64,000 nt of DNA from Lentimicrobiaceae bacterium (GTDB lineage: Bacteria > Bacteroidota > Bacteroidia > Bacteroidales > F082). The stretch spans positions 1 through 64,000 of the forward strand of contig SUWV01000002.1 in the NCBI GenBank assembly GCA_015061315.1, read 5' to 3'. Within the stretch, counting starts at the first letter, position 1; every line of letters starts with the position of its first letter. The translations under genes were made by a program, and so were the position numbers. This document shows, in pieces, positions 1-64,000 of the stretch. Below the pieces are notes generated by a model. That model ran no database searches and was not told the origin of the DNA. It saw only the letters and a list, made by a program, of their open reading frames with translations.

Positions 1-40
1 CTATCTAAAATGGTATTTGTATTTTAAAAATGAGGATGGA

Positions 41-93
41 AAAAAAGACAGGTAACTTGGGCTGTTTTGTATGCCCCTTACCTGTCTTTTTTT
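41..93. terminator. Bidirectional terminator-like hairpin
   Basis: A 15-bp perfect inverted repeat (41-55 with 78-92) centred on AGACAGGTAA/TTACCTGTCT has A-tracts on the left and T-tracts on the right, so it could end transcription in either direction. It probably serves a gene lying left of the window on the plus strand. Confidence 0.75.
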
Positions 94-139
94 CGTTCAA
101 TTACCAACTATTTTTGGCAACATTACCGAGTTTTATAAT

Positions 140-173
140 AAAAAAAAGAGGCTACTTATCAAAGTAGCCTCTT
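140..173 (-). terminator. Terminator of the OmpA-family gene
   Basis: The hairpin AGAGGCTACTT/AAGTAGCCTCT (147-157 with 162-172) is followed on the minus strand by a T-tract (the A-run at 139-147). It lies just past the stop of the OmpA-family gene that ends at 197. Confidence 0.8.
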
Positions 174-196
174 CTTGTTCTATGTTCACATTTATT

Positions 197-2116
197 TTAT
201 TCTTTTACCGTTGTTATTGTCACGTTAGCGCGACGTAATTGAGGTAATAATGGTCTGATTTGAGGATATTTTGCTAACAATTCGTTCAATGTTTCTTCGC
301 GGTTAGAAGAGTTTTTAATTTCGTTAGCGATGTCTTCCTTGTTGCTGAGGTCAGAACCTAAGATAGCTTCTACGAGACCGTCCCAGTCAGCTCCATTAGA
401 ATGTATTGTGATATGTTCATCATCTAAGTGAGTGTCGAGTTCGTTTTGGATTAATTCTGCTGCTGCTTTAGCGCGTTCTTCAGCGAGGCGGTCGTTGATT
501 TCTTTTCCACCTTCTGGTGAAGCATAACCTTCAACGATAATTCTTTCTACTTCAAAGCCATCTTGTACTTCATTAGAAGCTCTGTTGATAGCGTCGATAT
601 TTGTCTGAGTACTTATTTTTTCTGATTTGTTTACAGGGAACACTATATTAGCGTGGTTTGTATGATAGTGTTTCTCAATTACCTTAACTTCAGGCTCTGT
701 TTTTACAGCTTCTTCTTTAGGTCTATTAGCTTCGTATTCTTCGAGAGCTTCTTTGATAGCTTGTTTCAACTCTTCTGGTGTTACGCAGTCGATTCTTTCA
801 GCTTCTTCAGCTGCTGCTCTTACGCATGAGTTAGCGAATTTATAACGCAAACCGAAGTTCACTGTACTACGCCAGTCTTTGTTAATACCTGATGCGAAAG
901 CGTCGAGAACGTCGCTATCTGCTGAGAATGTTGTAGCGTCAGCATAGACGTCGAATTTATCGTTGAGAATATAATTAAATTCGATACCCATAGGTACTGT
1001 CAAAGCGACTTTTCTGTCGAGTAAACCACGACCTTTTGTATTGTATGATGCATCGTGATGATAACCTACGGCTGCATTTCTTCCGTCAGCGTATGTTGCT
1101 CTTGCTCTATATTGCATCTGACCGAGACCGATGTGAGCGTAAACACCGAAACGACGTGCTTCGTTGTGTCCGAAGATGAAACCTACGAGGTCAGCAGCGA
1201 TGTTGATATTAGCTTCATAGTAATCTGCATAGTCGAGTGTGAAAACATTGTCGAACTCGCCTGTGTAGATACCATAACCGGCTTTAACATAAATTCTGTA
1301 GAAGTTATGGAAGTTATAACCAGCACCTATTGTCATGTTACCTCTTACGTTGCCGAAGTTGTATTTGTTGTCGCCGAATACGAATGATGCTCCGCCGTCA
1401 GCCATCAAATACCAATAATTGCAATATTCATGATCTCTCTTGAAGATATTGGCTTCGCTACCTAATCTGTAGCTTGCACCGAGATTTAATGTGCTGAACC
1501 AGTCGTTATGTTCGCCTGATGCTACACCATCAAGACGGTCGCCATCAGCATAGTTGGCTGTGAAATCTAAATGAACTCTCCAGCTTGGATTGATGATGTA
1601 ATTCAACTCAACACCCATAGGAATTGTAGCGATAACTTCTCTACCGTCTCTTTTGCTATAGCCAGACTCATGAATTTGCTGACCGTTGGCGTCATTAAGT
1701 TTAACTCTGTATCTGACTTGTCCAATACCGATATGAGGGACAAGGCTGAATTTTCTGTCAGGGTTATAACCTAAGATGATGTCTGTTAAATTAACAGTTA
1801 AATTAATGTTACCATCGAAATAGTTTGACTTATGGATTTCATGGTTAACATACTCGCCATTCAAACCTCCGAATCCCAAGTTGGCTTTGATGCCAAGAAT
1901 GTTATCGAATTGGTATCCAATGCCGAGGTGACCGTTAAGACCTAACTTCAATCCTGAGTTGTCACCTTTTAGAAAACCTAAACCTAAATCGCCTGATACA
2001 TAGGCGTAATCACTAAATGCCGCAACTGGCTTGTTACCTTCTTCCTGTCCAAAGAATTTAAGTGGACTTACAAGCACGATGGCAACAATTAAAAGTTTTG
2101 TAATGAGTTTATTCAT
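197..2116 (-). CDS. OmpA-family outer membrane protein with duplicated beta-barrel region
   Basis: This 639-residue envelope protein has a signal peptide (about residues 1-24, ending FFGQ). Two consecutive, similar beta-rich regions follow (about 35-225 and 230-430); both carry glycine/aromatic strand patterns and a matching block (IPMGVELNYI in the first, VPMGIEFNYI in the second). After an acidic/basic linker (about 440-485) comes an OmpA-type peptidoglycan-binding region (about 490-639) with VEGYASPEGG and a following N-x-x-L-x-x-x-RA pattern. It is likely an outer-membrane barrel tethered to the cell wall. The C-terminal block GADWDGL is shared with the neighbouring gene at 2278-4086, so the two are related. 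It has its own promoter (2181-2210) and terminator. The exact ligand or role cannot be read from sequence, and whether there are two barrels or one large barrel is open. Confidence 0.85.
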   Translation of the reverse strand: MNKLITKLLIVAIVLVSPLKFFGQEEGNKPVAAFSDYAYVSGDLGLGFLKGDNSGLKLGLNGHLGIGYQFDNILGIKANLGFGGLNGEYVNHEIHKSNYFDGNINLTVNLTDIILGYNPDRKFSLVPHIGIGQVRYRVKLNDANGQQIHESGYSKRDGREVIATIPMGVELNYIINPSWRVHLDFTANYADGDRLDGVASGEHNDWFSTLNLGASYRLGSEANIFKRDHEYCNYWYLMADGGASFVFGDNKYNFGNVRGNMTIGAGYNFHNFYRIYVKAGYGIYTGEFDNVFTLDYADYYEANINIAADLVGFIFGHNEARRFGVYAHIGLGQMQYRARATYADGRNAAVGYHHDASYNTKGRGLLDRKVALTVPMGIEFNYILNDKFDVYADATTFSADSDVLDAFASGINKDWRSTVNFGLRYKFANSCVRAAAEEAERIDCVTPEELKQAIKEALEEYEANRPKEEAVKTEPEVKVIEKHYHTNHANIVFPVNKSEKISTQTNIDAINRASNEVQDGFEVERIIVEGYASPEGGKEINDRLAEERAKAAAELIQNELDTHLDDEHITIHSNGADWDGLVEAILGSDLSNKEDIANEIKNSSNREETLNELLAKYPQIRPLLPQLRRANVTITTVKE

Positions 2117-2180
2117 AAGCTTATATTTGTTAATAATTATCGGTTTTATAACTGTGCAAAAGTGTATAATGTTTAATTTG

Positions 2181-2210
2181 CAAATATAAGATTTTTATTG
2201 ATATAATCAA
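2181..2210 (-). promoter_or_regulatory. Bacteroidetes-type promoter for the OmpA-family gene
   Basis: On the minus strand, TTG (complement of 2208-2210) is followed after 19 bp by TATATTTG (complement of 2181-2188). This matches the -33 TTG / -7 TAnnTTTG consensus and lies about 65 bp before the start codon at 2116. Confidence 0.75.
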
Positions 2211-2230
2211 CCGTAGATTAAAAAAAATAA

Positions 2231-2260
2231 ATAAAAAAAGTCGCTCCGAAAAGCGACTTC
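2231..2260 (-). terminator. Terminator of the OmpA/TPR gene
   Basis: The hairpin AAGTCGCT/AGCGACTT (2239-2246 with 2252-2259) is followed on the minus strand by a T-rich run. It lies immediately after the stop of the gene at 2278-4086. Confidence 0.75.
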
Positions 2261-2277
2261 TAATCAGTGTCGAAATA

Positions 2278-4086
2278 CTATTCTACTAAAGCTACAAACT
2301 CTGGGTTATCCTGCATGTATGCAAATTCCATGTCGTGCTTTGCTATGTTTTTTATTTTAGAGTCTTTCTTAATAGCTTTGGCAAGATGCTTCAATGTCTT
2401 TTCAACATCGTTGGTTCTCGATGCAATAATGGCTTGCAAATATAAGGTCTTGCCGTTTTCTTCTAAACATTTGACGGTCTCTTCTGCGATGGTGTATTTC
2501 TTGTCTAAGGTTTGCGCCAATGCGATATTATAGTCGCAGTTTGCATTTTCTTTGCTCATCAACTTAGCGGCTTTGTTGTAATCGCCCTTATTGATATGTA
2601 CTACTCCTTCGTTGTAGTTGGTGTTATGTCCTAACTTTCTTGCTTTCTTAAACATGTCTTCAGCCGACTTGTAATCGTTTTCAAATATTGCAATAACTCC
2701 TAAGTTGTTATACGCTTCTGCTAACAAATCATCGATTTCTATTGCTTGATTTGTGAGTTGCTTTGCATGTTTGATGTTGCCTTTTTCTATCGCCACTGCT
2801 CCTGCATTACAATATGGTTCTGCATGATTTGGATATGTCTCGATAGCTGTGATGTAGATCTTTTCTTTGTTGTTTAAATCTTTTACTAATGTTGCGGCAT
2901 ACATCATCTGGTCGCAGGTCAACGACTTAGGATTTTGTGTGCATACCTTGGTGATTTGTTCATCTGTCATCTTGGGCTCTATAGTATTTATTTTTACTAC
3001 TGTCTTTCTTAATGATGGCAAGATGCTCTTCTCGAACTCTGGATATTGCTTGATATATTTGTTTAACTGCGCGACTCTCTGTTCTGGAGATTGTTTCTTT
3101 AAAGTGTTGAGGATAGTTTGTTTGTCTTTGATGTTAGAGTTTTCTATCGCTTTCATCAATCCGTCCCAGTCGGCTCCGTTGCCTTTGGTTACGAACTTGA
3201 TGTCGTTGGCGTTTTTGTAGCTTACATGAGAATTTTTCTTAGCAGATAGTGAAGCTAACTTATTTCTTAAATATTTTTCTGTCATCTTAGCACGTTGTCC
3301 CGACAAATCTTTATTATAACTTAAAGGTCCTTCTGGCGATGCCCATCCATTGATTTCAATGTTCTGTATGTTCCAGCCTTTTACGATATGTGAGGTGAGG
3401 TCATCGACAGCTTTCTTGTTCTTCTCATTTTGGTTTAATGGCGTAGCCCAGTTTAAGATGTCGGAATTTACTGTGAAGAAGATGCTGCCGTTGTCGCTGA
3501 CGACTTGAGGCTCTACATCTGATTTAACGTAAGCTTTTTTAAGCGCGCTCTTGTCGATGTTTTGTGCAGTGTTAATAACGCCTTCAGCAATCAAGAAAGT
3601 GTTAGCGGTGGCAAATTCGCCTTTGTCTCTGATGCTTTGATGATTAGGATAGACGGTCTCCTTGAATTTATAAACGAGTGGCTCTACGATTAATAATGAG
3701 TTATACATCTCATCATTATAAGGTATGCTCACGGTGTAGGAATAGTAGCCGCCATCTCTCTTATCGACGACAACGCCATCGCCATTGACTTTCTCGCCTA
3801 TGAAATTCATAGATGGCAACTCTGTCTCGCCGTTCTCATAAACCAAAACCGGCGTTATGTTCATCACGGCTTTCTTGTGAAAATATCGTGGAGGGAACTC
3901 GGCTGAAATGGTGACAGTGATAACATTGCCTTTGTTCTCCAAAATGTCTGGCGTGGCAGAGATATAGACTTTATCAATGCGTTTAGCCATTTTTTTTACG
4001 TCATGGTTCTTAGCATGAAAAACCATAGGTGTCATCATAATGATGACAACAAGTAATGTCTTGAATAGTGAATTTAAATTTTTCAT
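2278..4086 (-). CDS. Periplasmic OmpA-domain protein with C-terminal TPR repeats
   Basis: This 602-residue secreted protein has a signal peptide (about 1-26). A beta-rich N-terminal region (about 30-160) is followed by an OmpA-like segment (about 200-370) with INGWASPEGPLSYN, and then several tetratricopeptide repeats (about 385-590, for example AEAYNNLGVIAIFENDYKSA). The OmpA-like segment ends with GADWDGL and a block like that in the OmpA-family protein encoded just downstream (197-2116), so the pair probably work together in the envelope. The N-terminal part resembles proteins annotated with DUF3868 in Bacteroides, but I assign that only tentatively. TPR repeats suggest a scaffold for protein complexes. 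The gene has its own terminator, and no clear TAnnTTTG box was seen directly upstream. Confidence 0.75.
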   Translation of the reverse strand: MKNLNSLFKTLLVVIIMMTPMVFHAKNHDVKKMAKRIDKVYISATPDILENKGNVITVTISAEFPPRYFHKKAVMNITPVLVYENGETELPSMNFIGEKVNGDGVVVDKRDGGYYSYTVSIPYNDEMYNSLLIVEPLVYKFKETVYPNHQSIRDKGEFATANTFLIAEGVINTAQNIDKSALKKAYVKSDVEPQVVSDNGSIFFTVNSDILNWATPLNQNEKNKKAVDDLTSHIVKGWNIQNIEINGWASPEGPLSYNKDLSGQRAKMTEKYLRNKLASLSAKKNSHVSYKNANDIKFVTKGNGADWDGLMKAIENSNIKDKQTILNTLKKQSPEQRVAQLNKYIKQYPEFEKSILPSLRKTVVKINTIEPKMTDEQITKVCTQNPKSLTCDQMMYAATLVKDLNNKEKIYITAIETYPNHAEPYCNAGAVAIEKGNIKHAKQLTNQAIEIDDLLAEAYNNLGVIAIFENDYKSAEDMFKKARKLGHNTNYNEGVVHINKGDYNKAAKLMSKENANCDYNIALAQTLDKKYTIAEETVKCLEENGKTLYLQAIIASRTNDVEKTLKHLAKAIKKDSKIKNIAKHDMEFAYMQDNPEFVALVE

Positions 4087-4155
4087 CTTTTGTTGTTTTT
4101 AAGTTGTTTCTCAAAAAACAAAGATGAAAGGCCTTAGTTCAAAAAAAATAATTTT

Positions 4156-4232
4156 TTTTAAATCTGAAATACTGAAAAATTGAAAACCTGAAAATTTTTC
4201 AATTTCTCAGATTTTCAGTTTCTCAAATTTTA
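4156..4232. repeat. R1 short-repeat palindrome (CTGAAAATC family)
   Basis: Tandem 8-9 nt units of the type CTGAAAAT/TGAAAACC run into their own reverse complement (CTCAGATTTTCAG), giving a large, imperfect AT-rich palindrome between the genes at 2278 and 4234. The same family recurs at 21738, 23258, 31146, 36002, 40375, 42504 and 53956. Confidence 0.75.
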
Positions 4233-4233
4233 G

Positions 4234-4758
4234 TCAGCTCCACATAGAATTGAATAGGTGATACATTACGATGCCGGCTGTCACTGAGACGTTGAGCGAA
4301 TGTTTCGTTCCTTCCTGCGGTATCTCGATAGCTCTGTCGCAATAAGGAAGCACTTCATCGTCGACGCCATCTACTTCGTTGCCGAAGATATATGCGCTTT
4401 TTGCTGTAGGGATAAAGTCGCTGAGTTTTACGCTGCCTTCGATTTGCTCGACGGCGTTGATGGTGTAATCGTTTTCTTTCAGATATTTACATGCTTCTTC
4501 GGTGGTCTCGAAATAACGCCACTTCACGCTTTCTTCTGCGCCGAGTGCTGTCTTGTGTATCTCGCGATGTGGAGGACAGGCCGTGATGCCACATAAGAAT
4601 ATCTCGCCAATCCTGAAGGCATCGGCAGTGCGGAAAAACGAGCCGATGTTACTCAAAGAACGTACATTATCTAATACAATAACAACATCTAATTTCTCAA
4701 CTTGTTGATATTCTGTTAAACTTAATCTGTTTAACTCTGGCATTGTCAGTTTACGCAT
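4234..4758 (-). CDS. TrmH/SpoU-family RNA 2'-O-methyltransferase
   Basis: This 174-residue protein is a compact SPOUT-class methyltransferase, expected to transfer a methyl group from S-adenosylmethionine to the 2'-hydroxyl of a tRNA or rRNA ribose. The three SpoU motifs are visible: motif 1 DNVRSLSNIGSFFRTADAF (about 30-48), motif 2 IFGNEVDGVDDEVL (about 125-138) and motif 3 HSLNVSVTAGIVMYHLF (about 152-168). The length fits a minimal catalytic domain without the N-terminal RNA-binding extension of RlmB. It is divergently arranged with mutS, with 94 bp between the starts. A -7-like box (TATTTTTG) lies 18 bp upstream. Substrate specificity is not deducible. Confidence 0.9.
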   Translation of the reverse strand: MRKLTMPELNRLSLTEYQQVEKLDVVIVLDNVRSLSNIGSFFRTADAFRIGEIFLCGITACPPHREIHKTALGAEESVKWRYFETTEEACKYLKENDYTINAVEQIEGSVKLSDFIPTAKSAYIFGNEVDGVDDEVLPYCDRAIEIPQEGTKHSLNVSVTAGIVMYHLFNSMWS

Positions 4759-4775
4759 GTCTTGATTTTTTTTGA

Positions 4776-4783
4776 CAAAAATA
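4776..4783 (-). promoter_or_regulatory. -7 box of the TrmH-family gene
   Basis: The complement reads TATTTTTG, matching TAnnTTTG, 18 bp before the start codon at 4758. No TTG is visible at the expected -33 spacing. Confidence 0.45.
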
Positions 4784-4819
4784 ATGTTTTATCGAAAACG
4801 AAGCGACAATAAAAATATT

Positions 4820-4827
4820 TATCTTTG
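4820..4827 (+). promoter_or_regulatory. -7 box of mutS
   Basis: TATCTTTG, an exact match to the TAnnTTTG box, lies 25 bp before the mutS start codon. Confidence 0.7.
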
Positions 4828-4852
4828 TGAGATATAAATTAAGGTAGATTTT

Positions 4853-7477
4853 ATGGCAAAGACTGACAAAGAAAATCAAGAACTTGAAACCCCTTTGATG
4901 AAACAATATTATTCTTTTAAGGCGAAATATCCTGAAGCTTTACTATTGTTTAGAGTCGGTGATTTTTATGAGACTTTCGGTGAAGATGCCATAAAGACAT
5001 CCGAGATTTTAGGTATCGTCTTGACAAAACGAGGCAAGTCGGCTGCCACCGCCACAGAGCTCGCCGGATTCCCGCATCATGCTTTGGACACTTATCTCCC
5101 TAAGCTCGTCAAGGCTGGTCAAAAAGTTGCTGTCTGCGAACAACTTGAAGATCCTAAGCTGACAAAGAAAATAGTGAAACGCGGCATTACCGAACTCGTG
5201 ACTCCTGGCGTGACTTACGACGACAACGTCCTCGTACAAAAAGAAAATAACTTCCTCGCTTCAATACATATAGAAGATAAAGAGTCGGGCGTGGCTTTCT
5301 TAGACGTCTCGACGGGCGAGTTCTATCTCACACAAGGTAATAACGAATATATCGACAAACTGCTTCAGAGCTTCAACCCTTCCGAAGTGCTTTGTCAGAG
5401 AAATAAACGTAAGTCGTTCATCGATAACTTCAGCGATAAATATTATCTCACAGTCTTCGACGACTGGGTCTTCACCGACGACTATGCCAACGATATCCTT
5501 ACGCGTCATTTCCAGACTAACTCTCTCAAAGGTTTCGGCGTCGATGACTTTCCTAAAGGTATTATCGCTGCCGGTGCTGCAATTCATTACTTACACGAGA
5601 CGCAGCATGATAAAATATCGTATATCAGTTCTTTGTCGCGCATCGACCAAGGTCAGTTCGTGTGGCTCGATAAATTTACTATCAGGAATTTGGAACTTCT
5701 ACATTCTTCCAATGCTGGCGCCAAGACTCTCATCGACGTCATCGACAAGACGAGCTCGCCTATGGGTAGCCGCCTGATGCGTCGCTGGCTCTCCCTCCCT
5801 CTGAAAAATAAGGAACAGATCAACGCTCGTTACGACATCGTCGATTACTTCGTGAATAACAACGACTTGATATATAAGTTTCAAGATGCTATACGTCAGG
5901 TCGGCGACCTTGAACGTCTCATCTCTAAGGTGTCGCTACTGCGCGTAAATCCTCGTGAGTTGCTGCAACTTGCTCGCGCCCTCGACCAAATAGAGATAAT
6001 AAAAAATCTATGCGCCGATAGCAATGACGACTCCATAAAATTATATGCCGAGCAGCTTAATGTGTGCGATAGCATACGTCAGAAAATCAAAAGAGTGTTA
6101 AATCCTGATTCGCCAGCGCTTATCTCAAAAGGCAATTTTATCAACGACGGCGTCGATGAGGAACTCGACGACCTCAGAGCTTTGTCGCGTTCCGGAAAGG
6201 AATATCTTACCAGTATTCAAAGACGCGAGATAGAAGCCACTGGTATTTCTTCTCTTAAGGTGGGATTTAATAATGTGTTCGGATATTATCTCGAAGTTAC
6301 TAATCTCCATAAAGATAAGGTGCCTGCAGAATGGATTCGCAAGCAGACATTGGCTAATGCTGAGCGTTATATCACCGAAGAACTTAAAGAATATGAGCAG
6401 AAGATTCTCGGTGCCGATGAGAAGATACACGCTATTGAGGAACGTCTTTATTTTGAGTTGATAAATGCCTGTGGTGAGTTCGTGGCTCCTATACAACTCG
6501 ATGCTTCACTGATTTCAAAAATCGACTGTCTCGTGAGCTTCGCTGATGTGGCACTGAGAAATAATTATGTGAAGCCAACTATTGACGATTCGTATGTTAT
6601 TGATATTAAAGAAGGACGACATCCTGTGATAGAGCAGATGATGCCTATTGGGGAACAATATATTTCTAATGACGTTTATTTAGACAGAGAGAGACAGCAG
6701 ATTATTATCATCACAGGACCTAATATGTCGGGTAAGTCGGCATTGCTTCGACAGACAGCCTTGATTGTCTTGCTCGCACAAATCGGCTGCTTCGTCCCGG
6801 CCGCTTCAGCTCGCATAGGATTAGTCGATAAGGTTTTCACAAGGGTAGGGGCGAGCGATAACATCTCTTCTGGCGAATCGACTTTCATGGTCGAGATGAA
6901 CGAGACGGCGAGTATTTTAAATAATATCTCTAATCGCAGCCTCGTGCTCCTCGATGAGATAGGCAGAGGAACAAGTACTTACGACGGCATCAGCATCGCT
7001 TGGGCTATAACGGAATATCTGCACGAACATCCGCAGTGTAAGGCTAAGGTCTTGTTCGCGACGCATTATCACGAGCTTATCGAGATGGAGAGTTCTTTCA
7101 AACGTATCAAGAACTATCATGTGAGCGTGAAGGAGATGAACGACAAAGTCATCTTTTTAAGAAAACTGAAGAAAGGAGGCAGTGCGCACAGCTTCGGCAT
7201 ACACGTCGCTGCCATGGCAGGAATGCCGCGTAAGGTCATCGACAGAGCCGACTCTCTGCTCTCGATGTTGGAGAAATCGCATTCTCATGAGTCGCTGAAT
7301 AAGGCTGTGAAAGAGACAAAAAACTGTAACGATATGCAACTCAGCTTCATCCAGTTGGACGACCCGCTCTTGCTTCAAATAAAAGAAGACATACTAAATA
7401 CTAACATCGACACCTTGACTCCAGTCGAGGCTCTGATGAAACTTAACGAGATTAAGAAACTGTTGAAGAAAGTCTAA
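4853..7477 (+). CDS. mutS: DNA mismatch repair protein MutS
   Basis: This 874-residue protein recognises mispaired bases and small loops and starts methyl-independent mismatch repair with MutL. The N-terminal mismatch-recognition domain contains G-D-F-Y-E at residues 36-40, in which the Phe stacks on the mispair. Connector, lever and clamp regions follow. The ATPase has a Walker A GPNMSGKS (about 622-629), a signature region around [17 protein letters not shown] and Walker [17 protein letters not shown] (about 696). The C-terminal part contains the usual helix-turn-helix dimerisation segment ([14 protein letters not shown]). Length and motif order are those of MutS1. It has its own -7 box, and the downstream gap contains R2 repeats rather than a clear terminator. 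Confidence 0.98.
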
Positions 7478-7484
7478 TGCCTAA

Positions 7485-7551
7485 AGTCAAAAGTCTAAGG
7501 TCTTTAGTTATTAAAAAAAAATTAGACTGTAGTCTGTAGACCGTAGACTTT
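7485..7551. repeat. R2 heptamer repeats (AGTCTAC/GTAGACT family)
   Basis: The spacer between mutS and the next gene contains AAGTCTAAGG and GACTGTAGTCTGTAGACCGTAG units: 7-nt tandem variants that also form inverted arms. The same unit recurs in other spacers (14952, 31109, 33519, 35960, 42463) and, in frame, inside four T9SS sorting domains (cassette A). Confidence 0.75.
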
Positions 7552-7554
7552 TAT

Positions 7555-7562
7555 TATCTTTG
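7555..7562 (+). promoter_or_regulatory. -7 box of the surface lipoprotein gene
   Basis: TATCTTTG matches TAnnTTTG exactly and lies 34 bp before the start codon at 7597, immediately after the R2 repeats. Confidence 0.65.
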
Positions 7563-7596
7563 CAAGATAGAATTAATCCTTAATAAATTTATAAAT

Positions 7597-9249
7597 ATGA
7601 AAAAACTATTACTTGTATTGACAATCTTTTGTCTTATTCTACCTTCTTGTAAGAAGACTACAATTACTCTTAGTGTTGATAAAACAGAAATCACAGCCGA
7701 CGGCGTCGACGTGGCAAAATTCAAAGTCATTGCTAATGACGAAGACGACGTAACTAAAGAAGCTCGTATTTACTTCTCAGATACAAATAAAGAAGTAGGC
7801 GGCACATCATTCTCAACAACAGAACCAAAGGCTTATTCCTTCTACGCAACTTATGATGACGCAACATCAGAAAAAGTCGTAGTTAAAGCAATAGAAGTCG
7901 TTGATGAAGGTGGCAACGATGACGGTAATGACGACGGTAATGACGATGGCAACGGCAACGATGATGGTAACGATGATGAAGAAACTATTGTTGTGGAATT
8001 ATCAGTCAGCAAGACTTCTATCGTAGCTGATGGCAAAGATGCAGCTGTATTTAATGTAACTGCAAATGGCGATGCTTTGGCTGAAAACTATCAGGTTTTG
8101 AATGTCGCCGACAGTTCACTCGTAGAAAACGGCACTTTCGTTACAACAGAAGCTGGCAATTATACTTTTGTTGCATTATATAATAAGGTGTACTCAAATG
8201 AAGTGACAGTAGAAGCCAAAGCTGTTGAAGAACCTGAACCAGATCCAAAACCTACTTTGAAACTCGTAGCTGACAAAACTGAAATCTATAATGACGGTGT
8301 TGATCAAGTTACATTTACGGTGTTTTCTGATGAAAACGAATTGTCAGATGGTTATAAGATCTTAAATATTGACAAGAACACTCTTCTTGAATCTAATGTG
8401 TATTCATCAACGGAAGTATATGCTTGTAGTTTCGTCGCTATACTTGAAGATGATGAAGAAGTTAAATCTAATGAGGTGACAATTAACGTTATAGTAAAGC
8501 CAGATCCTGTTGTCGAACTCATAGCTGACAAGACTGCTATCAAAAACGATGGCATTGATAAAGTTACCTTTACAGTGTTAGTAGATGGAGAAGATCGCAC
8601 TGCTGAGTCTGTTATAATAGATGTGACATTTGGAGGAGGTGTTTATGAAGGAGGTACTACTTTCTCATCTGAATATAAAGGCGATTATTATTTCCAAGCA
8701 AAATGGAATGAATATAAATCGGAGATGGTATTAATCAATGTTTATGAAGCTCTTGAATATAAACCAGGCGACTTATACGATGTTAATGGTGTGAAAGGCG
8801 TTGTTTTCTATGTTGATGAAACAGGTAGCAGCGGACTCATAATGTCGATGGATCAGGAGTTTTTGCAATGGTCAACAGAATATGCGTGGGTGAATTGTGT
8901 TACAAATCGTGGTGACTGGCATACTGAGGACATGCTTAAATTAGGAGCTGACAAATATCCTGCTGCTAAATGGTGTGCCGATCATGGCGAGGGCTGGTAT
9001 TTCCCGTCATCACACGAAATGCAATTGATGTGGGATGCTGTCAGCGATGGCAAACATGTTTTCGATGGGGAGTTCGTGAAATTGTATAATGATAAATTAG
9101 ACGATCCTATCGTAGAAGATTATTATTGGTCATCTAATGAAACATCGGAAAGTATGGCGGAAGTTGTTGTCTTTATCAACAATAGCGTAATTTGCCTTGA
9201 TCCTATAAAAGACAAATCATTTTATGTAAGAGCTGTTCATAAGTTCTAA
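7597..9249 (+). CDS. Surface lipoprotein with four Ig-like repeats and a C-terminal FISUMP/DUF1566-like domain
   Basis: This 550-residue protein begins with a lipoprotein signal peptide whose lipobox LPSC places the lipidated Cys at residue 18. Four related Ig-like repeats of about 90-100 residues start with the pattern L-x-x-DKTEI-x-x-DG-x-D (about residues 27, 133, 223 and 307). Between repeats 1 and 2 lies a low-complexity Asp/Gly/Asn linker (about 107-132) encoded by a 12-nt repeat, a likely slippage site. The C-terminal 170 residues (PGDLYDVNGVKGVVFYVDE, then GWYFPSSHEM and YYWSSNE) resemble the domains called DUF1566 or Fibrobacter succinogenes major paralogous domain, usually seen on cell-surface proteins. 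The stalk-plus-head layout suggests display or adhesion. It stands alone, with its own -7 box and terminator. No enzymatic residues are recognised. Confidence 0.75.
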   Translation: MKKLLLVLTIFCLILPSCKKTTITLSVDKTEITADGVDVAKFKVIANDEDDVTKEARIYFSDTNKEVGGTSFSTTEPKAYSFYATYDDATSEKVVVKAIEVVDEGGNDDGNDDGNDDGNGNDDGNDDEETIVVELSVSKTSIVADGKDAAVFNVTANGDALAENYQVLNVADSSLVENGTFVTTEAGNYTFVALYNKVYSNEVTVEAKAVEEPEPDPKPTLKLVADKTEIYNDGVDQVTFTVFSDENELSDGYKILNIDKNTLLESNVYSSTEVYACSFVAILEDDEEVKSNEVTINVIVKPDPVVELIADKTAIKNDGIDKVTFTVLVDGEDRTAESVIIDVTFGGGVYEGGTTFSSEYKGDYYFQAKWNEYKSEMVLINVYEALEYKPGDLYDVNGVKGVVFYVDETGSSGLIMSMDQEFLQWSTEYAWVNCVTNRGDWHTEDMLKLGADKYPAAKWCADHGEGWYFPSSHEMQLMWDAVSDGKHVFDGEFVKLYNDKLDDPIVEDYYWSSNETSESMAEVVVFINNSVICLDPIKDKSFYVRAVHKF

Positions 9250-9595
9250 TCCACGAAAGTAGTCCGCGAAATAACACGAAAATATCGCGAAAGGATATAT
9301 AAAAAAGGAGGCGTAAGATTTTTTTTACGTCTTCTTTTTTTATTCTTGAAATTACATAAATCTATTATAATCTCACGATTTTTTACTTCAAGATATATGA
9401 TAAAATTATCAAGAAAAATAAGGTAAATAAAGATTTTGTGATATTTTTCATAAGAAAAGCATGACAATTTTATAAAAAATGAAGCATATTTATGTTAAAA
9501 AAGAATTATTTTATACAAGTTTCATTTTGTAATTATCAGAAAATCAATATTTAAAAAAATATTTTAAAAAAAATAAAAAAAAGTTTAAAAAATAC
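9250..9595. other. AT-rich non-coding gap before the tRNA pair
   Basis: After the terminator at 9301-9342 this stretch is very AT-rich, with long A and T runs. I see no convincing gene, RNA or repeat family in it. The only ORF (9246-9467, minus) is low complexity. Confidence 0.6.
9301..9342 (+). terminator. Terminator of the surface lipoprotein gene
   Basis: A 10-bp stem with G-U pairs (GGAGGCGTAA, 9307-9316, with TTACGTCTTC, 9325-9334) is followed by a T-run. It lies about 55 bp after the lipoprotein stop. Confidence 0.65.
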
Positions 9596-9625
9596 TTGCG
9601 CGTAATTAGAAAATGCGTATCTTTG
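9596..9625 (+). promoter_or_regulatory. Promoter of the tRNA-Gly/tRNA-Leu unit
   Basis: TTG (9596-9598), 19 bp, then TATCTTTG (9618-9625). This is a complete match to the Bacteroidetes -33/-7 consensus, 17 bp before tRNA-Gly. Confidence 0.85.
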
Positions 9626-9642
9626 CACCGTTAAACAACAAC

Positions 9643-9715
<73 letters not shown>

Positions 9716-9719
9716 CAAA

Positions 9720-9746
9720 GTCCCGATAGAAAGTCGGGATTTTTTG
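9720..9746 (+). terminator. Terminator after tRNA-Gly
   Basis: TCCCGA (9721-9726) pairs with TCGGGA (9734-9739) and is followed by six T. It lies between the two tRNAs, so tRNA-Leu is read by partial read-through or from its own start. Confidence 0.8.
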
Positions 9747-9761
9747 TAAAAAGGATTAAGT

Positions 9762-9849
9762 GCCTGAGTGGCGGAATAGGTAGACGCGCCGGACTTAAAA
9801 TCCTGTGCCCATTTCGGGCGTGCCGGTTCGATTCCGGCCTCAGGTACCA
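9762..9849 (+). tRNA. tRNA-Leu (anticodon TAA)
   Basis: This class II tRNA of 85 nt has an encoded CCA (9847-9849). Acceptor GCCTGAG pairs with CTCAGGT (terminal G-U), the anticodon TAA is at 9796-9798 in loop CTTAAAA, the long variable arm has stem GCCC/GGGC, and the T-stem is GCCGG/CCGGC. The anticodon stem CCGGA/TCCTG contains one C-U mismatch at the second pair (28-42). Confidence 0.95.
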
Positions 9850-9850
9850 A

Positions 9851-9889
9851 AACTGCTCGCCGACATTAGCGTTAGCGAGCAGTTTTTTT
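9851..9889 (+). terminator. Terminator after tRNA-Leu
   Basis: The perfect 10-bp stem AACTGCTCGC/GCGAGCAGTT (9851-9860 with 9874-9883) is followed by a run of T. Confidence 0.85.
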
Positions 9890-9983
9890 ATATACATTTT
9901 ATATCGATTTGAATCTGTTGCCCATTGCTAAATAATAACTTCCGAAAATTATATATACCAATGCTTTTGATTGCTTATTTGAA

Positions 9984-10013
9984 TTGATAATAATAAAAAA
10001 AATCGTATCTTTG
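9984..10013 (+). promoter_or_regulatory. Promoter of sppA
   Basis: TTG (9984-9986), 19 bp, TATCTTTG (10006-10013). It lies 34 bp before the ATG at 10048 and would exclude the upstream TTG at 10024 as the main start. Confidence 0.8.
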
Positions 10014-10047
10014 AGGCTGATTATTGTATCATTTAAACACATATAGT

Positions 10048-11823
10048 ATGAAATCATTTTTCAAGACATTCTTCGCCTCATTCTTAGGATCAGCGATGTT
10101 ATTAGTAGTATTAATTATTTTATTATTCTCAAGTATCATATCTTCAATAGCATCTTCTGAACAGACTGTTAAAGTGAAACCTAAGAGTATCTTATACATG
10201 ACTCTCGACTACGAGATTCCTGAACGTAGCAACGAAAACGATTTAGGTTTGGTCTTCAACGGCTCATCATTTAAAACAACCGACAATGCCGGCATGAACG
10301 ACATCCTCAATAACATCAAAGCCGCTGCCATCGACCCTAATATCAGCGGTATCTTCATAGAATTATCATCATTAGGAATATCGGCAGCATCAGCAAATAT
10401 TGAAGAAATAAGAAAAGAACTTATCAAATTCAGAGAGTCAGGGAAATTTGTCGTGAGCTATTCCGAAGCTTATTCTCAATCTGCCTATTATTTGGCAACA
10501 GCTTCTGACGAGATTTATCTCTTCCCTGACGGAATGCTCGACATTCACGGCATGGCAACACAAAATATGTTCTACAAACATCTTCTCGATAAATTAGACA
10601 TAGAGATGCAGATAATCAGACCTGCTAACAATAAGTTCAAAAGTGCTGTGGAGCCTTATTTCTTAGATAAGATGAGTGATGCAAATCGCGAACAGAACGA
10701 AGTGCTGCTCAACTCCATGTGGGAGAATATTTGTAACGATATAAGCGTAGCTCGTAATATAGATGTTGCTACGATCAACAGCTTGGCCGATGACTTAATA
10801 TTAGCTTTTAATCCAGAAGTAGCTTTAGAAAAACACTTTGTAGATGGACTTTTATACAGAGATGAGATTATAGCAAAACTTCAACAACATGTTTATGGCG
10901 GTGAAGACAAGAAGTTGAATCTTATTAAAAATATGCAATATGCCAAAGTACGTCCTGAGCTTTATGAAGGTGATGGAAAAATAGGCGTTGTATATGCTTC
11001 AGGACAAATTGTTGATGGCGAAGGCGATGACACTACTATCGGTGGCGAGTCGTTGTCGAAGGCTATCAGAGAAGCGAGAAACGACAAGAAAGTCAAGGCT
11101 ATTGTCATGAGAGTCAACTCGCCTGGAGGTCAAGTCGTGGCATCGGAGGTGATACGCCGTGAAGTAGAACTCGCAGCTAAAGAGAAACCTTTTATAGTAT
11201 CAATGGGCAATTACGCGGCTTCGGGTGGCTACTGGATCTCGTCAAGCTCCGACTATATCTTTGCCGACCCTACAACATTGACTGGCTCTATAGGCGTGTT
11301 CGCTACAGTGCCTAACCTCAAAGGCTTCATGAACAAAAAGTTAGGATTGACATTCGACGAAGTGAAGACAAATGAAAACTCGGATTACGGCTCAATCACA
11401 AAACCGATGTCGCCTTATCAGCTTAAGACGATGCAGAAATATGTCACAGAAACATACGACGACTTCATCACTTTAGTCTCAACAGAGAGAAATTTACGTA
11501 AGACCTTCGTCGACAGCATAGCTCAAGGTCGCGTCTGGAGTGGCTCCGACGCCATAGAATTAGGTCTCGTCGATGAACTCGGTGGCATGGGAGAAGCTAT
11601 AGCATACGCAGCAAAACAAGCAGGATTAGAATCCTATTCAATAAAAGAATTCCCTAAACAAGAAGATATATTCGAGAGTCTATTTAAAACAGAGACTCAA
11701 GATTATTACGTTAAGACATTGAAAAACAAATTAGGCGATAAGGCTCAATATTTTGAAGCTTTTGAAATGATAAATAATATCGAAGGCGCTCAAGCTTTAA
11801 TGCCTCTTTATCTTTATAACTAA
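10048..11823 (+). CDS. sppA: Signal peptide peptidase SppA, long (67K) type
   Basis: This 591-residue membrane serine protease degrades cleaved signal peptides. I start it at the ATG at 10048 (MKSFFKTFF), which puts the N-terminal membrane anchor (about residues 10-33) in the usual place and follows the promoter at a normal distance. A longer reading from a TTG at 10024 is less likely. The long, tandem form of the family is clear: the N-terminal half carries the catalytic Lys (Lys198 in FKSAVEPYF) and the C-terminal half the nucleophile Ser392 in NYAASGGYW, with GSIGV following. It is followed by the acyltransferase gene after only 11 bp, so the two are probably co-transcribed. Confidence 0.95.
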   Translation: MKSFFKTFFASFLGSAMLLVVLIILLFSSIISSIASSEQTVKVKPKSILYMTLDYEIPERSNENDLGLVFNGSSFKTTDNAGMNDILNNIKAAAIDPNISGIFIELSSLGISAASANIEEIRKELIKFRESGKFVVSYSEAYSQSAYYLATASDEIYLFPDGMLDIHGMATQNMFYKHLLDKLDIEMQIIRPANNKFKSAVEPYFLDKMSDANREQNEVLLNSMWENICNDISVARNIDVATINSLADDLILAFNPEVALEKHFVDGLLYRDEIIAKLQQHVYGGEDKKLNLIKNMQYAKVRPELYEGDGKIGVVYASGQIVDGEGDDTTIGGESLSKAIREARNDKKVKAIVMRVNSPGGQVVASEVIRREVELAAKEKPFIVSMGNYAASGGYWISSSSDYIFADPTTLTGSIGVFATVPNLKGFMNKKLGLTFDEVKTNENSDYGSITKPMSPYQLKTMQKYVTETYDDFITLVSTERNLRKTFVDSIAQGRVWSGSDAIELGLVDELGGMGEAIAYAAKQAGLESYSIKEFPKQEDIFESLFKTETQDYYVKTLKNKLGDKAQYFEAFEMINNIEGAQALMPLYLYN

Positions 11824-11834
11824 AACAATATATT

Positions 11835-12971
11835 ATGGAAAAATTTGACAGCATAAGACCTTATAACGACAAAGAATTTGCTGCTGCGATAAAAAGAATC
11901 ACTAATCATGAGTATCTGCCGATAATCATCAATACTGTCTTTCTCAATACTGATGCACAGCAGTATATCAAAGGCATGAAAAGTTATAAGACGGTTAGAG
12001 ATTTTCAACATGGTTTCATGCGCGACGTTGTTGAGAATATTCTTAAAAAGACTGCAACAGATTTCACTTATAACGGTCTCGAAAACGTAACAAGCAAATG
12101 CAATATGTTTGTTAGTAACCATAGAGATATTGCATTAGACGCTGCTATCTTATGTTACGTTTTTGCCATCAACGATATGGAATGTTTTGAAGTTGCTATA
12201 GGAAGTAATCTGATGCAAGGAGATTTTGTCATCGACATTGCTAAGATAAATAAGATGTTTAAGATAGCACGTAGCGGCAGCGCCAAGGATTTCTACAGAG
12301 ATTCTATCTTAGCATCGGAATATATGCGTCATGTCATCAACGACAAAAAAGAATCTGTTTGGATTGCTCAGCGTAATGGCAGGACCAAAGACGGCGACGA
12401 CAAGACAGAGCTCGGAGTGCTGAAGATGTTCTCGCTCAGCAGCGATAAAGCATTCGTTGAGAATTTTGCTGAATTAAACATCACACCTATTGCCATATCA
12501 TACGAATATGAGCCATGCGACTTCTTGAAGACTATGGAGTTGTATATCTCGAGTTTCCAGAAATATGTTAAGGAGCCTGGCGAAGACCTCAGAAGCATCA
12601 TCGCAGGCATCATGCAACAAAAAGGAAAAATCAATATTTCTGTCACTCCATCAATCACAAGAGAAGAATTAGAATATTGCGATCAATTTGAGAAGAACGC
12701 CAAGTTCACTCATCTCGCAGAGATAATTGACAAGAGAATATATCAGAACTATAAGCTATTTAAGAATAATTATATAGCATACGACATCTTGAATGGCACT
12801 CATACCTACGAAGATCAATACAGCAATGATGACAAGGATAACTTTGTTGAATATATGCGTAGTGGTTTAAGCAAACTGCCATGTACTAAGGACGGAGAGA
12901 TGACGGAGATGGAAAATATCTTCCTTAAAATGTATGCAAATCCTGTTAAGAATTTTATAAATCTTAAGTAG
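11835..12971 (+). CDS. PlsC-like glycerophospholipid acyltransferase family protein
   Basis: This 378-residue protein has the layout of a membrane-associated 1-acylglycerol-phosphate-type acyltransferase. The catalytic block is VSNHRDIALDA (about residues 92-102), containing the His and Asp of the acyltransferase active site (five residues apart rather than the classical four). A second block, WIAQRNGRTKDGDDKT (about 175-190), corresponds to the substrate-binding motif. Close relatives in Bacteroides are annotated as 1-acyl-sn-glycerol-3-phosphate acyltransferase or glycerol acyltransferase. It lies 11 bp downstream of sppA and converges on the ABC-F gene. The exact acyl donor and acceptor are inferred only, and a role in an unusual lipid cannot be excluded. 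Confidence 0.75.
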   Translation: MEKFDSIRPYNDKEFAAAIKRITNHEYLPIIINTVFLNTDAQQYIKGMKSYKTVRDFQHGFMRDVVENILKKTATDFTYNGLENVTSKCNMFVSNHRDIALDAAILCYVFAINDMECFEVAIGSNLMQGDFVIDIAKINKMFKIARSGSAKDFYRDSILASEYMRHVINDKKESVWIAQRNGRTKDGDDKTELGVLKMFSLSSDKAFVENFAELNITPIAISYEYEPCDFLKTMELYISSFQKYVKEPGEDLRSIIAGIMQQKGKINISVTPSITREELEYCDQFEKNAKFTHLAEIIDKRIYQNYKLFKNNYIAYDILNGTHTYEDQYSNDDKDNFVEYMRSGLSKLPCTKDGEMTEMENIFLKMYANPVKNFINLK

Positions 12972-13004
12972 TCGATAATGCCATGACATTATTGTTGTGG
13001 AGTT

Positions 13005-14936
13005 TTAAATAAGCTTCTCCCACTGTTCCATCAGTTGCTGAAGCTTATTTTTCTTTTCCCCATACATATTATACCAGTCGTTATCTAAACTTACATCAGG
13101 ATGCTCATCAGGTGAAGACATCACAGCGTTCATCTCGGCGATTTCGTTTTCGACAATTTCGATCTGTTCTTCTAACTTCTTTATCTCTCTCTCGATACGT
13201 TTCGTCTCTCTGTCGTTCTGTTTCTTCAGCTCATAATCCATCTTAGCTTGCGATTTAGAAGCGTCGACATCAGACTGTGTCGTTTTCTGTTTTTTATTAA
13301 GGTCGTCGAGTTCTTTAAGTTTCTTCTCTTCCAAGAAATCGTAGATGTCGCCTATATGTTCTTTGATATTAGGCTTTTTAAACTCATATACTTTATTTGT
13401 CAAACCTTGAAGGAAGTCACGGTCGTGAGATACAATTATCAAAGTGCCGTCGAATTGGATGAGAGCCGATTTCAGAATATCTTTCGACAGCATATCGAGG
13501 TGGTTGGTAGGCTCGTCGAGGATAAGCAGATTTGTCGGGAATAGCAACATTTTAGCTAACGAGAGACGAGCTTTTTCGCCGCCAGAGAGCACCTTGACTT
13601 TCTTATCTATTGCCTCGCCTCTGAAGAGAAATGCCCCGAGCAAGGATTTCACCTTGACACGCATATCGCCTGTCGCCACGTCGTCGAGCGTCTCGAAGAC
13701 GGTCTTCTCAGGGTCGAGCATGTCGTGCTGGTTTTGTGCATAATAACCTATCTTGACCTCATGACCGAGTTTTACCTCACCTTCATAATCTAAAACGCCG
13801 GCAATGATTTTCGACAACGTCGACTTGCCTTCCCCGTTACGACCAACGAAAGCTATCTTCTCGCCTCTTGGTATCAGTAAGTTTATATTGTTAAGGATAT
13901 TTTTCTCTCCGTAAGACTTCGACACCTTATTAAGTTCTAATGTCACCTTGCCCGAATGAGGTGCTGGCGGGAACTTAAAATGAATAGCCGACTTGTCCTG
14001 ATCGTCGATTTGCACCACGTCCATTTTCTCTAACTGTTTGACGCGCGACTGCACTTGTTTGGCTTTTGTAGCCTTATATCTAAATCGTTCGATGAAAGCT
14101 TCTATTTCTTTTATCTCACGCTGCTGATTGTCGAAGGCTGCCTTTTGAATATCGATGCGTTCTTCTCTTCTTTCTATAAATTCAGAGTAGGAGCATTTAT
14201 AGTCGTATATCTTAGCACACGATATTTCTATCGTCCTTATGGTGATATGGTCGAGGAAGGCTCTGTCGTGCGACACCATGAAAATGGCGCCGTAATAGTT
14301 TTTAAGGAAGCCTTCTAACCATTGTATTGACTCTATGTCTAAGTGGTTCGTTGGTTCGTCGAGGAGCAATAACTTTGGTTTTCGGAGTAATATCTTAGCG
14401 AGTTCCACGCGCATCTGCCAGCCGTTGCTAAACTCATTCATCTTACGATTCATGTCGGCATGTTCAAAGCCGAGACCGATGAGTATCTGCTCAGCTTCAC
14501 CTTCGATAGAATGCCCGCCCATGATATTAAGCCTCTCATTGAGATGACTCATCTTCTCGCACAGACGTTGATAAGATGCACTTTCATAGTCGTCTCTATT
14601 CGACAACTCGTCTTGCAGTTTCGCGAGTTCTTTCTCAATCTGATGATAATCTTCAAAGGCCGTCATAGCCTCTTCCATCACAGTGCGCACCTGACTTGTA
14701 GAGTCTTTGACGAAGTTTTTCTCTTGAGGAAGATAGCCGATGGTAACATCATCAGACATTATGACATCGCCTTTATAAGGCTGCTCAAGACCGCAGAGAA
14801 GACGTATGAGAGTAGTCTTGCCAGCACCATTTTTTCCGACAAGACCAATCCTATCCTTCTCACGAATCATAAAACTAATATCGGTGAAGAGATCTTCACC
14901 AGTAAATTGCATGCTAAGATTTTGTACTGAGATCAT
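13005..14936 (-). CDS. ABC-F family ATP-binding protein (ribosome-associated type)
   Basis: This 643-residue soluble protein has two ABC ATPase domains and no membrane segments, typical of ABC-F translation factors (Uup/EttA/YheS relatives). Domain 1 has Walker A GKNGAGKT (34-41), signature FSNGWQMR (about 168) and Walker B LLLLDEPTNHLD. Domain 2 has Walker A GRNGEGKS (about 366), signature LSGGEKARL (about 450) and Walker B LLILDEPTNHLD. The linker between them is basic and helical, and the C-terminus (about 545-643) is a predicted coiled coil rich in Lys/Glu, as in Uup. The likely role is to clear or tune stalled ribosomes. Its -7 box ends only four bases before the ATG, implying a leaderless or nearly leaderless mRNA. 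Which ABC-F subgroup it belongs to is not certain. Confidence 0.92.
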   Translation of the reverse strand: MISVQNLSMQFTGEDLFTDISFMIREKDRIGLVGKNGAGKTTLIRLLCGLEQPYKGDVIMSDDVTIGYLPQEKNFVKDSTSQVRTVMEEAMTAFEDYHQIEKELAKLQDELSNRDDYESASYQRLCEKMSHLNERLNIMGGHSIEGEAEQILIGLGFEHADMNRKMNEFSNGWQMRVELAKILLRKPKLLLLDEPTNHLDIESIQWLEGFLKNYYGAIFMVSHDRAFLDHITIRTIEISCAKIYDYKCSYSEFIERREERIDIQKAAFDNQQREIKEIEAFIERFRYKATKAKQVQSRVKQLEKMDVVQIDDQDKSAIHFKFPPAPHSGKVTLELNKVSKSYGEKNILNNINLLIPRGEKIAFVGRNGEGKSTLSKIIAGVLDYEGEVKLGHEVKIGYYAQNQHDMLDPEKTVFETLDDVATGDMRVKVKSLLGAFLFRGEAIDKKVKVLSGGEKARLSLAKMLLFPTNLLILDEPTNHLDMLSKDILKSALIQFDGTLIIVSHDRDFLQGLTNKVYEFKKPNIKEHIGDIYDFLEEKKLKELDDLNKKQKTTQSDVDASKSQAKMDYELKKQNDRETKRIEREIKKLEEQIEIVENEIAEMNAVMSSPDEHPDVSLDNDWYNMYGEKKNKLQQLMEQWEKLI

Positions 14937-14940
14937 ATTG

Positions 14941-14948
14941 CAAAGATA
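14941..14948 (-). promoter_or_regulatory. -7 box of the ABC-F gene, very close to the start
   Basis: The complement reads TATCTTTG. Only four bases separate it from the ATG at 14936-14934, so transcription should start at or next to the start codon. Confidence 0.65.
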
Positions 14949-15017
14949 AGAAAAGTCTAAAGTCTACAGTCTAAAGTCTAAAGATTTTTTTAAGTCGCCA
15001 AGTCACCGAGTCGCCAA

Positions 15018-15074
15018 GTAGAGACGTGACATATTACACCGATGAAAATAAACACGATGTAATTGGCGCGTCTT
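15018..15074. repeat. R8 palindromic element, copy 1
   Basis: It begins GTAGAGACG, has a central CGATGAAAATAAA and ends GCGCGTCTT. The two arms are imperfect reverse complements. Related copies lie at 15112-15166 and 40295-40350. Confidence 0.65.
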
Positions 15075-15111
15075 AATAAGTCACCAAGTCTCTGAGTCAC
15101 CAAGTCTCTGA

Positions 15112-15166
15112 GTAGAGACGTTTCGACGATACCGATGAAAATAAATAATATATCGTTGAAGCGTCT
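15112..15166. repeat. R8 palindromic element, copy 2
   Basis: The arms GACGTTTCGACGATA and TATCGTTGAAGCGTC are nearly complementary around a loop CCGATGAAAATAAA. It is flanked on the left by R3 units like the copy at 15018. Confidence 0.75.
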
Positions 15167-15243
15167 TTTTTAGTTATGGAGTTATGGAGTGATGAGGTTA
15201 TGGAGTTATGGAGTGATGAAGTTGTTCTAAGTTCAACGGTTTT

Positions 15244-15277
15244 AATAAAAAGAGCTGCCCTTTCACAGAGCAGCCCT
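15244..15277 (-). terminator. Terminator of the 1700-residue adhesin gene
   Basis: On the minus strand, GGGCTGCTC pairs with GGGCAGCTC (two G-U pairs) and is followed by CTTTTTATT. It lies about 160 bp past the stop at 15437, beyond the R10 repeats. Confidence 0.65.
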
Positions 15278-15295
15278 ACGTTCACATTTCCAATT

Positions 15296-15409
15296 CGTAT
15301 GACCTTGCCATACGCTGTATCTGTATAAGCCTTTCAGGCTATTTGGTATAAATTTCGTATGACCTTGCCATACGCTGTATCTGTATAAGCCTTTTAGGCT
15401 ATTTGGTAT
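15296..15409. repeat. R10 60-bp tandem direct repeat (two copies)
   Basis: Two copies with a 60-bp period differ at only a few bases. Each contains CGTATGACCTTGCCATACG, TGTATAAGCCTTTCAGGCTA and TTTGGTAT. A third, more divergent copy lies in inverted orientation at 21085-21151, so the family brackets the adhesin-queD block. Confidence 0.85.
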
Positions 15410-15412
15410 CAA

Positions 15413-15450
15413 TTCTCAATTCTTAATTCTTAATTCTTAATTCTTAATTA
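15413..15450. repeat. R5 heptamer repeats (AATTCTT family)
   Basis: Five or more tandem copies of TTCTTAA run into and over the stop codon of the adhesin gene. The same unit occurs at 24459-24495 (inverted), 38157, 44748, 48013 and 50394, most often overlapping the end of a T9SS cargo gene. Confidence 0.75.
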
Positions 15451-18400
15451 ATCTCTTAACGATGTTTCCGTTGTTAGTCTTTATATTGATGAAATAGATT
15501 CCTGTTTCTAAATCAGCGACATCAATAACTTGTTGACCTGTTGTCATGTTGACTTGTTGTCTCACGGCTCTTCCGTAGATGTCGTAAATAGCGATTTCTT
15601 CTATCTTTGCTTCTGTTGCGAGGATTAATTCATCTTTAACAGGGTTAGGATACATTGCTATATCGGCGGCATTATTTTCCATCACGGATGTCACTTCTAC
15701 TTTTATGAAATCATTTTCAGGTTCGCTGTATGAGTTAGCTGGTTCTGACTCGCATTCGATGTCGTCTTCTAAATAAGTCGCAGTGACTCTGTAGTAGTAA
15801 GTTCCTTTTTCGACTTCATCGAAGTAATAGCCTATTGTTGGTTGAGCAATGAGTTCCATATTATTCTTTGAGGTTCCTCTGTATAAGTTGTAGTGTGCGA
15901 ATGTAGAGTATTCGTTGCGTTCGTCGCCTATAGCTGTTGCTGTTCTTCCGAACTCGCTTGTTACGAAGGCGCGTACCATGAATGTACCAGCCAAGTCAGG
16001 CACTGTTCCAATGTCTGCCCAGTTCTCGCCGTCTGTCGACATCCAACGTCCGTTTTTATTACCTTGGTCTTCACATATAGGAGCAGGATAATTACCGTTG
16101 AGCGCATTGAATACGATCCAGAGGTTTGTAGATGCGTCGACAGGCATTGGTGATGTCAGTTCAAATTCGACGAATTCTTTTTTGCCTGTACAGCTATAAG
16201 GTTGGGAATGGATCAATAATTCAGGAGCTTCGTCGCCTCCATAATATATCATGATGTTGCCGTTATGATATTCATAGTCGAATACAGCGACTTTTGTAAC
16301 TAATGTTCCGTTATAGAATTCGAGGTCTTCGGCAGGGAACATAATACCCCAATAAATAGGAGCGCCAGCGAGTCCGAGACCTGTTTCACTCTTACCATTG
16401 TCGTAGTATATCCATTCGGAACCATGTAAGGTATAAGGCCATTCGAGGAGTGTTCCTATTTTACCGTCAGGATTTATTGTCGATTGTCCGTAAAGGTCTT
16501 TTGGTGCATCGCATTTAATTTCGTGATTTAAGGAGATGGTTTGAGGACATGACATGGCGTAATAACTGTCTTTCTCACCGCCATAGACAACCCTTAATGA
16601 ATATTCATACTCACCGTATTCTGGAAGTACTTCAAAGTAACTGTCTTCTGTTATAGGTGTTTCTGTGAGAAGTTGTCCGTCGCGATACAACATTGCTCCT
16701 AAGACTTCCATTTCTGTTGAGTTAGGAATAGGCATGTTTTCTATGTAAGCGCCTATTTGCCATGTAACATTATATCCTGAGTAATTCAAGATGTCAACCC
16801 AATCGACGCCGTTGTTAGAGAACCAGCGTCCGTTAGGCTCTGAAGGCACTACACAATTGGATGCCACTTTTTCACCATTGTAGTTATTAAACACTAACCA
16901 AACATTTTGTTCGCCAGTGAGTTCAACAGCTGATGTCAACTGAAATTCTACATAATCATTCTTTCCGGTACAGCTGTAATCTTGAGTATGTACCAACATT
17001 CCCGGAGCTTTGTCGCCGCCAAAATATATCAAGAATCTTCCGTCGTGAGCTGTCTTGTCTAATATAGATACTTTTGTAATATATTGTCCTGCATATTGCT
17101 TTACTTTTTCAGCAGGTATCATCATTCCCCAGTAGAAAGAAGCTCCGCCTTGTAATCCTAAAGCATCGTAGTTTTTGCCGTTGTCGTAGGTAAACCATTC
17201 GCCTTCATGCTTTCTCGTATCGGATGTCGTTAGTTCCACATTGTCGATGTTGATCCAGAATTGGTCGGTACAGTTGAAGTGACGGAAAGCGATATAGACT
17301 TCTTGTCCAGCGTACTCGCTAAGGTCTATCGTTCTTTCGTACCATACGCCATGTGACGATGAAGGATTGTCTTCCTTTATCAATGTTTCCTCATAGATAG
17401 TCTTGAAATCGGCTACCTTGTAATTCGATTTTGTCGAGATAGCAATGCCGTAATGTTCTTGTGAATAGTTTTTATTTTCGGCACTGACATAGAAATGAAG
17501 TTTTGAGGTCTCTGTGATGAGATATTTCTTCGTTGTTGCCAAGTAATTGTCTGGGGTAAGCGGCGTTGTCTCCATGCAGGAATGCGACATCGCGCTATGC
17601 CAGCTTTGGTAGCCAGACTCTGTTTGTGAATATACTTTTGAATTTGACCATGAGTAGCCATCACCGTCAGCATCGATAGATAACCATCCGTTTAAACTCT
17701 TATTCTCAAAATCGAAATAAAATTTTGTAGGAACTTTTTCGTAGTCTTGCACAGGCAATGTCCAGTAGACGTTAATATCTTTATGCTCGACCTCAATTTC
17801 AAAATCGCTTGCCTGAACCAAGTCGTCGCATGAATCGTAAGTCCATGTGTATGACTGTTCTTTAGATCCTATGATTGTTGTGGTATATTGTTGTCCTGCG
17901 ACTAACTTATTCACATCGAATTGATAGTAAGGCTTTGACACTTCGGCTATAAGTTCATTGTCTAATTTAACTTTATATGATGCAGCGTCGTCGTTCCACA
18001 TCGCCCATCCTGTTGATGAGACGAAGATGTCGCCGAGTACGAATATTTCGTTGAGGGTATATTCAAATGTCTCTTCTTCCCATATTTCCAATGTTTCATT
18101 TAGAGCTACTTGTTTGAATCCTTCCAAAGAAATGGAATATTTGTAGGTGCCTTTGCGGAATGAATCCCAGTGGCAGCGACCTTCGGCATCGGCGGTAGCC
18201 TCATATTTGAAAGAAGGTTCATAAACATTGTAGAACGACACTTTTGCTCCCTCAGGTGTTTTGCCGTTGTCGGTGCTGAGCTGTACATCAAAGGCGGTGA
18301 ACATGTCTTTGCCGATTATGTTGGAGTAGGCTGCTGCTGTTTCATAAGTGCTGCCATTGCCATTGTCATAAATCACTGAGACGCCCCATTGGTAAAGTCC

Positions 18401-20539
18401 CATCTGTGAACTTCCCCAAAGATTGTCGACGTAGGTTGTGTCGGTAATATTTTCAGCGATGAGTGTAGCCGCTTCGTCGTTTAAGGTGTTCTTCCTATAA
18501 ATATTATATCCTAATATTTCTGCTTCTTGATTGTTTCCTCTTGTGTTATTGTTGAGAGTTCCGTGATCGCTAAGTTCTACGCTTTGGTTGATGAAATCGA
18601 AACTCCAGCATAAACTTACTTTATTGTCGTCTATCTCTTGCGCGAGGACTTCAGTAACAGGATTGAAACCACCTATTGTCGCAGCATTGATGTTGACGGA
18701 AAAACGTTCTGTAGCCGACACTGTAAGGTAATAGGAGCCTGCTGGAACCGTATACTTTTCAGTCATGTCGAAACTGCTTCTGCTGACGTTGGATTTCAAT
18801 ACGACATTGTCGATGAGTATTGCAGACGACTTTGTTTCTACATCAAAATGACGGAAGCCTATCACGACGTCTTGTCCTGCGTAGTCGGCGAGTGATACTG
18901 CTTGATGTGTCCAATCAACACTTATCGATGATTCCTTTCCTAAATGGAAGAAAGTGATGCCGTCTGTTGAGACAACTACTTCATAGTTTTCTTTTAGATT
19001 ATCAGGGTCGAGAGATCTCACGTCAAATTCAAGTACTGAGCTTTTGTCTATTGAATAAGAGCCTCTTGTTATGATATAATTATCTGGGTTTAATTTAGAG
19101 TTTATTCCAGGATTGTATGAAAATGAATAAAGACTAATGTCGGAACCGGCGTTGATGTTGCCGTCTGTAGTGATGCTCCAGTTGTATCTGTCACCGTCAG
19201 CATCTATTGTTCTCCAGTCTGCCAAAGAACCGTCGTTAAAGTTGTAAGAGAAGGTGTTGCCTTGTAAGACTGGTGTCTCCACTTCAGGAAATTCTGGCTC
19301 TGAAGGTTGGTCAGGATCGATAACAGCTCCGTAGTAGTTGTTAGTATCTGGACCTCCTTTGCCATTGAAATCGCTTGTGTATAAAGCAGCTTTGGCATTC
19401 TCTCCATTAACGCCTACCGATAAGGTCGTTGGCTCATCAAGAATAAGTTGATACACGGCATCTGGTCCGTCTTGTGCTTCACCAGGCAGATAATAGTTGT
19501 TGTAAAGCTTGTCGAAATCTGGTGTGTTGATATATGGATATGTTGTCACAATCTCGGCTTTTTCCCAAACGTCAGGGCTGACAGGAGAATATGTAGTAGC
19601 TTTGATTTCTATCTCATCGGTGGCATAGTTGTTTGTCACACGAAGCTTGCCGTTGATTTCTCCTACGACATTACTGTTGGTAAGTTTTATACTTACTGAT
19701 GCTGGATTGTCTTTTGTAACTTCAATAGGAGCTTGATAGTTTGATATTACAAATGATGGACTTAACGATTCTATTCCTAAGATGTAGGCTGTTGTTGAGT
19801 CTGTTGTGAAGTCTATTTTCATAGGACGAGTCCATGATGCGGCAGGACGATAGCCCATGTCGATAGGATTAGGTGTTATCACGATAGGTGATGCGACTTC
19901 GCCATAAACGACGTCTAAAACAACGTTGGCTCTGTATGTCATTCTTGTTCCTTGATCTGATGTTGTAGGTGGTACCTCAGCAATGCTTTCGCTTTTATCG
20001 TTTCCGTAGAAAAGCGTGTATGTCTGTGAAGTATTATCTTTTGTATAATACCACTTACTTTTAGAATTAAACATGCTTGTTTTCTTTGCCACAACGATTA
20101 CGAGGTTGTCGTCACCATTATAATAAAAAGGAATATCTAATGTTATCTTTTCCCATTCTGTATCACCTACAGTGATGTTTTTGCCACCATATACCTTTAT
20201 AAGGCTTTCTGCTGATGTCCAGTCGGTTGGCGTACGGAAAGATGCTTTTGACGTGACCGCCATATATATATTAAGTTCATCTAACAGAATTGTCTCTCCT
20301 GGCGATGACGTATGATAGGAGAGTGACTTGATGGTACATGCACCACCAATCTCAGTTCCTGTATAGATAGTCTCGTTCCACGAATAACAATGTTTCGTGA
20401 TAAAAGGCGTTGAGTTGTCGGTGTCAGTGCCTGTGCCTAATGTTACTTGAAAAGTGTTATCTCCATAATTATCTGCAAATAAATTAATATTGCAGAAAAG
20501 TAGAGTCATGATAAACATCAATTGTAATGTTCTTTTCAT
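15437..20539 (-). CDS. Very large T9SS-secreted adhesin with cleaved-adhesin domains
   Basis: This 1700-residue surface protein has a signal peptide (about 1-22). Two gingipain/haemagglutinin-type cleaved-adhesin (choice-of-anchor J) domains are seen at about 430-580 (YNFNDGSLADW ... IDNVVL) and 935-1105 (FYFDFENKSLNGW ... NIDNVEL). Between them are an FN3-like segment and a carboxypeptidase-regulatory-like fold (KTPEGAKVSFYNV, about 760-840). Two copies of a roughly 155-residue domain starting W-x-x-YDNG-K (about 1113-1270 and 1373-1526) follow; a third copy is nested in the subtilisin-like protease at 44761-47916. The last 75 residues are a T9SS type A sorting domain (MYPNPVKDEL ... IYDIYGR ... 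NIVKRLIKN) with repeat cassette C. The role is probably binding host protein or haem-containing ligands, as for HagA/Kgp adhesins. The gene starts 18 bp after queD and is probably co-transcribed with it. Confidence 0.88.
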   Translation of the reverse strand: MKRTLQLMFIMTLLFCNINLFADNYGDNTFQVTLGTGTDTDNSTPFITKHCYSWNETIYTGTEIGGACTIKSLSYHTSSPGETILLDELNIYMAVTSKASFRTPTDWTSAESLIKVYGGKNITVGDTEWEKITLDIPFYYNGDDNLVIVVAKKTSMFNSKSKWYYTKDNTSQTYTLFYGNDKSESIAEVPPTTSDQGTRMTYRANVVLDVVYGEVASPIVITPNPIDMGYRPAASWTRPMKIDFTTDSTTAYILGIESLSPSFVISNYQAPIEVTKDNPASVSIKLTNSNVVGEINGKLRVTNNYATDEIEIKATTYSPVSPDVWEKAEIVTTYPYINTPDFDKLYNNYYLPGEAQDGPDAVYQLILDEPTTLSVGVNGENAKAALYTSDFNGKGGPDTNNYYGAVIDPDQPSEPEFPEVETPVLQGNTFSYNFNDGSLADWRTIDADGDRYNWSITTDGNINAGSDISLYSFSYNPGINSKLNPDNYIITRGSYSIDKSSVLEFDVRSLDPDNLKENYEVVVSTDGITFFHLGKESSISVDWTHQAVSLADYAGQDVVIGFRHFDVETKSSAILIDNVVLKSNVSRSSFDMTEKYTVPAGSYYLTVSATERFSVNINAATIGGFNPVTEVLAQEIDDNKVSLCWSFDFINQSVELSDHGTLNNNTRGNNQEAEILGYNIYRKNTLNDEAATLIAENITDTTYVDNLWGSSQMGLYQWGVSVIYDNGNGSTYETAAAYSNIIGKDMFTAFDVQLSTDNGKTPEGAKVSFYNVYEPSFKYEATADAEGRCHWDSFRKGTYKYSISLEGFKQVALNETLEIWEEETFEYTLNEIFVLGDIFVSSTGWAMWNDDAASYKVKLDNELIAEVSKPYYQFDVNKLVAGQQYTTTIIGSKEQSYTWTYDSCDDLVQASDFEIEVEHKDINVYWTLPVQDYEKVPTKFYFDFENKSLNGWLSIDADGDGYSWSNSKVYSQTESGYQSWHSAMSHSCMETTPLTPDNYLATTKKYLITETSKLHFYVSAENKNYSQEHYGIAISTKSNYKVADFKTIYEETLIKEDNPSSSHGVWYERTIDLSEYAGQEVYIAFRHFNCTDQFWINIDNVELTTSDTRKHEGEWFTYDNGKNYDALGLQGGASFYWGMMIPAEKVKQYAGQYITKVSILDKTAHDGRFLIYFGGDKAPGMLVHTQDYSCTGKNDYVEFQLTSAVELTGEQNVWLVFNNYNGEKVASNCVVPSEPNGRWFSNNGVDWVDILNYSGYNVTWQIGAYIENMPIPNSTEMEVLGAMLYRDGQLLTETPITEDSYFEVLPEYGEYEYSLRVVYGGEKDSYYAMSCPQTISLNHEIKCDAPKDLYGQSTINPDGKIGTLLEWPYTLHGSEWIYYDNGKSETGLGLAGAPIYWGIMFPAEDLEFYNGTLVTKVAVFDYEYHNGNIMIYYGGDEAPELLIHSQPYSCTGKKEFVEFELTSPMPVDASTNLWIVFNALNGNYPAPICEDQGNKNGRWMSTDGENWADIGTVPDLAGTFMVRAFVTSEFGRTATAIGDERNEYSTFAHYNLYRGTSKNNMELIAQPTIGYYFDEVEKGTYYYRVTATYLEDDIECESEPANSYSEPENDFIKVEVTSVMENNAADIAMYPNPVKDELILATEAKIEEIAIYDIYGRAVRQQVNMTTGQQVIDVADLETGIYFINIKTNNGNIVKRLIKN
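15528..15565. repeat. Cassette C (R6 octamers) inside the adhesin sorting domain
   Basis: Four 8-nt units ACTTGTTG/ACCTGTTG/TCATGTTG/ACTTGTTG encode RQQVNMTTGQQV just after IYDIYGR. The same octamer family is intergenic at 40267-40295 and 56462-56502. Confidence 0.75.
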
Positions 20540-20557
20540 AATGTCTTATTTTTAATA

Positions 20558-20995
20558 TTATTCTTCTTCTATTAATTCAGCGTATGAGCCTTCTGTCTCT
20601 TTTAAAAATATCTTGACTAATGATACGTTTTCCGGAAGTCGTTTCTTAATTTTTTTTGAGAAATCGAGAAGCATCAGTTCCGTCGTAGGTTGGTAAGGAA
20701 GTACTATGATTCTTTCGTAATGGCGTTTCACTTCTTCTATGAAGTCTTTTGGCATTTGGTCGTTGATGATAAAAGCATGATCATAGTGATCTACAATCTC
20801 TTCATTGACGATTTTTTTCAGGTCGCCGAAGTCCATCACCATGCCGTTTTTAGGACTTGATGGATCTATAATCGGCATGCCTTTTATGGTGACACGCATC
20901 TCGTAGGAATGTCCATGTATGTTACGACATCTGCCATCGTAACCCATAAGAGCATGAGCTGCCTCAAAGTGAAATATTTTCGTCAAATGAATCAT
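20558..20995 (-). CDS. queD: 6-carboxytetrahydropterin synthase QueD / PTPS family
   Basis: This 145-residue protein (start chosen at MIHLTKIFHF; a longer frame reaching 21040 would run past the promoter) belongs to the 6-pyruvoyl-tetrahydropterin synthase family. QueD makes 6-carboxy-tetrahydropterin from dihydroneopterin triphosphate in queuosine synthesis. Visible are the zinc-binding histidines in FEAAHALMG and NIHGHSYEM, the catalytic Cys in GRCRNIHGH, the Asp-His pair in YDHAFIIND and the C-terminal Glu in LKETEGSYAE. No other queuosine genes are in the window. The -7 box ends 7 bp before the start, suggesting a very short leader, and the downstream adhesin gene follows after 18 bp. Confidence 0.9.
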   Translation of the reverse strand: MIHLTKIFHFEAAHALMGYDGRCRNIHGHSYEMRVTIKGMPIIDPSSPKNGMVMDFGDLKKIVNEEIVDHYDHAFIINDQMPKDFIEEVKRHYERIIVLPYQPTTELMLLDFSKKIKKRLPENVSLVKIFLKETEGSYAELIEEE

Positions 20996-21002
20996 AACTT
21001 TG

Positions 21003-21010
21003 CAAAGATA
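21003..21010 (-). promoter_or_regulatory. -7 box of queD
   Basis: The complement reads TATCTTTG. An identical box lies at 21022-21029. The nearer one ends 7 bp before the ATG at 20995, supporting the short start. Confidence 0.55.
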
Positions 21011-21084
21011 TAAATAGTCCGCAAAGATAATAAAAGACACTGAACTTTGAACGCTAACTATTGAACTTTTTTATAATTAATACT

Positions 21085-21151
21085 CCATACCAAGTAGCCT
21101 GAAAGGCTTATACATATACAACGTATGGCACCGCCGTACGTGGCAAGGACG
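21085..21151. repeat. R10 repeat, inverted third copy
   Basis: ATACCAAGTAGCCTGAAAGG, TTATACATATACAACGTATGG and a trailing TGGCAAGGACG are the reverse complement, with changes, of the units at 15296-15409. Confidence 0.75.
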
Positions 21152-21171
21152 TAAGTGGCAACGTCATATTA

Positions 21172-21735
21172 CTATAGTATGCCTACGAATCCCACTGCCA
21201 ATATCACAAAGGCGAAGATGAGGTTCAACAAGCTGTTGAAGGTAAGTTTCATTTTGGAAAATGGCACTATCATTTCGATGAGCGACCATACAAATGATAC
21301 ACCTATTAATATATAAGGTGTGATGTTTTGGAATGGTTCATAGAACTCTGTCATGAGACCAGCAATGAATGTATTGACGCCGAGTGCTATAGAAAGCAAT
21401 ATTATTTGTTTCTTATTTTGGACGAAATATAGGTTCTCTCCTTTTTTTATTTTAAGGGTGTTTATCAACATTCTGTAATAGATGGAGAAACATAATGCTA
21501 ACACAACCCATTTTGAAAGTTTTGTTAGTAGGTGCATAAATGTTCCGCCAAGCAATCCTCCGAGATAGTACATCAATCCTTGACCTAAAGCAAGAATAAG
21601 AGCATATATCAAGTTACGACCCCAACTTTGTTCATTGTTAATTGTTAATTGTTCATTATTAATTGAACCGAATGCCGTTGATGCTGTCGCTACGGGGAAT
21701 GTAAGTGCTATTATAAATAGTATGTTGATTAGCAT
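21172..21735 (-). CDS. Divergent MntP-like (DUF204) membrane protein with a repeat-derived insertion
   Basis: This 187-residue protein has about six membrane segments arranged like the manganese efflux pump MntP: the order and spacing of ALGQGLMYYLGGLLG, WVVLALCFSIYYRMLI and LLSIALGVNTFIAGL parallel the MntP repeats. The key acidic positions of MntP appear lost: the first-helix MDAFA-type motif reads FPVATAST, and the SIDALAVG-type motif reads GVNTFIAG, with Asn for Asp. The first cytoplasmic loop contains INNEQLTINNEQ, encoded by tandem AATTGTT heptamers of the type found in spacers (R7), so it looks like an in-frame repeat insertion. It lies downstream of tnaA, separated by R1 repeats. Manganese transport should not be assumed, and the fold assignment itself is moderately sure. 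Confidence 0.55.
   Translation of the reverse strand: MLINILFIIALTFPVATASTAFGSINNEQLTINNEQSWGRNLIYALILALGQGLMYYLGGLLGGTFMHLLTKLSKWVVLALCFSIYYRMLINTLKIKKGENLYFVQNKKQIILLSIALGVNTFIAGLMTEFYEPFQNITPYILIGVSFVWSLIEMIVPFSKMKLTFNSLLNLIFAFVILAVGFVGIL
21631..21667. repeat. R7 repeats inside the MntP-like coding region
   Basis: Tandem TTGTTAA heptamers (TTCATTGTTAATTGTTAATTG and a variant following) encode the polar loop INNEQLTINNEQ. The same heptamer forms the inverted repeat at 59417-59482. Confidence 0.8.
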
Positions 21736-21737
21736 TT

Positions 21738-21813
21738 TTAAATCTGAGAAATTGAAAAATTGAGAACCTGAGAATTTATTTCAGATTCTCAGATTCTCAT
21801 ATTTTCAGATTTG
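21738..21813. repeat. R1 palindrome between tnaA and the MntP-like gene
   Basis: Tandem TCTGAGAAATTGAAAAAT units run into TCAGATTCTCAGATTCTC, forming a large imperfect hairpin in the tnaA 3' region. It may act as terminator or mRNA stabiliser. Confidence 0.7.
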
Positions 21814-21814
21814 A

Positions 21815-23191
21815 TTATTTAATAGGTTCCAAATGAACTGTGAAGTGACGCATGAGTTCTGTTTCCCATGTGATACGAACACCGTGTTTAATTTCTTCGC
21901 GGCGGTCGTAAACGTTCTTCAAAGCTGCTGCGATAACATCCATGTGGTTGTTAGTATAAACGCGGCGAGCGATGCAGAGACGGAGGAGATCCAATCCGCC
22001 GAAACGGTTTTCGCGTGTGACAGGGTCACGGTCAGCGAGGATGTAACCGATTTCGCAGCCACGGATACCAGCTTCTAAGTAAAGCTCGATAGCGAGTGTC
22101 TGTGCTGGGAACTCTTCTTTAGGAACGTTGGTGAGAACGCGGTCAGCATCGACGAAGATAGCGTGGCCACCGACAGGACGTTGGTAAGGGATGCCGTATT
22201 CGTCTAACTTAGCTGCAAGATATTGAACTTGTTTGATACGTGTTTCGATGTTGTCTAATTCTGTGTTTTCGTCGAGACCTACTGCGAGAGCGTCCATGTC
22301 ACGACCGTTCATACCGCCGTATGTGAGGAAGCCTTCGAATGGGATGCAGAAACGTTTTGCACCTTCGTACCAATCTTCGTGACGTGTAGCGATGAAACCA
22401 CCCATATTCACGATACCGTCTTTCTTAGCTGACATTGTCATACCGTCGGCATATTGATACATTTCCTTAACGATTTCTTTGATAGTCTTATCGGCATAAC
22501 CAGCTTCGCGTGTCTTGATGAAGTAAGCGTTTTCAACGAAACGAGCTGAGTCGAAGATGACGCGTTTGTTATATTTGTCGGCAACAGCGCGAACTTCGCG
22601 GAGGTTCTGCATTGATACAGGTTGGCCGCCAGCTGTGTTGTTTGTAACAGTAACTATTACGAAAGGAACTTTCTCAGCGTTTTCAGCGAGTACTTTTTCA
22701 AGTTTCTTAGGGTCGACATTACCTTTGAAAGGAACTTCAAGTTGAGTGTCTTTTGCTTCGTCTATTGTGCAGTCGACTGCGAAAGCTTTACGGCTCTCGA
22801 TGTGACCTTTTGTTGTGTCGAAATGTGAGTTACCTGGAACGATGTCACCGTTTTTCACTAAGTGGCTGAAGAGAACGTTTTCAGCAGCACGTCCTTGGTG
22901 TGTTGGGATAACATATTCAAAGCCTGTGAGGCGTGTGATGACTTCTTTAAGACGGAAGAATGAAGATGAACCGGCGTAGCTTTCGTCGCCCATCATCATA
23001 GCAGCCCATTGACGGTCGCTCATAGCGCCAGTACCTGAGTCTGTCAAGCAGTCGATATATACTTGATCTGCTTTGAGGTTAAACAAATTGTAATGAGCTT
23101 CTTTCATCCATTGTTCGCGTTCTGCGCGAGTGCTTTTCTTGATGGGTTCAACCATCTTAATTTTCCAAGATTCTGCAAATGGTAATTCCAT
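21815..23191 (-). CDS. tnaA: Tryptophanase (tryptophan indole-lyase)
   Basis: This 458-residue PLP enzyme splits L-tryptophan into indole, pyruvate and ammonia. The family signature LTDSGTGAMSDRQWAAMMMGD and THQGRAAEN are present, and the PLP lysine is Lys257 in MSAKKDGI. I prefer tryptophanase to the sister enzyme tyrosine phenol-lyase because the C-terminus reads MRHFTVHL, with the His found in TnaA where TPL has Phe, and because IRGCEIG matches the TnaA form and lacks the Arg that TPL uses to hold the phenol ring. It has a predicted promoter 212 bp upstream, leaving a long leader with a short ORF and R1 repeats. The MntP-like gene follows. Indole production suits a gut or oral Bacteroidales. 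Confidence 0.95.
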   Translation of the reverse strand: MELPFAESWKIKMVEPIKKSTRAEREQWMKEAHYNLFNLKADQVYIDCLTDSGTGAMSDRQWAAMMMGDESYAGSSSFFRLKEVITRLTGFEYVIPTHQGRAAENVLFSHLVKNGDIVPGNSHFDTTKGHIESRKAFAVDCTIDEAKDTQLEVPFKGNVDPKKLEKVLAENAEKVPFVIVTVTNNTAGGQPVSMQNLREVRAVADKYNKRVIFDSARFVENAYFIKTREAGYADKTIKEIVKEMYQYADGMTMSAKKDGIVNMGGFIATRHEDWYEGAKRFCIPFEGFLTYGGMNGRDMDALAVGLDENTELDNIETRIKQVQYLAAKLDEYGIPYQRPVGGHAIFVDADRVLTNVPKEEFPAQTLAIELYLEAGIRGCEIGYILADRDPVTRENRFGGLDLLRLCIARRVYTNNHMDVIAAALKNVYDRREEIKHGVRITWETELMRHFTVHLEPIK

Positions 23192-23257
23192 GATTCTATT
23201 TTTTTATTTATGTTAATAATTAATAACTGATTATTCGTTGGTTCGATGTCAATACTT

Positions 23258-23330
23258 AAAATCTGAAAAACATAAATCAAAATACTCTCAGATTTTAAGA
23301 TTTTATTTTTTCAGATTCTTCAAAATCTGT
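23258..23330. repeat. R1 repeats in the tnaA leader
   Basis: AATCTGAAAAAC and CTCAGATTTTAAG ... TCAGATTCTTCAAAATCTG units can fold into alternative hairpins inside the predicted 5' leader of tnaA. Confidence 0.6.
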
Positions 23331-23382
23331 CTCTTTCTTTAAGATTCAAGAATGTATATTTTTCATTTGGTTGGAAAGTCAT
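23320..23382 (-). CDS. Possible 20-residue leader peptide upstream of tnaA
   Basis: A short ORF starts 21 bp after the predicted tnaA -7 box and would encode MTFQPNEKYTFLNLKERDRF before a TGA stop that falls within the R1 repeats. It contains no Trp codon, so it is not a TnaC-type sensor in the E. coli sense. It could be a different kind of leader peptide or simply chance, and coding evidence is weak. Confidence 0.2.
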   Translation of the reverse strand: MTFQPNEKYTFLNLKERDRF

Positions 23383-23402
23383 GACATCTTAATTTGAGAC
23401 TC

Positions 23403-23432
23403 CAAAAATATAAAACTTTTTTGAAAAATCAA
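23403..23432 (-). promoter_or_regulatory. Promoter of tnaA
   Basis: On the minus strand, TTG (complement of 23430-23432), 19 bp, then TATTTTTG (complement of 23403-23410) gives the full Bacteroidetes consensus. It predicts a leader of roughly 205-210 nt before the tnaA ATG at 23191. Confidence 0.65.
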
Positions 23433-23551
23433 AGAAAAATATTAGTACTTTTTAATAGGTGAAAGAAGTGAAAGTCGTTGATGTTTTTACGATGTACGTT
23501 TAAGTTTAAACAAAATTTATCCTTATTAAGTTAAATGATTGATAGTTTTAT

Positions 23552-23559
23552 TAACTTTG
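23552..23559 (+). promoter_or_regulatory. -7 box of the YitT gene
   Basis: TAACTTTG matches TAnnTTTG and lies 27 bp before the start at 23587. Confidence 0.55.
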
Positions 23560-23586
23560 CAATTCATATAAAATAAACATATAATT

Positions 23587-24453
23587 ATGAAAAATAACAT
23601 CAATATTTGGTATGAAGTAAGAAGCCACATTATTATTACGTTGGCTATCATTGTCTCTGCTATTGGCTGGACTGGTTTTCTTATCCCTAATCAGATGCTT
23701 GGTGGTGGCATCACCGGTCTTTCCACTATTATTTATTGGCTGACAGGTATCCCTACAGGTATTATGATATTTGTCTTGAACGCTATTCTTATTTTGATAG
23801 CTTTTAGGTCGTTGGGAAAAAGGTTCGCTATTAGTACTATCTATTCTGTGATAATGACGTCAATAACATTTTATCTTTTTCAAGAGTATGTTTTTCTCGG
23901 ACCTATCATAGAGGATCGTTTCCTTGCCGCTGTTCTTGGTGCTGGACTTAACGGCGTTGCCTGCGGCATTATCTTCCTCGAAGGCAGCAGTACCGGTGGC
24001 ACCGATGTCATCATAGTGATGATAAATAAATATCGTAATGTGACATTAGGTCGCCTTTCATTATTTATTAATGTCGCCATTATTTCATGTTCATATCTTG
24101 TATTTAGAGATTTAGAACTTTTGATTTACAGTTATGTCGGTCTTATGGTGACAAGCTATACCATGGATTTGACGATGAACGGCAGCAAGCAATCGGTGCA
24201 GATGTTTATCTTCTCGTCGAAGCCACACGAGATAGCCGACAGAGTAGGAGAGGAGGTGCATCGTGGAGTGACAATGATAAAAGGTACGGGATGGTATTCT
24301 AAAGTAGAGTCTGATATTGTGATGGTCGTCGTTCGTAAGACAGAATCACAACGTGTTATACGAATAGTGAAACAACTCGACCCTGCCGCTTTCGTCTCTG
24401 TAAATACTGTGATGGGAGTTTATGGTAAAGGCTTCGAGATGATGAAGAAATGA
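23587..24453 (+). CDS. YitT family membrane protein (DUF161/DUF2179)
   Basis: This 288-residue protein has five to six hydrophobic segments in the first 210 residues (for example IIITLAIIVSAIGWTGFLIP and GIMIFVLNAILILIAF), including the repeated glycine-rich motif NQMLGGGITGLSTII and the related EGSSTGGTDVIIV that mark the YitT family. The last 60 residues form the soluble DUF2179 domain (RGVTMIKGTGWYSK ... VVVRKTESQRVI ... DPAAFVSV). Family members are inner-membrane proteins of uncertain function, sometimes linked to export or nutrient uptake. It is monocistronic and converges on the gene at 24557 across a shared terminator. Confidence 0.88.
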   Translation: MKNNINIWYEVRSHIIITLAIIVSAIGWTGFLIPNQMLGGGITGLSTIIYWLTGIPTGIMIFVLNAILILIAFRSLGKRFAISTIYSVIMTSITFYLFQEYVFLGPIIEDRFLAAVLGAGLNGVACGIIFLEGSSTGGTDVIIVMINKYRNVTLGRLSLFINVAIISCSYLVFRDLELLIYSYVGLMVTSYTMDLTMNGSKQSVQMFIFSSKPHEIADRVGEEVHRGVTMIKGTGWYSKVESDIVMVVVRKTESQRVIRIVKQLDPAAFVSVNTVMGVYGKGFEMMKK

Positions 24454-24458
24454 TATGT

Positions 24459-24495
24459 GGAATTAAGAATTGAGAATTAAGAATTGAGAATTGTG
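24459..24495. repeat. R5 heptamer repeats, inverted orientation
   Basis: Tandem GAATTAAGAATTGAGAATT units follow the YitT stop, the mirror of the AATTCTT repeats at the ends of the T9SS cargo genes. Confidence 0.7.
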
Positions 24496-24501
24496 ATTAA
24501 T

Positions 24502-24540
24502 AAAAGAAGGCGAGTTTGATTAGACTCGCCTTTTCTTTTT
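24502..24540. terminator. Bidirectional terminator between convergent genes
   Basis: AAGGCGAGT (24507-24515) pairs with ACTCGCCTT (24524-24532), with an A-rich left flank and T-rich right flank. It serves yitT on the plus strand and the gene at 24557 on the minus strand. Confidence 0.85.
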
Positions 24541-24556
24541 GTCATTTATTAATTTG

Positions 24557-25849
24557 TTATTTACTGATTAATCTCAGTTTGTTTTGTTTTACGATATGGA
24601 CTTTTCCTGCCTCGTTTTCTGATTTGAAATTACGAGATGTTATTGTCTTTGACGCTGATTTGCTTGGCATATCTGCTGGCGTTGTGAAACGGACTTCTGT
24701 AACAGGACCCCATTCGCCGTTGGCGTTCTTTGCTGCTGCAATAACCACGCAATCAAGATTAGGATCGATTTGATAGTCTGTTGTCAATTCTTCATAGAAG
24801 AACCATCCCATTGTTGGCATCGGAGGATCTGTACAAAGCTCTTCCTTGATAGCTTCTGCTTCTGCATCGTAGTTGGATGCTAAATATACTCCGAATCTGT
24901 AGGCGCTTGTCTGGTCGTTAGGAGTGTAGGTGATGAATTGTGATGGAAGCATTACAGTATTTCCTTCTTCGTCCCACCATTCTCCTAATGTATATTTACC
25001 TATTGTGATTGCGACTTCGGCGGTTCCTTCGCCACCAAGTGATTTTGTTGTCAATTCAAATACTGTGTGAGGAGCCATGACGCCTTCTGCATCCCAAGCT
25101 TGGATAAAGACTTCGTATACTGTGCCAGGTGCCATGTTTGTCCATGTGTATGTGGTCTCTTCTGTGTATTGCAATCCCCAACTTTCTATAAGTTGTCCGA
25201 TATTGGAATATCCGAACATTGGAGCAAACATCTCATATTGTGACTGGAGCTGACCTTTTTCACCTGTGACTACGCTATATTTTGAAACGTCTTCGTTAGG
25301 AGTGAACTTGACAGTGAAATCATAATGGTTTGCTTCAACGAGTTCTGCTTTTACTTCTGGAACGCCTACCAATGTTTCATCAGGTGTGGTGAACGCAACT
25401 TTTTTAACGTCGCACAAAATACCGTATTGGTCGATACCTACAGTAGCTATGGTATATTCTGTGCTTGATAAAAGTTCAATTCCCGACAACTGTGCTGATT
25501 CAAAGTCTTGATAATATGCGTTGTCTGAGTCGTTGTCGATATATTGAGCTAATGAGTAATCAGACATCGATGCTATTTTCACCGTAGGCTCAATAGCGAT
25601 TTTAAAAGCTGCACATGAAGCAGTGCGTGTCACCTTCAATATAACTTTTTCCAAGTCATATTCTAAAATTTCTAAATTGGCAGCGACTTCGCCCTGAACA
25701 TTAGCGAATGTCAAACTGTCGACATTGTCGATGATATGTCCGCTCGTTGTATTGTTGTGATGTATTAAGAGTCTGTTTGGTGTAGTATTTTGAGCATACA
25801 CGCCGAAGTTTAATAATAATGCTGCTACGAATAATAATATCTTTTTCAT
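24557..25849 (-). CDS. Secreted protein with FN3-like domains, unknown function
   Basis: This 430-residue protein has a signal peptide (about 1-20, ending VYAQ). The start of the mature part (LLIHHNNTTSGHIIDNVDSLTF) has the same H-x-N ... I-x-x-I/V-x-SLTF pattern as the small T9SS protein encoded just upstream (25905-26408). Two to three FN3-like beta regions follow, with STEYTIATVGID and PGTVYEVFIQAWDAEG as typical FN3 strand endings. The C-terminus (VKQNKLRLISK) is not a recognisable T9SS sorting domain, so the protein may stay periplasmic or use another route. It follows the small T9SS gene after 55 bp and may be in the same transcript. I do not recognise the family. Confidence 0.6.
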   Translation of the reverse strand: MKKILLFVAALLLNFGVYAQNTTPNRLLIHHNNTTSGHIIDNVDSLTFANVQGEVAANLEILEYDLEKVILKVTRTASCAAFKIAIEPTVKIASMSDYSLAQYIDNDSDNAYYQDFESAQLSGIELLSSTEYTIATVGIDQYGILCDVKKVAFTTPDETLVGVPEVKAELVEANHYDFTVKFTPNEDVSKYSVVTGEKGQLQSQYEMFAPMFGYSNIGQLIESWGLQYTEETTYTWTNMAPGTVYEVFIQAWDAEGVMAPHTVFELTTKSLGGEGTAEVAITIGKYTLGEWWDEEGNTVMLPSQFITYTPNDQTSAYRFGVYLASNYDAEAEAIKEELCTDPPMPTMGWFFYEELTTDYQIDPNLDCVVIAAAKNANGEWGPVTEVRFTTPADMPSKSASKTITSRNFKSENEAGKVHIVKQNKLRLISK

Positions 25850-25904
25850 TTTTATGAGTTTTTATTGTTAATATTTATTATGATTTGTTAAATAATTATA
25901 ACGA

Positions 25905-26408
25905 TTATTTTTTAACAAAACGTTTTACGATTTCATTGTTATCGGTTACGACTTTTATGAAATAGATGCCAGTATTTAAATCAGCAACATCAAGAACCTG
26001 TTGGCCTGTTGTCTCGTTGGCTTGTTGACATTTTCTTCCATAAACATCGTAAATTATAATTTCTTCTATATTAAGTTCTGATTCAATAAAGAGTTGGTCT
26101 TTTGTTGGATTAGGGTAGATGTGTAATTCTGAGTTGTTGTTGAATGCTATAGATTCGATAGCTACTGGCTTGAGGTCGAAAGTGATTTTGTTAATGCCTG
26201 ACAATTCAAAGAAATGAGGCTCATTGGAGTTGTTTACATTGACATTCATTCCGTCATTTTCAAAAGTTATTGTAGTGATGTCGGAGATAGCGATTTGTGC
26301 GGGTGTATCAATTCCATTTTGATGGACTGAAATCACTTCTTTTTCCTGCGCTTTGAGTCCGAGTGAGATACATAGTGCGCAAACGATTAGTAATAATATC
26401 TTTTTCAT
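25905..26408 (-). CDS. Minimal T9SS cargo: short beta domain plus sorting domain
   Basis: This 167-residue protein consists of a signal peptide (about 1-20), an approximately 65-residue region (VHQNGIDTPAQIAISDITTI and a second ISGI-type beta motif) and a complete T9SS type A sorting domain (IYPNPTKDQLF ... IYDVYGR ... NEIVKRFVKK). The sorting domain makes up nearly half of the protein. It contains cassette C (KCQQANETTGQQVLDV), encoded by octamer repeats at 25995-26029. The N-terminal motif resembles the start of the protein encoded just downstream. The passenger is too small for an enzyme; it may be a surface peptide, a decoy or a remnant of a larger cargo gene. Confidence 0.75.
   Translation of the reverse strand: MKKILLLIVCALCISLGLKAQEKEVISVHQNGIDTPAQIAISDITTITFENDGMNVNVNNSNEPHFFELSGINKITFDLKPVAIESIAFNNNSELHIYPNPTKDQLFIESELNIEEIIIYDVYGRKCQQANETTGQQVLDVADLNTGIYFIKVVTDNNEIVKRFVKK
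25995..26029. repeat. Cassette C (R6 octamers) inside the small T9SS protein
   Basis: The units ACCTGTTG, GCCTGTTG, TCTCGTTG and GCTTGTTG follow each other in frame and encode QQANETTGQQV after IYDVYGRKC. Confidence 0.75.
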
Positions 26409-26431
26409 ATCTATATAGGTTGATTTGACAT

Positions 26432-26475
26432 ATTAAAAAAAATGCCTCCGTCAAAATAATGACAGAAGCATTTTT
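26432..26475 (-). terminator. Terminator of the protease operon
   Basis: On the minus strand, AATGCTTCTGTCA pairs with TGACGGAGGCATT (two G-U pairs), followed by eight T. It lies 10 bp after the stop of the protease gene at 26483. Confidence 0.85.
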
Positions 26476-26482
26476 GAAAATC

Positions 26483-27715
26483 TTATTTTATACCGAGAGC
26501 TTTCTTGATATGTTTTGGAAGAGCGTCTTTGTGAACTACGATGTTCATAGTCTTGTAACGTACGAAAGCTTCTGAAGCGTATAATGAGCCTTCATATTTG
26601 CCATAGTCGCCCCATGAGTTCTTTACGATGAAGTAGTTGTTGCCGAGTTGGTCTTTAGCTTTACCGTAGATAATCATGCCGTGGTCGTCTGTTGTCTCGT
26701 AGTTGTCATAAGCGAGTTGACGGTCTTCTTGAGATACCCAGCGTTGAGGTGTTGGTTGTGAGAGAGCTTCTTTAGCTCTGTCGGCTGCGCTCATACCGAT
26801 CCAGCGTGCCATGTCGGTGCCAGAGTCGTTGCTGCCAGCTTTAGCTTCAAGGTCAGGAAGAACAGCGATACCAGCGTTTTCGCCTCTTAACCAGCCTCTT
26901 TCACTTACGTCAGAACCCCATGCGATGGTGTAGCCATTGTCGATAGCATAGTTCATGACTTCCATGAATTCGTCGATAGGAAGGTTGTAAGCTGTGCTCC
27001 ATCTCCAGTTGTCTTGTACTTCGATGATGAATTTTTCGTAGAATGGGTGGTGTGAGAATGATGCTAAGTTTACATAGTCATCTGGGTTGAAACCTGTTGA
27101 TTCTGCGAATGATTTAGGAGTGTATTCTTTGCCTTCATAAACGAATGTTTCTGGGCATTCGCCGATGTAAGCGTTGAGGATACCAGCCATAGCGTTTCTC
27201 CAGAGTGGAGTGCCGTCAGGACTTGTTTGTAATGTCTTGTTCTTTGTGATGCCTTCTACGAATGGGTCGCATACGCTTGAGAATTCAGAGAAGTTAGATA
27301 ATGTCTCGCCGTGCATAACGCCAGCTGGCAATTCTGCATCTGGAACTAAACCGTAATGTTTGATACCGTAAAGTACGTCATAGAACGAACCGCCTTGTGA
27401 GAAAGAGATGTCGCCGTGTGTGCGTACTGTTGCCTGAGCGCGGTCCATGTATGTGTTCCATACGATGAACATTTCTGAGAAATCGTATTCGCCTTTGCCC
27501 ATACGTAACAATTCTGCTTCAACGAATGAAAGTGTTGAGTAGCACCAGCATGTACCTGCTGCATATTGGTTTTTAACTGATGTAATAGGAAGTTTTACTT
27601 CTTCAGAGAAGATCCAGCCTTCTGGTTTTGCTGCTTCTTCTGCTTCTTGTGCGTTAGCGAAGCATGGCATAACGAATGCTAATGCTGTAGCTGCTAAGAA
27701 TTTTTTAAAGTTCAT
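26483..27715 (-). CDS. Secreted papain-like (C1 family) cysteine protease
   Basis: This 410-residue protein has a signal peptide (about 1-22). The catalytic Cys is Cys56 in KNQYAAGTCWCYS, following the oxyanion-hole Gln. The catalytic His lies in TTDDHGMIIYG (about 343) and the Asn in FIVKNSWGDYG (about 367), so the full triad is present. Overall layout and length are closer to the bleomycin hydrolase / aminopeptidase C branch of clan CA than to classical papain, although that branch is usually cytoplasmic and this protein is exported. No T9SS sorting domain is seen. It follows a paralogue (27742-28932) after 26 bp in the same predicted transcript and ends at a strong terminator. Likely job: peptide breakdown in the periplasm or outside the cell. 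Confidence 0.88.
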   Translation of the reverse strand: MNFKKFLAATALAFVMPCFANAQEAEEAAKPEGWIFSEEVKLPITSVKNQYAAGTCWCYSTLSFVEAELLRMGKGEYDFSEMFIVWNTYMDRAQATVRTHGDISFSQGGSFYDVLYGIKHYGLVPDAELPAGVMHGETLSNFSEFSSVCDPFVEGITKNKTLQTSPDGTPLWRNAMAGILNAYIGECPETFVYEGKEYTPKSFAESTGFNPDDYVNLASFSHHPFYEKFIIEVQDNWRWSTAYNLPIDEFMEVMNYAIDNGYTIAWGSDVSERGWLRGENAGIAVLPDLEAKAGSNDSGTDMARWIGMSAADRAKEALSQPTPQRWVSQEDRQLAYDNYETTDDHGMIIYGKAKDQLGNNYFIVKNSWGDYGKYEGSLYASEAFVRYKTMNIVVHKDALPKHIKKALGIK

Positions 27716-27741
27716 AGTGTTAATTTAATTTAAGTTAATAA

Positions 27742-28932
27742 TTATTTTAATTCCAATTTATTTTTGATGTCTGATGTCAATCCTTCTTTATTTACTGTGA
27801 AGAACATAGTGTGGAGACGGACGTAAGGCTCTGAGCAGTACCAGTAGCCGTCGTAGCCATAGTTTGCGCTCCATGAGTTTTTCACCTTATAATATTTGTT
27901 GCCTTGTTGGTCGTGGGCTATGCCGACGATGAGCATGCTGTGGTCGTCGGTGGTCTGTCCGTTTTCGTATGCTTCTTGATGCATATCTTCTGTGACTTCC
28001 TTCTCTGGCATCACAGTCTCGAATTTATATAATGAAGCGCGAATTTCATCATCGCTCATCTTTTTATATTTCTTAGGGTCTGACTGTCTTATTTTCTCGA
28101 TGTCGTTTTCGAGTACTACGCCAACACCTGCATCGCGGCTGAAACCTTTGTCGCTGACGTCTTGTGCCCAACCTACGGTGTAGCCATTGTTCAAGGCGTT
28201 GTCAAGCTCGTTCATCAACTCATCGAGTGTCATGTTGTAAGTCAAGGTGTTTGTCCAGTTGTCTTGTATTGGCATGATATAAGGTTTGTAGTTCTCATGA
28301 TTTGTGAAAGCGCCTATCTGAACGTAATCGTTGATGTTGATAGGATATTTCTCTGCAAATGATTTAGCGTCGTATTGGCTGCCTTCAAACTCAAATGTCT
28401 CTGGTGTTGTTCCGAGATATACATCTAAAACAGATTGTACCATTGCAGGCCAAGCCTTGCTGATTTTTCCGTTATGTTGCTTATTAACGATTTTTCCGTA
28501 TTCTGCCAAGACTGAATGTAACTCGCCATGATTGTGGATGCCTTCGCCTAATACTAATCCGTTGTATGTTTCTTCTGTCATCATGCCGTTTTCGTTGATG
28601 GCATATAAAACGTCGAATACCTCGCCGCCAGGACTGAAGTTACATGTGCCTTGCATACGTACATATTTCTCGAACTTATTAGCATAAGCCCAACGAACTA
28701 AGTACATCTCTGAGAGGTCTACTTCTACATTATATTTTCTGAGAATCTCAGCTTCAACCATACCGATGCCAGCGAAACACCAGCAGGTGCCTGAACGTGA
28801 TTGGTTCTTTACTGAAGTATGAGGAACGACAACGTCATCGGTGATTTGATAAGCACGTTCTTGTGCGAAAAGTAGTGATGGCATAATCACGATTAATGCC
28901 AATAATAAAACGATGGTTTTAATGCGATTCAT
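27742..28932 (-). CDS. Secreted papain-like (C1 family) cysteine protease, paralogue
   Basis: This 396-residue protein is a paralogue of the protease encoded directly downstream. It has a signal peptide (about 1-24), catalytic Cys50 in VKNQSRSGTCWCFAG, the His in TTDDHSMLIVG (about 330) and the Asn in YKVKNSWSANYG (about 352). The regions between the motifs also match (for example NYTWAWG-like YTVGWAQDVSDKG against YTIAWGSDVSERG). It is the first gene of the two-protease operon, driven by a -7 box at 28972. No sorting domain is present. The pair probably share a role in extracytoplasmic peptide processing, perhaps of peptides released by the surface proteases. Confidence 0.88.
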   Translation of the reverse strand: MNRIKTIVLLLALIVIMPSLLFAQERAYQITDDVVVPHTSVKNQSRSGTCWCFAGIGMVEAEILRKYNVEVDLSEMYLVRWAYANKFEKYVRMQGTCNFSPGGEVFDVLYAINENGMMTEETYNGLVLGEGIHNHGELHSVLAEYGKIVNKQHNGKISKAWPAMVQSVLDVYLGTTPETFEFEGSQYDAKSFAEKYPININDYVQIGAFTNHENYKPYIMPIQDNWTNTLTYNMTLDELMNELDNALNNGYTVGWAQDVSDKGFSRDAGVGVVLENDIEKIRQSDPKKYKKMSDDEIRASLYKFETVMPEKEVTEDMHQEAYENGQTTDDHSMLIVGIAHDQQGNKYYKVKNSWSANYGYDGYWYCSEPYVRLHTMFFTVNKEGLTSDIKNKLELK

Positions 28933-28971
28933 TTTTTATTCTTGTTTTGATTGTACAAATTTAACAATTCA

Positions 28972-28979
28972 CAAAGATA
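28972..28979 (-). promoter_or_regulatory. -7 box of the cysteine protease operon
   Basis: The complement reads TATCTTTG, 39 bp before the start at 28932. It abuts the terminator of the upstream Omp28 operon. Confidence 0.6.
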
Positions 28980-28980
28980 A

Positions 28981-29012
28981 AAAAAAATGTGATACGAAAG
29001 TACCACATTTTT
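28981..29012 (-). terminator. Terminator of the second Omp28 operon
   Basis: On the minus strand, AAAATGTGGTAC pairs with GTATCACATTTT around a short TTTC loop, followed by T. It lies about 50 bp past the stop of the Omp28-like gene at 29061. Confidence 0.75.
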
Positions 29013-29060
29013 ACATAGATTTTACATTGTTGTACGGACGCGTCTAATACGTCCAAACAT

Positions 29061-31100
29061 TTAATTCTTAACAAATCTCTTTACAATCTCTCCGTCTTCA
29101 GTCGTGATTCTTACGAAGTAGATACCGCTATTCAAACCAGCAACATTAAGGTTGTGGACAAAGTCTGTAGACTGTAGACTGTAGACATTGGTCCTTCTTC
29201 CGTAAACATCGTAAATCGCGATTTCTTCCACACGAACTTCTGTTGTGATAGTCAATTCATCTTTAACAGGATTAGGATAAATGTTAAATCTGTTTTCGTA
29301 GTTTGAAATAACATTTGTGGTGTCTATTATTTCTTCTTCTGTGGCAGATGTTTTTATGATGCCGACTGATGTTTTGTCATCATACAAAGCCACAACTTCA
29401 GCCATATAGAAGTCTTCTGTCGTTGTGGTGTTGAATGACATTTCTTTTGTGTTGTTCAAGACGAGTTCGTTGTTGAAATATAAGTTATAAGCTGTAGGCT
29501 CGCCTTTTTCTGGGGCTTCCCAAGCGATTGTGATGTTATCGTCGTTTTCTGTCATCGTGAGGTTTTGTGCAGGATATGTATGTTCTGTATATTCATATAA
29601 GAAGCTGCTGTTGAATACGTCGCTTGTCACAATATCCTGAACCCATACTGCCACTTCGAGGTCGTTCATGTCTTCGACGAAAGTAGAGCCCATATTATAT
29701 GAAAATTCATAATGTTGATATTCTCCTGCTTTCATTTCAATATCTTTGCCGTTGACGTCGTCGAGCATCTTCATCATGACATGGTGAAATTCGGTGAGAC
29801 CGTTGGTACCTACATTTCCTGTGGTGGTCTTTTCATTTACGCATACAAAGAGCTTAACGTTTTTCAAATCTATATACGACATGATGTCGGCTTTTACGTT
29901 GATAGTTTTCTCTTCAATGTTAAAAGCACCTTTTATATTGACGTATGCGCTGCTGTTATAACTTTCATCTAATTGATATTGCGACACTGATGAAGCTCCT
30001 AAATTAGTTCCGTCTATAACGACTCTCGGCGCTGCAGAAACTCCATAATATTCTTTTTTTGCATTACATTCTTGTGTGTTGTAAGGGTCGCCAGGAGCAG
30101 GGAAGTTCAGTGGATATTTGACATATGTGTATTTGCCAGGATTGTTGTTAGTCAGTGTTGTCATGCTGTTATCCACACCAACGCAATAGCTGCATGTCGA
30201 ACTCGAAAAGTGTTCTATCATAGGAATACGTTGTACCGAACCTAAAGCAACGTTGATTTCTTTAGCTAGTGTGTTGTTTGAGATGTCTATATCTTCTTCT
30301 CCATTGACAGAGACAATATCGATTTTAACTTCGTAGTTCCCAGGTATTAAAGCTACGTTTTGGTCGAAGGTGAATTGTTTTGTCTCTATGAAAGCTATCT
30401 CTGTTTCAAAAGTCTGGCTGTATGTGATACCATCGATTTCATATTTAGCTTCAAAAGATGTTATTTTTTCAGAGCCTATATTTTGCAGGCTGAATGTGAT
30501 GTTGGTGTTGCCTGCATCAATGCTGTTGGGAATGTCGAGAGATGCTATTTTGGCGTTAATATTTTCTATTGTAGTGATTTCCACGTCATCAAAATAAATG
30601 GCATTAAGGTTTCCTGAGTTACCTTCATAGAAAAGTGCCACCATGACTTTATCTTTTCCCATGTCATCGTTGGCTATGACTTTGCTGATGTGATGCTGAC
30701 CGTCGGCATAGAAGGTCTCTTCGTATGCTTTATCCCATTTCATTCCGTTCGATGATGATGTGGCGATGCCAATCTTTGAAGGATAGGTCGTGTAAATATC
30801 GACATAGTGTCTGAATGTCACCAAAATACTGTCGACGCCGGTGAGGTCTAACATAGGGGAGGTGAGGCGTGTGAAGCCGTTGTAGAAGGTAGGTTGCCAC
30901 GACAACATCATCTCGTTAGGCTCGCCTCCACAGAAATTGCTCTTCGACACCGACCAGTTTTGTGAGTTGTTGCCAGTGATTTTCCAGCCCTCAGGCATCT
31001 CGTCTGAATCGAAAGTCTCTTTTACGATTGTACCTACGCTCTGTGAGAAAAGTGTCACAGATAATAATAATGCGATTGTAAGTAATAATGTCTTTTTCAT
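29061..31100 (-). CDS. Omp28-like T9SS cargo with thioredoxin-type CXXC (array member 1)
   Basis: This 679-residue exported protein has a signal peptide (MKKTLLLTIALLL ... FSQ, about 1-20), a cleaved-adhesin-like jelly roll (about 25-180, ETFDSDEMPEGWK ... YFDDVEI), a CARDB-like beta domain (about 185-290), and the Omp28 domain starting PMIEHFSSSTCSYC, with CXXC (C-S-Y-C) near residue 303 and the thioredoxin cis-Pro position in SAAPRVVIDG. A conserved TEFHHVMMKML lies near 425. One FN3 domain and a T9SS sorting domain (IYPNPVKDEL ... GEIVKRFVKN) with cassette A follow. It is last in the second predicted operon and ends at a terminator. The role is inferred: surface or secreted thiol-disulfide oxidoreductase, or disulfide-stabilised binding protein. 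Confidence 0.85.
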   Translation of the reverse strand: MKKTLLLTIALLLSVTLFSQSVGTIVKETFDSDEMPEGWKITGNNSQNWSVSKSNFCGGEPNEMMLSWQPTFYNGFTRLTSPMLDLTGVDSILVTFRHYVDIYTTYPSKIGIATSSSNGMKWDKAYEETFYADGQHHISKVIANDDMGKDKVMVALFYEGNSGNLNAIYFDDVEITTIENINAKIASLDIPNSIDAGNTNITFSLQNIGSEKITSFEAKYEIDGITYSQTFETEIAFIETKQFTFDQNVALIPGNYEVKIDIVSVNGEEDIDISNNTLAKEINVALGSVQRIPMIEHFSSSTCSYCVGVDNSMTTLTNNNPGKYTYVKYPLNFPAPGDPYNTQECNAKKEYYGVSAAPRVVIDGTNLGASSVSQYQLDESYNSSAYVNIKGAFNIEEKTINVKADIMSYIDLKNVKLFVCVNEKTTTGNVGTNGLTEFHHVMMKMLDDVNGKDIEMKAGEYQHYEFSYNMGSTFVEDMNDLEVAVWVQDIVTSDVFNSSFLYEYTEHTYPAQNLTMTENDDNITIAWEAPEKGEPTAYNLYFNNELVLNNTKEMSFNTTTTEDFYMAEVVALYDDKTSVGIIKTSATEEEIIDTTNVISNYENRFNIYPNPVKDELTITTEVRVEEIAIYDVYGRRTNVYSLQSTDFVHNLNVAGLNSGIYFVRITTEDGEIVKRFVKN
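29157..29188. repeat. Cassette A (R2 heptamers) in array member 1
   Basis: GTCTGTAGACTGTAGACTG heptamers encode VYSLQSTDF between the YGR motif and the GIYFV strand of the sorting domain. Confidence 0.75.
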
Positions 31101-31108
31101 TTCTTTTT

Positions 31109-31230
31109 TATGTCTACGGTCTACAGTCTACAGACCTTGGGTTATTTTTTTTAAAATTGAAAAATTGAAAATCTGAAAACCTGAAAACCTGAAAATTTCT
31201 CAGATTCTCAGATTTTCAAATTCTCAGTTT
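31109..31230. repeat. Class I spacer: R2 plus R1 repeats
   Basis: TCTACGGTCTACAGTCTACAG (R2), then CCTTGGGTTATTTTTT, then R1 units folding on themselves (CTGAAAACCTGAAAATT with TCTCAGATTCTCAGATTTTC). It is nearly identical to 35960-36075 and 42463-42580. Confidence 0.85.
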
Positions 31231-33509
31231 TTAATAAATCTCCTAACAATGTTCCCTTTATCAGTCTTTATATTGATGAAATAAATTCCATTTTCTAAAT
31301 CCTGTACGGACACATTGAATGTGTCTATCGTTGATGTGGACGCATTCGATGCGTCCCTACAACAGAGGCGACCATAAATGTCGTAAATCGCGATTTCTTC
31401 AACATTAAGTTCTGTTGCGATGGAAATCTTATCGTTAGCTGGATTAGGGTGGATGTTGATGTAGTTATTGTATTCTTCTATGGATTCTCCTGTTATTATG
31501 CTACAACTTTCTTCTGACAATGCAGAGCTGTTGTTGCCTATCACTGATTTTATTCTGTAGCAATATTCTTCACCAACCTTAGCTGTAGTGTCGATGAAAC
31601 TGTTACTTTCAACTGTAGCAAAAAACTCTTCGTTACGATATATACCGTATTCAGAAATTCCGTCTACTGCGTCCCAAGTGACAGTGATTTTTGTATCGTC
31701 GCTATTTGCTGAGATATTCTGAGGTGTTTTGTATTCAGCGGAGTACACATTGACGGCACCTACCGATGTCATGCCGTTTTCGTATAATGCTATCACTTCG
31801 GCTATGCAGAAGTCGGTCATGTCGATGCTGAATGATGTCTCTTGTGTGTTTCCTAAAATCAATTCATTATTGACATAAAGGTTATATCCTGTAGGTGTTG
31901 CTTCTTTTGGAGCGTCCCATTTTATTTTAAGTCTGCTGCCTTCTGAGAAATGCAAGTTGCGTGCAGGATAAGGGTGTTCGGTATATTCATAGAGGTAATG
32001 GCTGTTGAATATTTCTTTGGTGTCGTAGTTTTGAATCCAGACTGCTACTTCGAGGTCGTCGGCTTCTTCCATAAATGTTGCTCCCATGTCGTAGGTGAAC
32101 TCGAAACGTTTTGATTCTCCAGCTTTTAATGTTGTGATATTTCCTTCTGCGTTAGGTAACATCTTCATCATGACGTGATGCCATTCAGTCTCACCTGTTC
32201 CTCCGTATTCCACGTGGTTTTCGGTAGTAGTCTTTTCGTTGACAGAGATGAAAGTCCTGACGTTCTCAAGGTTTACGTATGATATTACATCGGCAATGAC
32301 ATGTATCACATTATTTTCGTCTATGTTGAAAGCGCCTCTTATTTCAGCGAAAGCAGGCACTTCGTATCTGTTTGTCAAGGCTGTTTGTGTGACAGGTTGG
32401 AAGGTTTGGTTCTTGACTTGGAACTCAGAGTCGAGGTAGACTCTCGGTGCTGTATGAGCTCCGTAATAATCCTTTCTTACGCCACTTTCTGCTGTATAAT
32501 ATGGGTCGCCAGTGCCAGGGAAATTGACTACATATTTAGTGTAAGTATATTTGTCAGGATTTTTCTCGGTGAGATTGTGCATCAAGGTGTTTATCAACAC
32601 GCAAGGTGCGCAGGTAGAACTAGAGAAGTGTTCTATCATCGGGATTCTCTGTCTCTCGCTTAAAGAGACGTTGAAGGTCTTTGTCAGGGTGTTGTTAGCA
32701 GAATTGATTTCTATTTCATTGACTTTGCTTATGTTGAAGCTGATGTTATACTCTCCTGGAAGGATTGTTTTATTTGTTACGAAGCTGAATTGTTTTGTCT
32801 CGAACGACGACAATGAAGTCGTGAATGATTCTGTTACAGCTTCTTCTCCTTCAATCTGATATGTAGCTACGAATGATTGTATATTGTCGACTCCCATATT
32901 TTGTACCGAGAAACTTGCGTTAAGGTTGCCAGCTCCTATCCTGTCGAAGATGTCGATGCTGTTGAGTCTTATCTCAACATTAGGCTGTACTGTCACTACG
33001 AAGTCGTCGAAGTACCATGCTTGGAAACGTGCTGAGTTGCCTTCAAAGAAGATACAAATCAAGACGTTGTCTTTACCCATATCGGCAGTTGCTATTCTTT
33101 GTTCGATGCTGTATTGTCCAGTCTCGTTATATCCGCATGACCAGCCTACATTCCATGAGGTGCCGTTGTCTGATGAGGTAGCTATTCCTATGGTGCTTAT
33201 AGCGCTGGCATAGTTTTCAAAATAATGCTTGAGGTTTACTTTAAGACTTTTTACGTCTGTTAAATCAAGAGGATTTGCCACCAATCGGCTGATGCCATCG
33301 AATTGTGGGTTCCAACCTAACTTAATTTCATTGGCTGAGCCTCCCGCCATATTGGTGTTGCTGATTTTCCAGTTCGTCAACGCCTCGCCCATCACGGTCC
33401 AGCCTTCTGGCATATCTGTCGAATCGAAAGATTCGTTAATCAATACGTCCTGAGCCTTGATAGCTACAGATAACAAAATCGCTAATGCTAATAATAATGT
33501 CTTTTTCAT
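31224..33509 (-). CDS. Omp28-like T9SS cargo with thioredoxin-type CXXC (array member 2)
   Basis: This 761-residue paralogue has signal peptide, cleaved-adhesin-like domain (NESFDSTDMPEGW ... WYFDDFVV), CARDB-like domain, Omp28 domain with CXXC as C-A-P-C (about residue 301) and cis-Pro motif HTAPRVYLDS. It differs from member 1 in carrying a second FN3 domain (PQNISANSDDTKITVTWD ... EEYCYRIKSV, about 590-680) before the sorting domain. The HH motif reads TEWHHVMMKML. The sorting domain carries cassette B (LCCRDASNASTSTIDTF). It lies 131 bp downstream of member 3 and has no promoter box of its own, so it is probably read from the promoter at 40210. Confidence 0.85.
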   Translation of the reverse strand: MKKTLLLALAILLSVAIKAQDVLINESFDSTDMPEGWTVMGEALTNWKISNTNMAGGSANEIKLGWNPQFDGISRLVANPLDLTDVKSLKVNLKHYFENYASAISTIGIATSSDNGTSWNVGWSCGYNETGQYSIEQRIATADMGKDNVLICIFFEGNSARFQAWYFDDFVVTVQPNVEIRLNSIDIFDRIGAGNLNASFSVQNMGVDNIQSFVATYQIEGEEAVTESFTTSLSSFETKQFSFVTNKTILPGEYNISFNISKVNEIEINSANNTLTKTFNVSLSERQRIPMIEHFSSSTCAPCVLINTLMHNLTEKNPDKYTYTKYVVNFPGTGDPYYTAESGVRKDYYGAHTAPRVYLDSEFQVKNQTFQPVTQTALTNRYEVPAFAEIRGAFNIDENNVIHVIADVISYVNLENVRTFISVNEKTTTENHVEYGGTGETEWHHVMMKMLPNAEGNITTLKAGESKRFEFTYDMGATFMEEADDLEVAVWIQNYDTKEIFNSHYLYEYTEHPYPARNLHFSEGSRLKIKWDAPKEATPTGYNLYVNNELILGNTQETSFSIDMTDFCIAEVIALYENGMTSVGAVNVYSAEYKTPQNISANSDDTKITVTWDAVDGISEYGIYRNEEFFATVESNSFIDTTAKVGEEYCYRIKSVIGNNSSALSEESCSIITGESIEEYNNYINIHPNPANDKISIATELNVEEIAIYDIYGRLCCRDASNASTSTIDTFNVSVQDLENGIYFINIKTDKGNIVRRFIKN
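31303..31361. repeat. Cassette B palindromic element in array member 2
   Basis: Two nested palindromes, GACACATTGAATGTGTC and GGACGCATTCGATGCGTCC, sit within near-inverted ends (TGTACGGA ... TCCCTACA). Read on the minus strand they encode CCRDASNASTSTIDTFNVSVQ in frame. The first palindrome carries one change in this copy. Confidence 0.8.
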
Positions 33510-33518
33510 TTCTTTTTA

Positions 33519-33640
33519 TGTCTATGGTCTACAGTCTACGGACTACGGACCTTGGTTATTTTTAAGTCGCCGAGTCTCTAAGTCACCGAGTCACCAAGAA
33601 AATTCCTCGGTGACTTGGTGACTTGGTGACTCAGAGTCTT
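33519..33640. repeat. R2 plus R3 inverted repeat spacer
   Basis: R2 units (TCTATGGTCTACAGTCTACGG) are followed by an R3 palindrome: GAGTCTCTAAGTCACCGAG and more on the left, CGGTGACTTGGTGACTTGG on the right. It lies just after the stop of array member 3 and could form a strong hairpin that attenuates read-through. Confidence 0.75.
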
Positions 33641-35950
33641 TTATTTTTTAATAAATCTCTTAACAACGTTTCCTTTATCAGTTTTTATATTGATGAAATA
33701 AATTCCATTTCCTAAATCAGCGACATCAATGTTGTGGACAAAGTCTGTAGACTGTAGACTGTAGACTGTAGTCATTCTTCCGTAAATATCGTAAATCGAT
33801 ATTTCTTCTATATTCGCTTCTGTTGCGATATGAAGTTCGCTGCTCACAGGATTTGGATACATCTCGAATTTTATCTCGTTTTCTTCTACGCCTGCTATTT
33901 CCAAAAATACAGTGCATCTTTCAGAGTGCTCCGACTCGACACCATCGCAGTTTGATGTTATTGTATAATTATAAGTGCCGCTTACGTCAAATCCTGTGAC
34001 GAATGTTGTCTCTTCTGTATCACCTACTTTCTCTCCATTGACATAAACTGTATAGAAATCAGCCTCGTCAACATCATTCCATGTGAGAGTGACTTTGTGT
34101 TTGAACTCGAAACCTTCGGCGAAAGTCTCTAAGTCGTAATTGATATTAATAGGTGCATGACAGCCTACGATAATCACGTCGACGACACCTACTGAAGTGA
34201 TGTCGTTTTCATATAATGCCACGACTTCTACGCTATAGAATCCATCGGCGTTTTCAACAGTGTAAGATAAGTCTGTAGTGTTTTCTGAAACCAATTCGTT
34301 ATTGACAAACACGTTATATCCGATAGGCTTAGTGTTTTCTGGAGCTTCCCAGCTTATCATGAGATTGTCGGAATTTGTCAGCGTGAGGTTTTGAGCAGGT
34401 GATGGATAATCGACATATTCATACAAATAGTTGCTATTGTATATCTCTTTTGTGTCATTATCTTGAATCCATACAGCCACTTCAAGGTCGTCTAATTCTT
34501 CGACGAAAGTTTTGCTCATGTCGTGAGAAAATTCAAAATGCTGATATTCTCCAGCTTCAAAATCGGTGACGCTGCCTTTGGCGTCTGGCAACATCTTCAT
34601 CATGACATGATGAAATTCTGTAAGTCCGTTGCTGCCAGTATTTCCTGTCGTCATTTTTTCATTGACTGACACATATACTGTTACGTCAGATAAATCGACA
34701 TACGACATGATGTCGGCTTTTACGTTGATGGTGTCGCCTTCGATATTGAAAGCTCCTTTGATATTGATGAAAGCCGGACTGTTGCAGATCTTATCAATAT
34801 CGTTTTGTGTTATGGCGTTGCTGCTACGATTTTTTCCATTCAATGCTAAGCAAGGAACTCCCGACACATTATAGAAATTCTTTCTTACGCCGCCTTCCGC
34901 TGTATAATATGGATCGCCGTCGGCTATTCCGTCGCCATTGACATCAACATAAGAAGGCCAGTTCATCACGTATTTTGTATATACGTACTTGCCTGCGTTA
35001 TTGGCTGTCAGTTCTTTCATTTTACCGTCTAAAGGAACGCAAGAGCCGCATGTCGAACTCGAGAAATGTTCAATCATTGGTAATTTTTGTGTCTTGTTCA
35101 AAGCGACTTTGATGTTTTTACGTACTATATTATTTATTTTATTCTGATCTTCTTGTCCGTTGACGGAAGTGATTTCTAAGGAACAGCTGTAGTTGTCAGG
35201 TGTTAATTTGATTTTTTGTTCAAAGGTAAATTGTTCTGTTTCATATTGAGCTAATTCTGTTTCAAAGGTTTCTGTCATTGTCTTGCCGTTCATCTCGAAT
35301 TTGGCTTCGAAAGATGTGATGGCGTCGCTGCCTGTGTTTTGTACTGTGAAGATGATGTCGTTTTCTCCAGCAGGAATGATGTTTTCGATGTCGATGCTTT
35401 GTACTTTGGCATCGATGGCTTCTGTGGTGCTGATTTCAAAATCATCGAAATACCAGCCGTTTATTAAGGTGGAGTTGCCCTGAAAATAGATGCAGAATAT
35501 CACATTGTCTTTACCCATGTCGGTAGTCTTGACAGATTTTGTGACAGTATGTTGTCCGCCTTCCGTATATGTGTTCGACCAAGCCTCGCTCCAGTTCTGA
35601 CCGTTGTTCGATGATGTGGCGACACCTATCTTAGCCGCTAAGCTTTTCTTGTCGAAGAAATGACGGAACGAAATTGTTACAGACGACAAGCCTGTCAAGT
35701 CGACGGCTTTTGTTATGATGCGAGAAGCACCGTTAGCTTTAGGCTCTGGACTGAACTTTAATTCGTTGGCTTCGCCGCCTGCTTTGTTAGTCGTGGAAAT
35801 CGACCAGTTGTCGGTGGAATTGTCAGATGTGCTCCAGCCTTCAGGAGCCGACATGGAATTGAAAGTCTCTCTTAATAAAACAGATCTCGACTGTGAGAAA
35901 ATCGTCGTCGAAATCAATAATGCAATTGTAAGTAATAATGTCTTTTTCAT
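33641..35950 (-). CDS. Omp28-like T9SS cargo with thioredoxin-type CXXC (array member 3)
   Basis: This 769-residue paralogue has signal peptide (ending IFSQ), cleaved-adhesin-like domain (ETFNSMSAPEGWS ... WYFDDFEI), CARDB-like domain and Omp28 domain with CXXC as C-G-S-C (about residue 302), then VSGVPCLALNG at the cis-Pro site. It has an extra loop after the CXXC helix (WPSYVDVNGDGIADGDPYY), with a calcium-loop-like DVNGDGIADGD, absent from its neighbours. Two FN3-like domains follow, the second with extra Cys residues (SNCDGVESEHSERC). The sorting domain has cassette A. Same strand and same predicted operon as members 1, 2, 4 and 5. Confidence 0.85.
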   Translation of the reverse strand: MKKTLLLTIALLISTTIFSQSRSVLLRETFNSMSAPEGWSTSDNSTDNWSISTTNKAGGEANELKFSPEPKANGASRIITKAVDLTGLSSVTISFRHFFDKKSLAAKIGVATSSNNGQNWSEAWSNTYTEGGQHTVTKSVKTTDMGKDNVIFCIYFQGNSTLINGWYFDDFEISTTEAIDAKVQSIDIENIIPAGENDIIFTVQNTGSDAITSFEAKFEMNGKTMTETFETELAQYETEQFTFEQKIKLTPDNYSCSLEITSVNGQEDQNKINNIVRKNIKVALNKTQKLPMIEHFSSSTCGSCVPLDGKMKELTANNAGKYVYTKYVMNWPSYVDVNGDGIADGDPYYTAEGGVRKNFYNVSGVPCLALNGKNRSSNAITQNDIDKICNSPAFINIKGAFNIEGDTINVKADIMSYVDLSDVTVYVSVNEKMTTGNTGSNGLTEFHHVMMKMLPDAKGSVTDFEAGEYQHFEFSHDMSKTFVEELDDLEVAVWIQDNDTKEIYNSNYLYEYVDYPSPAQNLTLTNSDNLMISWEAPENTKPIGYNVFVNNELVSENTTDLSYTVENADGFYSVEVVALYENDITSVGVVDVIIVGCHAPININYDLETFAEGFEFKHKVTLTWNDVDEADFYTVYVNGEKVGDTEETTFVTGFDVSGTYNYTITSNCDGVESEHSERCTVFLEIAGVEENEIKFEMYPNPVSSELHIATEANIEEISIYDIYGRMTTVYSLQSTDFVHNIDVADLGNGIYFINIKTDKGNVVKRFIKK
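33738..33773. repeat. Cassette A (R2 heptamers) in array member 3
   Basis: Four GTAGACT-type heptamers in a row encode MTTVYSLQSTDF. Because seven is not a multiple of three, each copy is read in a new frame. Confidence 0.8.
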
Positions 35951-35959
35951 TTCTTTTTT

Positions 35960-36075
35960 ATGTCTACGGTCTACAGTCTATAGACCTTGGGTTATTTTTT
36001 TAAACTTGAAAATTTGAGAAACTGAAAACCTGAAAAATTCTCAGATTCTCAGATTTTCAAATTCTCAGTTTTTAA
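35960..36075. repeat. Class I spacer: R2 plus R1 repeats
   Basis: Near-identical to 31109-31230 and 42463-42580, including TCTACGGTCTACAGTCTA, CCTTGGGTTATTTTTT and the R1 palindrome. Confidence 0.85.
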
Positions 36076-38110
36076 TAAATCGTTTAACAATGTTTCCTTT
36101 ATCAGTCTTTATATTGATGAAATAAATTCCATTTTCCAAATCAGCGACATCAATGTTGTGGACAAAGTCTGTAGACTGTAGACTGTAGACTGTAGTCATT
36201 CTTCCATAAATGTCGTAAATCGAAACTTCTTCCACACGAATTTCTGTTGCGAGGAACAGCACATCTCCAACAGGATTAGGATAGAGGTTCAACGATATTG
36301 TGTTTTCATTTATTGAAATAGTATTGTCTTCAGTGACGATGGTGTTTACCGCACTCACCGATGTCATCTCGTTTTCATAAATTGCCACAACCTTAGCCAC
36401 CAACAAGCCAAAGGCGTTTTCCATAGTGTATGACAATTCGCTGATGTTTTCTGCCATCAGTTTGTCGTTGATATAGAAGTTGTAGCCAATAGGATTTCCG
36501 ACTTCAGGTTTCTCCCATGTAGCGACGAGTGATTTATCTTCTTCCTTATATGCGAGTTGTAAGTTTTGTGCTGGATAAGGGTGTGAAGTGTATTCGTATG
36601 CGTAGTTACTGTTATATATGATGTAATCCAAATAATCTTGAACCCACACTGCGACTTCGAGGTCGTTGAGCTCTTCCATATAAGTCTCATTCATGTTGTA
36701 AGAGAACTCGAAATGTTGCAGTTCGCCGGCTTTGAGGTCTATCTCGGTGCCTTCTGCATCTGGGAACATCTTCATCATGATGTGATGAAATTCTGTCTCT
36801 CCGTTGTATGATGCATTTTCTGTAGTGGTCTTTTCATTGACAGAGACGAATACTCTTTTCTGATAGAGATTAACGAACGGCATAATATCGACGCTGATAT
36901 TGATAGTGCTGTCGTTTTCGTTTACGTTGAAAGCTCCTTTGATATCGATGTAAGCAGGAGTGTTATGTGCCTTCTCAAAGTCTTGTTCTATGATGAAAGT
37001 GTTTCCGTATAAATCACCGTCTAAGAAAAGGGTAGGGGCAGCATTGACATTGTAATATGTCTTTCTTACTTTACATTCATCGGTGTAATAAGGATCACCT
37101 TCTTGTGGGAAGTTGGCAGGATATTTAGTGTAAGTATATTTACCGTGATATTTCTCTGTGAGCAAGACCATCTGTTGGTTGACGGCTACGCAAGGAGCGC
37201 ATGTCGGGCTCGAGAAATGTTCTATCATCGGTCTTCTTTCTGCAGTGCTGATAGCGATGTTGATTTCCGATGTCTTGACATTATCTGCCGTTACATCTTC
37301 TTCGCCATTGACATCTAATATGTTTATTGTCAAGTTATGTGAGCCAGGGAGAAGATCTACTTTTTCTTCAAATGTTATTTGTGTCTCTTGTAATGGTTCT
37401 ATCTTGGTCTCAAAATTTTGTGTCACTGTTTCGTTATCGTCTATTTTATAGCTTGCGCTGAATGAGGTGACGGTCTCTTCGCCAGTGTTTTTCACTGTGA
37501 ACGATATTGCGTTGTCGGTGGCTCCTGCTATCTCAGGGATGTCTATCGACATGATTCCGATGTTTAATTTATCCAAAGTGTAAATCTCGATGTCGTCGAA
37601 ATACCAGCCGTTCATGTTACCGGATGCGCCATCGAAGAAGATACAGAATTTGACATTTTCTTTTCCCATATCGGCTGTCGATATTGTCTCGATGATGTTG
37701 TGCTGACCTTGGTTGCTGTTGTCGTATGTGTTCTGCCAAGCGATGTTCCATGTCGTGCCGTTATCGGAAGTCGTGGCGACACCCATTTTATGAGGTACGT
37801 TTTGATAGTTGTCTAAGAAAGCCTTGAAAGAGACTACCATTTCTGATACGCCTGTCAGATTTATTGCCGGCGATACCAAGCGTGCCACTCCCTCGAAAGA
37901 AGGTTTCCAATATAACTTTATTTCGTTAGGCTCGCCACCAGCTTGGTGTGTGCCCCATATCTGCCAGTTTCCTGTGCCTTCTCCTTCAAACGTCCAGCCT
38001 GCTGGAAAATCCTCAGAGTCGAAGTGTTCGCTGATATATGATAATCTGCTCTGTGCAAATGTTATCATCGATAACAATAATGCTAATGTTAATAGTAATG
38101 TCTTTTTCAT
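36065..38110 (-). CDS. Omp28-like T9SS cargo with thioredoxin-type CXXC (array member 4)
   Basis: This 681-residue paralogue has signal peptide (ending TFAQ), cleaved-adhesin-like domain (EHFDSEDFPAGWT ... WYFDDIEI), CARDB-like domain and Omp28 domain with CXXC as C-A-P-C (about residue 304, preceded by SSPTC rather than SSSTC) and cis-Pro motif NAAPTLFLDG. The motif TEFHHIMMKMF is kept. There is one FN3-like domain, then a sorting domain with cassette A (MTTVYSLQSTDF) identical to that of member 3. It lies 55 bp downstream of member 5, across a class II spacer. Confidence 0.85.
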   Translation of the reverse strand: MKKTLLLTLALLLSMITFAQSRLSYISEHFDSEDFPAGWTFEGEGTGNWQIWGTHQAGGEPNEIKLYWKPSFEGVARLVSPAINLTGVSEMVVSFKAFLDNYQNVPHKMGVATTSDNGTTWNIAWQNTYDNSNQGQHNIIETISTADMGKENVKFCIFFDGASGNMNGWYFDDIEIYTLDKLNIGIMSIDIPEIAGATDNAISFTVKNTGEETVTSFSASYKIDDNETVTQNFETKIEPLQETQITFEEKVDLLPGSHNLTINILDVNGEEDVTADNVKTSEINIAISTAERRPMIEHFSSPTCAPCVAVNQQMVLLTEKYHGKYTYTKYPANFPQEGDPYYTDECKVRKTYYNVNAAPTLFLDGDLYGNTFIIEQDFEKAHNTPAYIDIKGAFNVNENDSTINISVDIMPFVNLYQKRVFVSVNEKTTTENASYNGETEFHHIMMKMFPDAEGTEIDLKAGELQHFEFSYNMNETYMEELNDLEVAVWVQDYLDYIIYNSNYAYEYTSHPYPAQNLQLAYKEEDKSLVATWEKPEVGNPIGYNFYINDKLMAENISELSYTMENAFGLLVAKVVAIYENEMTSVSAVNTIVTEDNTISINENTISLNLYPNPVGDVLFLATEIRVEEVSIYDIYGRMTTVYSLQSTDFVHNIDVADLENGIYFINIKTDKGNIVKRFIKN
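36164..36197. repeat. Cassette A (R2 heptamers) in array member 4
   Basis: GTCTGTAGACTGTAGACTG and one further heptamer, encoding the same peptide as at 33738-33773. Confidence 0.8.
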
Positions 38111-38178
38111 ATTTTTAAAGTTATGGAGTTATGGAGTTGTGAAGTTATGGAGTATTTCTTCATTCTTAATTCTTAATA
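38111..38178. repeat. Class II spacer: R4 plus R5 repeats
   Basis: TTATGGAGTTATGGAGTTG and a further octamer, then TTCATTCTTAATTCTTAAT overlapping the stop of member 5. Nearly identical to 50347-50420. Confidence 0.85.
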
Positions 38179-40190
38179 AATCTCCTAACAACGTTTCCTT
38201 TATCTGTCTTTATATTGATAAAATAAATGCCTGTTTCTAAATCAGCGATCTCAATTCTGTTGACAAAGTCTGTAGTCTGTAGACCGTAGACTGTAGTCAT
38301 TCTTCCGTAAATATCGTAAATAGCGATTTCTTTTACGTTCATTTCTGTTGCGAGGAACAGCACATCACCAGAAGGATTAGGATAGATGCGTAAGTCGTCT
38401 TTTATCATCTCCTCGCTCACATTGTCTCCGGCGGTAATTTGTTTCGCGAATCCGACTGATGTCTTGTCGTCGGCATAAACCGCTACAATCTCAACGACTT
38501 GTTTGTTATTCAATTCCGAAGAATATTCGACTGATGTCGTTTTTTCTGCTGCTAATTCTCCGTCAACGATTACATTATAACCGACAGGATTGCCTTTTTC
38601 AGGAGCGTCCCATCTTACAGTGAAATTATTGCCGTCGATCGTAGTCGTCATATTTCTCACTGGATAGCAATGTTCTGTATATTCGTAAGCGAAGTGGCTG
38701 TTATAAATCTCTTTAGTCTCGTCGTTTTGAAGCCATAGTGCTACTTCAAGGTCATTGATGTCTTCCATGAAAGTCTGCGACATATCGTAGGAAAACTCCA
38801 AGCGTTTATATTCTCCGGCATTGATATTTAAGGTGTTGCCGTTGGCATCGTTCAAGAACTTTAACATGATATGATGAAATTCCTTTTCGCCGTTAGTTCC
38901 GACGTTACCTGTTGTTGTCTTTTCATTGACAGCGATATAAGCCTTCACGTTATTAGCGTCGAAATAAGTCATGAAGTCGGCTATGATCTTGATGGTGTTG
39001 CCTTCCACTGTGAAAGCGCCTCTCACGTTAGCGAGAGCCGGCACCTTATATTGGTTGTTGAAATATTCGTTGTCGATGAATTTGTTGCCGTAGCAAGTTC
39101 CGTCTAAATAAAGTTCTGGCGCACCGCCCATGTTGTAATAGAATCTCTTTGTCTCACATTCTGTGGTGAAGTAAGGATCTCCCATTCCAGGGAAGTTCAT
39201 GGAATATTTGGTATATGTATATTTGTTTGGATTATTGGCGGTGAGCATTTCCATGCCGTAGTTTGCTGTCGGGCAAGGACTGCATGTCGAGCTGGAGAAG
39301 TGTTCTATCATTGGTATTCTCTGTGTCTCGCCTAAGGCTGTCTCAACGGTTTTTGATATATTGTTATTTGAGCTGTCGTCTTCGCTGTCGTTGACTCTGA
39401 ATATCTCTATTTCAATATCGTAGCTGTTGTTTACGGAGAAATTGAAGAGGTCTTCAAATGTGACTTGCTTAGTTTCTAAATATGATATTTCGGTGTAGAA
39501 TGTCTCTGAAAGTACTTCATTGCCATTGATGATGCATCTTGCCTCGAACGACTTTATTGCTGATTCTCCTACGTTTGTTACAGAGAAATCGATGTTACGT
39601 TCGCCGTGACAGATGTAAGTAGGAATATCGATGCTTGTCATTTCAATGTTAAGATCTTCAACGGTATATACTTTGAAGTTGTCGAAGTACCAGCTTTGGA
39701 TTGCAGAGGAACTTCCCTCGAAGTAGATGCAGAATCTTACGTCAGATTTTCCCATGTCAGGACCGCTTATCGACTCTACGACAGAATATTGTTTGTTTGT
39801 CTCGGTATATTTTTCTGACCATACGCTGTTCCATGTGACGCCGTTATCAGATGATGTTGCTACGCCTATCGTGGCGCCAGTATTGCCGAATAGGGCAACA
39901 TAATGGTCTAACGACATCATGGCATTTGTTATGTTTGTCAAATCGACAGCTGGAGATACTAAGCGAGAGATGCCACTGAATTGTGGACTCCATGAGAGCT
40001 GCATCTCGTTGGGCTTGCCACCTGCACTGAAACTTTGCGATACATACCAGTTATTTGCTCCGTTACCAGTAGTGTACCATCCATTTGGAATACTGATATC
40101 ATTGAACTCTTCATTGATGATACTGACGTTGTTCTGTGCATTAATTGTTGAAAACAAACACACAAATGCTATAAGTAGTAATCTTTTCAT
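38166..40190 (-). CDS. Omp28-like T9SS cargo with thioredoxin-type CXXC (array member 5)
   Basis: This 674-residue paralogue has a slightly different signal peptide (MKRLLLIAFVCLFSTINAQ), cleaved-adhesin-like domain (EEFNDISIPNGWY ... WYFDNFKV), CARDB-like domain and Omp28 domain with CXXC as C-S-P-C (about residue 303) and cis-Pro motif GGAPELYLDG. KEFHHIMLKFL is the HH motif. There is one FN3-like domain and a sorting domain with a diverged cassette A (MTTVYGLQTTDFVNRIEI). It is the first gene of the second predicted operon: a -7 box lies at 40210 and the terminator of the first operon at 40221, both directly upstream. Confidence 0.85.
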   Translation of the reverse strand: MKRLLLIAFVCLFSTINAQNNVSIINEEFNDISIPNGWYTTGNGANNWYVSQSFSAGGKPNEMQLSWSPQFSGISRLVSPAVDLTNITNAMMSLDHYVALFGNTGATIGVATSSDNGVTWNSVWSEKYTETNKQYSVVESISGPDMGKSDVRFCIYFEGSSSAIQSWYFDNFKVYTVEDLNIEMTSIDIPTYICHGERNIDFSVTNVGESAIKSFEARCIINGNEVLSETFYTEISYLETKQVTFEDLFNFSVNNSYDIEIEIFRVNDSEDDSSNNNISKTVETALGETQRIPMIEHFSSSTCSPCPTANYGMEMLTANNPNKYTYTKYSMNFPGMGDPYFTTECETKRFYYNMGGAPELYLDGTCYGNKFIDNEYFNNQYKVPALANVRGAFTVEGNTIKIIADFMTYFDANNVKAYIAVNEKTTTGNVGTNGEKEFHHIMLKFLNDANGNTLNINAGEYKRLEFSYDMSQTFMEDINDLEVALWLQNDETKEIYNSHFAYEYTEHCYPVRNMTTTIDGNNFTVRWDAPEKGNPVGYNVIVDGELAAEKTTSVEYSSELNNKQVVEIVAVYADDKTSVGFAKQITAGDNVSEEMIKDDLRIYPNPSGDVLFLATEMNVKEIAIYDIYGRMTTVYGLQTTDFVNRIEIADLETGIYFINIKTDKGNVVRRFIKN
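38264..38298. repeat. Cassette A, diverged copy, in array member 5
   Basis: GTCTGTAGTCTGTAGACCG and a further unit. It matches the intergenic R2 block at 7525-7550 more closely than the cassettes of members 3 and 4 do. Confidence 0.7.
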
Positions 40191-40209
40191 GGTTTAAATT
40201 TTAATGCTA

Positions 40210-40217
40210 CAAAAGTA
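40210..40217 (-). promoter_or_regulatory. -7 box of the second Omp28 operon
   Basis: The complement reads TACTTTTG, matching TAnnTTTG, 19 bp before the start of member 5 at 40190. It lies just past the terminator of the first operon. Confidence 0.5.
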
Positions 40218-40220
40218 TAA

Positions 40221-40260
40221 AAAAAAGATTGACATCTGATGCTAATGTCAATCTTTTTTT
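40221..40260 (-). terminator. Terminator of the first Omp28 operon
   Basis: The perfect stem AAAGATTGACAT/ATGTCAATCTTT has A- and T-runs on both sides, so it works in either direction. It separates array members 5 and 6. Confidence 0.85.
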
Positions 40261-40263
40261 AAG

Positions 40264-40408
40264 TCTACAAGACAACAAGACAACAAGACAACAAGTAGAG
40301 ACGCGTCGATGATACCAATGCGAATAAACAATATATCATCGACACGTCTCAATAAGTCATCGAGTCACCAAGTTTTTCAGATTCTCAGATTTTCAGTTTT
40401 TCAATTTT
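40264..40408. repeat. Composite repeat island (R6, R8, R3, R1)
   Basis: R6 octamers ACAAGACA (40267-40295), an R8 palindrome (40295-40350), R3 units AAGTCATCGAGTCACC (40353-40372) and half an R1 element (40375-40408). The order R8 then R3 repeats that seen at 15018-15111. Confidence 0.8.
40295..40350. repeat. R8 palindromic element, copy 3
   Basis: GAGACGCGTCGATGATA and TATCATCGACACGTCTC are reverse complements with one mismatch, around CCAATGCGAATAAACAA. This is the best-preserved of the three R8 copies. Confidence 0.8.
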
Positions 40409-42449
40409 TAACAAATCTTTTTACAATATTTCCGTTTTCTGTCTTGATATTCACGAAGTAAACGCCTGTTTCTAAATCCTGTACGGACACATTGAATGTG
40501 TCCATCGAATTTGATGTGGACGCATTCGATGCGTCCCTACAGCAGAGGCGACCATAAACATCGTAGATAGCGATTTCTTCCACACTTGCTTCTGTTGCGA
40601 TGGTCAAAATGTCGCTCGCTGGATTTGGATAGATGTTGCAGTTCAATTCGTTGTTGTGTTCCACAATATTTTCTCCTTGACGATATGTCTTGGCAACAGC
40701 AACCGAAGTCTTTTCTTCTTCATATAAAGCAATTACTTCTGCAATAAATAATTCATCAGAAGATGTGAAATTATATGATAAATCGGAAGTGCTTTCTATT
40801 ACGACTTTACTATTTATCAATACTTTATAACCTGTAGGATTGCCTTTTTCAGGAGCTTCCCATCGGATAGTCTTATTGTTGCCATCGACATTGAGAGTCA
40901 GGTTTTGAACGGGGTAGCAATGCTCTGTATATTCGTAAGCGTAACGGCTGTTATATATTTCGTGTGTCTCATGGTTTTGTAGCCAGAGTGCAACTTCCAA
41001 ATCGTTGATGTCTTCCATGAAAGTAGAGTCCATGTTATATGAAAATTCCAAACGTTTGTGTTCACCGGCTTTAAGGTTTATAGGGTTGCCTTTGTCGTCG
41101 GCTAACATCTTCATCATGATGTGATGAAATTCTGTCTCGCCGTTTGTAGCTACATTTTCTGTAGTAGTCTTTTCGTTGATAGAGATGAAAGCTCTCACGC
41201 TGTCAATTTTTATGTACGACATAAAGTCGGCTATGATGTTGATAGTGTTGCCTTCTACTGTGAAAGCGCCTCTTACATCGAGGAATGTGTTTGAGCCGAA
41301 GACAGAGTCGATGTCGTCTGGACTTACTATCTCGTATGCTTTCCAGATGCCGTCTAAGTAAAACTCAGGAGCTCCATTCACTTGATAATAATTCACTCTG
41401 TTTTTGACTTCTTCTGTTGTATATGGGTCGCCCATGCCTGGGAACTTAGTAGGATATTTTGTGTAGGTATATTTGCCAGGATTGTCGGCAAGGACTTGTT
41501 TTATGATTTTGTTAGGCTCGACGCAATAGCTGCAAGTGGAGCTGGAGAAGTGTTCTATCATAGGTACTTTAGATGCGTAGCCCATTCCTATTTCGATATT
41601 TTTTTCTGCAATATTATTGTTTTCGTTGCCGTCGTTTTCTCCATTGACAGATGTCAATTCAACTTTTAAGTTATATGATCCTGGAGTTATGTAAGATGCT
41701 TCAGAGAATGTAAATTCTTTGATTTCCAATGACTCCATATTAGTTTCAAAGGTTTCGCTGACGACGATACCATCGATGCCTTCATATTTTGCTTCGAAAG
41801 AACTGATAGCGGAAATTCCTATATTTTGTACAGTGAACGAAATCTCGTGTTCGCCGTAGTTGCTCATTTCAGGGAAATTTAAGCTTATCATTTCTAAGTC
41901 GGTGTCATCTTGAGAATAAACGATGATGTCGTCGAAGACCCAACCGTTTATCATATAGTTGGCGCCTGTAAAGAACAAGCTGAAATGAACATTGTCGCCT
42001 AAATCTGTAGTGTTGATAAACTCGAAGATCTGATAAACACCAGATTCTTTGTATTCTTCCGACCATATAGTGGTCCAGTTTTCCATATCGGTAGATGTAG
42101 CCACACCTATGACATAAGGAGTCTGCTGTATCGCCGCGTCGATATTGTTGTTGAGACAATGTCTGAAGCTGAGGATGACCTCATCAACACTGTTGAGGTT
42201 TACGGCAGGCGATATGACGCGTGTGGTCTCGTTGAAAAGAGGTGGAAAATTGTTGAGAAAAAGCTCGTTAGGCTTTCCTCCGGCATGGTTGGAGACAGAA
42301 ATCTCCCAGTTGTCTTTTCCTGTTTCCGATAATGTCCAACCTTCAGGAAAGTTTTCGCCGTCAAAACTTTCACTTAAAAACACATGGCTTTGCGAAAATG
42401 CAACAGCCGATAAAAACAATGCGATTGTAAGTAATAATGTCTTTTTCAT
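40401..42449 (-). CDS. Omp28-like T9SS cargo with thioredoxin-type CXXC (array member 6)
   Basis: This 682-residue paralogue has signal peptide (ending AFSQ), cleaved-adhesin-like domain (ESFDGENFPEGWT ... WVFDDIIV), CARDB-like domain and Omp28 domain with CXXC as C-S-Y-C (about residue 306) and cis-Pro motif NGAPEFYLDG. TEFHHIMMKML is kept. There is one FN3-like domain, then the sorting domain with a cassette B that is 3 nt longer than the others (ASTSNSMDTF). It is the last gene of the first predicted operon, followed by repeats and a terminator. Confidence 0.85.
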   Translation of the reverse strand: MKKTLLLTIALFLSAVAFSQSHVFLSESFDGENFPEGWTLSETGKDNWEISVSNHAGGKPNELFLNNFPPLFNETTRVISPAVNLNSVDEVILSFRHCLNNNIDAAIQQTPYVIGVATSTDMENWTTIWSEEYKESGVYQIFEFINTTDLGDNVHFSLFFTGANYMINGWVFDDIIVYSQDDTDLEMISLNFPEMSNYGEHEISFTVQNIGISAISSFEAKYEGIDGIVVSETFETNMESLEIKEFTFSEASYITPGSYNLKVELTSVNGENDGNENNNIAEKNIEIGMGYASKVPMIEHFSSSTCSYCVEPNKIIKQVLADNPGKYTYTKYPTKFPGMGDPYTTEEVKNRVNYYQVNGAPEFYLDGIWKAYEIVSPDDIDSVFGSNTFLDVRGAFTVEGNTINIIADFMSYIKIDSVRAFISINEKTTTENVATNGETEFHHIMMKMLADDKGNPINLKAGEHKRLEFSYNMDSTFMEDINDLEVALWLQNHETHEIYNSRYAYEYTEHCYPVQNLTLNVDGNNKTIRWEAPEKGNPTGYKVLINSKVVIESTSDLSYNFTSSDELFIAEVIALYEEEKTSVAVAKTYRQGENIVEHNNELNCNIYPNPASDILTIATEASVEEIAIYDVYGRLCCRDASNASTSNSMDTFNVSVQDLETGVYFVNIKTENGNIVKRFVKN
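40480..40541. repeat. Cassette B palindromic element in array member 6
   Basis: Same element as at 31303, with both inner palindromes intact and a 3-nt longer spacer between them (TCCATCGAATTTGATGTGG). Confidence 0.8.
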
Positions 42450-42462
42450 GTCTTTTTTTTAT

Positions 42463-42580
42463 GTCTACGGTCTACAGTCTACAGACCTTGGGTTATTTTT
42501 TAAACTTGAAAATTTGAGAAACTGAAAATCTGAAAACCTGAAAATTTCTCAGATTCTCAGATTTTCAAATTCTCAGTTTT
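42463..42580. repeat. Class I spacer: R2 plus R1 repeats
   Basis: Third near-identical copy of the spacer found at 31109 and 35960. Confidence 0.85.
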
Positions 42581-44636
42581 TAATAAATCTCCTAACAATG
42601 TTTCCTTTATCAGTTTTTATATTGATGAAATAAATGCCATTTTCCAAATCATCGACGTCAATAACTTGTTGACCTGTTGTCTTGTTGACTTGTTGTCTCA
42701 TAGTTCTTCCGTAAATGTCGTATATCGCAATTTCTTCAACATTCGCTTCTGTCGCGATGGTCAATTCGTCTTTAACAGGGTTAGGGTAGATGTCGCAAGC
42801 AATTTGATTTTCCTTAAACTCATTGACATTTACCTCATCATTTATTTTTCCTATCGCGCTCACCGATTTTCTTCCACCTTCATAAACAGCTACAACCTCA
42901 ACGATATGTCTTAATCCGTCATATACATTCCATGCAGTGGCTTCATCGGTGAATGTAAGTCCTTCGATATTTTCTTTTATTAATTTACCATCGATGATGA
43001 TGTTATATCCGTCGGGTGTTCCCTGACTTGGTGCTTCCCAGCTGACCACTGCTTTAGGGTCGTTACCTGTTATGGTAATATTTACGTTTTGTGCAGGATA
43101 AACGTGTTCGGTATATTCGTAAGCGAAGCGACTGTTGAGAACTTCCTTTGTTGTCGGATTTTGAATCCAGATAGCGACTTCTAAATCATCGAGTTCTTCT
43201 ACATTTGTCGATGTCATATCGTGAGAAAATTCCAAACGTTGATATGTTCCTGCTTCAAAGTCTAATTTCGTTCCACTTGGAGAACCTAACATTTTCATCA
43301 AGATATGATGGAACTCTGTCTCACCGTTGCTACCGATGTTTTTGGTAGTGGTCTTTTCATTGACAGTCACGTAAGCCTTTAAATTTTTTATATTGATATA
43401 AGGCATGAAGTCGGCGATGACAGTGATGGTGCTGTCGTTTAAGGTGAAGCTGCCTCTTATGTCGAAGAAAGATGGTGTGTTATAACTTATGTCCATTTTC
43501 TCTTGAGAGATGGCATAGTTAGTAAATTTTGTTGTGCCGTCTAAGAACAATGTCGGAACGTTGTTTACTCCGTAATAGGTTCTTCTTGTGTTACAGTCTG
43601 ATATATAATAAGGATCGCCAGGAGCAGGTCCGTTCATAGGATATTTGACGTATGTGAATCTGCCAGCATTGTTTTGTGTGAGTGTGTCCATGTCTTTGTT
43701 TGTGAAGACGCATGGAAAACATGTCGAACTGGAGAAGTGTTCTATCATAGAAATTTTCTGCACTGTGCTCATTCCGACAAATATGTCTTTGCTATTGATA
43801 TTATTGTCGTTGAAATCGTCGTCTTCTCCATTGACAGATGTCACTTCTACGTTTAAAGTGATGTCGCCTTCTGAGAAGAAATTGGCTTTCTTGAATGTAA
43901 ATTGTTCAGAAGCGAAAGTCTCTATGTTTGTTTCAAATGTCTCGCTGATGAAATTGTCGCTGCCTTCCACTTGATATTTTGCCTCAAAAGATTCTATCGT
44001 TGAAGAACCTAAGTTTCTGACAGTGAATGTGACATAGTTATAGCCATTACCCAAGTTACTTGGAACGTCAACGCTTGTGAGTTCGGCATCGTTTGCTTCT
44101 TGCGAGAAGATGAGTATGTCGTCGAACTGCCATGAGTTGATGTCGTTGGTATTTCCTTCAAAATATAAGCAAACCAAGACATTTGCTTTTCCCATGTCGT
44201 CTGTCTTAATGATTTCATCAACGACATATCTGTCGGTTTTGTCATATTCTTGTCTCCATCCGTCGTTCCATGTAGCGCCGTTGTCTGATGAGGTGGCGAC
44301 ACCTATGGTACATGTGCCTTCGTAATAAGGATAATAGTCGAGATAATGTTTGAACGAAATAGCTATCGCTGGCACGTTTGTAAGGTCGAGAGGTGTCATC
44401 ACCATTCTAGAGGTGCCTTTGAAGATAGGATCCCAGAAGAGATCGAGTTCGTTGGGTTTGCCGCCAGCGTTGTCGGACTTTGCAATAGACCAGTTCTTAG
44501 CGCCATCGCCCATGACTTTCCAGCCCGATGGAAGCGAGGTCTTGTCAAAACTCTCGTTTAAAAGAGTCGCTCTGCTTTGTGAGAAAACAGCTGCATTTAA
44601 TAACAATGCGATTGTAAGTAATAATGTCTTTTTCAT
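42573..44636 (-). CDS. Omp28-like T9SS cargo with thioredoxin-type CXXC (array member 7)
   Basis: This 687-residue paralogue has signal peptide (MKKTLLLTIALLL ... FSQ), cleaved-adhesin-like domain (ESFDKTSLPSGWK ... WQFDDILI), CARDB-like domain and Omp28 domain with CXXC as C-F-P-C (about residue 306) and cis-Pro motif NNVPTLFLDG. TEFHHILMKML is kept. There is one FN3-like domain. The sorting domain carries cassette C (TMRQQVNKTTGQQVIDV), the only array member to do so; the other cassette C proteins are outside the array (15437 and 25905). It lies between the subtilisin-like protease and member 6. Confidence 0.85.
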   Translation of the reverse strand: MKKTLLLTIALLLNAAVFSQSRATLLNESFDKTSLPSGWKVMGDGAKNWSIAKSDNAGGKPNELDLFWDPIFKGTSRMVMTPLDLTNVPAIAISFKHYLDYYPYYEGTCTIGVATSSDNGATWNDGWRQEYDKTDRYVVDEIIKTDDMGKANVLVCLYFEGNTNDINSWQFDDILIFSQEANDAELTSVDVPSNLGNGYNYVTFTVRNLGSSTIESFEAKYQVEGSDNFISETFETNIETFASEQFTFKKANFFSEGDITLNVEVTSVNGEDDDFNDNNINSKDIFVGMSTVQKISMIEHFSSSTCFPCVFTNKDMDTLTQNNAGRFTYVKYPMNGPAPGDPYYISDCNTRRTYYGVNNVPTLFLDGTTKFTNYAISQEKMDISYNTPSFFDIRGSFTLNDSTITVIADFMPYINIKNLKAYVTVNEKTTTKNIGSNGETEFHHILMKMLGSPSGTKLDFEAGTYQRLEFSHDMTSTNVEELDDLEVAIWIQNPTTKEVLNSRFAYEYTEHVYPAQNVNITITGNDPKAVVSWEAPSQGTPDGYNIIIDGKLIKENIEGLTFTDEATAWNVYDGLRHIVEVVAVYEGGRKSVSAIGKINDEVNVNEFKENQIACDIYPNPVKDELTIATEANVEEIAIYDIYGRTMRQQVNKTTGQQVIDVDDLENGIYFINIKTDKGNIVRRFIKN
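42663..42700. repeat. Cassette C (R6 octamers) in array member 7
   Basis: ACTTGTTG, ACCTGTTG, TCTTGTTG, ACTTGTTG, TCTC: an 8-nt period encoding RQQVNKTTGQQV. Confidence 0.8.
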
Positions 44637-44667
44637 ATTTTTTTATGTCTATGATTTCAATTCCTCA

Positions 44668-44770
44668 GACGCACGTCCGTGCGCCTCTACAGGATTTACG
44701 ATAATCTTTCGTAGAGACATACGTCCGTATATCTTAAAAACAATTCTTCATTCTTCATTCTTAATTTTTA
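44668..44770. repeat. Class III spacer: R9 palindrome plus R5 repeats
   Basis: ACGCACGTCCGTGCGCCTCTAC and GTAGAGACATACGTCCGTAT are two palindromes with facing GCCTCTAC/GTAGAGAC ends (44668-44732), followed by TTCTTCATTCTTCATTCTTAA over the protease stop. Nearly identical to 47936-48050. Confidence 0.8.
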
Positions 44771-47700
44771 ATAAATCTCCTAACAATGTTTCCTTTGTCA
44801 GTTTTTATATTGATGAAATAAATTCCATTTTCCAAATACTGTACGGACACATTGAATGTGTCCATCGTTGATGTGGACGCATTCGATGCGTCCCTACAAC
44901 AGAGGCGACCATAAATGTCGTAAATAGCAACTTCTTCTACACGAAGTTCAGTTGCGATAATTAACTCTTCTTTAACTGGATTTGGATAGAGTAGGAGTGA
45001 AGATGAAATCTCTTCTATGCTTTCTTCATTTTTTTCATCGGTTACGTCGCAGTCTTTGTCAGACTCATCGCTTTCTTTGCTGCCATTCACAGCTGTGACG
45101 TAGAAACAATATTTAGTGTCTGCAACCAAGTCTTCGACTAAATATTCTGTCTCATCGGTATCGTCTATAAGTTTGTCATCTTGATAGATGTTATAGCTCT
45201 CGGCATTTTCCGCCTCATTCCATGTCAACAAGATTGAAGAACAACTTTTTGCATTAGCCTCGAAGTTTTCTGGTGCTTCTAAAGAGAGTTCTAATGTCTT
45301 TGCACAGGATTCTGCTGACATAGCTGACTCTTCACCATTAACGACTGTAGTAACTGTGTAGCAATATTGTTTATTTTCTGTAAGTTCCTTATCTATATAA
45401 GAATTCATTTCTACATTTTTCAACAATTTCCCGTCACGATATATGTTATAGCTATCAGCCTCTTTCACTTCGTCCCATGTTAATGATATCGAAGAAGTGC
45501 TTGTTGGTGTCGCGATGAGATTTTCAGGAGCATCGATGATTTCCGGATCTGGTGTTGGAGCTATTGTGTCAGTAGGATTTTCATTGTCTTCTGACAATGT
45601 TGCGCAGGCTTTGTTGGAATGTCCTGACTCTCCCATTTCGTTTACTGCTGTCGCTGTGAAGCAGTACGTTCCATAGTTCAGTTTGATAATTTTACATGTT
45701 GTCTCAGTAGTGTTACCGAGTATTACATTTCCATGATAAATATTATAATATTCTGCTTTCTCTACAGCATCCCATGATAATTGTATATCTGATGAGCTTA
45801 TTGCTTCTGCTACGAGATTAGTAGGTGCTGATGGCATCTCCTCATTTTCTTCTTCTATCAGTTTGCAAGCTTCGTAGGCATTGATACGTCCGGAGCCTGT
45901 TCTGTTACTTTTCTTGTAATCTAAAGGTGTGGCTGTGGTTTCTAATATTCTGCAAATATCAGCTGGCGTGAGGTTAGGGTTCTTGTCGAGCATAAGTGCC
46001 ATGACGCCAGCCACGCAAGGTGTAGCCATTGAAGTGCCGCTAAAGCTATAGTGACCGTAATTATCATCGTAAGCTGCAGAGAGTATATCAACGCCTGGCG
46101 CGCTGACATCAGGGCGGATAAGACCGAAGTCGCTGTCATTGCTTGCAGCGCCTGCTCTCTTGCTATCGGCTTTTAATGCCGATAACTTTCCTTTTGATGA
46201 TTTATATTCATAGTCGTCTATTGATTTCAGTTCTGTTATTGCTGTTCCATTTTCGTCTGACATGTATGCGCGTATCATCCAAGTGCAACTAAGACCTTGT
46301 TCGGAGAGGTCTCCCCATGTCGTTCCGTCTACAGAAAGCCAGCGTCCGTTAGGATTGCCGGTATTAGAACATGCTGCCGCAGGATAATTTATGCCGTTGT
46401 TGGTGGATAACACAATCCAGAGGTTTTCGTTTCTGTCTATAGGCAATGAACTTGTCATATCTATTTCGACAACACTATTGGAGCCTGTCAGTTCAAATGT
46501 CTGGGTATGTACCAACACTTTTGGTGCATAATCGCCACCGTAATACACGAGTAGTTCCAGTGTGTCGGCGATGTAGTCATAGACAGCTATTTTTGACAGC
46601 ATGTTACCGCTATGTTGCTGTAATATAGCTGCAGGGAACATGACGCCCCAGTAGAATGACTCTGGTCCGCCTATGCTTGTCTCGAAGATGCCGTTGTCGT
46701 AATGCAACCAATTTTCATCTATCTCAACACCTGAGTTTAATAGATAGTCGTGCCACTGTGATCCTTGCCATGTCACAGGACCTTCTGATGAGAAGTAGGC
46801 TGGTTCATCATAATAATCTACGGCCCCCACCGCCACCACTGCTGACAGACCTCCTGCATTAGCTTGTTGGTCAGGGTGTAGCCATGGCGGAGGACAGTTG
46901 CCAGGGGCGTTAATGTTATAAGGTATAGGTATTGTGTCAATGCCGGCTCTCTCGTTACCTGCTGCCACAGAAGCTACTACACCTGCATACATCACGTTCT
47001 CGAACATCTCACGCATGATCTCACTCACGTATGAATTAGGATATGTCCAGCCTAAGGAGATGCTTAGGATGTCGGCGCCATTCTCTACAGCGAACTCAAC
47101 ACCTGACACAAAGGCGTCTAATGTGCCGCGTCCGTCATCGTCCAAGACCTTCACGCACATCAATGTAGCATCGGGAGCCATACCGGTCTGTGTACCTGAG
47201 GTGCCGTCGCCACTGATAGTGCCAGCACAGTGTGTGCCATGTCCATTGTGGTCATCGGTGTTTGAATTATTGTCGATGAAGTTCCAGCCGTGATCGGGAT
47301 ATTCAGAGCCGCCATCCCATAAGTGATCTTGCAAATCGGCATGCTCACTGTTGACACCAGAGTCTAAGACAGCTACGATGACGTCTTTGCCGGTATAGCC
47401 TTCTGCCCATACTTGATCGGCTCCAACAGTGGTGACATTCTGAATGAGACCTCTCTGCTTCTGAGCCTTCATTGGCTTGTAATCACCTATAAGTTTCTCC
47501 TTGCCATTATGAGCTATGAGTGAGATGCCCGACAATTCCGATGTTTTATAAATGACATCTCTCGATGCTGTACAGCTGATGGTGTTTACCAACCAGTGCG
47601 ATTTCAAATCCGTGACATTGTTACCTTCTTCAGCTTGAAGATATGCCATTACCTTATTTTGGTTATCATATGAGTGTTTTTTCAACTTAGCAATAACACT

Positions 47701-47916
47701 TTTTCTTTTTTCATCCTTATCTTTGATGTTGGTGAATTTGACATCCAAGTCGTTTACGTCATGTCGCGATTCCATAACAATATTGATAGAAATCAGATCA
47801 TTGCTTTTTTGATTCAATATTGCTTGTAATTCTGGATCTATAACATCAAAGTTCTGTGCATTTAATCCCAATGCTGAAATCAATAATGCAATAATAAATG
47901 TTAAAATCCTTTTCAT
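44761..47916 (-). CDS. T9SS-secreted subtilisin-like (S8) protease with nested domain
   Basis: This 1051-residue exported protease has a signal peptide (about 1-20, ending LNAQ), a propeptide-like region (to about 150) and an S8 catalytic domain with Asp185 region AVLDSGVNSEH, His in DHNGHGTHCAG (about 225), oxyanion Asn in AAGNERAG (about 319) and Ser in SFSGTSMATPCVAG (about 626). Between the Asn and the Ser, about residues 395-555 are an inserted WLHYDNG ... NPNGRWLSVDGTTW domain homologous to the two copies in the 1700-residue adhesin. Three FN3 domains (about 690-975) and a T9SS sorting domain with cassette B follow. The last FN3-to-end junction ESIEEISSSLLLYPNP is shared with array member 8. 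It sits mid-operon between members 7 and 8. The likely role is surface proteolysis, possibly of host or neighbouring proteins. Confidence 0.9.
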   Translation of the reverse strand: MKRILTFIIALLISALGLNAQNFDVIDPELQAILNQKSNDLISINIVMESRHDVNDLDVKFTNIKDKDEKRKSVIAKLKKHSYDNQNKVMAYLQAEEGNNVTDLKSHWLVNTISCTASRDVIYKTSELSGISLIAHNGKEKLIGDYKPMKAQKQRGLIQNVTTVGADQVWAEGYTGKDVIVAVLDSGVNSEHADLQDHLWDGGSEYPDHGWNFIDNNSNTDDHNGHGTHCAGTISGDGTSGTQTGMAPDATLMCVKVLDDDGRGTLDAFVSGVEFAVENGADILSISLGWTYPNSYVSEIMREMFENVMYAGVVASVAAGNERAGIDTIPIPYNINAPGNCPPPWLHPDQQANAGGLSAVVAVGAVDYYDEPAYFSSEGPVTWQGSQWHDYLLNSGVEIDENWLHYDNGIFETSIGGPESFYWGVMFPAAILQQHSGNMLSKIAVYDYIADTLELLVYYGGDYAPKVLVHTQTFELTGSNSVVEIDMTSSLPIDRNENLWIVLSTNNGINYPAAACSNTGNPNGRWLSVDGTTWGDLSEQGLSCTWMIRAYMSDENGTAITELKSIDDYEYKSSKGKLSALKADSKRAGAASNDSDFGLIRPDVSAPGVDILSAAYDDNYGHYSFSGTSMATPCVAGVMALMLDKNPNLTPADICRILETTATPLDYKKSNRTGSGRINAYEACKLIEEENEEMPSAPTNLVAEAISSSDIQLSWDAVEKAEYYNIYHGNVILGNTTETTCKIIKLNYGTYCFTATAVNEMGESGHSNKACATLSEDNENPTDTIAPTPDPEIIDAPENLIATPTSTSSISLTWDEVKEADSYNIYRDGKLLKNVEMNSYIDKELTENKQYCYTVTTVVNGEESAMSAESCAKTLELSLEAPENFEANAKSCSSILLTWNEAENAESYNIYQDDKLIDDTDETEYLVEDLVADTKYCFYVTAVNGSKESDESDKDCDVTDEKNEESIEEISSSLLLYPNPVKEELIIATELRVEEVAIYDIYGRLCCRDASNASTSTMDTFNVSVQYLENGIYFINIKTDKGNIVRRFIKN
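44840..44898. repeat. Cassette B palindromic element in the S8 protease
   Basis: Complete element with both palindromes (GGACACATTGAATGTGTCC and GGACGCATTCGATGCGTCC) and TGTACGGA/TCCCTACA ends, encoding CCRDASNASTSTMDTF in frame. Confidence 0.85.
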
Positions 47917-47935
47917 ATTTTTATTCTAATATTTT

Positions 47936-48050
47936 CGACGTACGTCCGTGCGCCTCTACATGACATATGATAATCTCTCGTAGAGACATACGGACGTATA
48001 TCTTAAAAACAATTCTTCATTCTTCATTCTTCATTCTTAATTCTTAATAA
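47936..48050. repeat. Class III spacer: R9 palindrome plus R5 repeats
   Basis: Second copy of the spacer at 44668-44770; ACGTACGTCCGTGCGCCTC and GTAGAGACATACGGACGTA are the palindromes, then TTCATTCTTCATTCTTCATTC. Confidence 0.8.
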
Positions 48051-50346
48051 ATCTCCTAACTATGTTTCCTTTATCAGTTTTTATATTGATGAAGTAAATT
48101 CCATTTTCCAAATCCTGTACGGACACATTGAATGTGTCCATCGTTGATGTGGACGCATTCGATGCGTCCCTACAACAGAGGCGACCATAAATGTCGTAAA
48201 TCGAAACTTCTTCAACACGAAGTTCAGTTGCGATAATTAACTCATCTTTAACTGGATTTGGATAGAGTAGGAGTGAAGATGAAATCTCTTCTATGCTTTC
48301 TTCTAATGTCTTCACGCAGGCTTGTTCCGATTGTTCTGACTCTATATCACCGGCAGCAGCTGTCACGGTGTAGCAGTAATATGTGTCTTCTTCTAAACCT
48401 TCGTCTGTGTAATTGTTTTCCGTAGTTTTTCTGATCATGACATTGTCGCGGTAGATGTTGTAGCTTTCAGCGTTTTCTACTTTGTCCCATGTCAAAGTTA
48501 TTGAAGATGTGCTTGCTGCGTTTGCGTTTATGTTTTTAGGAGTCTCTAATGATGTAATTTCTTCGTCTTCGTTTTCTTCTACGCCGAATAATTTCGCAAC
48601 GCCTACTGATGTCTTTCCATTTTCATAGACAGCTATTACTTCAGCGGTTAATCTATCGTCAGCGTAATTGAATTCGTATGATGTAGCTGTCTCATTTTCA
48701 GAAACTACATTACCGTTTATATATACCTTATAACAAACAGGCGTTCCTTGTTCAGGAGCTTCCCATGTCAGTGTCTTTACTTCTTCATTTTGATTTAACG
48801 TCAGATTATTGACTGGATAGCAATGTTCTGTATATTCGTAAGCGAAGATGCTGTTGTATATCTCTTGTGTCACAGGATTTTGTAGCCACAACGCTACTTC
48901 CAAATCGTCGAGTTCTTCAACATTGGTCAGCGACATATTGTAAGTAAATTCCAAACGATGGTATTCTCCTGCTTTGAGGTTAATCTCGTTGCCTGACTTG
49001 GATTTCAGCATTTTCAACATGACGTGATGAAATTCTGTTTCGCCGTTTGAGCCTGTGTTTTTCACTGTGGTTTTTTCATTAATAGTGACAAAAGCGAGTA
49101 CGTTATCTAATTTTACGTACGATAAGAAGTCGGCGATGATGTAGATGTTATCGCCATCTATTTTAAAGGCACCTCTGATGTCGGCGTATGCTGGTGTGTT
49201 ACGTCTTTCATCTAACATCTCTTGTGTCAGGTAGTTGCTGCCTTTACTCATTCCGTCTAAGAAGATATTAGGAACACCTGTCACACCATATTCTTGAACG
49301 CGATGTGCTGCCTCGAAAGTGTGATACGGATCACCTGCAGTAGAGAATTTCGTGTAGGTGTATTTGCCCTCGTTGGCAAGCATAAGTGGATGCATCTGCT
49401 GATTTACTGCCACGCAAGGACCACATGTCGAACTCGAGAAATGTTCTATCATTGGAGTCCTTTGTGCCTTGTTGAAAGCGACTGAGATTTTCTTTTCAAC
49501 ATAATTGTTACTCATATCCTGATCTTCTTCTCCATTGACAGATATGATTTCTACAGATATGGTATAAGGCTTGTTTTTTGCTAAAGCATTGAAAAGCTTG
49601 TCTTTATATGTGAACTGCGCTACTTCAGAATTGGCGATGTTTCTTTCAAAGGTGGCAGTGACAGGACTTTCCCAATTGCTGACATTAATCTTGGCTTCAA
49701 ATGATTGTATTGGCTTAGTTCCCATATTCTCAACACCGAACGCTATTTCTCTATCTTCTGTCTCAATGATATTCGGAATGTTGATGTCGATAAGTTTGAT
49801 GTCGAGTTCTTTTTGTTCATAGATGAGTAAATCGTCGAAGAACCAGTTGTCCATCTGGTTTGAAATACCTTCGTAAAAGAGACAGAACATGACGTTGTTG
49901 TTGCCCATATCCGGAGTCGTGAATTCTGTCTTCACAGTGTAAGCTCCTGTCTTTGTGTAATCTTGCGACCAACCGATATTCCACGTCTCTCCGTCAATAG
50001 AAGTAGCTATTCCTATCTTGTGAACAAATTCGTTGTCTTTGAAATTGTCGAAGAAATGTTTGAACGATACCGTCATCTTGTTTATTCCGCTGAGGTTATA
50101 TGACTTGGTTATGAGACGTGTAGTGCCTTCAAACTTAGGATCCCATGAAAGTTTCAGTTCTTTACCGCTGCCGTTGGAATATGTCGTCGATGATATTCTC
50201 CAGTTTCCATTTCCGACTTCTGATGTCGTCCAGCCTTCAGGCAATCCTGAACCGTCGAAAGTTTCATTGACGAAAGTCGCTCTGCTTTGCGAGAAAACAG
50301 CAAACGAAAATAATAATGCGATAGTAAGTAGTAATGTCTTTTTCAT
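48037..50346 (-). CDS. Omp28-like T9SS cargo with thioredoxin-type CXXC (array member 8)
   Basis: This 769-residue paralogue has signal peptide (ending VFSQ), cleaved-adhesin-like domain (ETFDGSGLPEGWT ... WFFDDLLI), CARDB-like domain and Omp28 domain with CXXC as C-G-P-C (about residue 309), the same pair as canonical thioredoxin, and cis-Pro motif TGVPNIFLDG. TEFHHVMLKML is kept. A second FN3 domain (TPKNINANAASTSSITLTWD) closely resembles those of the S8 protease encoded downstream, and the C-terminal segment from EESIEEISSSLLLYPNPVK onward is nearly identical to it, a sign of gene conversion. The sorting domain carries cassette B. Confidence 0.85.
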   Translation of the reverse strand: MKKTLLLTIALLFSFAVFSQSRATFVNETFDGSGLPEGWTTSEVGNGNWRISSTTYSNGSGKELKLSWDPKFEGTTRLITKSYNLSGINKMTVSFKHFFDNFKDNEFVHKIGIATSIDGETWNIGWSQDYTKTGAYTVKTEFTTPDMGNNNVMFCLFYEGISNQMDNWFFDDLLIYEQKELDIKLIDINIPNIIETEDREIAFGVENMGTKPIQSFEAKINVSNWESPVTATFERNIANSEVAQFTYKDKLFNALAKNKPYTISVEIISVNGEEDQDMSNNYVEKKISVAFNKAQRTPMIEHFSSSTCGPCVAVNQQMHPLMLANEGKYTYTKFSTAGDPYHTFEAAHRVQEYGVTGVPNIFLDGMSKGSNYLTQEMLDERRNTPAYADIRGAFKIDGDNIYIIADFLSYVKLDNVLAFVTINEKTTVKNTGSNGETEFHHVMLKMLKSKSGNEINLKAGEYHRLEFTYNMSLTNVEELDDLEVALWLQNPVTQEIYNSIFAYEYTEHCYPVNNLTLNQNEEVKTLTWEAPEQGTPVCYKVYINGNVVSENETATSYEFNYADDRLTAEVIAVYENGKTSVGVAKLFGVEENEDEEITSLETPKNINANAASTSSITLTWDKVENAESYNIYRDNVMIRKTTENNYTDEGLEEDTYYCYTVTAAAGDIESEQSEQACVKTLEESIEEISSSLLLYPNPVKDELIIATELRVEEVSIYDIYGRLCCRDASNASTSTMDTFNVSVQDLENGIYFINIKTDKGNIVRRFIKN
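48116..48174. repeat. Cassette B palindromic element in array member 8
   Basis: Identical in layout to the copies at 44840 and 50488. Confidence 0.85.
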
Positions 50347-50420
50347 ATTTTTAAAGTTATGGAGTTATGGAGTTGTGAAGTTATGGAGTATTTCTTCATT
50401 CTTCATTCTTAATTCTTAAT
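50347..50420. repeat. Class II spacer: R4 plus R5 repeats
   Basis: TTATGGAGTTATGGAGTTG and following R5 units overlapping the stop of member 9. It differs from 38111-38178 mainly by one extra TTCATTC unit. Confidence 0.85.
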
Positions 50421-52457
50421 AAATCTCCTAACAACGTTTCCTTTATCAGTTTTTATATTGATGAAGTAAATTCCATTTTCCAAATCCTGTACGGACACAT
50501 TGAATGTGTCCATCGTTGATGTGGACGCATTCGATGCGTCCCTACAACAGAGGCGACCATAGATATCGTAAATCGCGATTTCTTCAACACGAAGTTCTGT
50601 TGCGATAGTCAATTCGTCTTTAACAGGATTTGGGTAGATATTTGTTGCTGATGATAATTCTTCGATACTGATTTCTGGATCTTCAGTATTTCCTGTCCCC
50701 GCAACTAAGCATACTCCTACAGAGGTTATTCCATTTTCATATACAGCATATACCTCAACCAATACGTTGTCTTTTGATGATGTGAAAGTATATGAGTTTT
50801 CTGTGATTTTTTCAGCGACTAACTTATTGTCGACATATACGTTATATCCTATAGGCTCGCTCTTTTCAGGCTTCTCCCAGCTGATGGTCTTTTCTTCTAC
50901 TTTAAGATTTTGAATAGGATAAGGATGTGATGTGTATTCGTTCAGGAAATGACTGTTGTGAACTTCTTTAGATTCATAAGTCTGTACCCATACTGCTACC
51001 TCTAAGTCGTTCATTTCTTCAACATTAGTCCCAGTCATATCGACCGACAATTCATAACGTTGGTATTTCCCCGCTTCAAAACTTGCGTCAATGCCATCGG
51101 TGCTGCTCGGTATGCTCATCAAAACATGATGAAATTCTGGCAAGCTGCCTTCAACAACATTATTTACTGTAGTCTTTTCATTGACAGTAACGAACACTTT
51201 GACATCTGGCATGTCGAGATAAGAAATAATATCGGCTGTTATATTAACAACATTACCTTCGATATTGAAAGCTCCGACAATATCTACGTATGATGTCGTT
51301 GCATATCTGTCATCGAAGTGTGATTGCTTAGGTTGTCTCGTAATTGCTCCGCCATCAAAACTTATTGCTGGGACGCCTGTTACTCTGTAATATTGACCTC
51401 TTATCGAACATTCCTCCAAATAATATTTGTCGCCAGGCATTGGATAATCCCATGGATATTTCACGTAAGTGTATCTGCCTTCATTGTCGTGTGTCAAACC
51501 TGACAAAGTTGTATCAACTGGAATACAATTGATACATGTTGCACTTGAGAAATGTTCTATCATTGGCGTTCTTTCTACTTCTCTGATATAAGTCCTGACA
51601 TCTTTCGACATGCTGTTGTTGTCGAGATTGCTGTCTTCTTCGCCACTGACATTTAAGATGTTAATCTTTATTGTATGAGTTCCTGGTGTTAGATATGCTT
51701 CGCTTTTAAATGTTAATGTCTTGTTTTCGGCAGGAACGATTTTTTCGTTGAATGTCTCTGTCACAGTGCCTAAGCCTTCTATTTCATAACTTGCCTCGAA
51801 GGCGCTTATTTCTGTGCTGCCGATATTATTTACGGTAAAGCTGATGTCGGTATTTCCTATAGCTATGACGTTGTCTACATCAATGCTTGAAAGCTGGATG
51901 TCGTTGCCAGCATCGCTGTTTTTTGCATATATAATGATGTTGTCGAAATACCATTTGTTGAAGTTATAAGTGTTGCCTTCGTAGTATAAGCAGATTAAGA
52001 CGTTGCTTTTGCCCATGTCTGGGGTGCTGACGGTTTCATTAACTTCGTGGAGTCCTGTTGCTGATGCGTTGGAGAAAGTCTGTGACCAAGCGGTGTTCCA
52101 TGTCGTTCCGTTGTCAGACGATGTTGCTATTCCGAGAGTGTGGCTGAGCTGGTCGTAATTGAGATAATGTTTGAACGAAAGACCTAGCTCTTCAACATCA
52201 GTGAGGTCGGCTGTTGCCATGACGAGATGAATACCAGCTGTTACTATAGGGCTGCTCTTGAAAAGCAATTCGTTAGCACTTCCGCCTGCGTTGTTGGTGG
52301 TGGAAATGCTGAAGTTGTCGACGCCTTCACCAATAAAATACCAGCCTTCTGGCATACTAGTTCCATCGAATGTCTCGTTGACAATGAATGAATTATTTTG
52401 CGCATAAATGCTGATGTTTAACAATAACATTAATGTTAAAAGTAAATTTTTTCTCAT
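50409..52457 (-). CDS. Omp28-like T9SS cargo with thioredoxin-type CXXC (array member 9)
   Basis: This 682-residue paralogue is the first gene of the array. I start it at the ATG at 52457 (MRKNLLLTLMLLL), because this gives a normal signal peptide (ending IYAQ) and lies 37 bp after a -7 box; the open frame extends to 52550 but that would start upstream of the promoter. It has a cleaved-adhesin-like domain (ETFDGTSMPEGWY ... WYFDNIII), CARDB-like domain and Omp28 domain with the unusual CXXC C-I-N-C (about residue 308, preceded by SSATC), cis-Pro motif TGVPAISFDG and PEFHHVLMSIP in place of the usual HH-x-MMKML motif. One FN3-like domain and a sorting domain with cassette B end the protein. 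It is the most diverged array member. Confidence 0.85.
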   Translation of the reverse strand: MRKNLLLTLMLLLNISIYAQNNSFIVNETFDGTSMPEGWYFIGEGVDNFSISTTNNAGGSANELLFKSSPIVTAGIHLVMATADLTDVEELGLSFKHYLNYDQLSHTLGIATSSDNGTTWNTAWSQTFSNASATGLHEVNETVSTPDMGKSNVLICLYYEGNTYNFNKWYFDNIIIYAKNSDAGNDIQLSSIDVDNVIAIGNTDISFTVNNIGSTEISAFEASYEIEGLGTVTETFNEKIVPAENKTLTFKSEAYLTPGTHTIKINILNVSGEEDSNLDNNSMSKDVRTYIREVERTPMIEHFSSATCINCIPVDTTLSGLTHDNEGRYTYVKYPWDYPMPGDKYYLEECSIRGQYYRVTGVPAISFDGGAITRQPKQSHFDDRYATTSYVDIVGAFNIEGNVVNITADIISYLDMPDVKVFVTVNEKTTVNNVVEGSLPEFHHVLMSIPSSTDGIDASFEAGKYQRYELSVDMTGTNVEEMNDLEVAVWVQTYESKEVHNSHFLNEYTSHPYPIQNLKVEEKTISWEKPEKSEPIGYNVYVDNKLVAEKITENSYTFTSSKDNVLVEVYAVYENGITSVGVCLVAGTGNTEDPEISIEELSSATNIYPNPVKDELTIATELRVEEIAIYDIYGRLCCRDASNASTSTMDTFNVSVQDLENGIYFINIKTDKGNVVRRFIKN
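50488..50546. repeat. Cassette B palindromic element in array member 9
   Basis: Complete element with the two 19-nt palindromes and TGTACGGA/TCCCTACA ends. Confidence 0.85.
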
Positions 52458-52494
52458 CGTAAAATGATTTAGTCTATTTAATGATTTTATCATG

Positions 52495-52502
52495 CAAAGA
52501 TA
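52495..52502 (-). promoter_or_regulatory. -7 box of the first Omp28 operon
   Basis: The complement reads TATCTTTG, 37 bp before the ATG at 52457. It is the only good box found upstream of members 9, 8, the S8 protease, 7 and 6. Confidence 0.65.
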
Positions 52503-52575
52503 ATTTTTTATTGTAATAGAATGATGATTTTTTAAAAAAGAATTAAGCATATTAGTAAACTGTTTTACTTTTTCC

Positions 52576-52583
52576 TATCTTTG
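52576..52583 (+). promoter_or_regulatory. -7 box of the cysteate synthase-like gene
   Basis: TATCTTTG, exact consensus, 89 bp before the start at 52673. The leader between contains a short direct repeat (TCAGAATTCTGTG twice, 52617-52651). Confidence 0.65.
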
Positions 52584-52672
52584 CAAACAGAAATTTTTAA
52601 ATTATTAACATAAAATTCAGAATTCTGTGTCAACGTTCAGAATTCTGTGTTCAACGTTCAAAGTAAAATTAT

Positions 52673-53959
52673 ATGTTTAAACCTACGGAATATAAGATTA
52701 AATCTGTAGCGACAGGTAATGTCTGCGACGATAGCGGTTGGCTGCTCGATTTCAAAGGCGAGGAAAAGCCAAGTCTCATAAGAGCCATTTATGCTAACAA
52801 ACAACTCAATGTGAGAAACGAACTCAGCGGTCTTTATTGTTATGCCGACTGGCTTCCTATCAAGCGTCTTTTGAAATGTGACTCTAAACCTATTACATAT
52901 AAAAGTAAGGCATTGGCTGAGAAGTTAGGTCTGAAAAATTTATATGTCACTTTCAACGGATATTATCCTGAGATAGGTGCCACGATGCGTACATGTTCTT
53001 TCAAAGAGACTGAGGCTTATTCTATATGCGCACGTCTCGGCGAGGATAGAAAAGACGATGTTATTGTTGTATCTTCAGCTGGTAACACAGCTCGCGCCTT
53101 CGCTCAGGTTTGTTCCGATAACGACATAAAATTATTACTGACAATTCCGGAGGATAACCTCAGCGCTCTCTGGTTCGAGAAGCCTCTCAACCCTTGTGTG
53201 AAAGTCATCGCCACTAAGTCGGGCAGCGATTATTTCGATGCAATAAATCTCGGTAATATAGTGTGTGAACTTGACGGCTTCTTCGCTGAAGGCGGTGCCA
53301 AGAATATTGCTCGCCGCGATGGTATGGCAACGACGATGTTGTCGGCAACGACTTTCATAGGTCGCATCCCTGACTATTACTTCCAGGCTGTAGGAAGCGG
53401 AACGGGTGCTATTGCCGCATGGGAAGCTAACTTACGTTTCTTAGAAGACGGTCGCTACGGTAATCATAAGGCTAAGATTTATGTCTCACAAAACAGACCT
53501 TTCGTCCCGATGTATGACGCATGGAAACAAGACTCACGTGAGATGCTTCCTTACGACAACGACCAGGCTCGCCACGATGCTAATACTGTAATAGCTAAGG
53601 TGCTCACCAATCGTAAGCCTCCTTATTCCATTAATGGAGGTCTCTACGACGCGATGAAAGATACCGACGGGGAATTTTTCGCTGTCACTAATGAAGAGGC
53701 TGAACAGGCAGGTAAGCTGTTTGAAGAATTAGAAGGCATAGACATCAACCCAGCTGCTGCAGTGGCAACAGCTTCTTTGATACAAGCTATCGAAAATAAT
53801 CAAGTGGAACGCGATGCCGTCATCATGCTCAATATCACTGGAGGAGGGGAGAAGCGCTTCAAAGAAAACAAGGAGATATTCTATCTGCAACCTTCACGCG
53901 TTTTTGACGTAGATGCAAGCAAAGAAGATATTAAGGATTTTGTGAAGAAATTATTTTAA
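52673..53959 (+). CDS. Probable cysteate synthase (threonine synthase-like PLP enzyme)
   Basis: This 428-residue enzyme has the fold-type II PLP layout of threonine synthase: the likely PLP lysine is Lys111 in CSFKETEA, SSAGNTARAFA (about 143) holds the cofactor ring, and AVGSGTGAIAAWE (about 240-253) is the phosphate-binding loop. Length and the N-terminal zinc-ribbon-like lead segment (with Cys18 and Cys56) fit the family annotated as cysteate synthase, which makes cysteate from phosphoserine and sulfite. In Bacteroidota, cysteate feeds the sulfonolipid (capnine, sulfobacin) pathway; in methanogens the same enzyme feeds coenzyme M. No acyltransferase of the sulfonolipid pathway is adjacent. 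The alternative is a threonine synthase paralogue, which I cannot exclude by eye. Confidence 0.6.
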   Translation: MFKPTEYKIKSVATGNVCDDSGWLLDFKGEEKPSLIRAIYANKQLNVRNELSGLYCYADWLPIKRLLKCDSKPITYKSKALAEKLGLKNLYVTFNGYYPEIGATMRTCSFKETEAYSICARLGEDRKDDVIVVSSAGNTARAFAQVCSDNDIKLLLTIPEDNLSALWFEKPLNPCVKVIATKSGSDYFDAINLGNIVCELDGFFAEGGAKNIARRDGMATTMLSATTFIGRIPDYYFQAVGSGTGAIAAWEANLRFLEDGRYGNHKAKIYVSQNRPFVPMYDAWKQDSREMLPYDNDQARHDANTVIAKVLTNRKPPYSINGGLYDAMKDTDGEFFAVTNEEAEQAGKLFEELEGIDINPAAAVATASLIQAIENNQVERDAVIMLNITGGGEKRFKENKEIFYLQPSRVFDVDASKEDIKDFVKKLF

Positions 53960-54105
53960 AATCTGAGAATCTGAGAAATTGAGAATCTGAAAAAAATAAT
54001 CATTTTTTGCATGATACATACAAGATGTAGGATAGAGAAGAATGGATAAAAAATCGAATGAGAATTTTTTTCAGATTTTCAAATTTTTTATTTTTCAGAT
54101 TTTAA
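53956..54105. repeat. R1 palindrome between convergent genes
   Basis: AAAATCTGAGAATCTGAGAA on the left and TTTTTCAGATTTTCAAATT and TTTTTCAGATTTT on the right are inverted arms of about 35-40 nt around a 60-nt core. It lies between the stops of the cysteate synthase-like gene and moxR and overlaps the moxR stop; it may serve as a terminator in both directions. Confidence 0.7.
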
Positions 54106-55061
54106 ACAAGTGCTCTAACGATTTTTTCAATTGAAACGCCTTCGGCTTCAGCGGTGTAGTTTCTTACGAGACGATGGCGTAAGATAGGTAGCGCCACTTC
54201 TTGAACGTCTTCGATGTCGGGAGACAACTTTCCTTTCAACAAGGCATTGGCTTTAGCTCCTATTATCAAGTATTGCGATGCACGCGGACCAGCTCCCCAG
54301 CTGAGATATTTGTTGCTCCACTCATGAGCACGTTCTGTGTTAGGACGCGTCTTCGACACCAAGCCTACTGCATATTCATAAACGTTATCGGCTACAGGTA
54401 CACGACGAACAAGCTGCTGGAAATAAAGTATCTCTTCTGCTGTCATCACGGGATTTACGTCAGTGACCTTAGCAGATGTGGTGTTTTTAACCACTTCTAT
54501 CTCTTCTTCGTATGAAGGATAGTCGAGTTGAAGGTTAAACATAAAACGGTCGAGTTGAGCCTCTGGTAGCGGATACGTACCTTCTTGTTCTATAGGATTT
54601 TGTGTAGCGAGCACGAAGAAAGGCTCCTGTAATTTATATGTCTTGCCCGATATGGTGACGTGTTTTTCCTGCATTGCTTCAAGGAGAGCTGCTTGAGTCT
54701 TAGGCGGCGTTCTGTTAATCTCGTCGGCTAAGATGATGTTGGAAAACACAGGACCTTTAACGAATTTAAACTGACGCGAGTCGTCTAATATTTCTGTACC
54801 GAGAATGTCGGACGGCATGAGGTCGGGAGTGAATTGTATTCTGTTGAAAGAGAGCCCGAGAGCACGGCCTATAGTACTTACCAATAATGTCTTCGCCAAT
54901 CCGGGAACACCGACCAACAAAACGTGACCTTGACAAAAGACCGATAATATAGTGTTATGAATTATCTCGTTTTGACCTACAATGACTTTGGAGATTTCTT
55001 CTTTCAGCAGTTCATATTTTTTTACGAGTGCTTTCGCTCCTTCAACATCAGATTGATACAT
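54102..55061 (-). CDS. MoxR-family AAA+ ATPase
   Basis: This 319-residue ATPase (start at the ATG of MYQSDVEG; a GTG one codon upstream is also possible) belongs to the MoxR subgroup, chaperone-like ATPases that help assemble envelope or cofactor-bearing proteins. Walker A is GVPGLAKT (51-58), Walker B IILADEINRTPPKTQ (about 110-124), sensor 1 FFVLATQNPIEQEGTY (about 150-165) and the MoxR-specific C-terminal helices are present. In many genomes it is followed by DUF58 and VWA genes; here it is instead the last gene of a cluster with three PPIase/SurA genes, 15 bp after the last of them, so it may act in outer-membrane protein biogenesis. Confidence 0.93.
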   Translation of the reverse strand: MYQSDVEGAKALVKKYELLKEEISKVIVGQNEIIHNTILSVFCQGHVLLVGVPGLAKTLLVSTIGRALGLSFNRIQFTPDLMPSDILGTEILDDSRQFKFVKGPVFSNIILADEINRTPPKTQAALLEAMQEKHVTISGKTYKLQEPFFVLATQNPIEQEGTYPLPEAQLDRFMFNLQLDYPSYEEEIEVVKNTTSAKVTDVNPVMTAEEILYFQQLVRRVPVADNVYEYAVGLVSKTRPNTERAHEWSNKYLSWGAGPRASQYLIIGAKANALLKGKLSPDIEDVQEVALPILRHRLVRNYTAEAEGVSIEKIVRALV

Positions 55062-55076
55062 CACTATTTATGATTA

Positions 55077-56429
55077 TTATTCAACAATATTCCAATTAAA
55101 ATTAAAGTCGCAATCTTTGAAGTCGTCGCAGATTTTGATATAAGCTTTTGACGACTTGCTTTCTATCCATTTGTTAATTATTTCTGAACGTTTATTCTGC
55201 ATCGCCATGTCGCGGATGAGGGTGTAGTCGTCCTTCAGGTTGGCTTTATGTGGTTCTGTTTTCTTTCTTAGATAAAGCAATCTGCAGGCGTCTTTGTTAT
55301 CTGAGGTTTTCATTGGAACAGGAGCGCTAATCTCGCCGACATTCATTCTGTTTATTGTCACTGAAACTTGCTGGTCGAGTTCTGAGGCATCGAACAATGT
55401 TCCGCCTGTCATTGGATTTACCAGGACGCCGCCGCTGATTCTGTCTTTCTCATCGCTGAAGCGACGTACTGCCTCGTCGAATGTGAGACTGTCGTTATGA
55501 ATGAGTTGTGCTATAGAATCCAATTCGTTATATGCTGTCTGCAGCGACTCTGGGTCTACCTTCACAGTGAGTAATATATGACGTACATTGACCATGTCGC
55601 CTTTACGTTCTATCATCTGAATGATATGGAATCCGAACTCTGTCTCAACGACTTCTGATATTTCGCCATCACGTAGGTTGAAAGCAGCTGCCTCGAACTC
55701 AGGGGCAAATTCTCCTTTGCCATGAAATCCTAACTCGCCGCCTTTCTTAGCAGAACCAGGATCTTCAGAATAAAGCAATGCCAATGTCGAGAATCGCTCG
55801 CCATCAAGGATACGCTTACGCATCTTATATAATCTGTCTTTTACTTCCAACTTCTGGTCTAAGGTGATAGGCGGCTTCTTGACAAGCTGCGCTATCTCGT
55901 ACTTGGAATTTACCATAGGAATACTGTCTTTCGACATGTTGTGATAATATTTCTTCACCTCCGATGGCGTGACTTCCACATTAGCCAAAATACTCTGCTG
56001 TACCTGTTCTTGTAGAAGCTGGTCTTTTCTTGTACGGAACATGCTCTCCCTGATTTCAGGCATTGTCTTCTTATAATACTTCTCAAGATTTTCCTGTGAG
56101 CCGACTTGTGATACGAAATAACTTATCATACGGTCGACATCGCTATTGACTTGTTCGTCAGTTACTGTGATACTATCCATCTCTGCTTGGTTGAGCATCA
56201 ACTTCTGAAACATGAGATCCTCTAATATCTCACAACGTATGCTACTCGCGCTACCTTTAAATCCGCCTTGTAATCTGTATTGAAGATATTGAGCTTCGAT
56301 GTCGGATTGCAATATGATATTCTGTCCCACGACAGCCACTATCCTGTCGATAACTTGTTCTTCCTGCGCCTTTAGCGTCAGCGAAAAGAAAACAATAAAT
56401 AATATTGAAAATATACGCCTCATCATCAT
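55077..56429 (-). CDS. SurA-like periplasmic peptidyl-prolyl isomerase/chaperone
   Basis: This 450-residue protein has a signal peptide (about 1-22, after MMMRR), a SurA N-terminal chaperone domain (about 25-165, VDRIVAVVGQNIILQSDIEAQ as in E. coli SurA) and two parvulin/PpiC domains (about 180-285 with SEDPGSAKKGGELGF and TEFGFHIIQM, and about 287-395 with VRHILLTV and RFSDEKDRISGG). SurA-type proteins escort outer-membrane proteins through the periplasm. It is the third of three PPIase genes in a row and is followed by moxR. It is the most SurA-like of the three. Start could be any of the first three Met codons. Confidence 0.93.
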   Translation of the reverse strand: MMMRRIFSILFIVFFSLTLKAQEEQVIDRIVAVVGQNIILQSDIEAQYLQYRLQGGFKGSASSIRCEILEDLMFQKLMLNQAEMDSITVTDEQVNSDVDRMISYFVSQVGSQENLEKYYKKTMPEIRESMFRTRKDQLLQEQVQQSILANVEVTPSEVKKYYHNMSKDSIPMVNSKYEIAQLVKKPPITLDQKLEVKDRLYKMRKRILDGERFSTLALLYSEDPGSAKKGGELGFHGKGEFAPEFEAAAFNLRDGEISEVVETEFGFHIIQMIERKGDMVNVRHILLTVKVDPESLQTAYNELDSIAQLIHNDSLTFDEAVRRFSDEKDRISGGVLVNPMTGGTLFDASELDQQVSVTINRMNVGEISAPVPMKTSDNKDACRLLYLRKKTEPHKANLKDDYTLIRDMAMQNKRSEIINKWIESKSSKAYIKICDDFKDCDFNFNWNIVE

Positions 56430-56461
56430 GTCACTACTTTATTTATATTAATTAACTCACT

Positions 56462-56502
56462 TATTGTCTTGTTGTCTCGTTGTCTTGTTGTCTTATTGTC
56501 TC
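56462..56502. repeat. R6 octamer repeats (TTGTCTTG family)
   Basis: Five tandem TTGTCTTG/TTGTCTCG units end exactly at the stop codon of the lipoprotein gene at 56501. The same octamer encodes cassette C in three T9SS proteins. Confidence 0.8.
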
Positions 56503-57346
56503 AAAACACCTCCAAGGCATTATCTTGAATAGCCTTAGAATGTAAATCTTTATATAAATTTTCCAACAAAGCTTTTTTTCTGTTTGTTAAGATTATATAC
56601 TTAATTCTATCAGTCTCCATCTCGCATGGCGACTCGTCGCCTACAAGTCGGTATTCGCATATTTTTACAAGAGTATAGGTTTCGTCATCATTAACAACGA
56701 AGTATTTCTTGTTGCTTAAAAAAGATTTGTTGTCTTTAATTTTCAGGTTATATATATTAGCTACGTCTTCAAAGTCACGCCAATCTTTGATGTTAAAGTC
56801 GTACTCCAATGCGTATTTGTTTGCCAAATAAGTAAGGGTATCAACCATTAAGGTGTCGTAATTACGGATCCATTTAGTGAAGACCCATTTTCTTTTGCTG
56901 TCTTTAGGAAGTGTGACGGAAGCCACTTTCACTATGTCGCGATTCAGTCTGAACTCGCCGCTGTTATTTTTGTAATAATCATAAATCTGGTCTTCTGTGA
57001 CTTCGGTGTCGAGATTTTGGTTTATCAGTTCTGTTTCATATTTATTTATCACTAAAGAGTTACGATATTCTTCTAATCTTTTAGAGAAATCTAACTGTTC
57101 CGGTTTCAAGTTATTTTCGGCTTGGCGTATCAGCAGTTGGTTGTGAACCCATTTGTCGATATATACTTTTGCTCTGAGCACGCTGTCGTTGTAGCTGATA
57201 CCGTCATAAACGATATTCTCTAAATCAGTCTTATATAGTTTCTTACCATAAACTGAGACGATGACTTCGCCTTTGTCTTCAACTTTTTCCTTTTGACATG
57301 TGGAAAAAAACGATAGAAATATAAGACTGATCCAGAGATAACGCAT
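56501..57346 (-). CDS. PPIase/SurA-related periplasmic lipoprotein
   Basis: This 281-residue protein has a short lipoprotein signal (lipobox FSTC, Cys17). Its mature part resembles the N-terminal chaperone region of SurA/PpiC proteins (VSVYGKKLYKTDLENIV, then a long helical segment with VTEDQIYDYYKNNSGEF) but contains no recognisable parvulin catalytic domain. It sits between two PPIase genes, 9 bp after the upstream one, so it probably takes part in the same chaperone pathway, perhaps as a membrane-anchored subunit. Its function as an isomerase is doubtful. Confidence 0.7.
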   Translation of the reverse strand: MRYLWISLIFLSFFSTCQKEKVEDKGEVIVSVYGKKLYKTDLENIVYDGISYNDSVLRAKVYIDKWVHNQLLIRQAENNLKPEQLDFSKRLEEYRNSLVINKYETELINQNLDTEVTEDQIYDYYKNNSGEFRLNRDIVKVASVTLPKDSKRKWVFTKWIRNYDTLMVDTLTYLANKYALEYDFNIKDWRDFEDVANIYNLKIKDNKSFLSNKKYFVVNDDETYTLVKICEYRLVGDESPCEMETDRIKYIILTNRKKALLENLYKDLHSKAIQDNALEVF

Positions 57347-57355
57347 TTTAATTTA

Positions 57356-59359
57356 TTAATAGTTATTTTTAATTTTTTCTAATATCTTTTCATTTACCTT
57401 AACTGGATATTTCTCTTTAAGTTGTTGTAACCAAAGAGTTTCCAATTCAGCTTGATAAGCTGAGGTGATTAAGCCCTTAGCTTCTTTGAAAGCCTTAGGT
57501 TCGGCAGGACGTACTTCGATAATCTTGATTATTTGAGTGGTGTTGTCAACAGAAGACTCAAATTTGTTTATGACGCCTTCTTTCCATTCCATGGTTTCGG
57601 CATTGACATTTTCGCCCTTTTGATACACAAAGGTACGTGCTGACGCTTGTATATTATTATTCTTTATGTATGTGCGTAACGAGTCGATGCTGATGTCGCT
57701 GCAAAGAACTGTCATAAGTTCTTCAACATTGTTCTTATCGTTTGATGTCACTGATATTACTCTGACGCGGTCGTCCCACATATACATTCCTTTATTTCTT
57801 TCATAGAACTCCTGCAAGCCTACGGTGTCTTCCATGGCTTTGTTCCATACCTGATCTTCCATCAAGGAGAATAATAAAATACCGTCGTGATATTCTTGAA
57901 CGAGAGTTCTAAATTCAGGATATTTCTCTTCTAACTTAGAATCTTCGTATTCAAATACTTTTTCCTGTATGAATTTGTTATACAGTTCGTAGGCGTATGC
58001 CGTTGGTGTAAGGAAACCTTGTCTTCTTTGATTGTCAATGATATAATCGATAAAATCTTGTAATAGATATTTTTCTTTACCTATTGTGAAGATTACTTTC
58101 TCTGCATTTATCTCATCATTTCCAACATATTGAGCCATTATCAAACTGCTGTCTATTGTAGCTATGAATTCGTCTTTGACCTTAGTGTTTTCTTTGAAGC
58201 CATTTTCTTTCATTATACGTTTCATGGCTATTTCTTCGCTAATCTTGCCACGCATATCTCTTTGCACTCTTTCTTCCAATCGAGGTTTTTCTGTCTCGAA
58301 ATCTGATGGAGGTGTTGTCATGATGAGTTTTACTATATGATAGCCGAAGTTTGTTTTGACAGGTTTTGCCACTTCTCCTGGCTGAAGGCTTTTAACAGCA
58401 GTGATAAATTCTGGTACTATTTGATTGACTCTGAATGTGCTGAGTACGCCGTTGTTAGCTATTGTGCCTCTGTCTTCAGAATATTTTCTCACAAATTCCG
58501 ACCAGTTTTCAGGCTTGCTGATAACTTCATTGTAGATGTTGTTAGCTTTGTTTTTAAGTACAGAATCTACAGTGTTTTCATCGATGGGCAAGAATATATG
58601 AGCTGCTCTGATAAGACCGCTCGCTGGAGTCTTGCTGTTTATTTTTATGATATGATAGCCGAAGTCGGAACGTATCGGCATTGATATTTCGCCTTCTGCT
58701 GTGTTGTAAGCTCCTGTCTCAAAAGGATAAACCATGTCAAAAGCTGTGAAGTATCCGAGTTCGCCGCGGTTGCCGGTATAAGCTCTTCTTACGCCAGGAA
58801 TTTCCTCCATATCGCGTGCCGATGGGTCTTCCGACAATTCAACAGCCAAAGCTCCGAAGTCTTCTCCCTTGATGGCGCGTTCACGTGCTTTCATTGCTTT
58901 GTTGTATGCTTCGAGTGTGTCGGCTGGCAAGGCATTGGCATCACACTTAATTAATATATGTGCTGCGTTGAGGTCGTATTGCATTCTGCCGTATGCTTCT
59001 GCAACTAACTCTTCTGTAATCTCATCGTTAGAGAAATATGGCTTGGCCAACTGTTCACGATAGTTTTTCAACTCCTTGATGAATGACGGCACTGTATCCA
59101 TCTGCAGGCTTTCAGCTTCTGTGACTTTTAATTTAAAATCGATGAACAACTGAAGATACTCGTCGATATTTTTCTTGTCGATGACTTCTGTCTTGACGTT
59201 ATTCTTTTCGTATGTCTCAACAAATTCTTCTGCTGTGATTTTTTTGTCTCCTATAGTTAATAAAGTTTTTTTGGCATACGACTGTGCCATGAGTAATGAC
59301 GGCATCATCATGAAACATAATGCGATGAGCCAAGTTTTGCGTATTTGTTTTCTTGTCAT
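57356..59359 (-). CDS. Periplasmic peptidyl-prolyl isomerase with two parvulin domains
   Basis: This 667-residue protein has a signal peptide (about 1-26, ending LLMAQ), an N-terminal SurA-like helical region (about 30-125) and two parvulin/PpiC domains (about 130-250 with NAAHILIKCDANALP and DFGYHIIKI; about 255-360 with RAAHIFLPIDENTVD and TNFGYHIVKL). The large C-terminal half (about 380-667) is helical and has no clear family. It is the first of the three-PPIase cluster, 127 bp downstream of guaB and 9 bp upstream of the lipoprotein gene. The likely role is folding of secreted or outer-membrane proteins, which suits the abundant T9SS cargo. Confidence 0.9.
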   Translation of the reverse strand: MTRKQIRKTWLIALCFMMMPSLLMAQSYAKKTLLTIGDKKITAEEFVETYEKNNVKTEVIDKKNIDEYLQLFIDFKLKVTEAESLQMDTVPSFIKELKNYREQLAKPYFSNDEITEELVAEAYGRMQYDLNAAHILIKCDANALPADTLEAYNKAMKARERAIKGEDFGALAVELSEDPSARDMEEIPGVRRAYTGNRGELGYFTAFDMVYPFETGAYNTAEGEISMPIRSDFGYHIIKINSKTPASGLIRAAHIFLPIDENTVDSVLKNKANNIYNEVISKPENWSEFVRKYSEDRGTIANNGVLSTFRVNQIVPEFITAVKSLQPGEVAKPVKTNFGYHIVKLIMTTPPSDFETEKPRLEERVQRDMRGKISEEIAMKRIMKENGFKENTKVKDEFIATIDSSLIMAQYVGNDEINAEKVIFTIGKEKYLLQDFIDYIIDNQRRQGFLTPTAYAYELYNKFIQEKVFEYEDSKLEEKYPEFRTLVQEYHDGILLFSLMEDQVWNKAMEDTVGLQEFYERNKGMYMWDDRVRVISVTSNDKNNVEELMTVLCSDISIDSLRTYIKNNNIQASARTFVYQKGENVNAETMEWKEGVINKFESSVDNTTQIIKIIEVRPAEPKAFKEAKGLITSAYQAELETLWLQQLKEKYPVKVNEKILEKIKNNY

Positions 59360-59416
59360 ATTTTAAATATTTTCAGAAAATAACGTATGATTCCTAACTA
59401 TATTATTTTTTAAACT

Positions 59417-59482
59417 AACAATTTACAATTAACAATGTAGATTTAATTGTTAACTGTAAATTGTTAATTGTAAACTGTAAAC
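59417..59482. repeat. R7 inverted repeat (AATTGTT family) after guaB
   Basis: AACAATTTACAATTAACAAT and AATTGTTAACTGTAAATTGTT are inverted arms with two mismatches, forming a hairpin of about 20 bp between guaB and the PPIase cluster. It may be a terminator, in which case the PPIase genes need their own promoter. Confidence 0.7.
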
Positions 59483-59486
59483 TAAC

Positions 59487-60959
59487 TTACGCCTTAGTGC
59501 TATAGTTAGGCGACTCTTGTGTGATTGTAATATCGTGTGGGTGGCTTTCTCTCATTCCAGATGCTGTGATCTTGATGAACTGAGCTTTTTGTAAGTCGCT
59601 GATAGTTCTTGAGCCTGTGTAGCCCATACCGGCGCGGAGACCTCCGACCAATTGATAGACAACTTCAGAGAGGCTGCCTTTATAAGGAACGCGACCTACG
59701 ATACCTTCTGGGACGAGTTTTTTGATGTCGTCTTCCATGTCTTGGAAGTAACGGTCTTTAGAACCATTTTGCATAGCTTCAAGAGAGCCCATGCCGCGAT
59801 ATGTCTTATATTTTCTTCCTTCAAAGAGAACAGTGTCGCCTGGTGACTCATCAACACCAGCGAACAAGGAGCCAGCCATGATTGATGAAGCGCCTGCTGC
59901 TATAGCTTTCACTATGTCGCCTGTGTAACGGATGCCGCCGTCAGCGATGACAGGAATGCCTGTGCCTTGAAGTGCTTGTGAAACATTATATACTGCTGTG
60001 AGCTGTGGAACGCCGATACCAGCGATGATACGTGTCGTACAGATTGAACCAGGACCTATACCTACTTTAATAGCATCGATGCCTGTCTTGGCGAGCTCGC
60101 GTGCTGCGTCGGCTGTGGCGATGTTACCAACAACGATGTCGATGTTAGGAAATCTGTGACGTAACTCCTTAGCCACGTTGATAACGTTTTGTGAGTGACC
60201 GTGAGCAGTGTCGATATTGATAGCGTCGACGCCTTCTGCCACTAAAGCCTCAGCTCTTTCGATGGTGTTGGCAGCGATGCCTACCGAAGCCGCTACGCGT
60301 AAACGACCGAGTGAGTCTTTGCTTGCATTAGGACGAGCCTTGATCTTAATTATGTCTTTGTATGTGATAAGTCCAACGAGATGGAAGTCTTTGTCGACGA
60401 CTGGCAACTTCTCGATGCGATGCTGTTGAAGTATCTCAGCTGCCTTGGCGAAATCGGTAAACTCTGTTGTAGTGACTAAGTTTTCTTTTGTCATGACTTC
60501 GCAGATAGGACGTCTCATATCGTTGATGAAACGGAGGTCACGGTTTGTCACGATACCTACTAAGACGTTATTTTCATTCACTACTGGGATACCGCCGATG
60601 CGATTTTCATTCATCATGCGGAGAGCTTCGCCAACTAATGCTGTCTCTCTGATAGTGACAGGGTCGATTATCATGCCGTTCTCAGCACGTTTTACCTTAC
60701 GGACCTCAGCAGCTTGACGCTCGATTGTCATGTTTTTGTGAAGAACACCGATACCGCCTTCTTGTGCAATGGCAATAGCCATAGCAGCTTCTGTAACAGT
60801 GTCCATACCTGCTGTTACGATAGGTATATTCAACTGAATGTTACGAGAAAAGTTTGTGCTTAAATTGGTATCTCTTGGAATGATATTGCTGTATGCAGGA
60901 ACTAACAAAACATCATCGTAAGTGAGACCGCCTTCGATAAATTTTACTGAATCTGACAT
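59487..60959 (-). CDS. guaB: Inosine-5'-monophosphate dehydrogenase
   Basis: This 490-residue enzyme oxidises IMP to XMP, the committed step to guanine nucleotides. The catalytic loop is [10 protein letters not shown], with the active-site Cys near residue 308. Two CBS domains are inserted at about 95-210 ([17 protein letters not shown] and [29 protein letters not shown]). The phosphate loop [17 protein letters not shown] and the flap [13 protein letters not shown] are intact, and the length is that of the bacterial enzyme. A -7 box lies about 42 bp before the start. It stands upstream of the PPIase cluster. Confidence 0.97.
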
Positions 60960-61000
60960 AATAATTATTTTTTTGAAAATTATAGACTATATAAATTGGG

Positions 61001-61008
61001 CAAAGATA
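61001..61008 (-). promoter_or_regulatory. -7 box of guaB
   Basis: The complement reads TATCTTTG, 41 bp upstream of the ATG at 60959. Confidence 0.65.
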
Positions 61009-61082
61009 AGAAAAAACTTTGGAGTTTTGACTTTTGATATTGAAGTTTTTTTAAGTTGAGAATTAAAGAACTATAAATAACA

Positions 61083-61121
61083 AAAACGCAGAGTCACCAA
61101 ATGTCTGTGTCTCTGCGTCTT
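61083..61121 (-). terminator. Terminator of valS
   Basis: On the minus strand, ACGCAGAGACAC pairs with GTGACTCTGCGT (one mismatch), followed by TTTTTGTT. It lies about 55 bp past the valS stop at 61174; its sequence resembles an R3 unit (GTCACCAA). Confidence 0.75.
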
Positions 61122-61173
61122 TACGTTATTAAGCTAACAAACCAATTGCTAACTATGAATTATGAATTGTAAA

Positions 61174-63801
61174 TCACTTCCTCAGCGCTGCAATCTGTTG
61201 CTCAAGAACTTTGATCTTTGCCTCAGCATCGGATTTTTTCTTTCTCTCCTTATCGACGACAGCAGCTGGTGCGCCGTTGACAAACTTCTCGTTAGAAAGT
61301 TTTGCCTCTACAGATTTCAAGAATCCTTGTGCGTATTTCAACTCTTCTTCCAACTTCTTAAGCTCGGCTTCGGTGTCGATATTGTCTGTCACAGGAATGA
61401 AAAACTCTACAGCCTTAACTAAGAATCCGAATGCGTCTTGTGGGTTTTCTGTCACGTAATTCACTGAACTTACATTACATAACTTCATGATGACAGCGTC
61501 GAATTCCTTATTGACATTTCCTTCTTTATCAACGACGATAAGCTCTATCGCTTCTTTCATAGAGATGTTCTTCTCGGCTCTAATCTTACGTATATTGTTG
61601 ATGACGTCTTGTGTAAATATGAATTGATTTAAAATCTCGTTATCAACGTCTTGTTGTTTTGGTTGCTGAGCTATGATGATGTCGTCGCCGTCCTGACGTT
61701 CTTGCAAGAGATGCCAGATGTCTTCTGTGATGAAAGGCATGAACGGATGTAATATCTTCATCAGATTCTCGAAGAATGAAACTGTCGCGTTATATGTCAC
61801 AGCGTCGATAGGCTGATTCATAGGAGCTTTCACCATTTCGAGATACCATGAGCAGAAGTCGTCCCATACTAATTTATATATTCCCATCAAGGCGTCGGAG
61901 AGACGATATTTGTCTAAGTTGTCGTTTGTTTCTTGAAGAACTTGATAGAATCTCTGTTCAAACCATTTTACTGCCATCTTAGCTGTATCAGGTTGAGCTA
62001 TGTTTGCGTCAACGTTCCAACCTTTCACGAGACGGAGGGCGTTCCACATCTTGTTGCAGAAGTTACGTCCTTGTTCGCAGAGAGCTTCGTCGAAAGGAAG
62101 GTCGTTGCCAGCAGGAGCTGTGAGCATCATACCTACTCTCACGCCGTCGGCACCGTATTTCTCTATCAACTCGATAGGATCTGGTGAGTTGCCGAGCGAC
62201 TTACTCATCTTACGACCTAACTTGTCGCGGACGATACCTGTGAAATATACTTTCTTGAAAGGAACTTCTTTCTGATATTCTTCTCCAGCCATAATCATAC
62301 GAGCTACCCAGAAGAAAATGATGTCTGGACCCGTGATGAGGTCGTTGGTTGGATAATAATATTTGAACTCTTCGTTATCAGGATTTAAGATTCCGTCGAA
62401 CAATGAAAGAGGCCAGAGCCATGATGAGAACCAGGTGTCTAAGCAGTCCGGATCTTGTTTCAAGTCTTCCATCGTGATGTTGTCGCCTGCCTTTTCCTTA
62501 GCGAGACGTAAAGCTTCTTCTGGAGTCTCTGCCACCACGTAGCCGCCTTCTGGGAGGAAGTAAGCTGGTATTCTGTGACCCCACCAAAGCTGACGGCTGA
62601 TACACCAGTCTTTGATGTTTTCTAACCAGTGACGATAGAGGTTTACATATTTTGAAGGATAGAACTGAATCTCACCGTCGAGGACAGGTTTGAGGGCTAT
62701 CTCAGCGAGATGTTCCATTTTGAGGAACCATTGCATAGAGAGTTTTGGCTCGATGGCGACGTGAGTACGTTCCGAATATCCTACCTTATTATTATAGTCT
62801 TCAACTTTTTCTAAGAGACCGGCAGCGTCTAAGTCTTTCACTATCTGTTTACGGACAGCGTCGCGGTCCATGCCTACGTACATTCCAGCAGCCTCGCTGA
62901 TAGTAGCGTCGTCGTTGAAGATGTTGATGCTTTGGAGATTATATTTCTCGCCGAGCATATAGTCGTTCACGTCGTGAGCTGGTGTGACTTTAAGGCAACC
63001 TGTACCGAATTCAATATCGACATATTCGTCTTCGATAACAGGGATGGCGCGACCAACGAGAGGCACAATGACTTTCTTGCCTTTAAGATGTTCGTTTTTA
63101 GGGTCGTTAGGGTTGATACACATAGCAGTGTCGCCCATGATAGTCTCAGGACGTGTTGTCGCCACTATAGCGTAGCCGTCTTCGCCTTCTATTTTATAAC
63201 GTAAGTAGAAAAGTTTGCTATGTTCTTCTTTGTAGATCACTTCTTCATCGCTGAGGGCGGTGAGAGCTTTAGGATCCCAGTTGACCATTCTGACGCCGCG
63301 GTAGATGAGACCTTTTTTATATAAGTCGCAGAACACGTGGATTACGCTTTTGCTACGAGTCTCGTCTAAGGTGAAGGAGGTGCGTTCCCAGTCGCAGGAA
63401 GCGCCGAGGCGACGCAGCTGTTTCAAGATGATGCCGCCATGTTCGTGTGTCCAGTCCCAAGCGTGTTTGAGAAATTCTTCGCGGGTGAGGTCTGTTTTCT
63501 TGATGCCTTGTTCGGCGAGTTTTGCCACCACCTTAGCTTCGGTAGCTATAGATGCGTGGTCGGTGCCTGGAACCCAGCAGGCGTTCTTGCCTTGCATACG
63601 AGCGCGACGGATAAGGACGTCTTGTATGGTGTTGTTCATCATGTGACCCATGTGTAGCACGCCCGTCACGTTCGGCGGAGGTATCACTATCGTATAAGGT
63701 TCACGTTCATCAGGTGTAGAATGAAAATAATTCTTGTCTAACCAATGCTGATACCATTTGCTTTCGGTATCCTGAGGATTGTATTTACTGCTGATTTCCA
63801 T
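61174..63801 (-). CDS. valS: Valyl-tRNA synthetase
   Basis: This 875-residue class I synthetase charges tRNA-Val with valine. The HIGH motif is HMGH at residues 50-53 in [14 protein letters not shown], and KMSKS is KMSKS in [14 protein letters not shown] (about 530). The editing domain (about 190-340, [14 protein letters not shown]) and the anticodon-binding domain (about 600-740) are present, as is the C-terminal coiled coil typical of ValS (about 805-875, rich in Lys/Glu/Ala). Length and order are normal for bacterial ValS. It has its own -7 box and terminator. Confidence 0.98.
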
Positions 63802-63824
63802 TTGTCTTTAAATATTTTAAGGTG

Positions 63825-63832
63825 CAAAGATA
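63825..63832 (-). promoter_or_regulatory. -7 box of valS
   Basis: The complement reads TATCTTTG, 23 bp upstream of the ATG at 63801. Confidence 0.65.
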
Positions 63833-63835
63833 AGA

Positions 63836-63871
63836 AAAGGCAAAAGACGAAAGACAAAAGACAAAAGATTT
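63836..63871. repeat. R11 short tandem repeats (AAAGACAA family)
   Basis: GCAAAAGACGAAAGACAAAAG and one further AGACAAA unit: 7-8 nt tandem repeats upstream of valS, a further member of the short-repeat repertoire of the window. Confidence 0.6.
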
Positions 63872-63915
63872 TTTTTGTTGACGATTAAAAGTTCACAGTT
63901 TTGTTGTTCATAAAG

Positions 63916-63945
63916 TTGCGAACTGACAAAAAAAGATTATCTTTG
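63916..63945 (+). promoter_or_regulatory. Promoter pointing out of the window
   Basis: TTG (63916-63918), 19 bp, TATCTTTG (63938-63945): a complete consensus match on the plus strand. It should drive a gene that begins at or beyond the right edge (an ATG is seen at 63991). Confidence 0.7.
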
Positions 63946-64000
63946 CATCAAAGATGATGATTTGATTGTTAGTATGTAGAAAACATAAGATGGATAATAG

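Follow-up and report, generated by a model that had tools for sequence, protein, structure and literature searches.

Spacer-type repeat elements read in frame in a loop of T9SS type A sorting domains of a Lentimicrobiaceae bacterium

The palindromic elements of Rickettsia are longer palindromes, and the short tandemly repeated repetitive sequences (STRR) of cyanobacteria are short tandem 7-nt repeats located in spacers. The heptamers described here may fit STRR by unit length and spacer placement, but octamers dominate. TAACTGA heptamer repeats are reported from Beggiatoaceae, cyanobacteria and five Bacteroidetes, and TAACTGA-related heptamers are said to occur rarely or never as direct repeats (PMC4679880). 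Our elements resemble the TAACTGA repeats in forming short 7-nt tandem arrays in spacers, in many cases shortly before a start codon, but differ in that the units vary freely at fixed positions, that arrays also lie within proteins, and that octamers are the dominant type. Among REPs, GTAG repeats have been reported in Proteobacteria, Cyanobacteria, Chloroflexi and the PVC group, and CGTC repeats in Bacteroidetes (Di Nocera et al., 2013, PMC3733652); DNA-repair genes, uvr genes among them, are reported there to contain REPs, and recB has REPs at about the same site in two Xanthomonas. In the Rickettsia elements, also cited by that paper, one family occupies spacers as well as many unrelated proteins, where it is in frame, as is the case here. 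The likeness to Rickettsia proposed by the sequence-only reading stands for behaviour, i.e., in-frame presence in unrelated proteins, but not for palindromy, which B alone of our three families possesses. The two others, A and C, consist of degenerate 7/8-mers in direct tandem repetition.

The window is the whole analysed stretch of 64,000 nucleotides. It holds twelve PF18962 domains, all C-terminal and 12/12 above the curated cut-off in a profile search, and a family search also matched all 12 proteins to the T9SS type A sorting domain (PF18962 / TIGR04183), of which all are members. They differ from the family in general in that one hairpin is encoded by repeat DNA. The residues following YD[IV]YGR are in all twelve domains one of three cassettes at one loop, A (a heptamer array), B (a REP doublet) or C (a degenerate octamer array), and the peptides match those described earlier from the letters, with small variants. 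All cassettes lie on the minus strand. Cassette A reads TNVYSLQSTDF in gene 29061-31100 (29157 to 29186; three GTCTACA units followed by GACTTTGTC), TTVYSLQSTDF in genes 33641-35950 (33737 to 33773) and 36065-38110 (36161 to 36197), and TTVYGLQTTDF, the VYGLQTT variant, in gene 38166-40190 (38262 to 38298). Cassette B reads LCCRDASNASTST in genes 31224-33509 (31304 to 31360; REP doublet GTAGGGACGCATCGAATGCGTCC...ACACATTCAATGTGTCCGTAC), 44761-47916 (44841 to 44897; subtilisin-like body, different from its neighbours), 48037-50346 (48117 to 48173) and 50409-52550 (50489 to 50545), and LCCRDASNASTSNS in gene 40401-42449 (40481 to 40540), where the linker is 3 nt longer. Cassette C reads RQQVNMTTGQQV in gene 15437-20539 (15529 to 15561; four octamer units with one off-consensus base, 1 mismatch to the pattern) and RQQVNKTTGQQV in gene 42573-44636 (42665 to 42697; 0 mismatches), and a diverged C-like cassette, KCQQANETTGQQ, gives CQQANETTGQQV in gene 25905-26408 (25998 to 26033 by codon count).

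The whole genome contains 108 PF18962 matches, 99 of them above the cut-off. A cassette is present in thirty (8 of type A, 5 of B and 17 of C), 18 of these lie outside the window, and all thirty form a single subfamily; the remaining 78 have none of the three. The statement that all sorting domains bear a cassette is thus correct for the window and not for the genome. Shared peptides with unrelated DNA in distant genera would speak against a repeat origin; instead, the subfamily was found outside this genome in one close relative only, with the same octamer DNA. The sister genome G041 has two C-type sorting domains, and the same loop holds there another repeat, GTCTCCAA/GTCACCAA + GTCAGTGTCAAT. 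Type C could be old, as it occurs in 17 of the 30 cassette domains and in G041. Measured from GR to G-x-YF, the A and C loops (n=25) have 21-23 residues, which is ordinary, and the B loops (n=5) have 26-27; lengths in the remaining domains were taken by regular expression, which is unreliable above about 24. The ordinary length of the A and C loops fits replacement of the turn and not a clean insertion that lengthened it.

Cassette DNA, allowing up to 3 mismatches, was found genome-wide at 19 places for B, as 112 overlapping matches for A and as 28 for C, while each of the three patterns, when reversed, had 0 matches. All three have copies in spacers and in ORFs, and all three are readable within sorting domains. 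The proposal that the cassettes are in-frame repeat elements common to spacers is thereby borne out, with matches far above the level of the reversed patterns. Within the window, spacer A heptamer arrays are situated on the plus strand at 31112 to 31132 and 42463 to 42483, respectively 11 and 13 nt upstream of the start codons of 29061-31100 and 40401-42449. A spacer octamer array of 4 units (40263 to 40294, plus strand) is followed by a GTAG-tagged hairpin at 40295. A spacer in this genome also contains a REP doublet whose two arms are those of B. The exact heptamer was absent among the matches listed for other genomes, which were GTCTAAA, GTTTACA, TTCTACA and other mismatched motifs.

Element B is a short palindrome repeated in the genome and tagged with GTAG, also GTAA or GTAC. 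The GTA[G/A/C] tag, the doublets and some in-frame ORF copies are likewise features of GTAG-tagged REPs (PMC3733652). As in the REP/RAYT systems of that paper, a RAYT-like gene, located elsewhere in the genome, is flanked by such REPs. Its product has an HUH-like MPNHVHL motif and scores below both cut-offs (50.9 bits against 80 for NCBIfam, 17.5 against 23 for Pfam). This RAYT-like transposase probably mobilises B; no mobiliser for A or C was found. Unlike REPs, A and C are non-palindromic, and sorting domains are not mentioned in the passages of that paper considered here. A literature search by title and abstract, mostly outside subscription journals, returned no report of repeats in T9SS sorting domains.

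A restriction of the elements to one loop of T9SS domains is not supported, since they occur in frame in many unrelated genes, including uvrC and a C-N hydrolase. A 400-kb sample from 20 places, hand-picked after the match lists had been seen and thus non-random, contained 41 octamer arrays (shuffles 0), and although ORFs made up 90% of the sample, 17 of the arrays were within ORFs (13 in number); all 17 were in the stop-free readable sense. The uvrC comparison comprised 33 rows, i.e., 32 of 70 loci found and our own. The gene of this genome has about 40 extra residues with REPs, L191 has one REP in that position, L184, L185 and L187 have GACNNN-type repeats, and 28 rows lack an insert. For the C-N hydrolase, compared in 12 of 13 genomes (G001 left out), the loop contains heptamers here, octamers in G009, a GTCACCAA type repeat in G041, GWCAACA heptamers in G043 (seen in DNA) and an octamer-like peptide in G045 (protein level only). 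Other inserts were seen in G047 and G040 and a remnant in G042, while G046, G048, G015 and G011 have no insert. In-frame presence in unrelated proteins and absence from orthologues, the behaviour known from Rickettsia, was thus found for the two genes whose orthologues were compared; all comparisons are across species, mostly of MAGs. At that level they show that the elements enter tolerant protein loops.

We assign a probability of about 0.75 to the reading that three short repeat families, mainly spacer-borne, of a small gut Bacteroidales clade have given rise to the cassettes as in-frame copies, and that the domains were copied and their halves reshuffled. Exchange among paralogues, already proposed from the letters, is supported by identities, which amount to 40-53% for the cargo bodies at the protein level and to 69-94% for their sorting domains at the DNA level (9 of the 10 genes in the 29061-52550 cargo cluster; 44761, with another body, omitted). 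Genes 44761 and 48037 have unlike bodies, yet share 97% identity across 285 nt. Between the upstream and downstream halves of the domain there is almost no linkage (r=0.10; 183/2000 permutations as high), against within-half correlations of 0.27 and 0.39; the upstream value is itself low (0.21 by alternate codons), the two stretches compared are short, at 96 and 63 nt, and few branches are supported. Independent insertion into each domain was dropped in favour of domain copying on these grounds. On the flank tree (29 of 30 cassette domains, C31_85246 left out) cassette type needs 6 changes, compared with 11.5 on average after shuffling, with 0/200 shuffles as low; cassettes therefore partly follow their flanks. 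B has a single origin there (support 100/99; the downstream rows include cassette-coded codons), and 2 changes are needed on the downstream tree alone; it looks like one origin that spread together with the domain. Both the clustering and the single origin of B would also be expected under plain gene-family expansion, where each cassette domain was duplicated with its gene and mobile repeats are needed for three founding events only. We consider this unlikely, as divergence is much greater in the bodies than in the domains, A requires 5 changes, the halves are nearly unlinked and other genes hold the same elements. Under domain copying, domain and cassette would pass between cargo genes, and the halves may recombine with the repeat at or near the junction, as the statistics suggest.

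Variation within the A and C arrays is confined to set positions of the unit (G-W-C-W-A-C-R-A and others), and the arrays abut gene ends. A diversity-generating retroelement was considered as a source of the A/T and A/G variation. Heptamer arrays number 12 in spacers and 8 in ORFs, and octamers outnumber them. Counts of unit likeness, distinctness, gene ends, inverted pairs and GACNTTG were pooled from the window, the 400-kb sample and selected loci; the latter matched the patterns or adjoined sorting domains, which biases the unit frequencies, but the same kind of unit variation is seen without them. Instead, replication slippage could have built up the repeats of each loop from a short seed of its own, spacers being similar because both slip to similar units. 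The tandem nature of A and C agrees with this. So does the likeness of units at a distance of two (0.631, permuted 0.568) and of three (0.698, permuted 0.582), and that of adjacent units in arrays of at least 5 units (0.638 against 0.589, P 0.032). Over all arrays, however, adjacent likeness is at chance level (0.572 against 0.569), 95 of 100 arrays are distinct, and B is no tandem array. In addition, the tail of A, GACTTTGTC, is non-repeat and like those of other heptamer arrays: GAC[CT]TTGTCC stands on 4/4 heptamer arrays found in nine uvrC-neighbour loci, and GACNTTG behind 11/35 other arrays of this genome. Slippage is accordingly improbable. Conserved hairpin pairing of spacer arms was rejected as well. 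Inverted array pairs with arms at most 40 nt apart had the same orientation in 34/34 cases (small numbers, some loci related), but facing units were less alike than random (0.387 against 0.514; 0.384 against 0.488; and 0.583 against 0.704 in a third set of only 6 units), hence no compensation between arms.

The T9SS sorting domain is an export signal, and the three loop types could on that account be functional peptides selecting a partner, be it a shuttle, an attachment complex or a class of substrate, with the DNA repeats secondary; unlike cargo such as 44761 and 48037 does share a loop type, but other loops are found in 78 of the 108 domains, proteins that we take to be cytosolic contain the same peptides, and the type of loop does not follow that of the cargo body (3 changes over 9 bodies, 41/200 shuffles as low), which leaves little room for this explanation.

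From the original interpretation, spacer repeats, reading in frame, a tolerant loop and exchange are thus retained, and confinement to the T9SS loop is given up. By its sequence and one structure model, the loop is a beta-hairpin from the YGR strand to the GIYF strand with A, B and C as alternative occupants; the model has for the B cassette a strand at 44-48, a loop, and a strand at 58-63. The loop may be tolerant because it is the turn of a domain removed after export. A tentative idea, which we hold as rather doubtful, is that the degenerate arrays with their fixed variable positions are clade-limited combinatorial spacer elements, usually of four 7- or 8-mers with set free positions at gene ends, that are copied whole into proteins, where they would give new beta-hairpins and recombination junctions for T9SS domain shuffling. 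These elements offer a comparative, multi-gene case of non-coding repeats repeatedly becoming protein at the same loops, whether of secreted proteins, of an enzyme or of a protein of DNA repair. The findings further suggest that unlike cargo proteins exchange a secretion tag, and that its two halves have separate histories.

All 12 type A sorting domains (PF18962) of the window carry cassette A, B or C between the motifs YD[IV]YGR and G[IV]YF, as the sequence-only reading had stated. Cassette A is a GWCTACR heptamer array with a GACTTTGTC end, and B is a REP doublet. Two of the three C cassettes in the window have the form modal in spacers, four octamers and then GT, one of these two with an off-consensus base. 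In the whole genome (2.47 Mb in 49 contigs, the window being the opening 64 kb of contig 29) PF18962 matched at 108 places, 99 of them over the cut-off. With profile A1, built from the cassette-bearing domains, 30 of these scored 116-145 bits vs 82 bits for the next own match, which has an ordinary loop; the highest score among the matches listed for 39 other genomes was 79 bits (G009). G009 and G044 were counted as one genome because their coordinates are identical. The 30 domains comprise 8 of type A, 5 of type B, all inside the window, and 17 of type C. Regular expressions applied to the last 82 codons still detected an array or REP in 27 of the 30, invariably at the loop, and an array in one of the remaining 78 domains, upstream of the loop.

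The cassettes recur in spacers. Matches fell in spacers in 20 of 30 cases for A (30 of 112 matches examined), 9 of 28 for C and 9 of 19 for B, the other ten of B being in predicted ORFs, five of which are sorting domains; in these counts overlapping matches were scored separately, and predicted ORFs are not equated with genes, those at loci L043 and L044, for instance, being possible chance ORFs. In one spacer doublet (locus L032) both arms are the same as in B and the linker is different. The elements had been assigned to one permissive loop of the T9SS domain, which does not hold, since they also occur in other ORFs. When ORFs were read individually, hits were covered by 16 without a sorting domain, among them ORFs which we take to be UvrC, DnaX, IF-2, FtsH (element in the C-terminal tail), a solute-binding protein (three inserts), an alpha-amylase, a GH20 enzyme and a C-N hydrolase. 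A 400-kb sample held 41 octamer arrays, 17 of them inside ORFs (13 ORFs in all), 7 heptamer arrays with 1 in an ORF, 6 GTCNCCRA arrays with 3 in ORFs, and 4 REPs with 1 in an ORF; its 20 places, one of them holding a RAYT-like ORF, were chosen after the hit lists had been seen, so it is not a random draw. Five Markov shuffles of the sample gave no arrays or REPs.

Variation within the arrays is confined to set positions. When a unit of any sequence was allowed between two that matched (n=224), octamer position 2 of this middle unit was T/A in 112/109, position 4 A/T in 177/39 and position 7 A/G in 135/86; the other five were at least 94% constant. AANYTGAR varies similarly (other positions at least 96%), and GTCRCCRA is less clean, with C at position 6 in 35 of 42. 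Exactly four units were present in 56 of 100 arrays, and 95 of 100 were distinct. Adjacent units were no more alike than permuted ones over all arrays; they were more alike in arrays of five or more, as were units two or three apart. By an ORF heuristic in the window and the 400 kb, 12 of the 24 spacer octamer arrays have their 5' end 0-9 nt away from a stop codon, and in 11 it faces a start codon, five of these at 10-17 nt; of 12 heptamer arrays, 10 face a start codon, with distances of 7-17 nt in seven. Spacer arrays, usually of four 7- or 8-mers with such variation, were seen in the window, at loci L254-L273 and genome-wide. Inverted array pairs numbered 34 in all, with the same direction in each, including the window spacers after 31224, 36065 and 42573; their facing units were less complementary than random. 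Imperfect hairpins with a GTAG tag, roughly 60 nt long (GTAGAGACG...AATGAAAATAAACA...CGTCT) and often immediately following an octamer array, occur at window positions 15018, 15112 and 40295 and at loci L255, L260, L264, L268 and others. Three perfect degenerate units were matched 305 times (overlapping) here vs once in 294 other genomes from the order. Three-unit matches were present in 9 of the 11 genomes of the close set, this genome being counted among them, and eight exceeded the control, because G001 had one match and one control match. In a second octamer search the reversed control gave hits in many congeners (e.g., 31 and 11 in G004; also G010, G012, G020, G021, G022 and others) and 0 in the present genome, which points to other octamer families in those congeners.

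The same loops hold different repeats in relatives. The eight uvrC loci closest to that of this genome, at 78-88% identity, belong to three Lentimicrobiaceae bacterium, SIG104-106, and five Bacteroidales MAGs of gut origin (yak, roe deer and water buffalo); that of Candidatus Limimorpha caballi is farther off (59%). A uvrC alignment of 33 rows shows some 40 additional REP-bearing residues in this genome, a single REP at locus L191, and other simple repeats at L184, L185 and L187; 28 rows, including four of the eight closest, have no insert. At the C-N hydrolase loop (12 rows shown for 13 genomes) there are heptamers here, octamers in G009 and, as read from DNA, repeats of the GTCACCAA type in G041 and heptamers of the form GWCAACA in G043; the peptide of G045 is octamer-like, G047 and G040 have other inserts, G042 has a remnant and four genomes have none. 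Among the nine genomes reached through uvrC loci, G041 was the only one with members of the sorting-domain subfamily among the matches listed, at 139 and 133 bits to profile A1 and both C-type. Its sorting-domain loops hold octamers (L274, L283) or, at L299, GTCTCCAA/GTCACCAA with a 12-nt repeat, encoding SHQVTKSVSMSVSMSVSMSVSM; ACAACAG-type heptamers were found at L177, L296 and L302, and the remaining relatives' loops that were read appear ordinary. In nine uvrC-neighbour loci the heptamer arrays take the sister form GWCWACR, with a GAC[CT]TTGTCC end in four of four.

A RAYT-like ORF at approximately 5960-6463 of contig C22 (approximately 1578-2081 of locus L045) has B-kind REPs on both sides and scored 50.9 bits against NF047646, under the cut-off of 80; no candidate mobiliser was found for A or C. 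The T9SS sorting domain is cleaved after export. The last 90 residues of 50409, a B-type domain modelled with an alignment of ten of the window's 12 domains, gave a pLDDT of 82.5 and predicted strands at 13-17, 23-28, 32-39, 44-48, 58-63, 70-78 and 82-89. With the codons placed on this model, strand 58-63 would be coded by the second REP. The first REP would account for the last part of strand 44-48 together with most of the loop, whose remainder, a region of lower model confidence, would come from the linker. Solved sorting domains match the profile, 8glj chain D best (1.6e-06).

The domain itself has probably been spread. Nine homologous bodies of the cargo cluster share 40-53% protein identity vs 69-94% over the last 228 nt, and 44761 (subtilisin-like) and 48037 are 97% identical across 285 nt. 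On the flank tree, which has few supported branches, B forms a single group, with 5 changes required for A and 6 for C; the labels are clustered, with 6 changes jointly vs 11.5 on average after shuffling (none of 200 shuffles as low). Over the 30 domains, pairwise identity on the upstream side of the cassette was nearly uncorrelated with that on the downstream side (r=0.10; 183 of 2000 permutations as high; 0.06 minus three near-copies), and pieces of one side correlated at 0.27 and 0.39. The nearest neighbour differed between the two sides in 26 of 30 domains, and carried the same cassette in 23 of 30 upstream and 15 of 30 downstream, about 12 of 30 being expected by chance from group sizes.

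In-frame REPs are already known (PMC3733652). In the literature searched, we found no account of degenerate 7/8-mer arrays in frame in proteins, nor of their link to sorting-domain shuffling. The proposal that spacer repeats had settled in a protein loop is partly supported, the phenomenon being wider than one T9SS loop. That spacer elements have entered protein loops is real and well supported, and the sorting domain is the vehicle by which they are copied and reshuffled.
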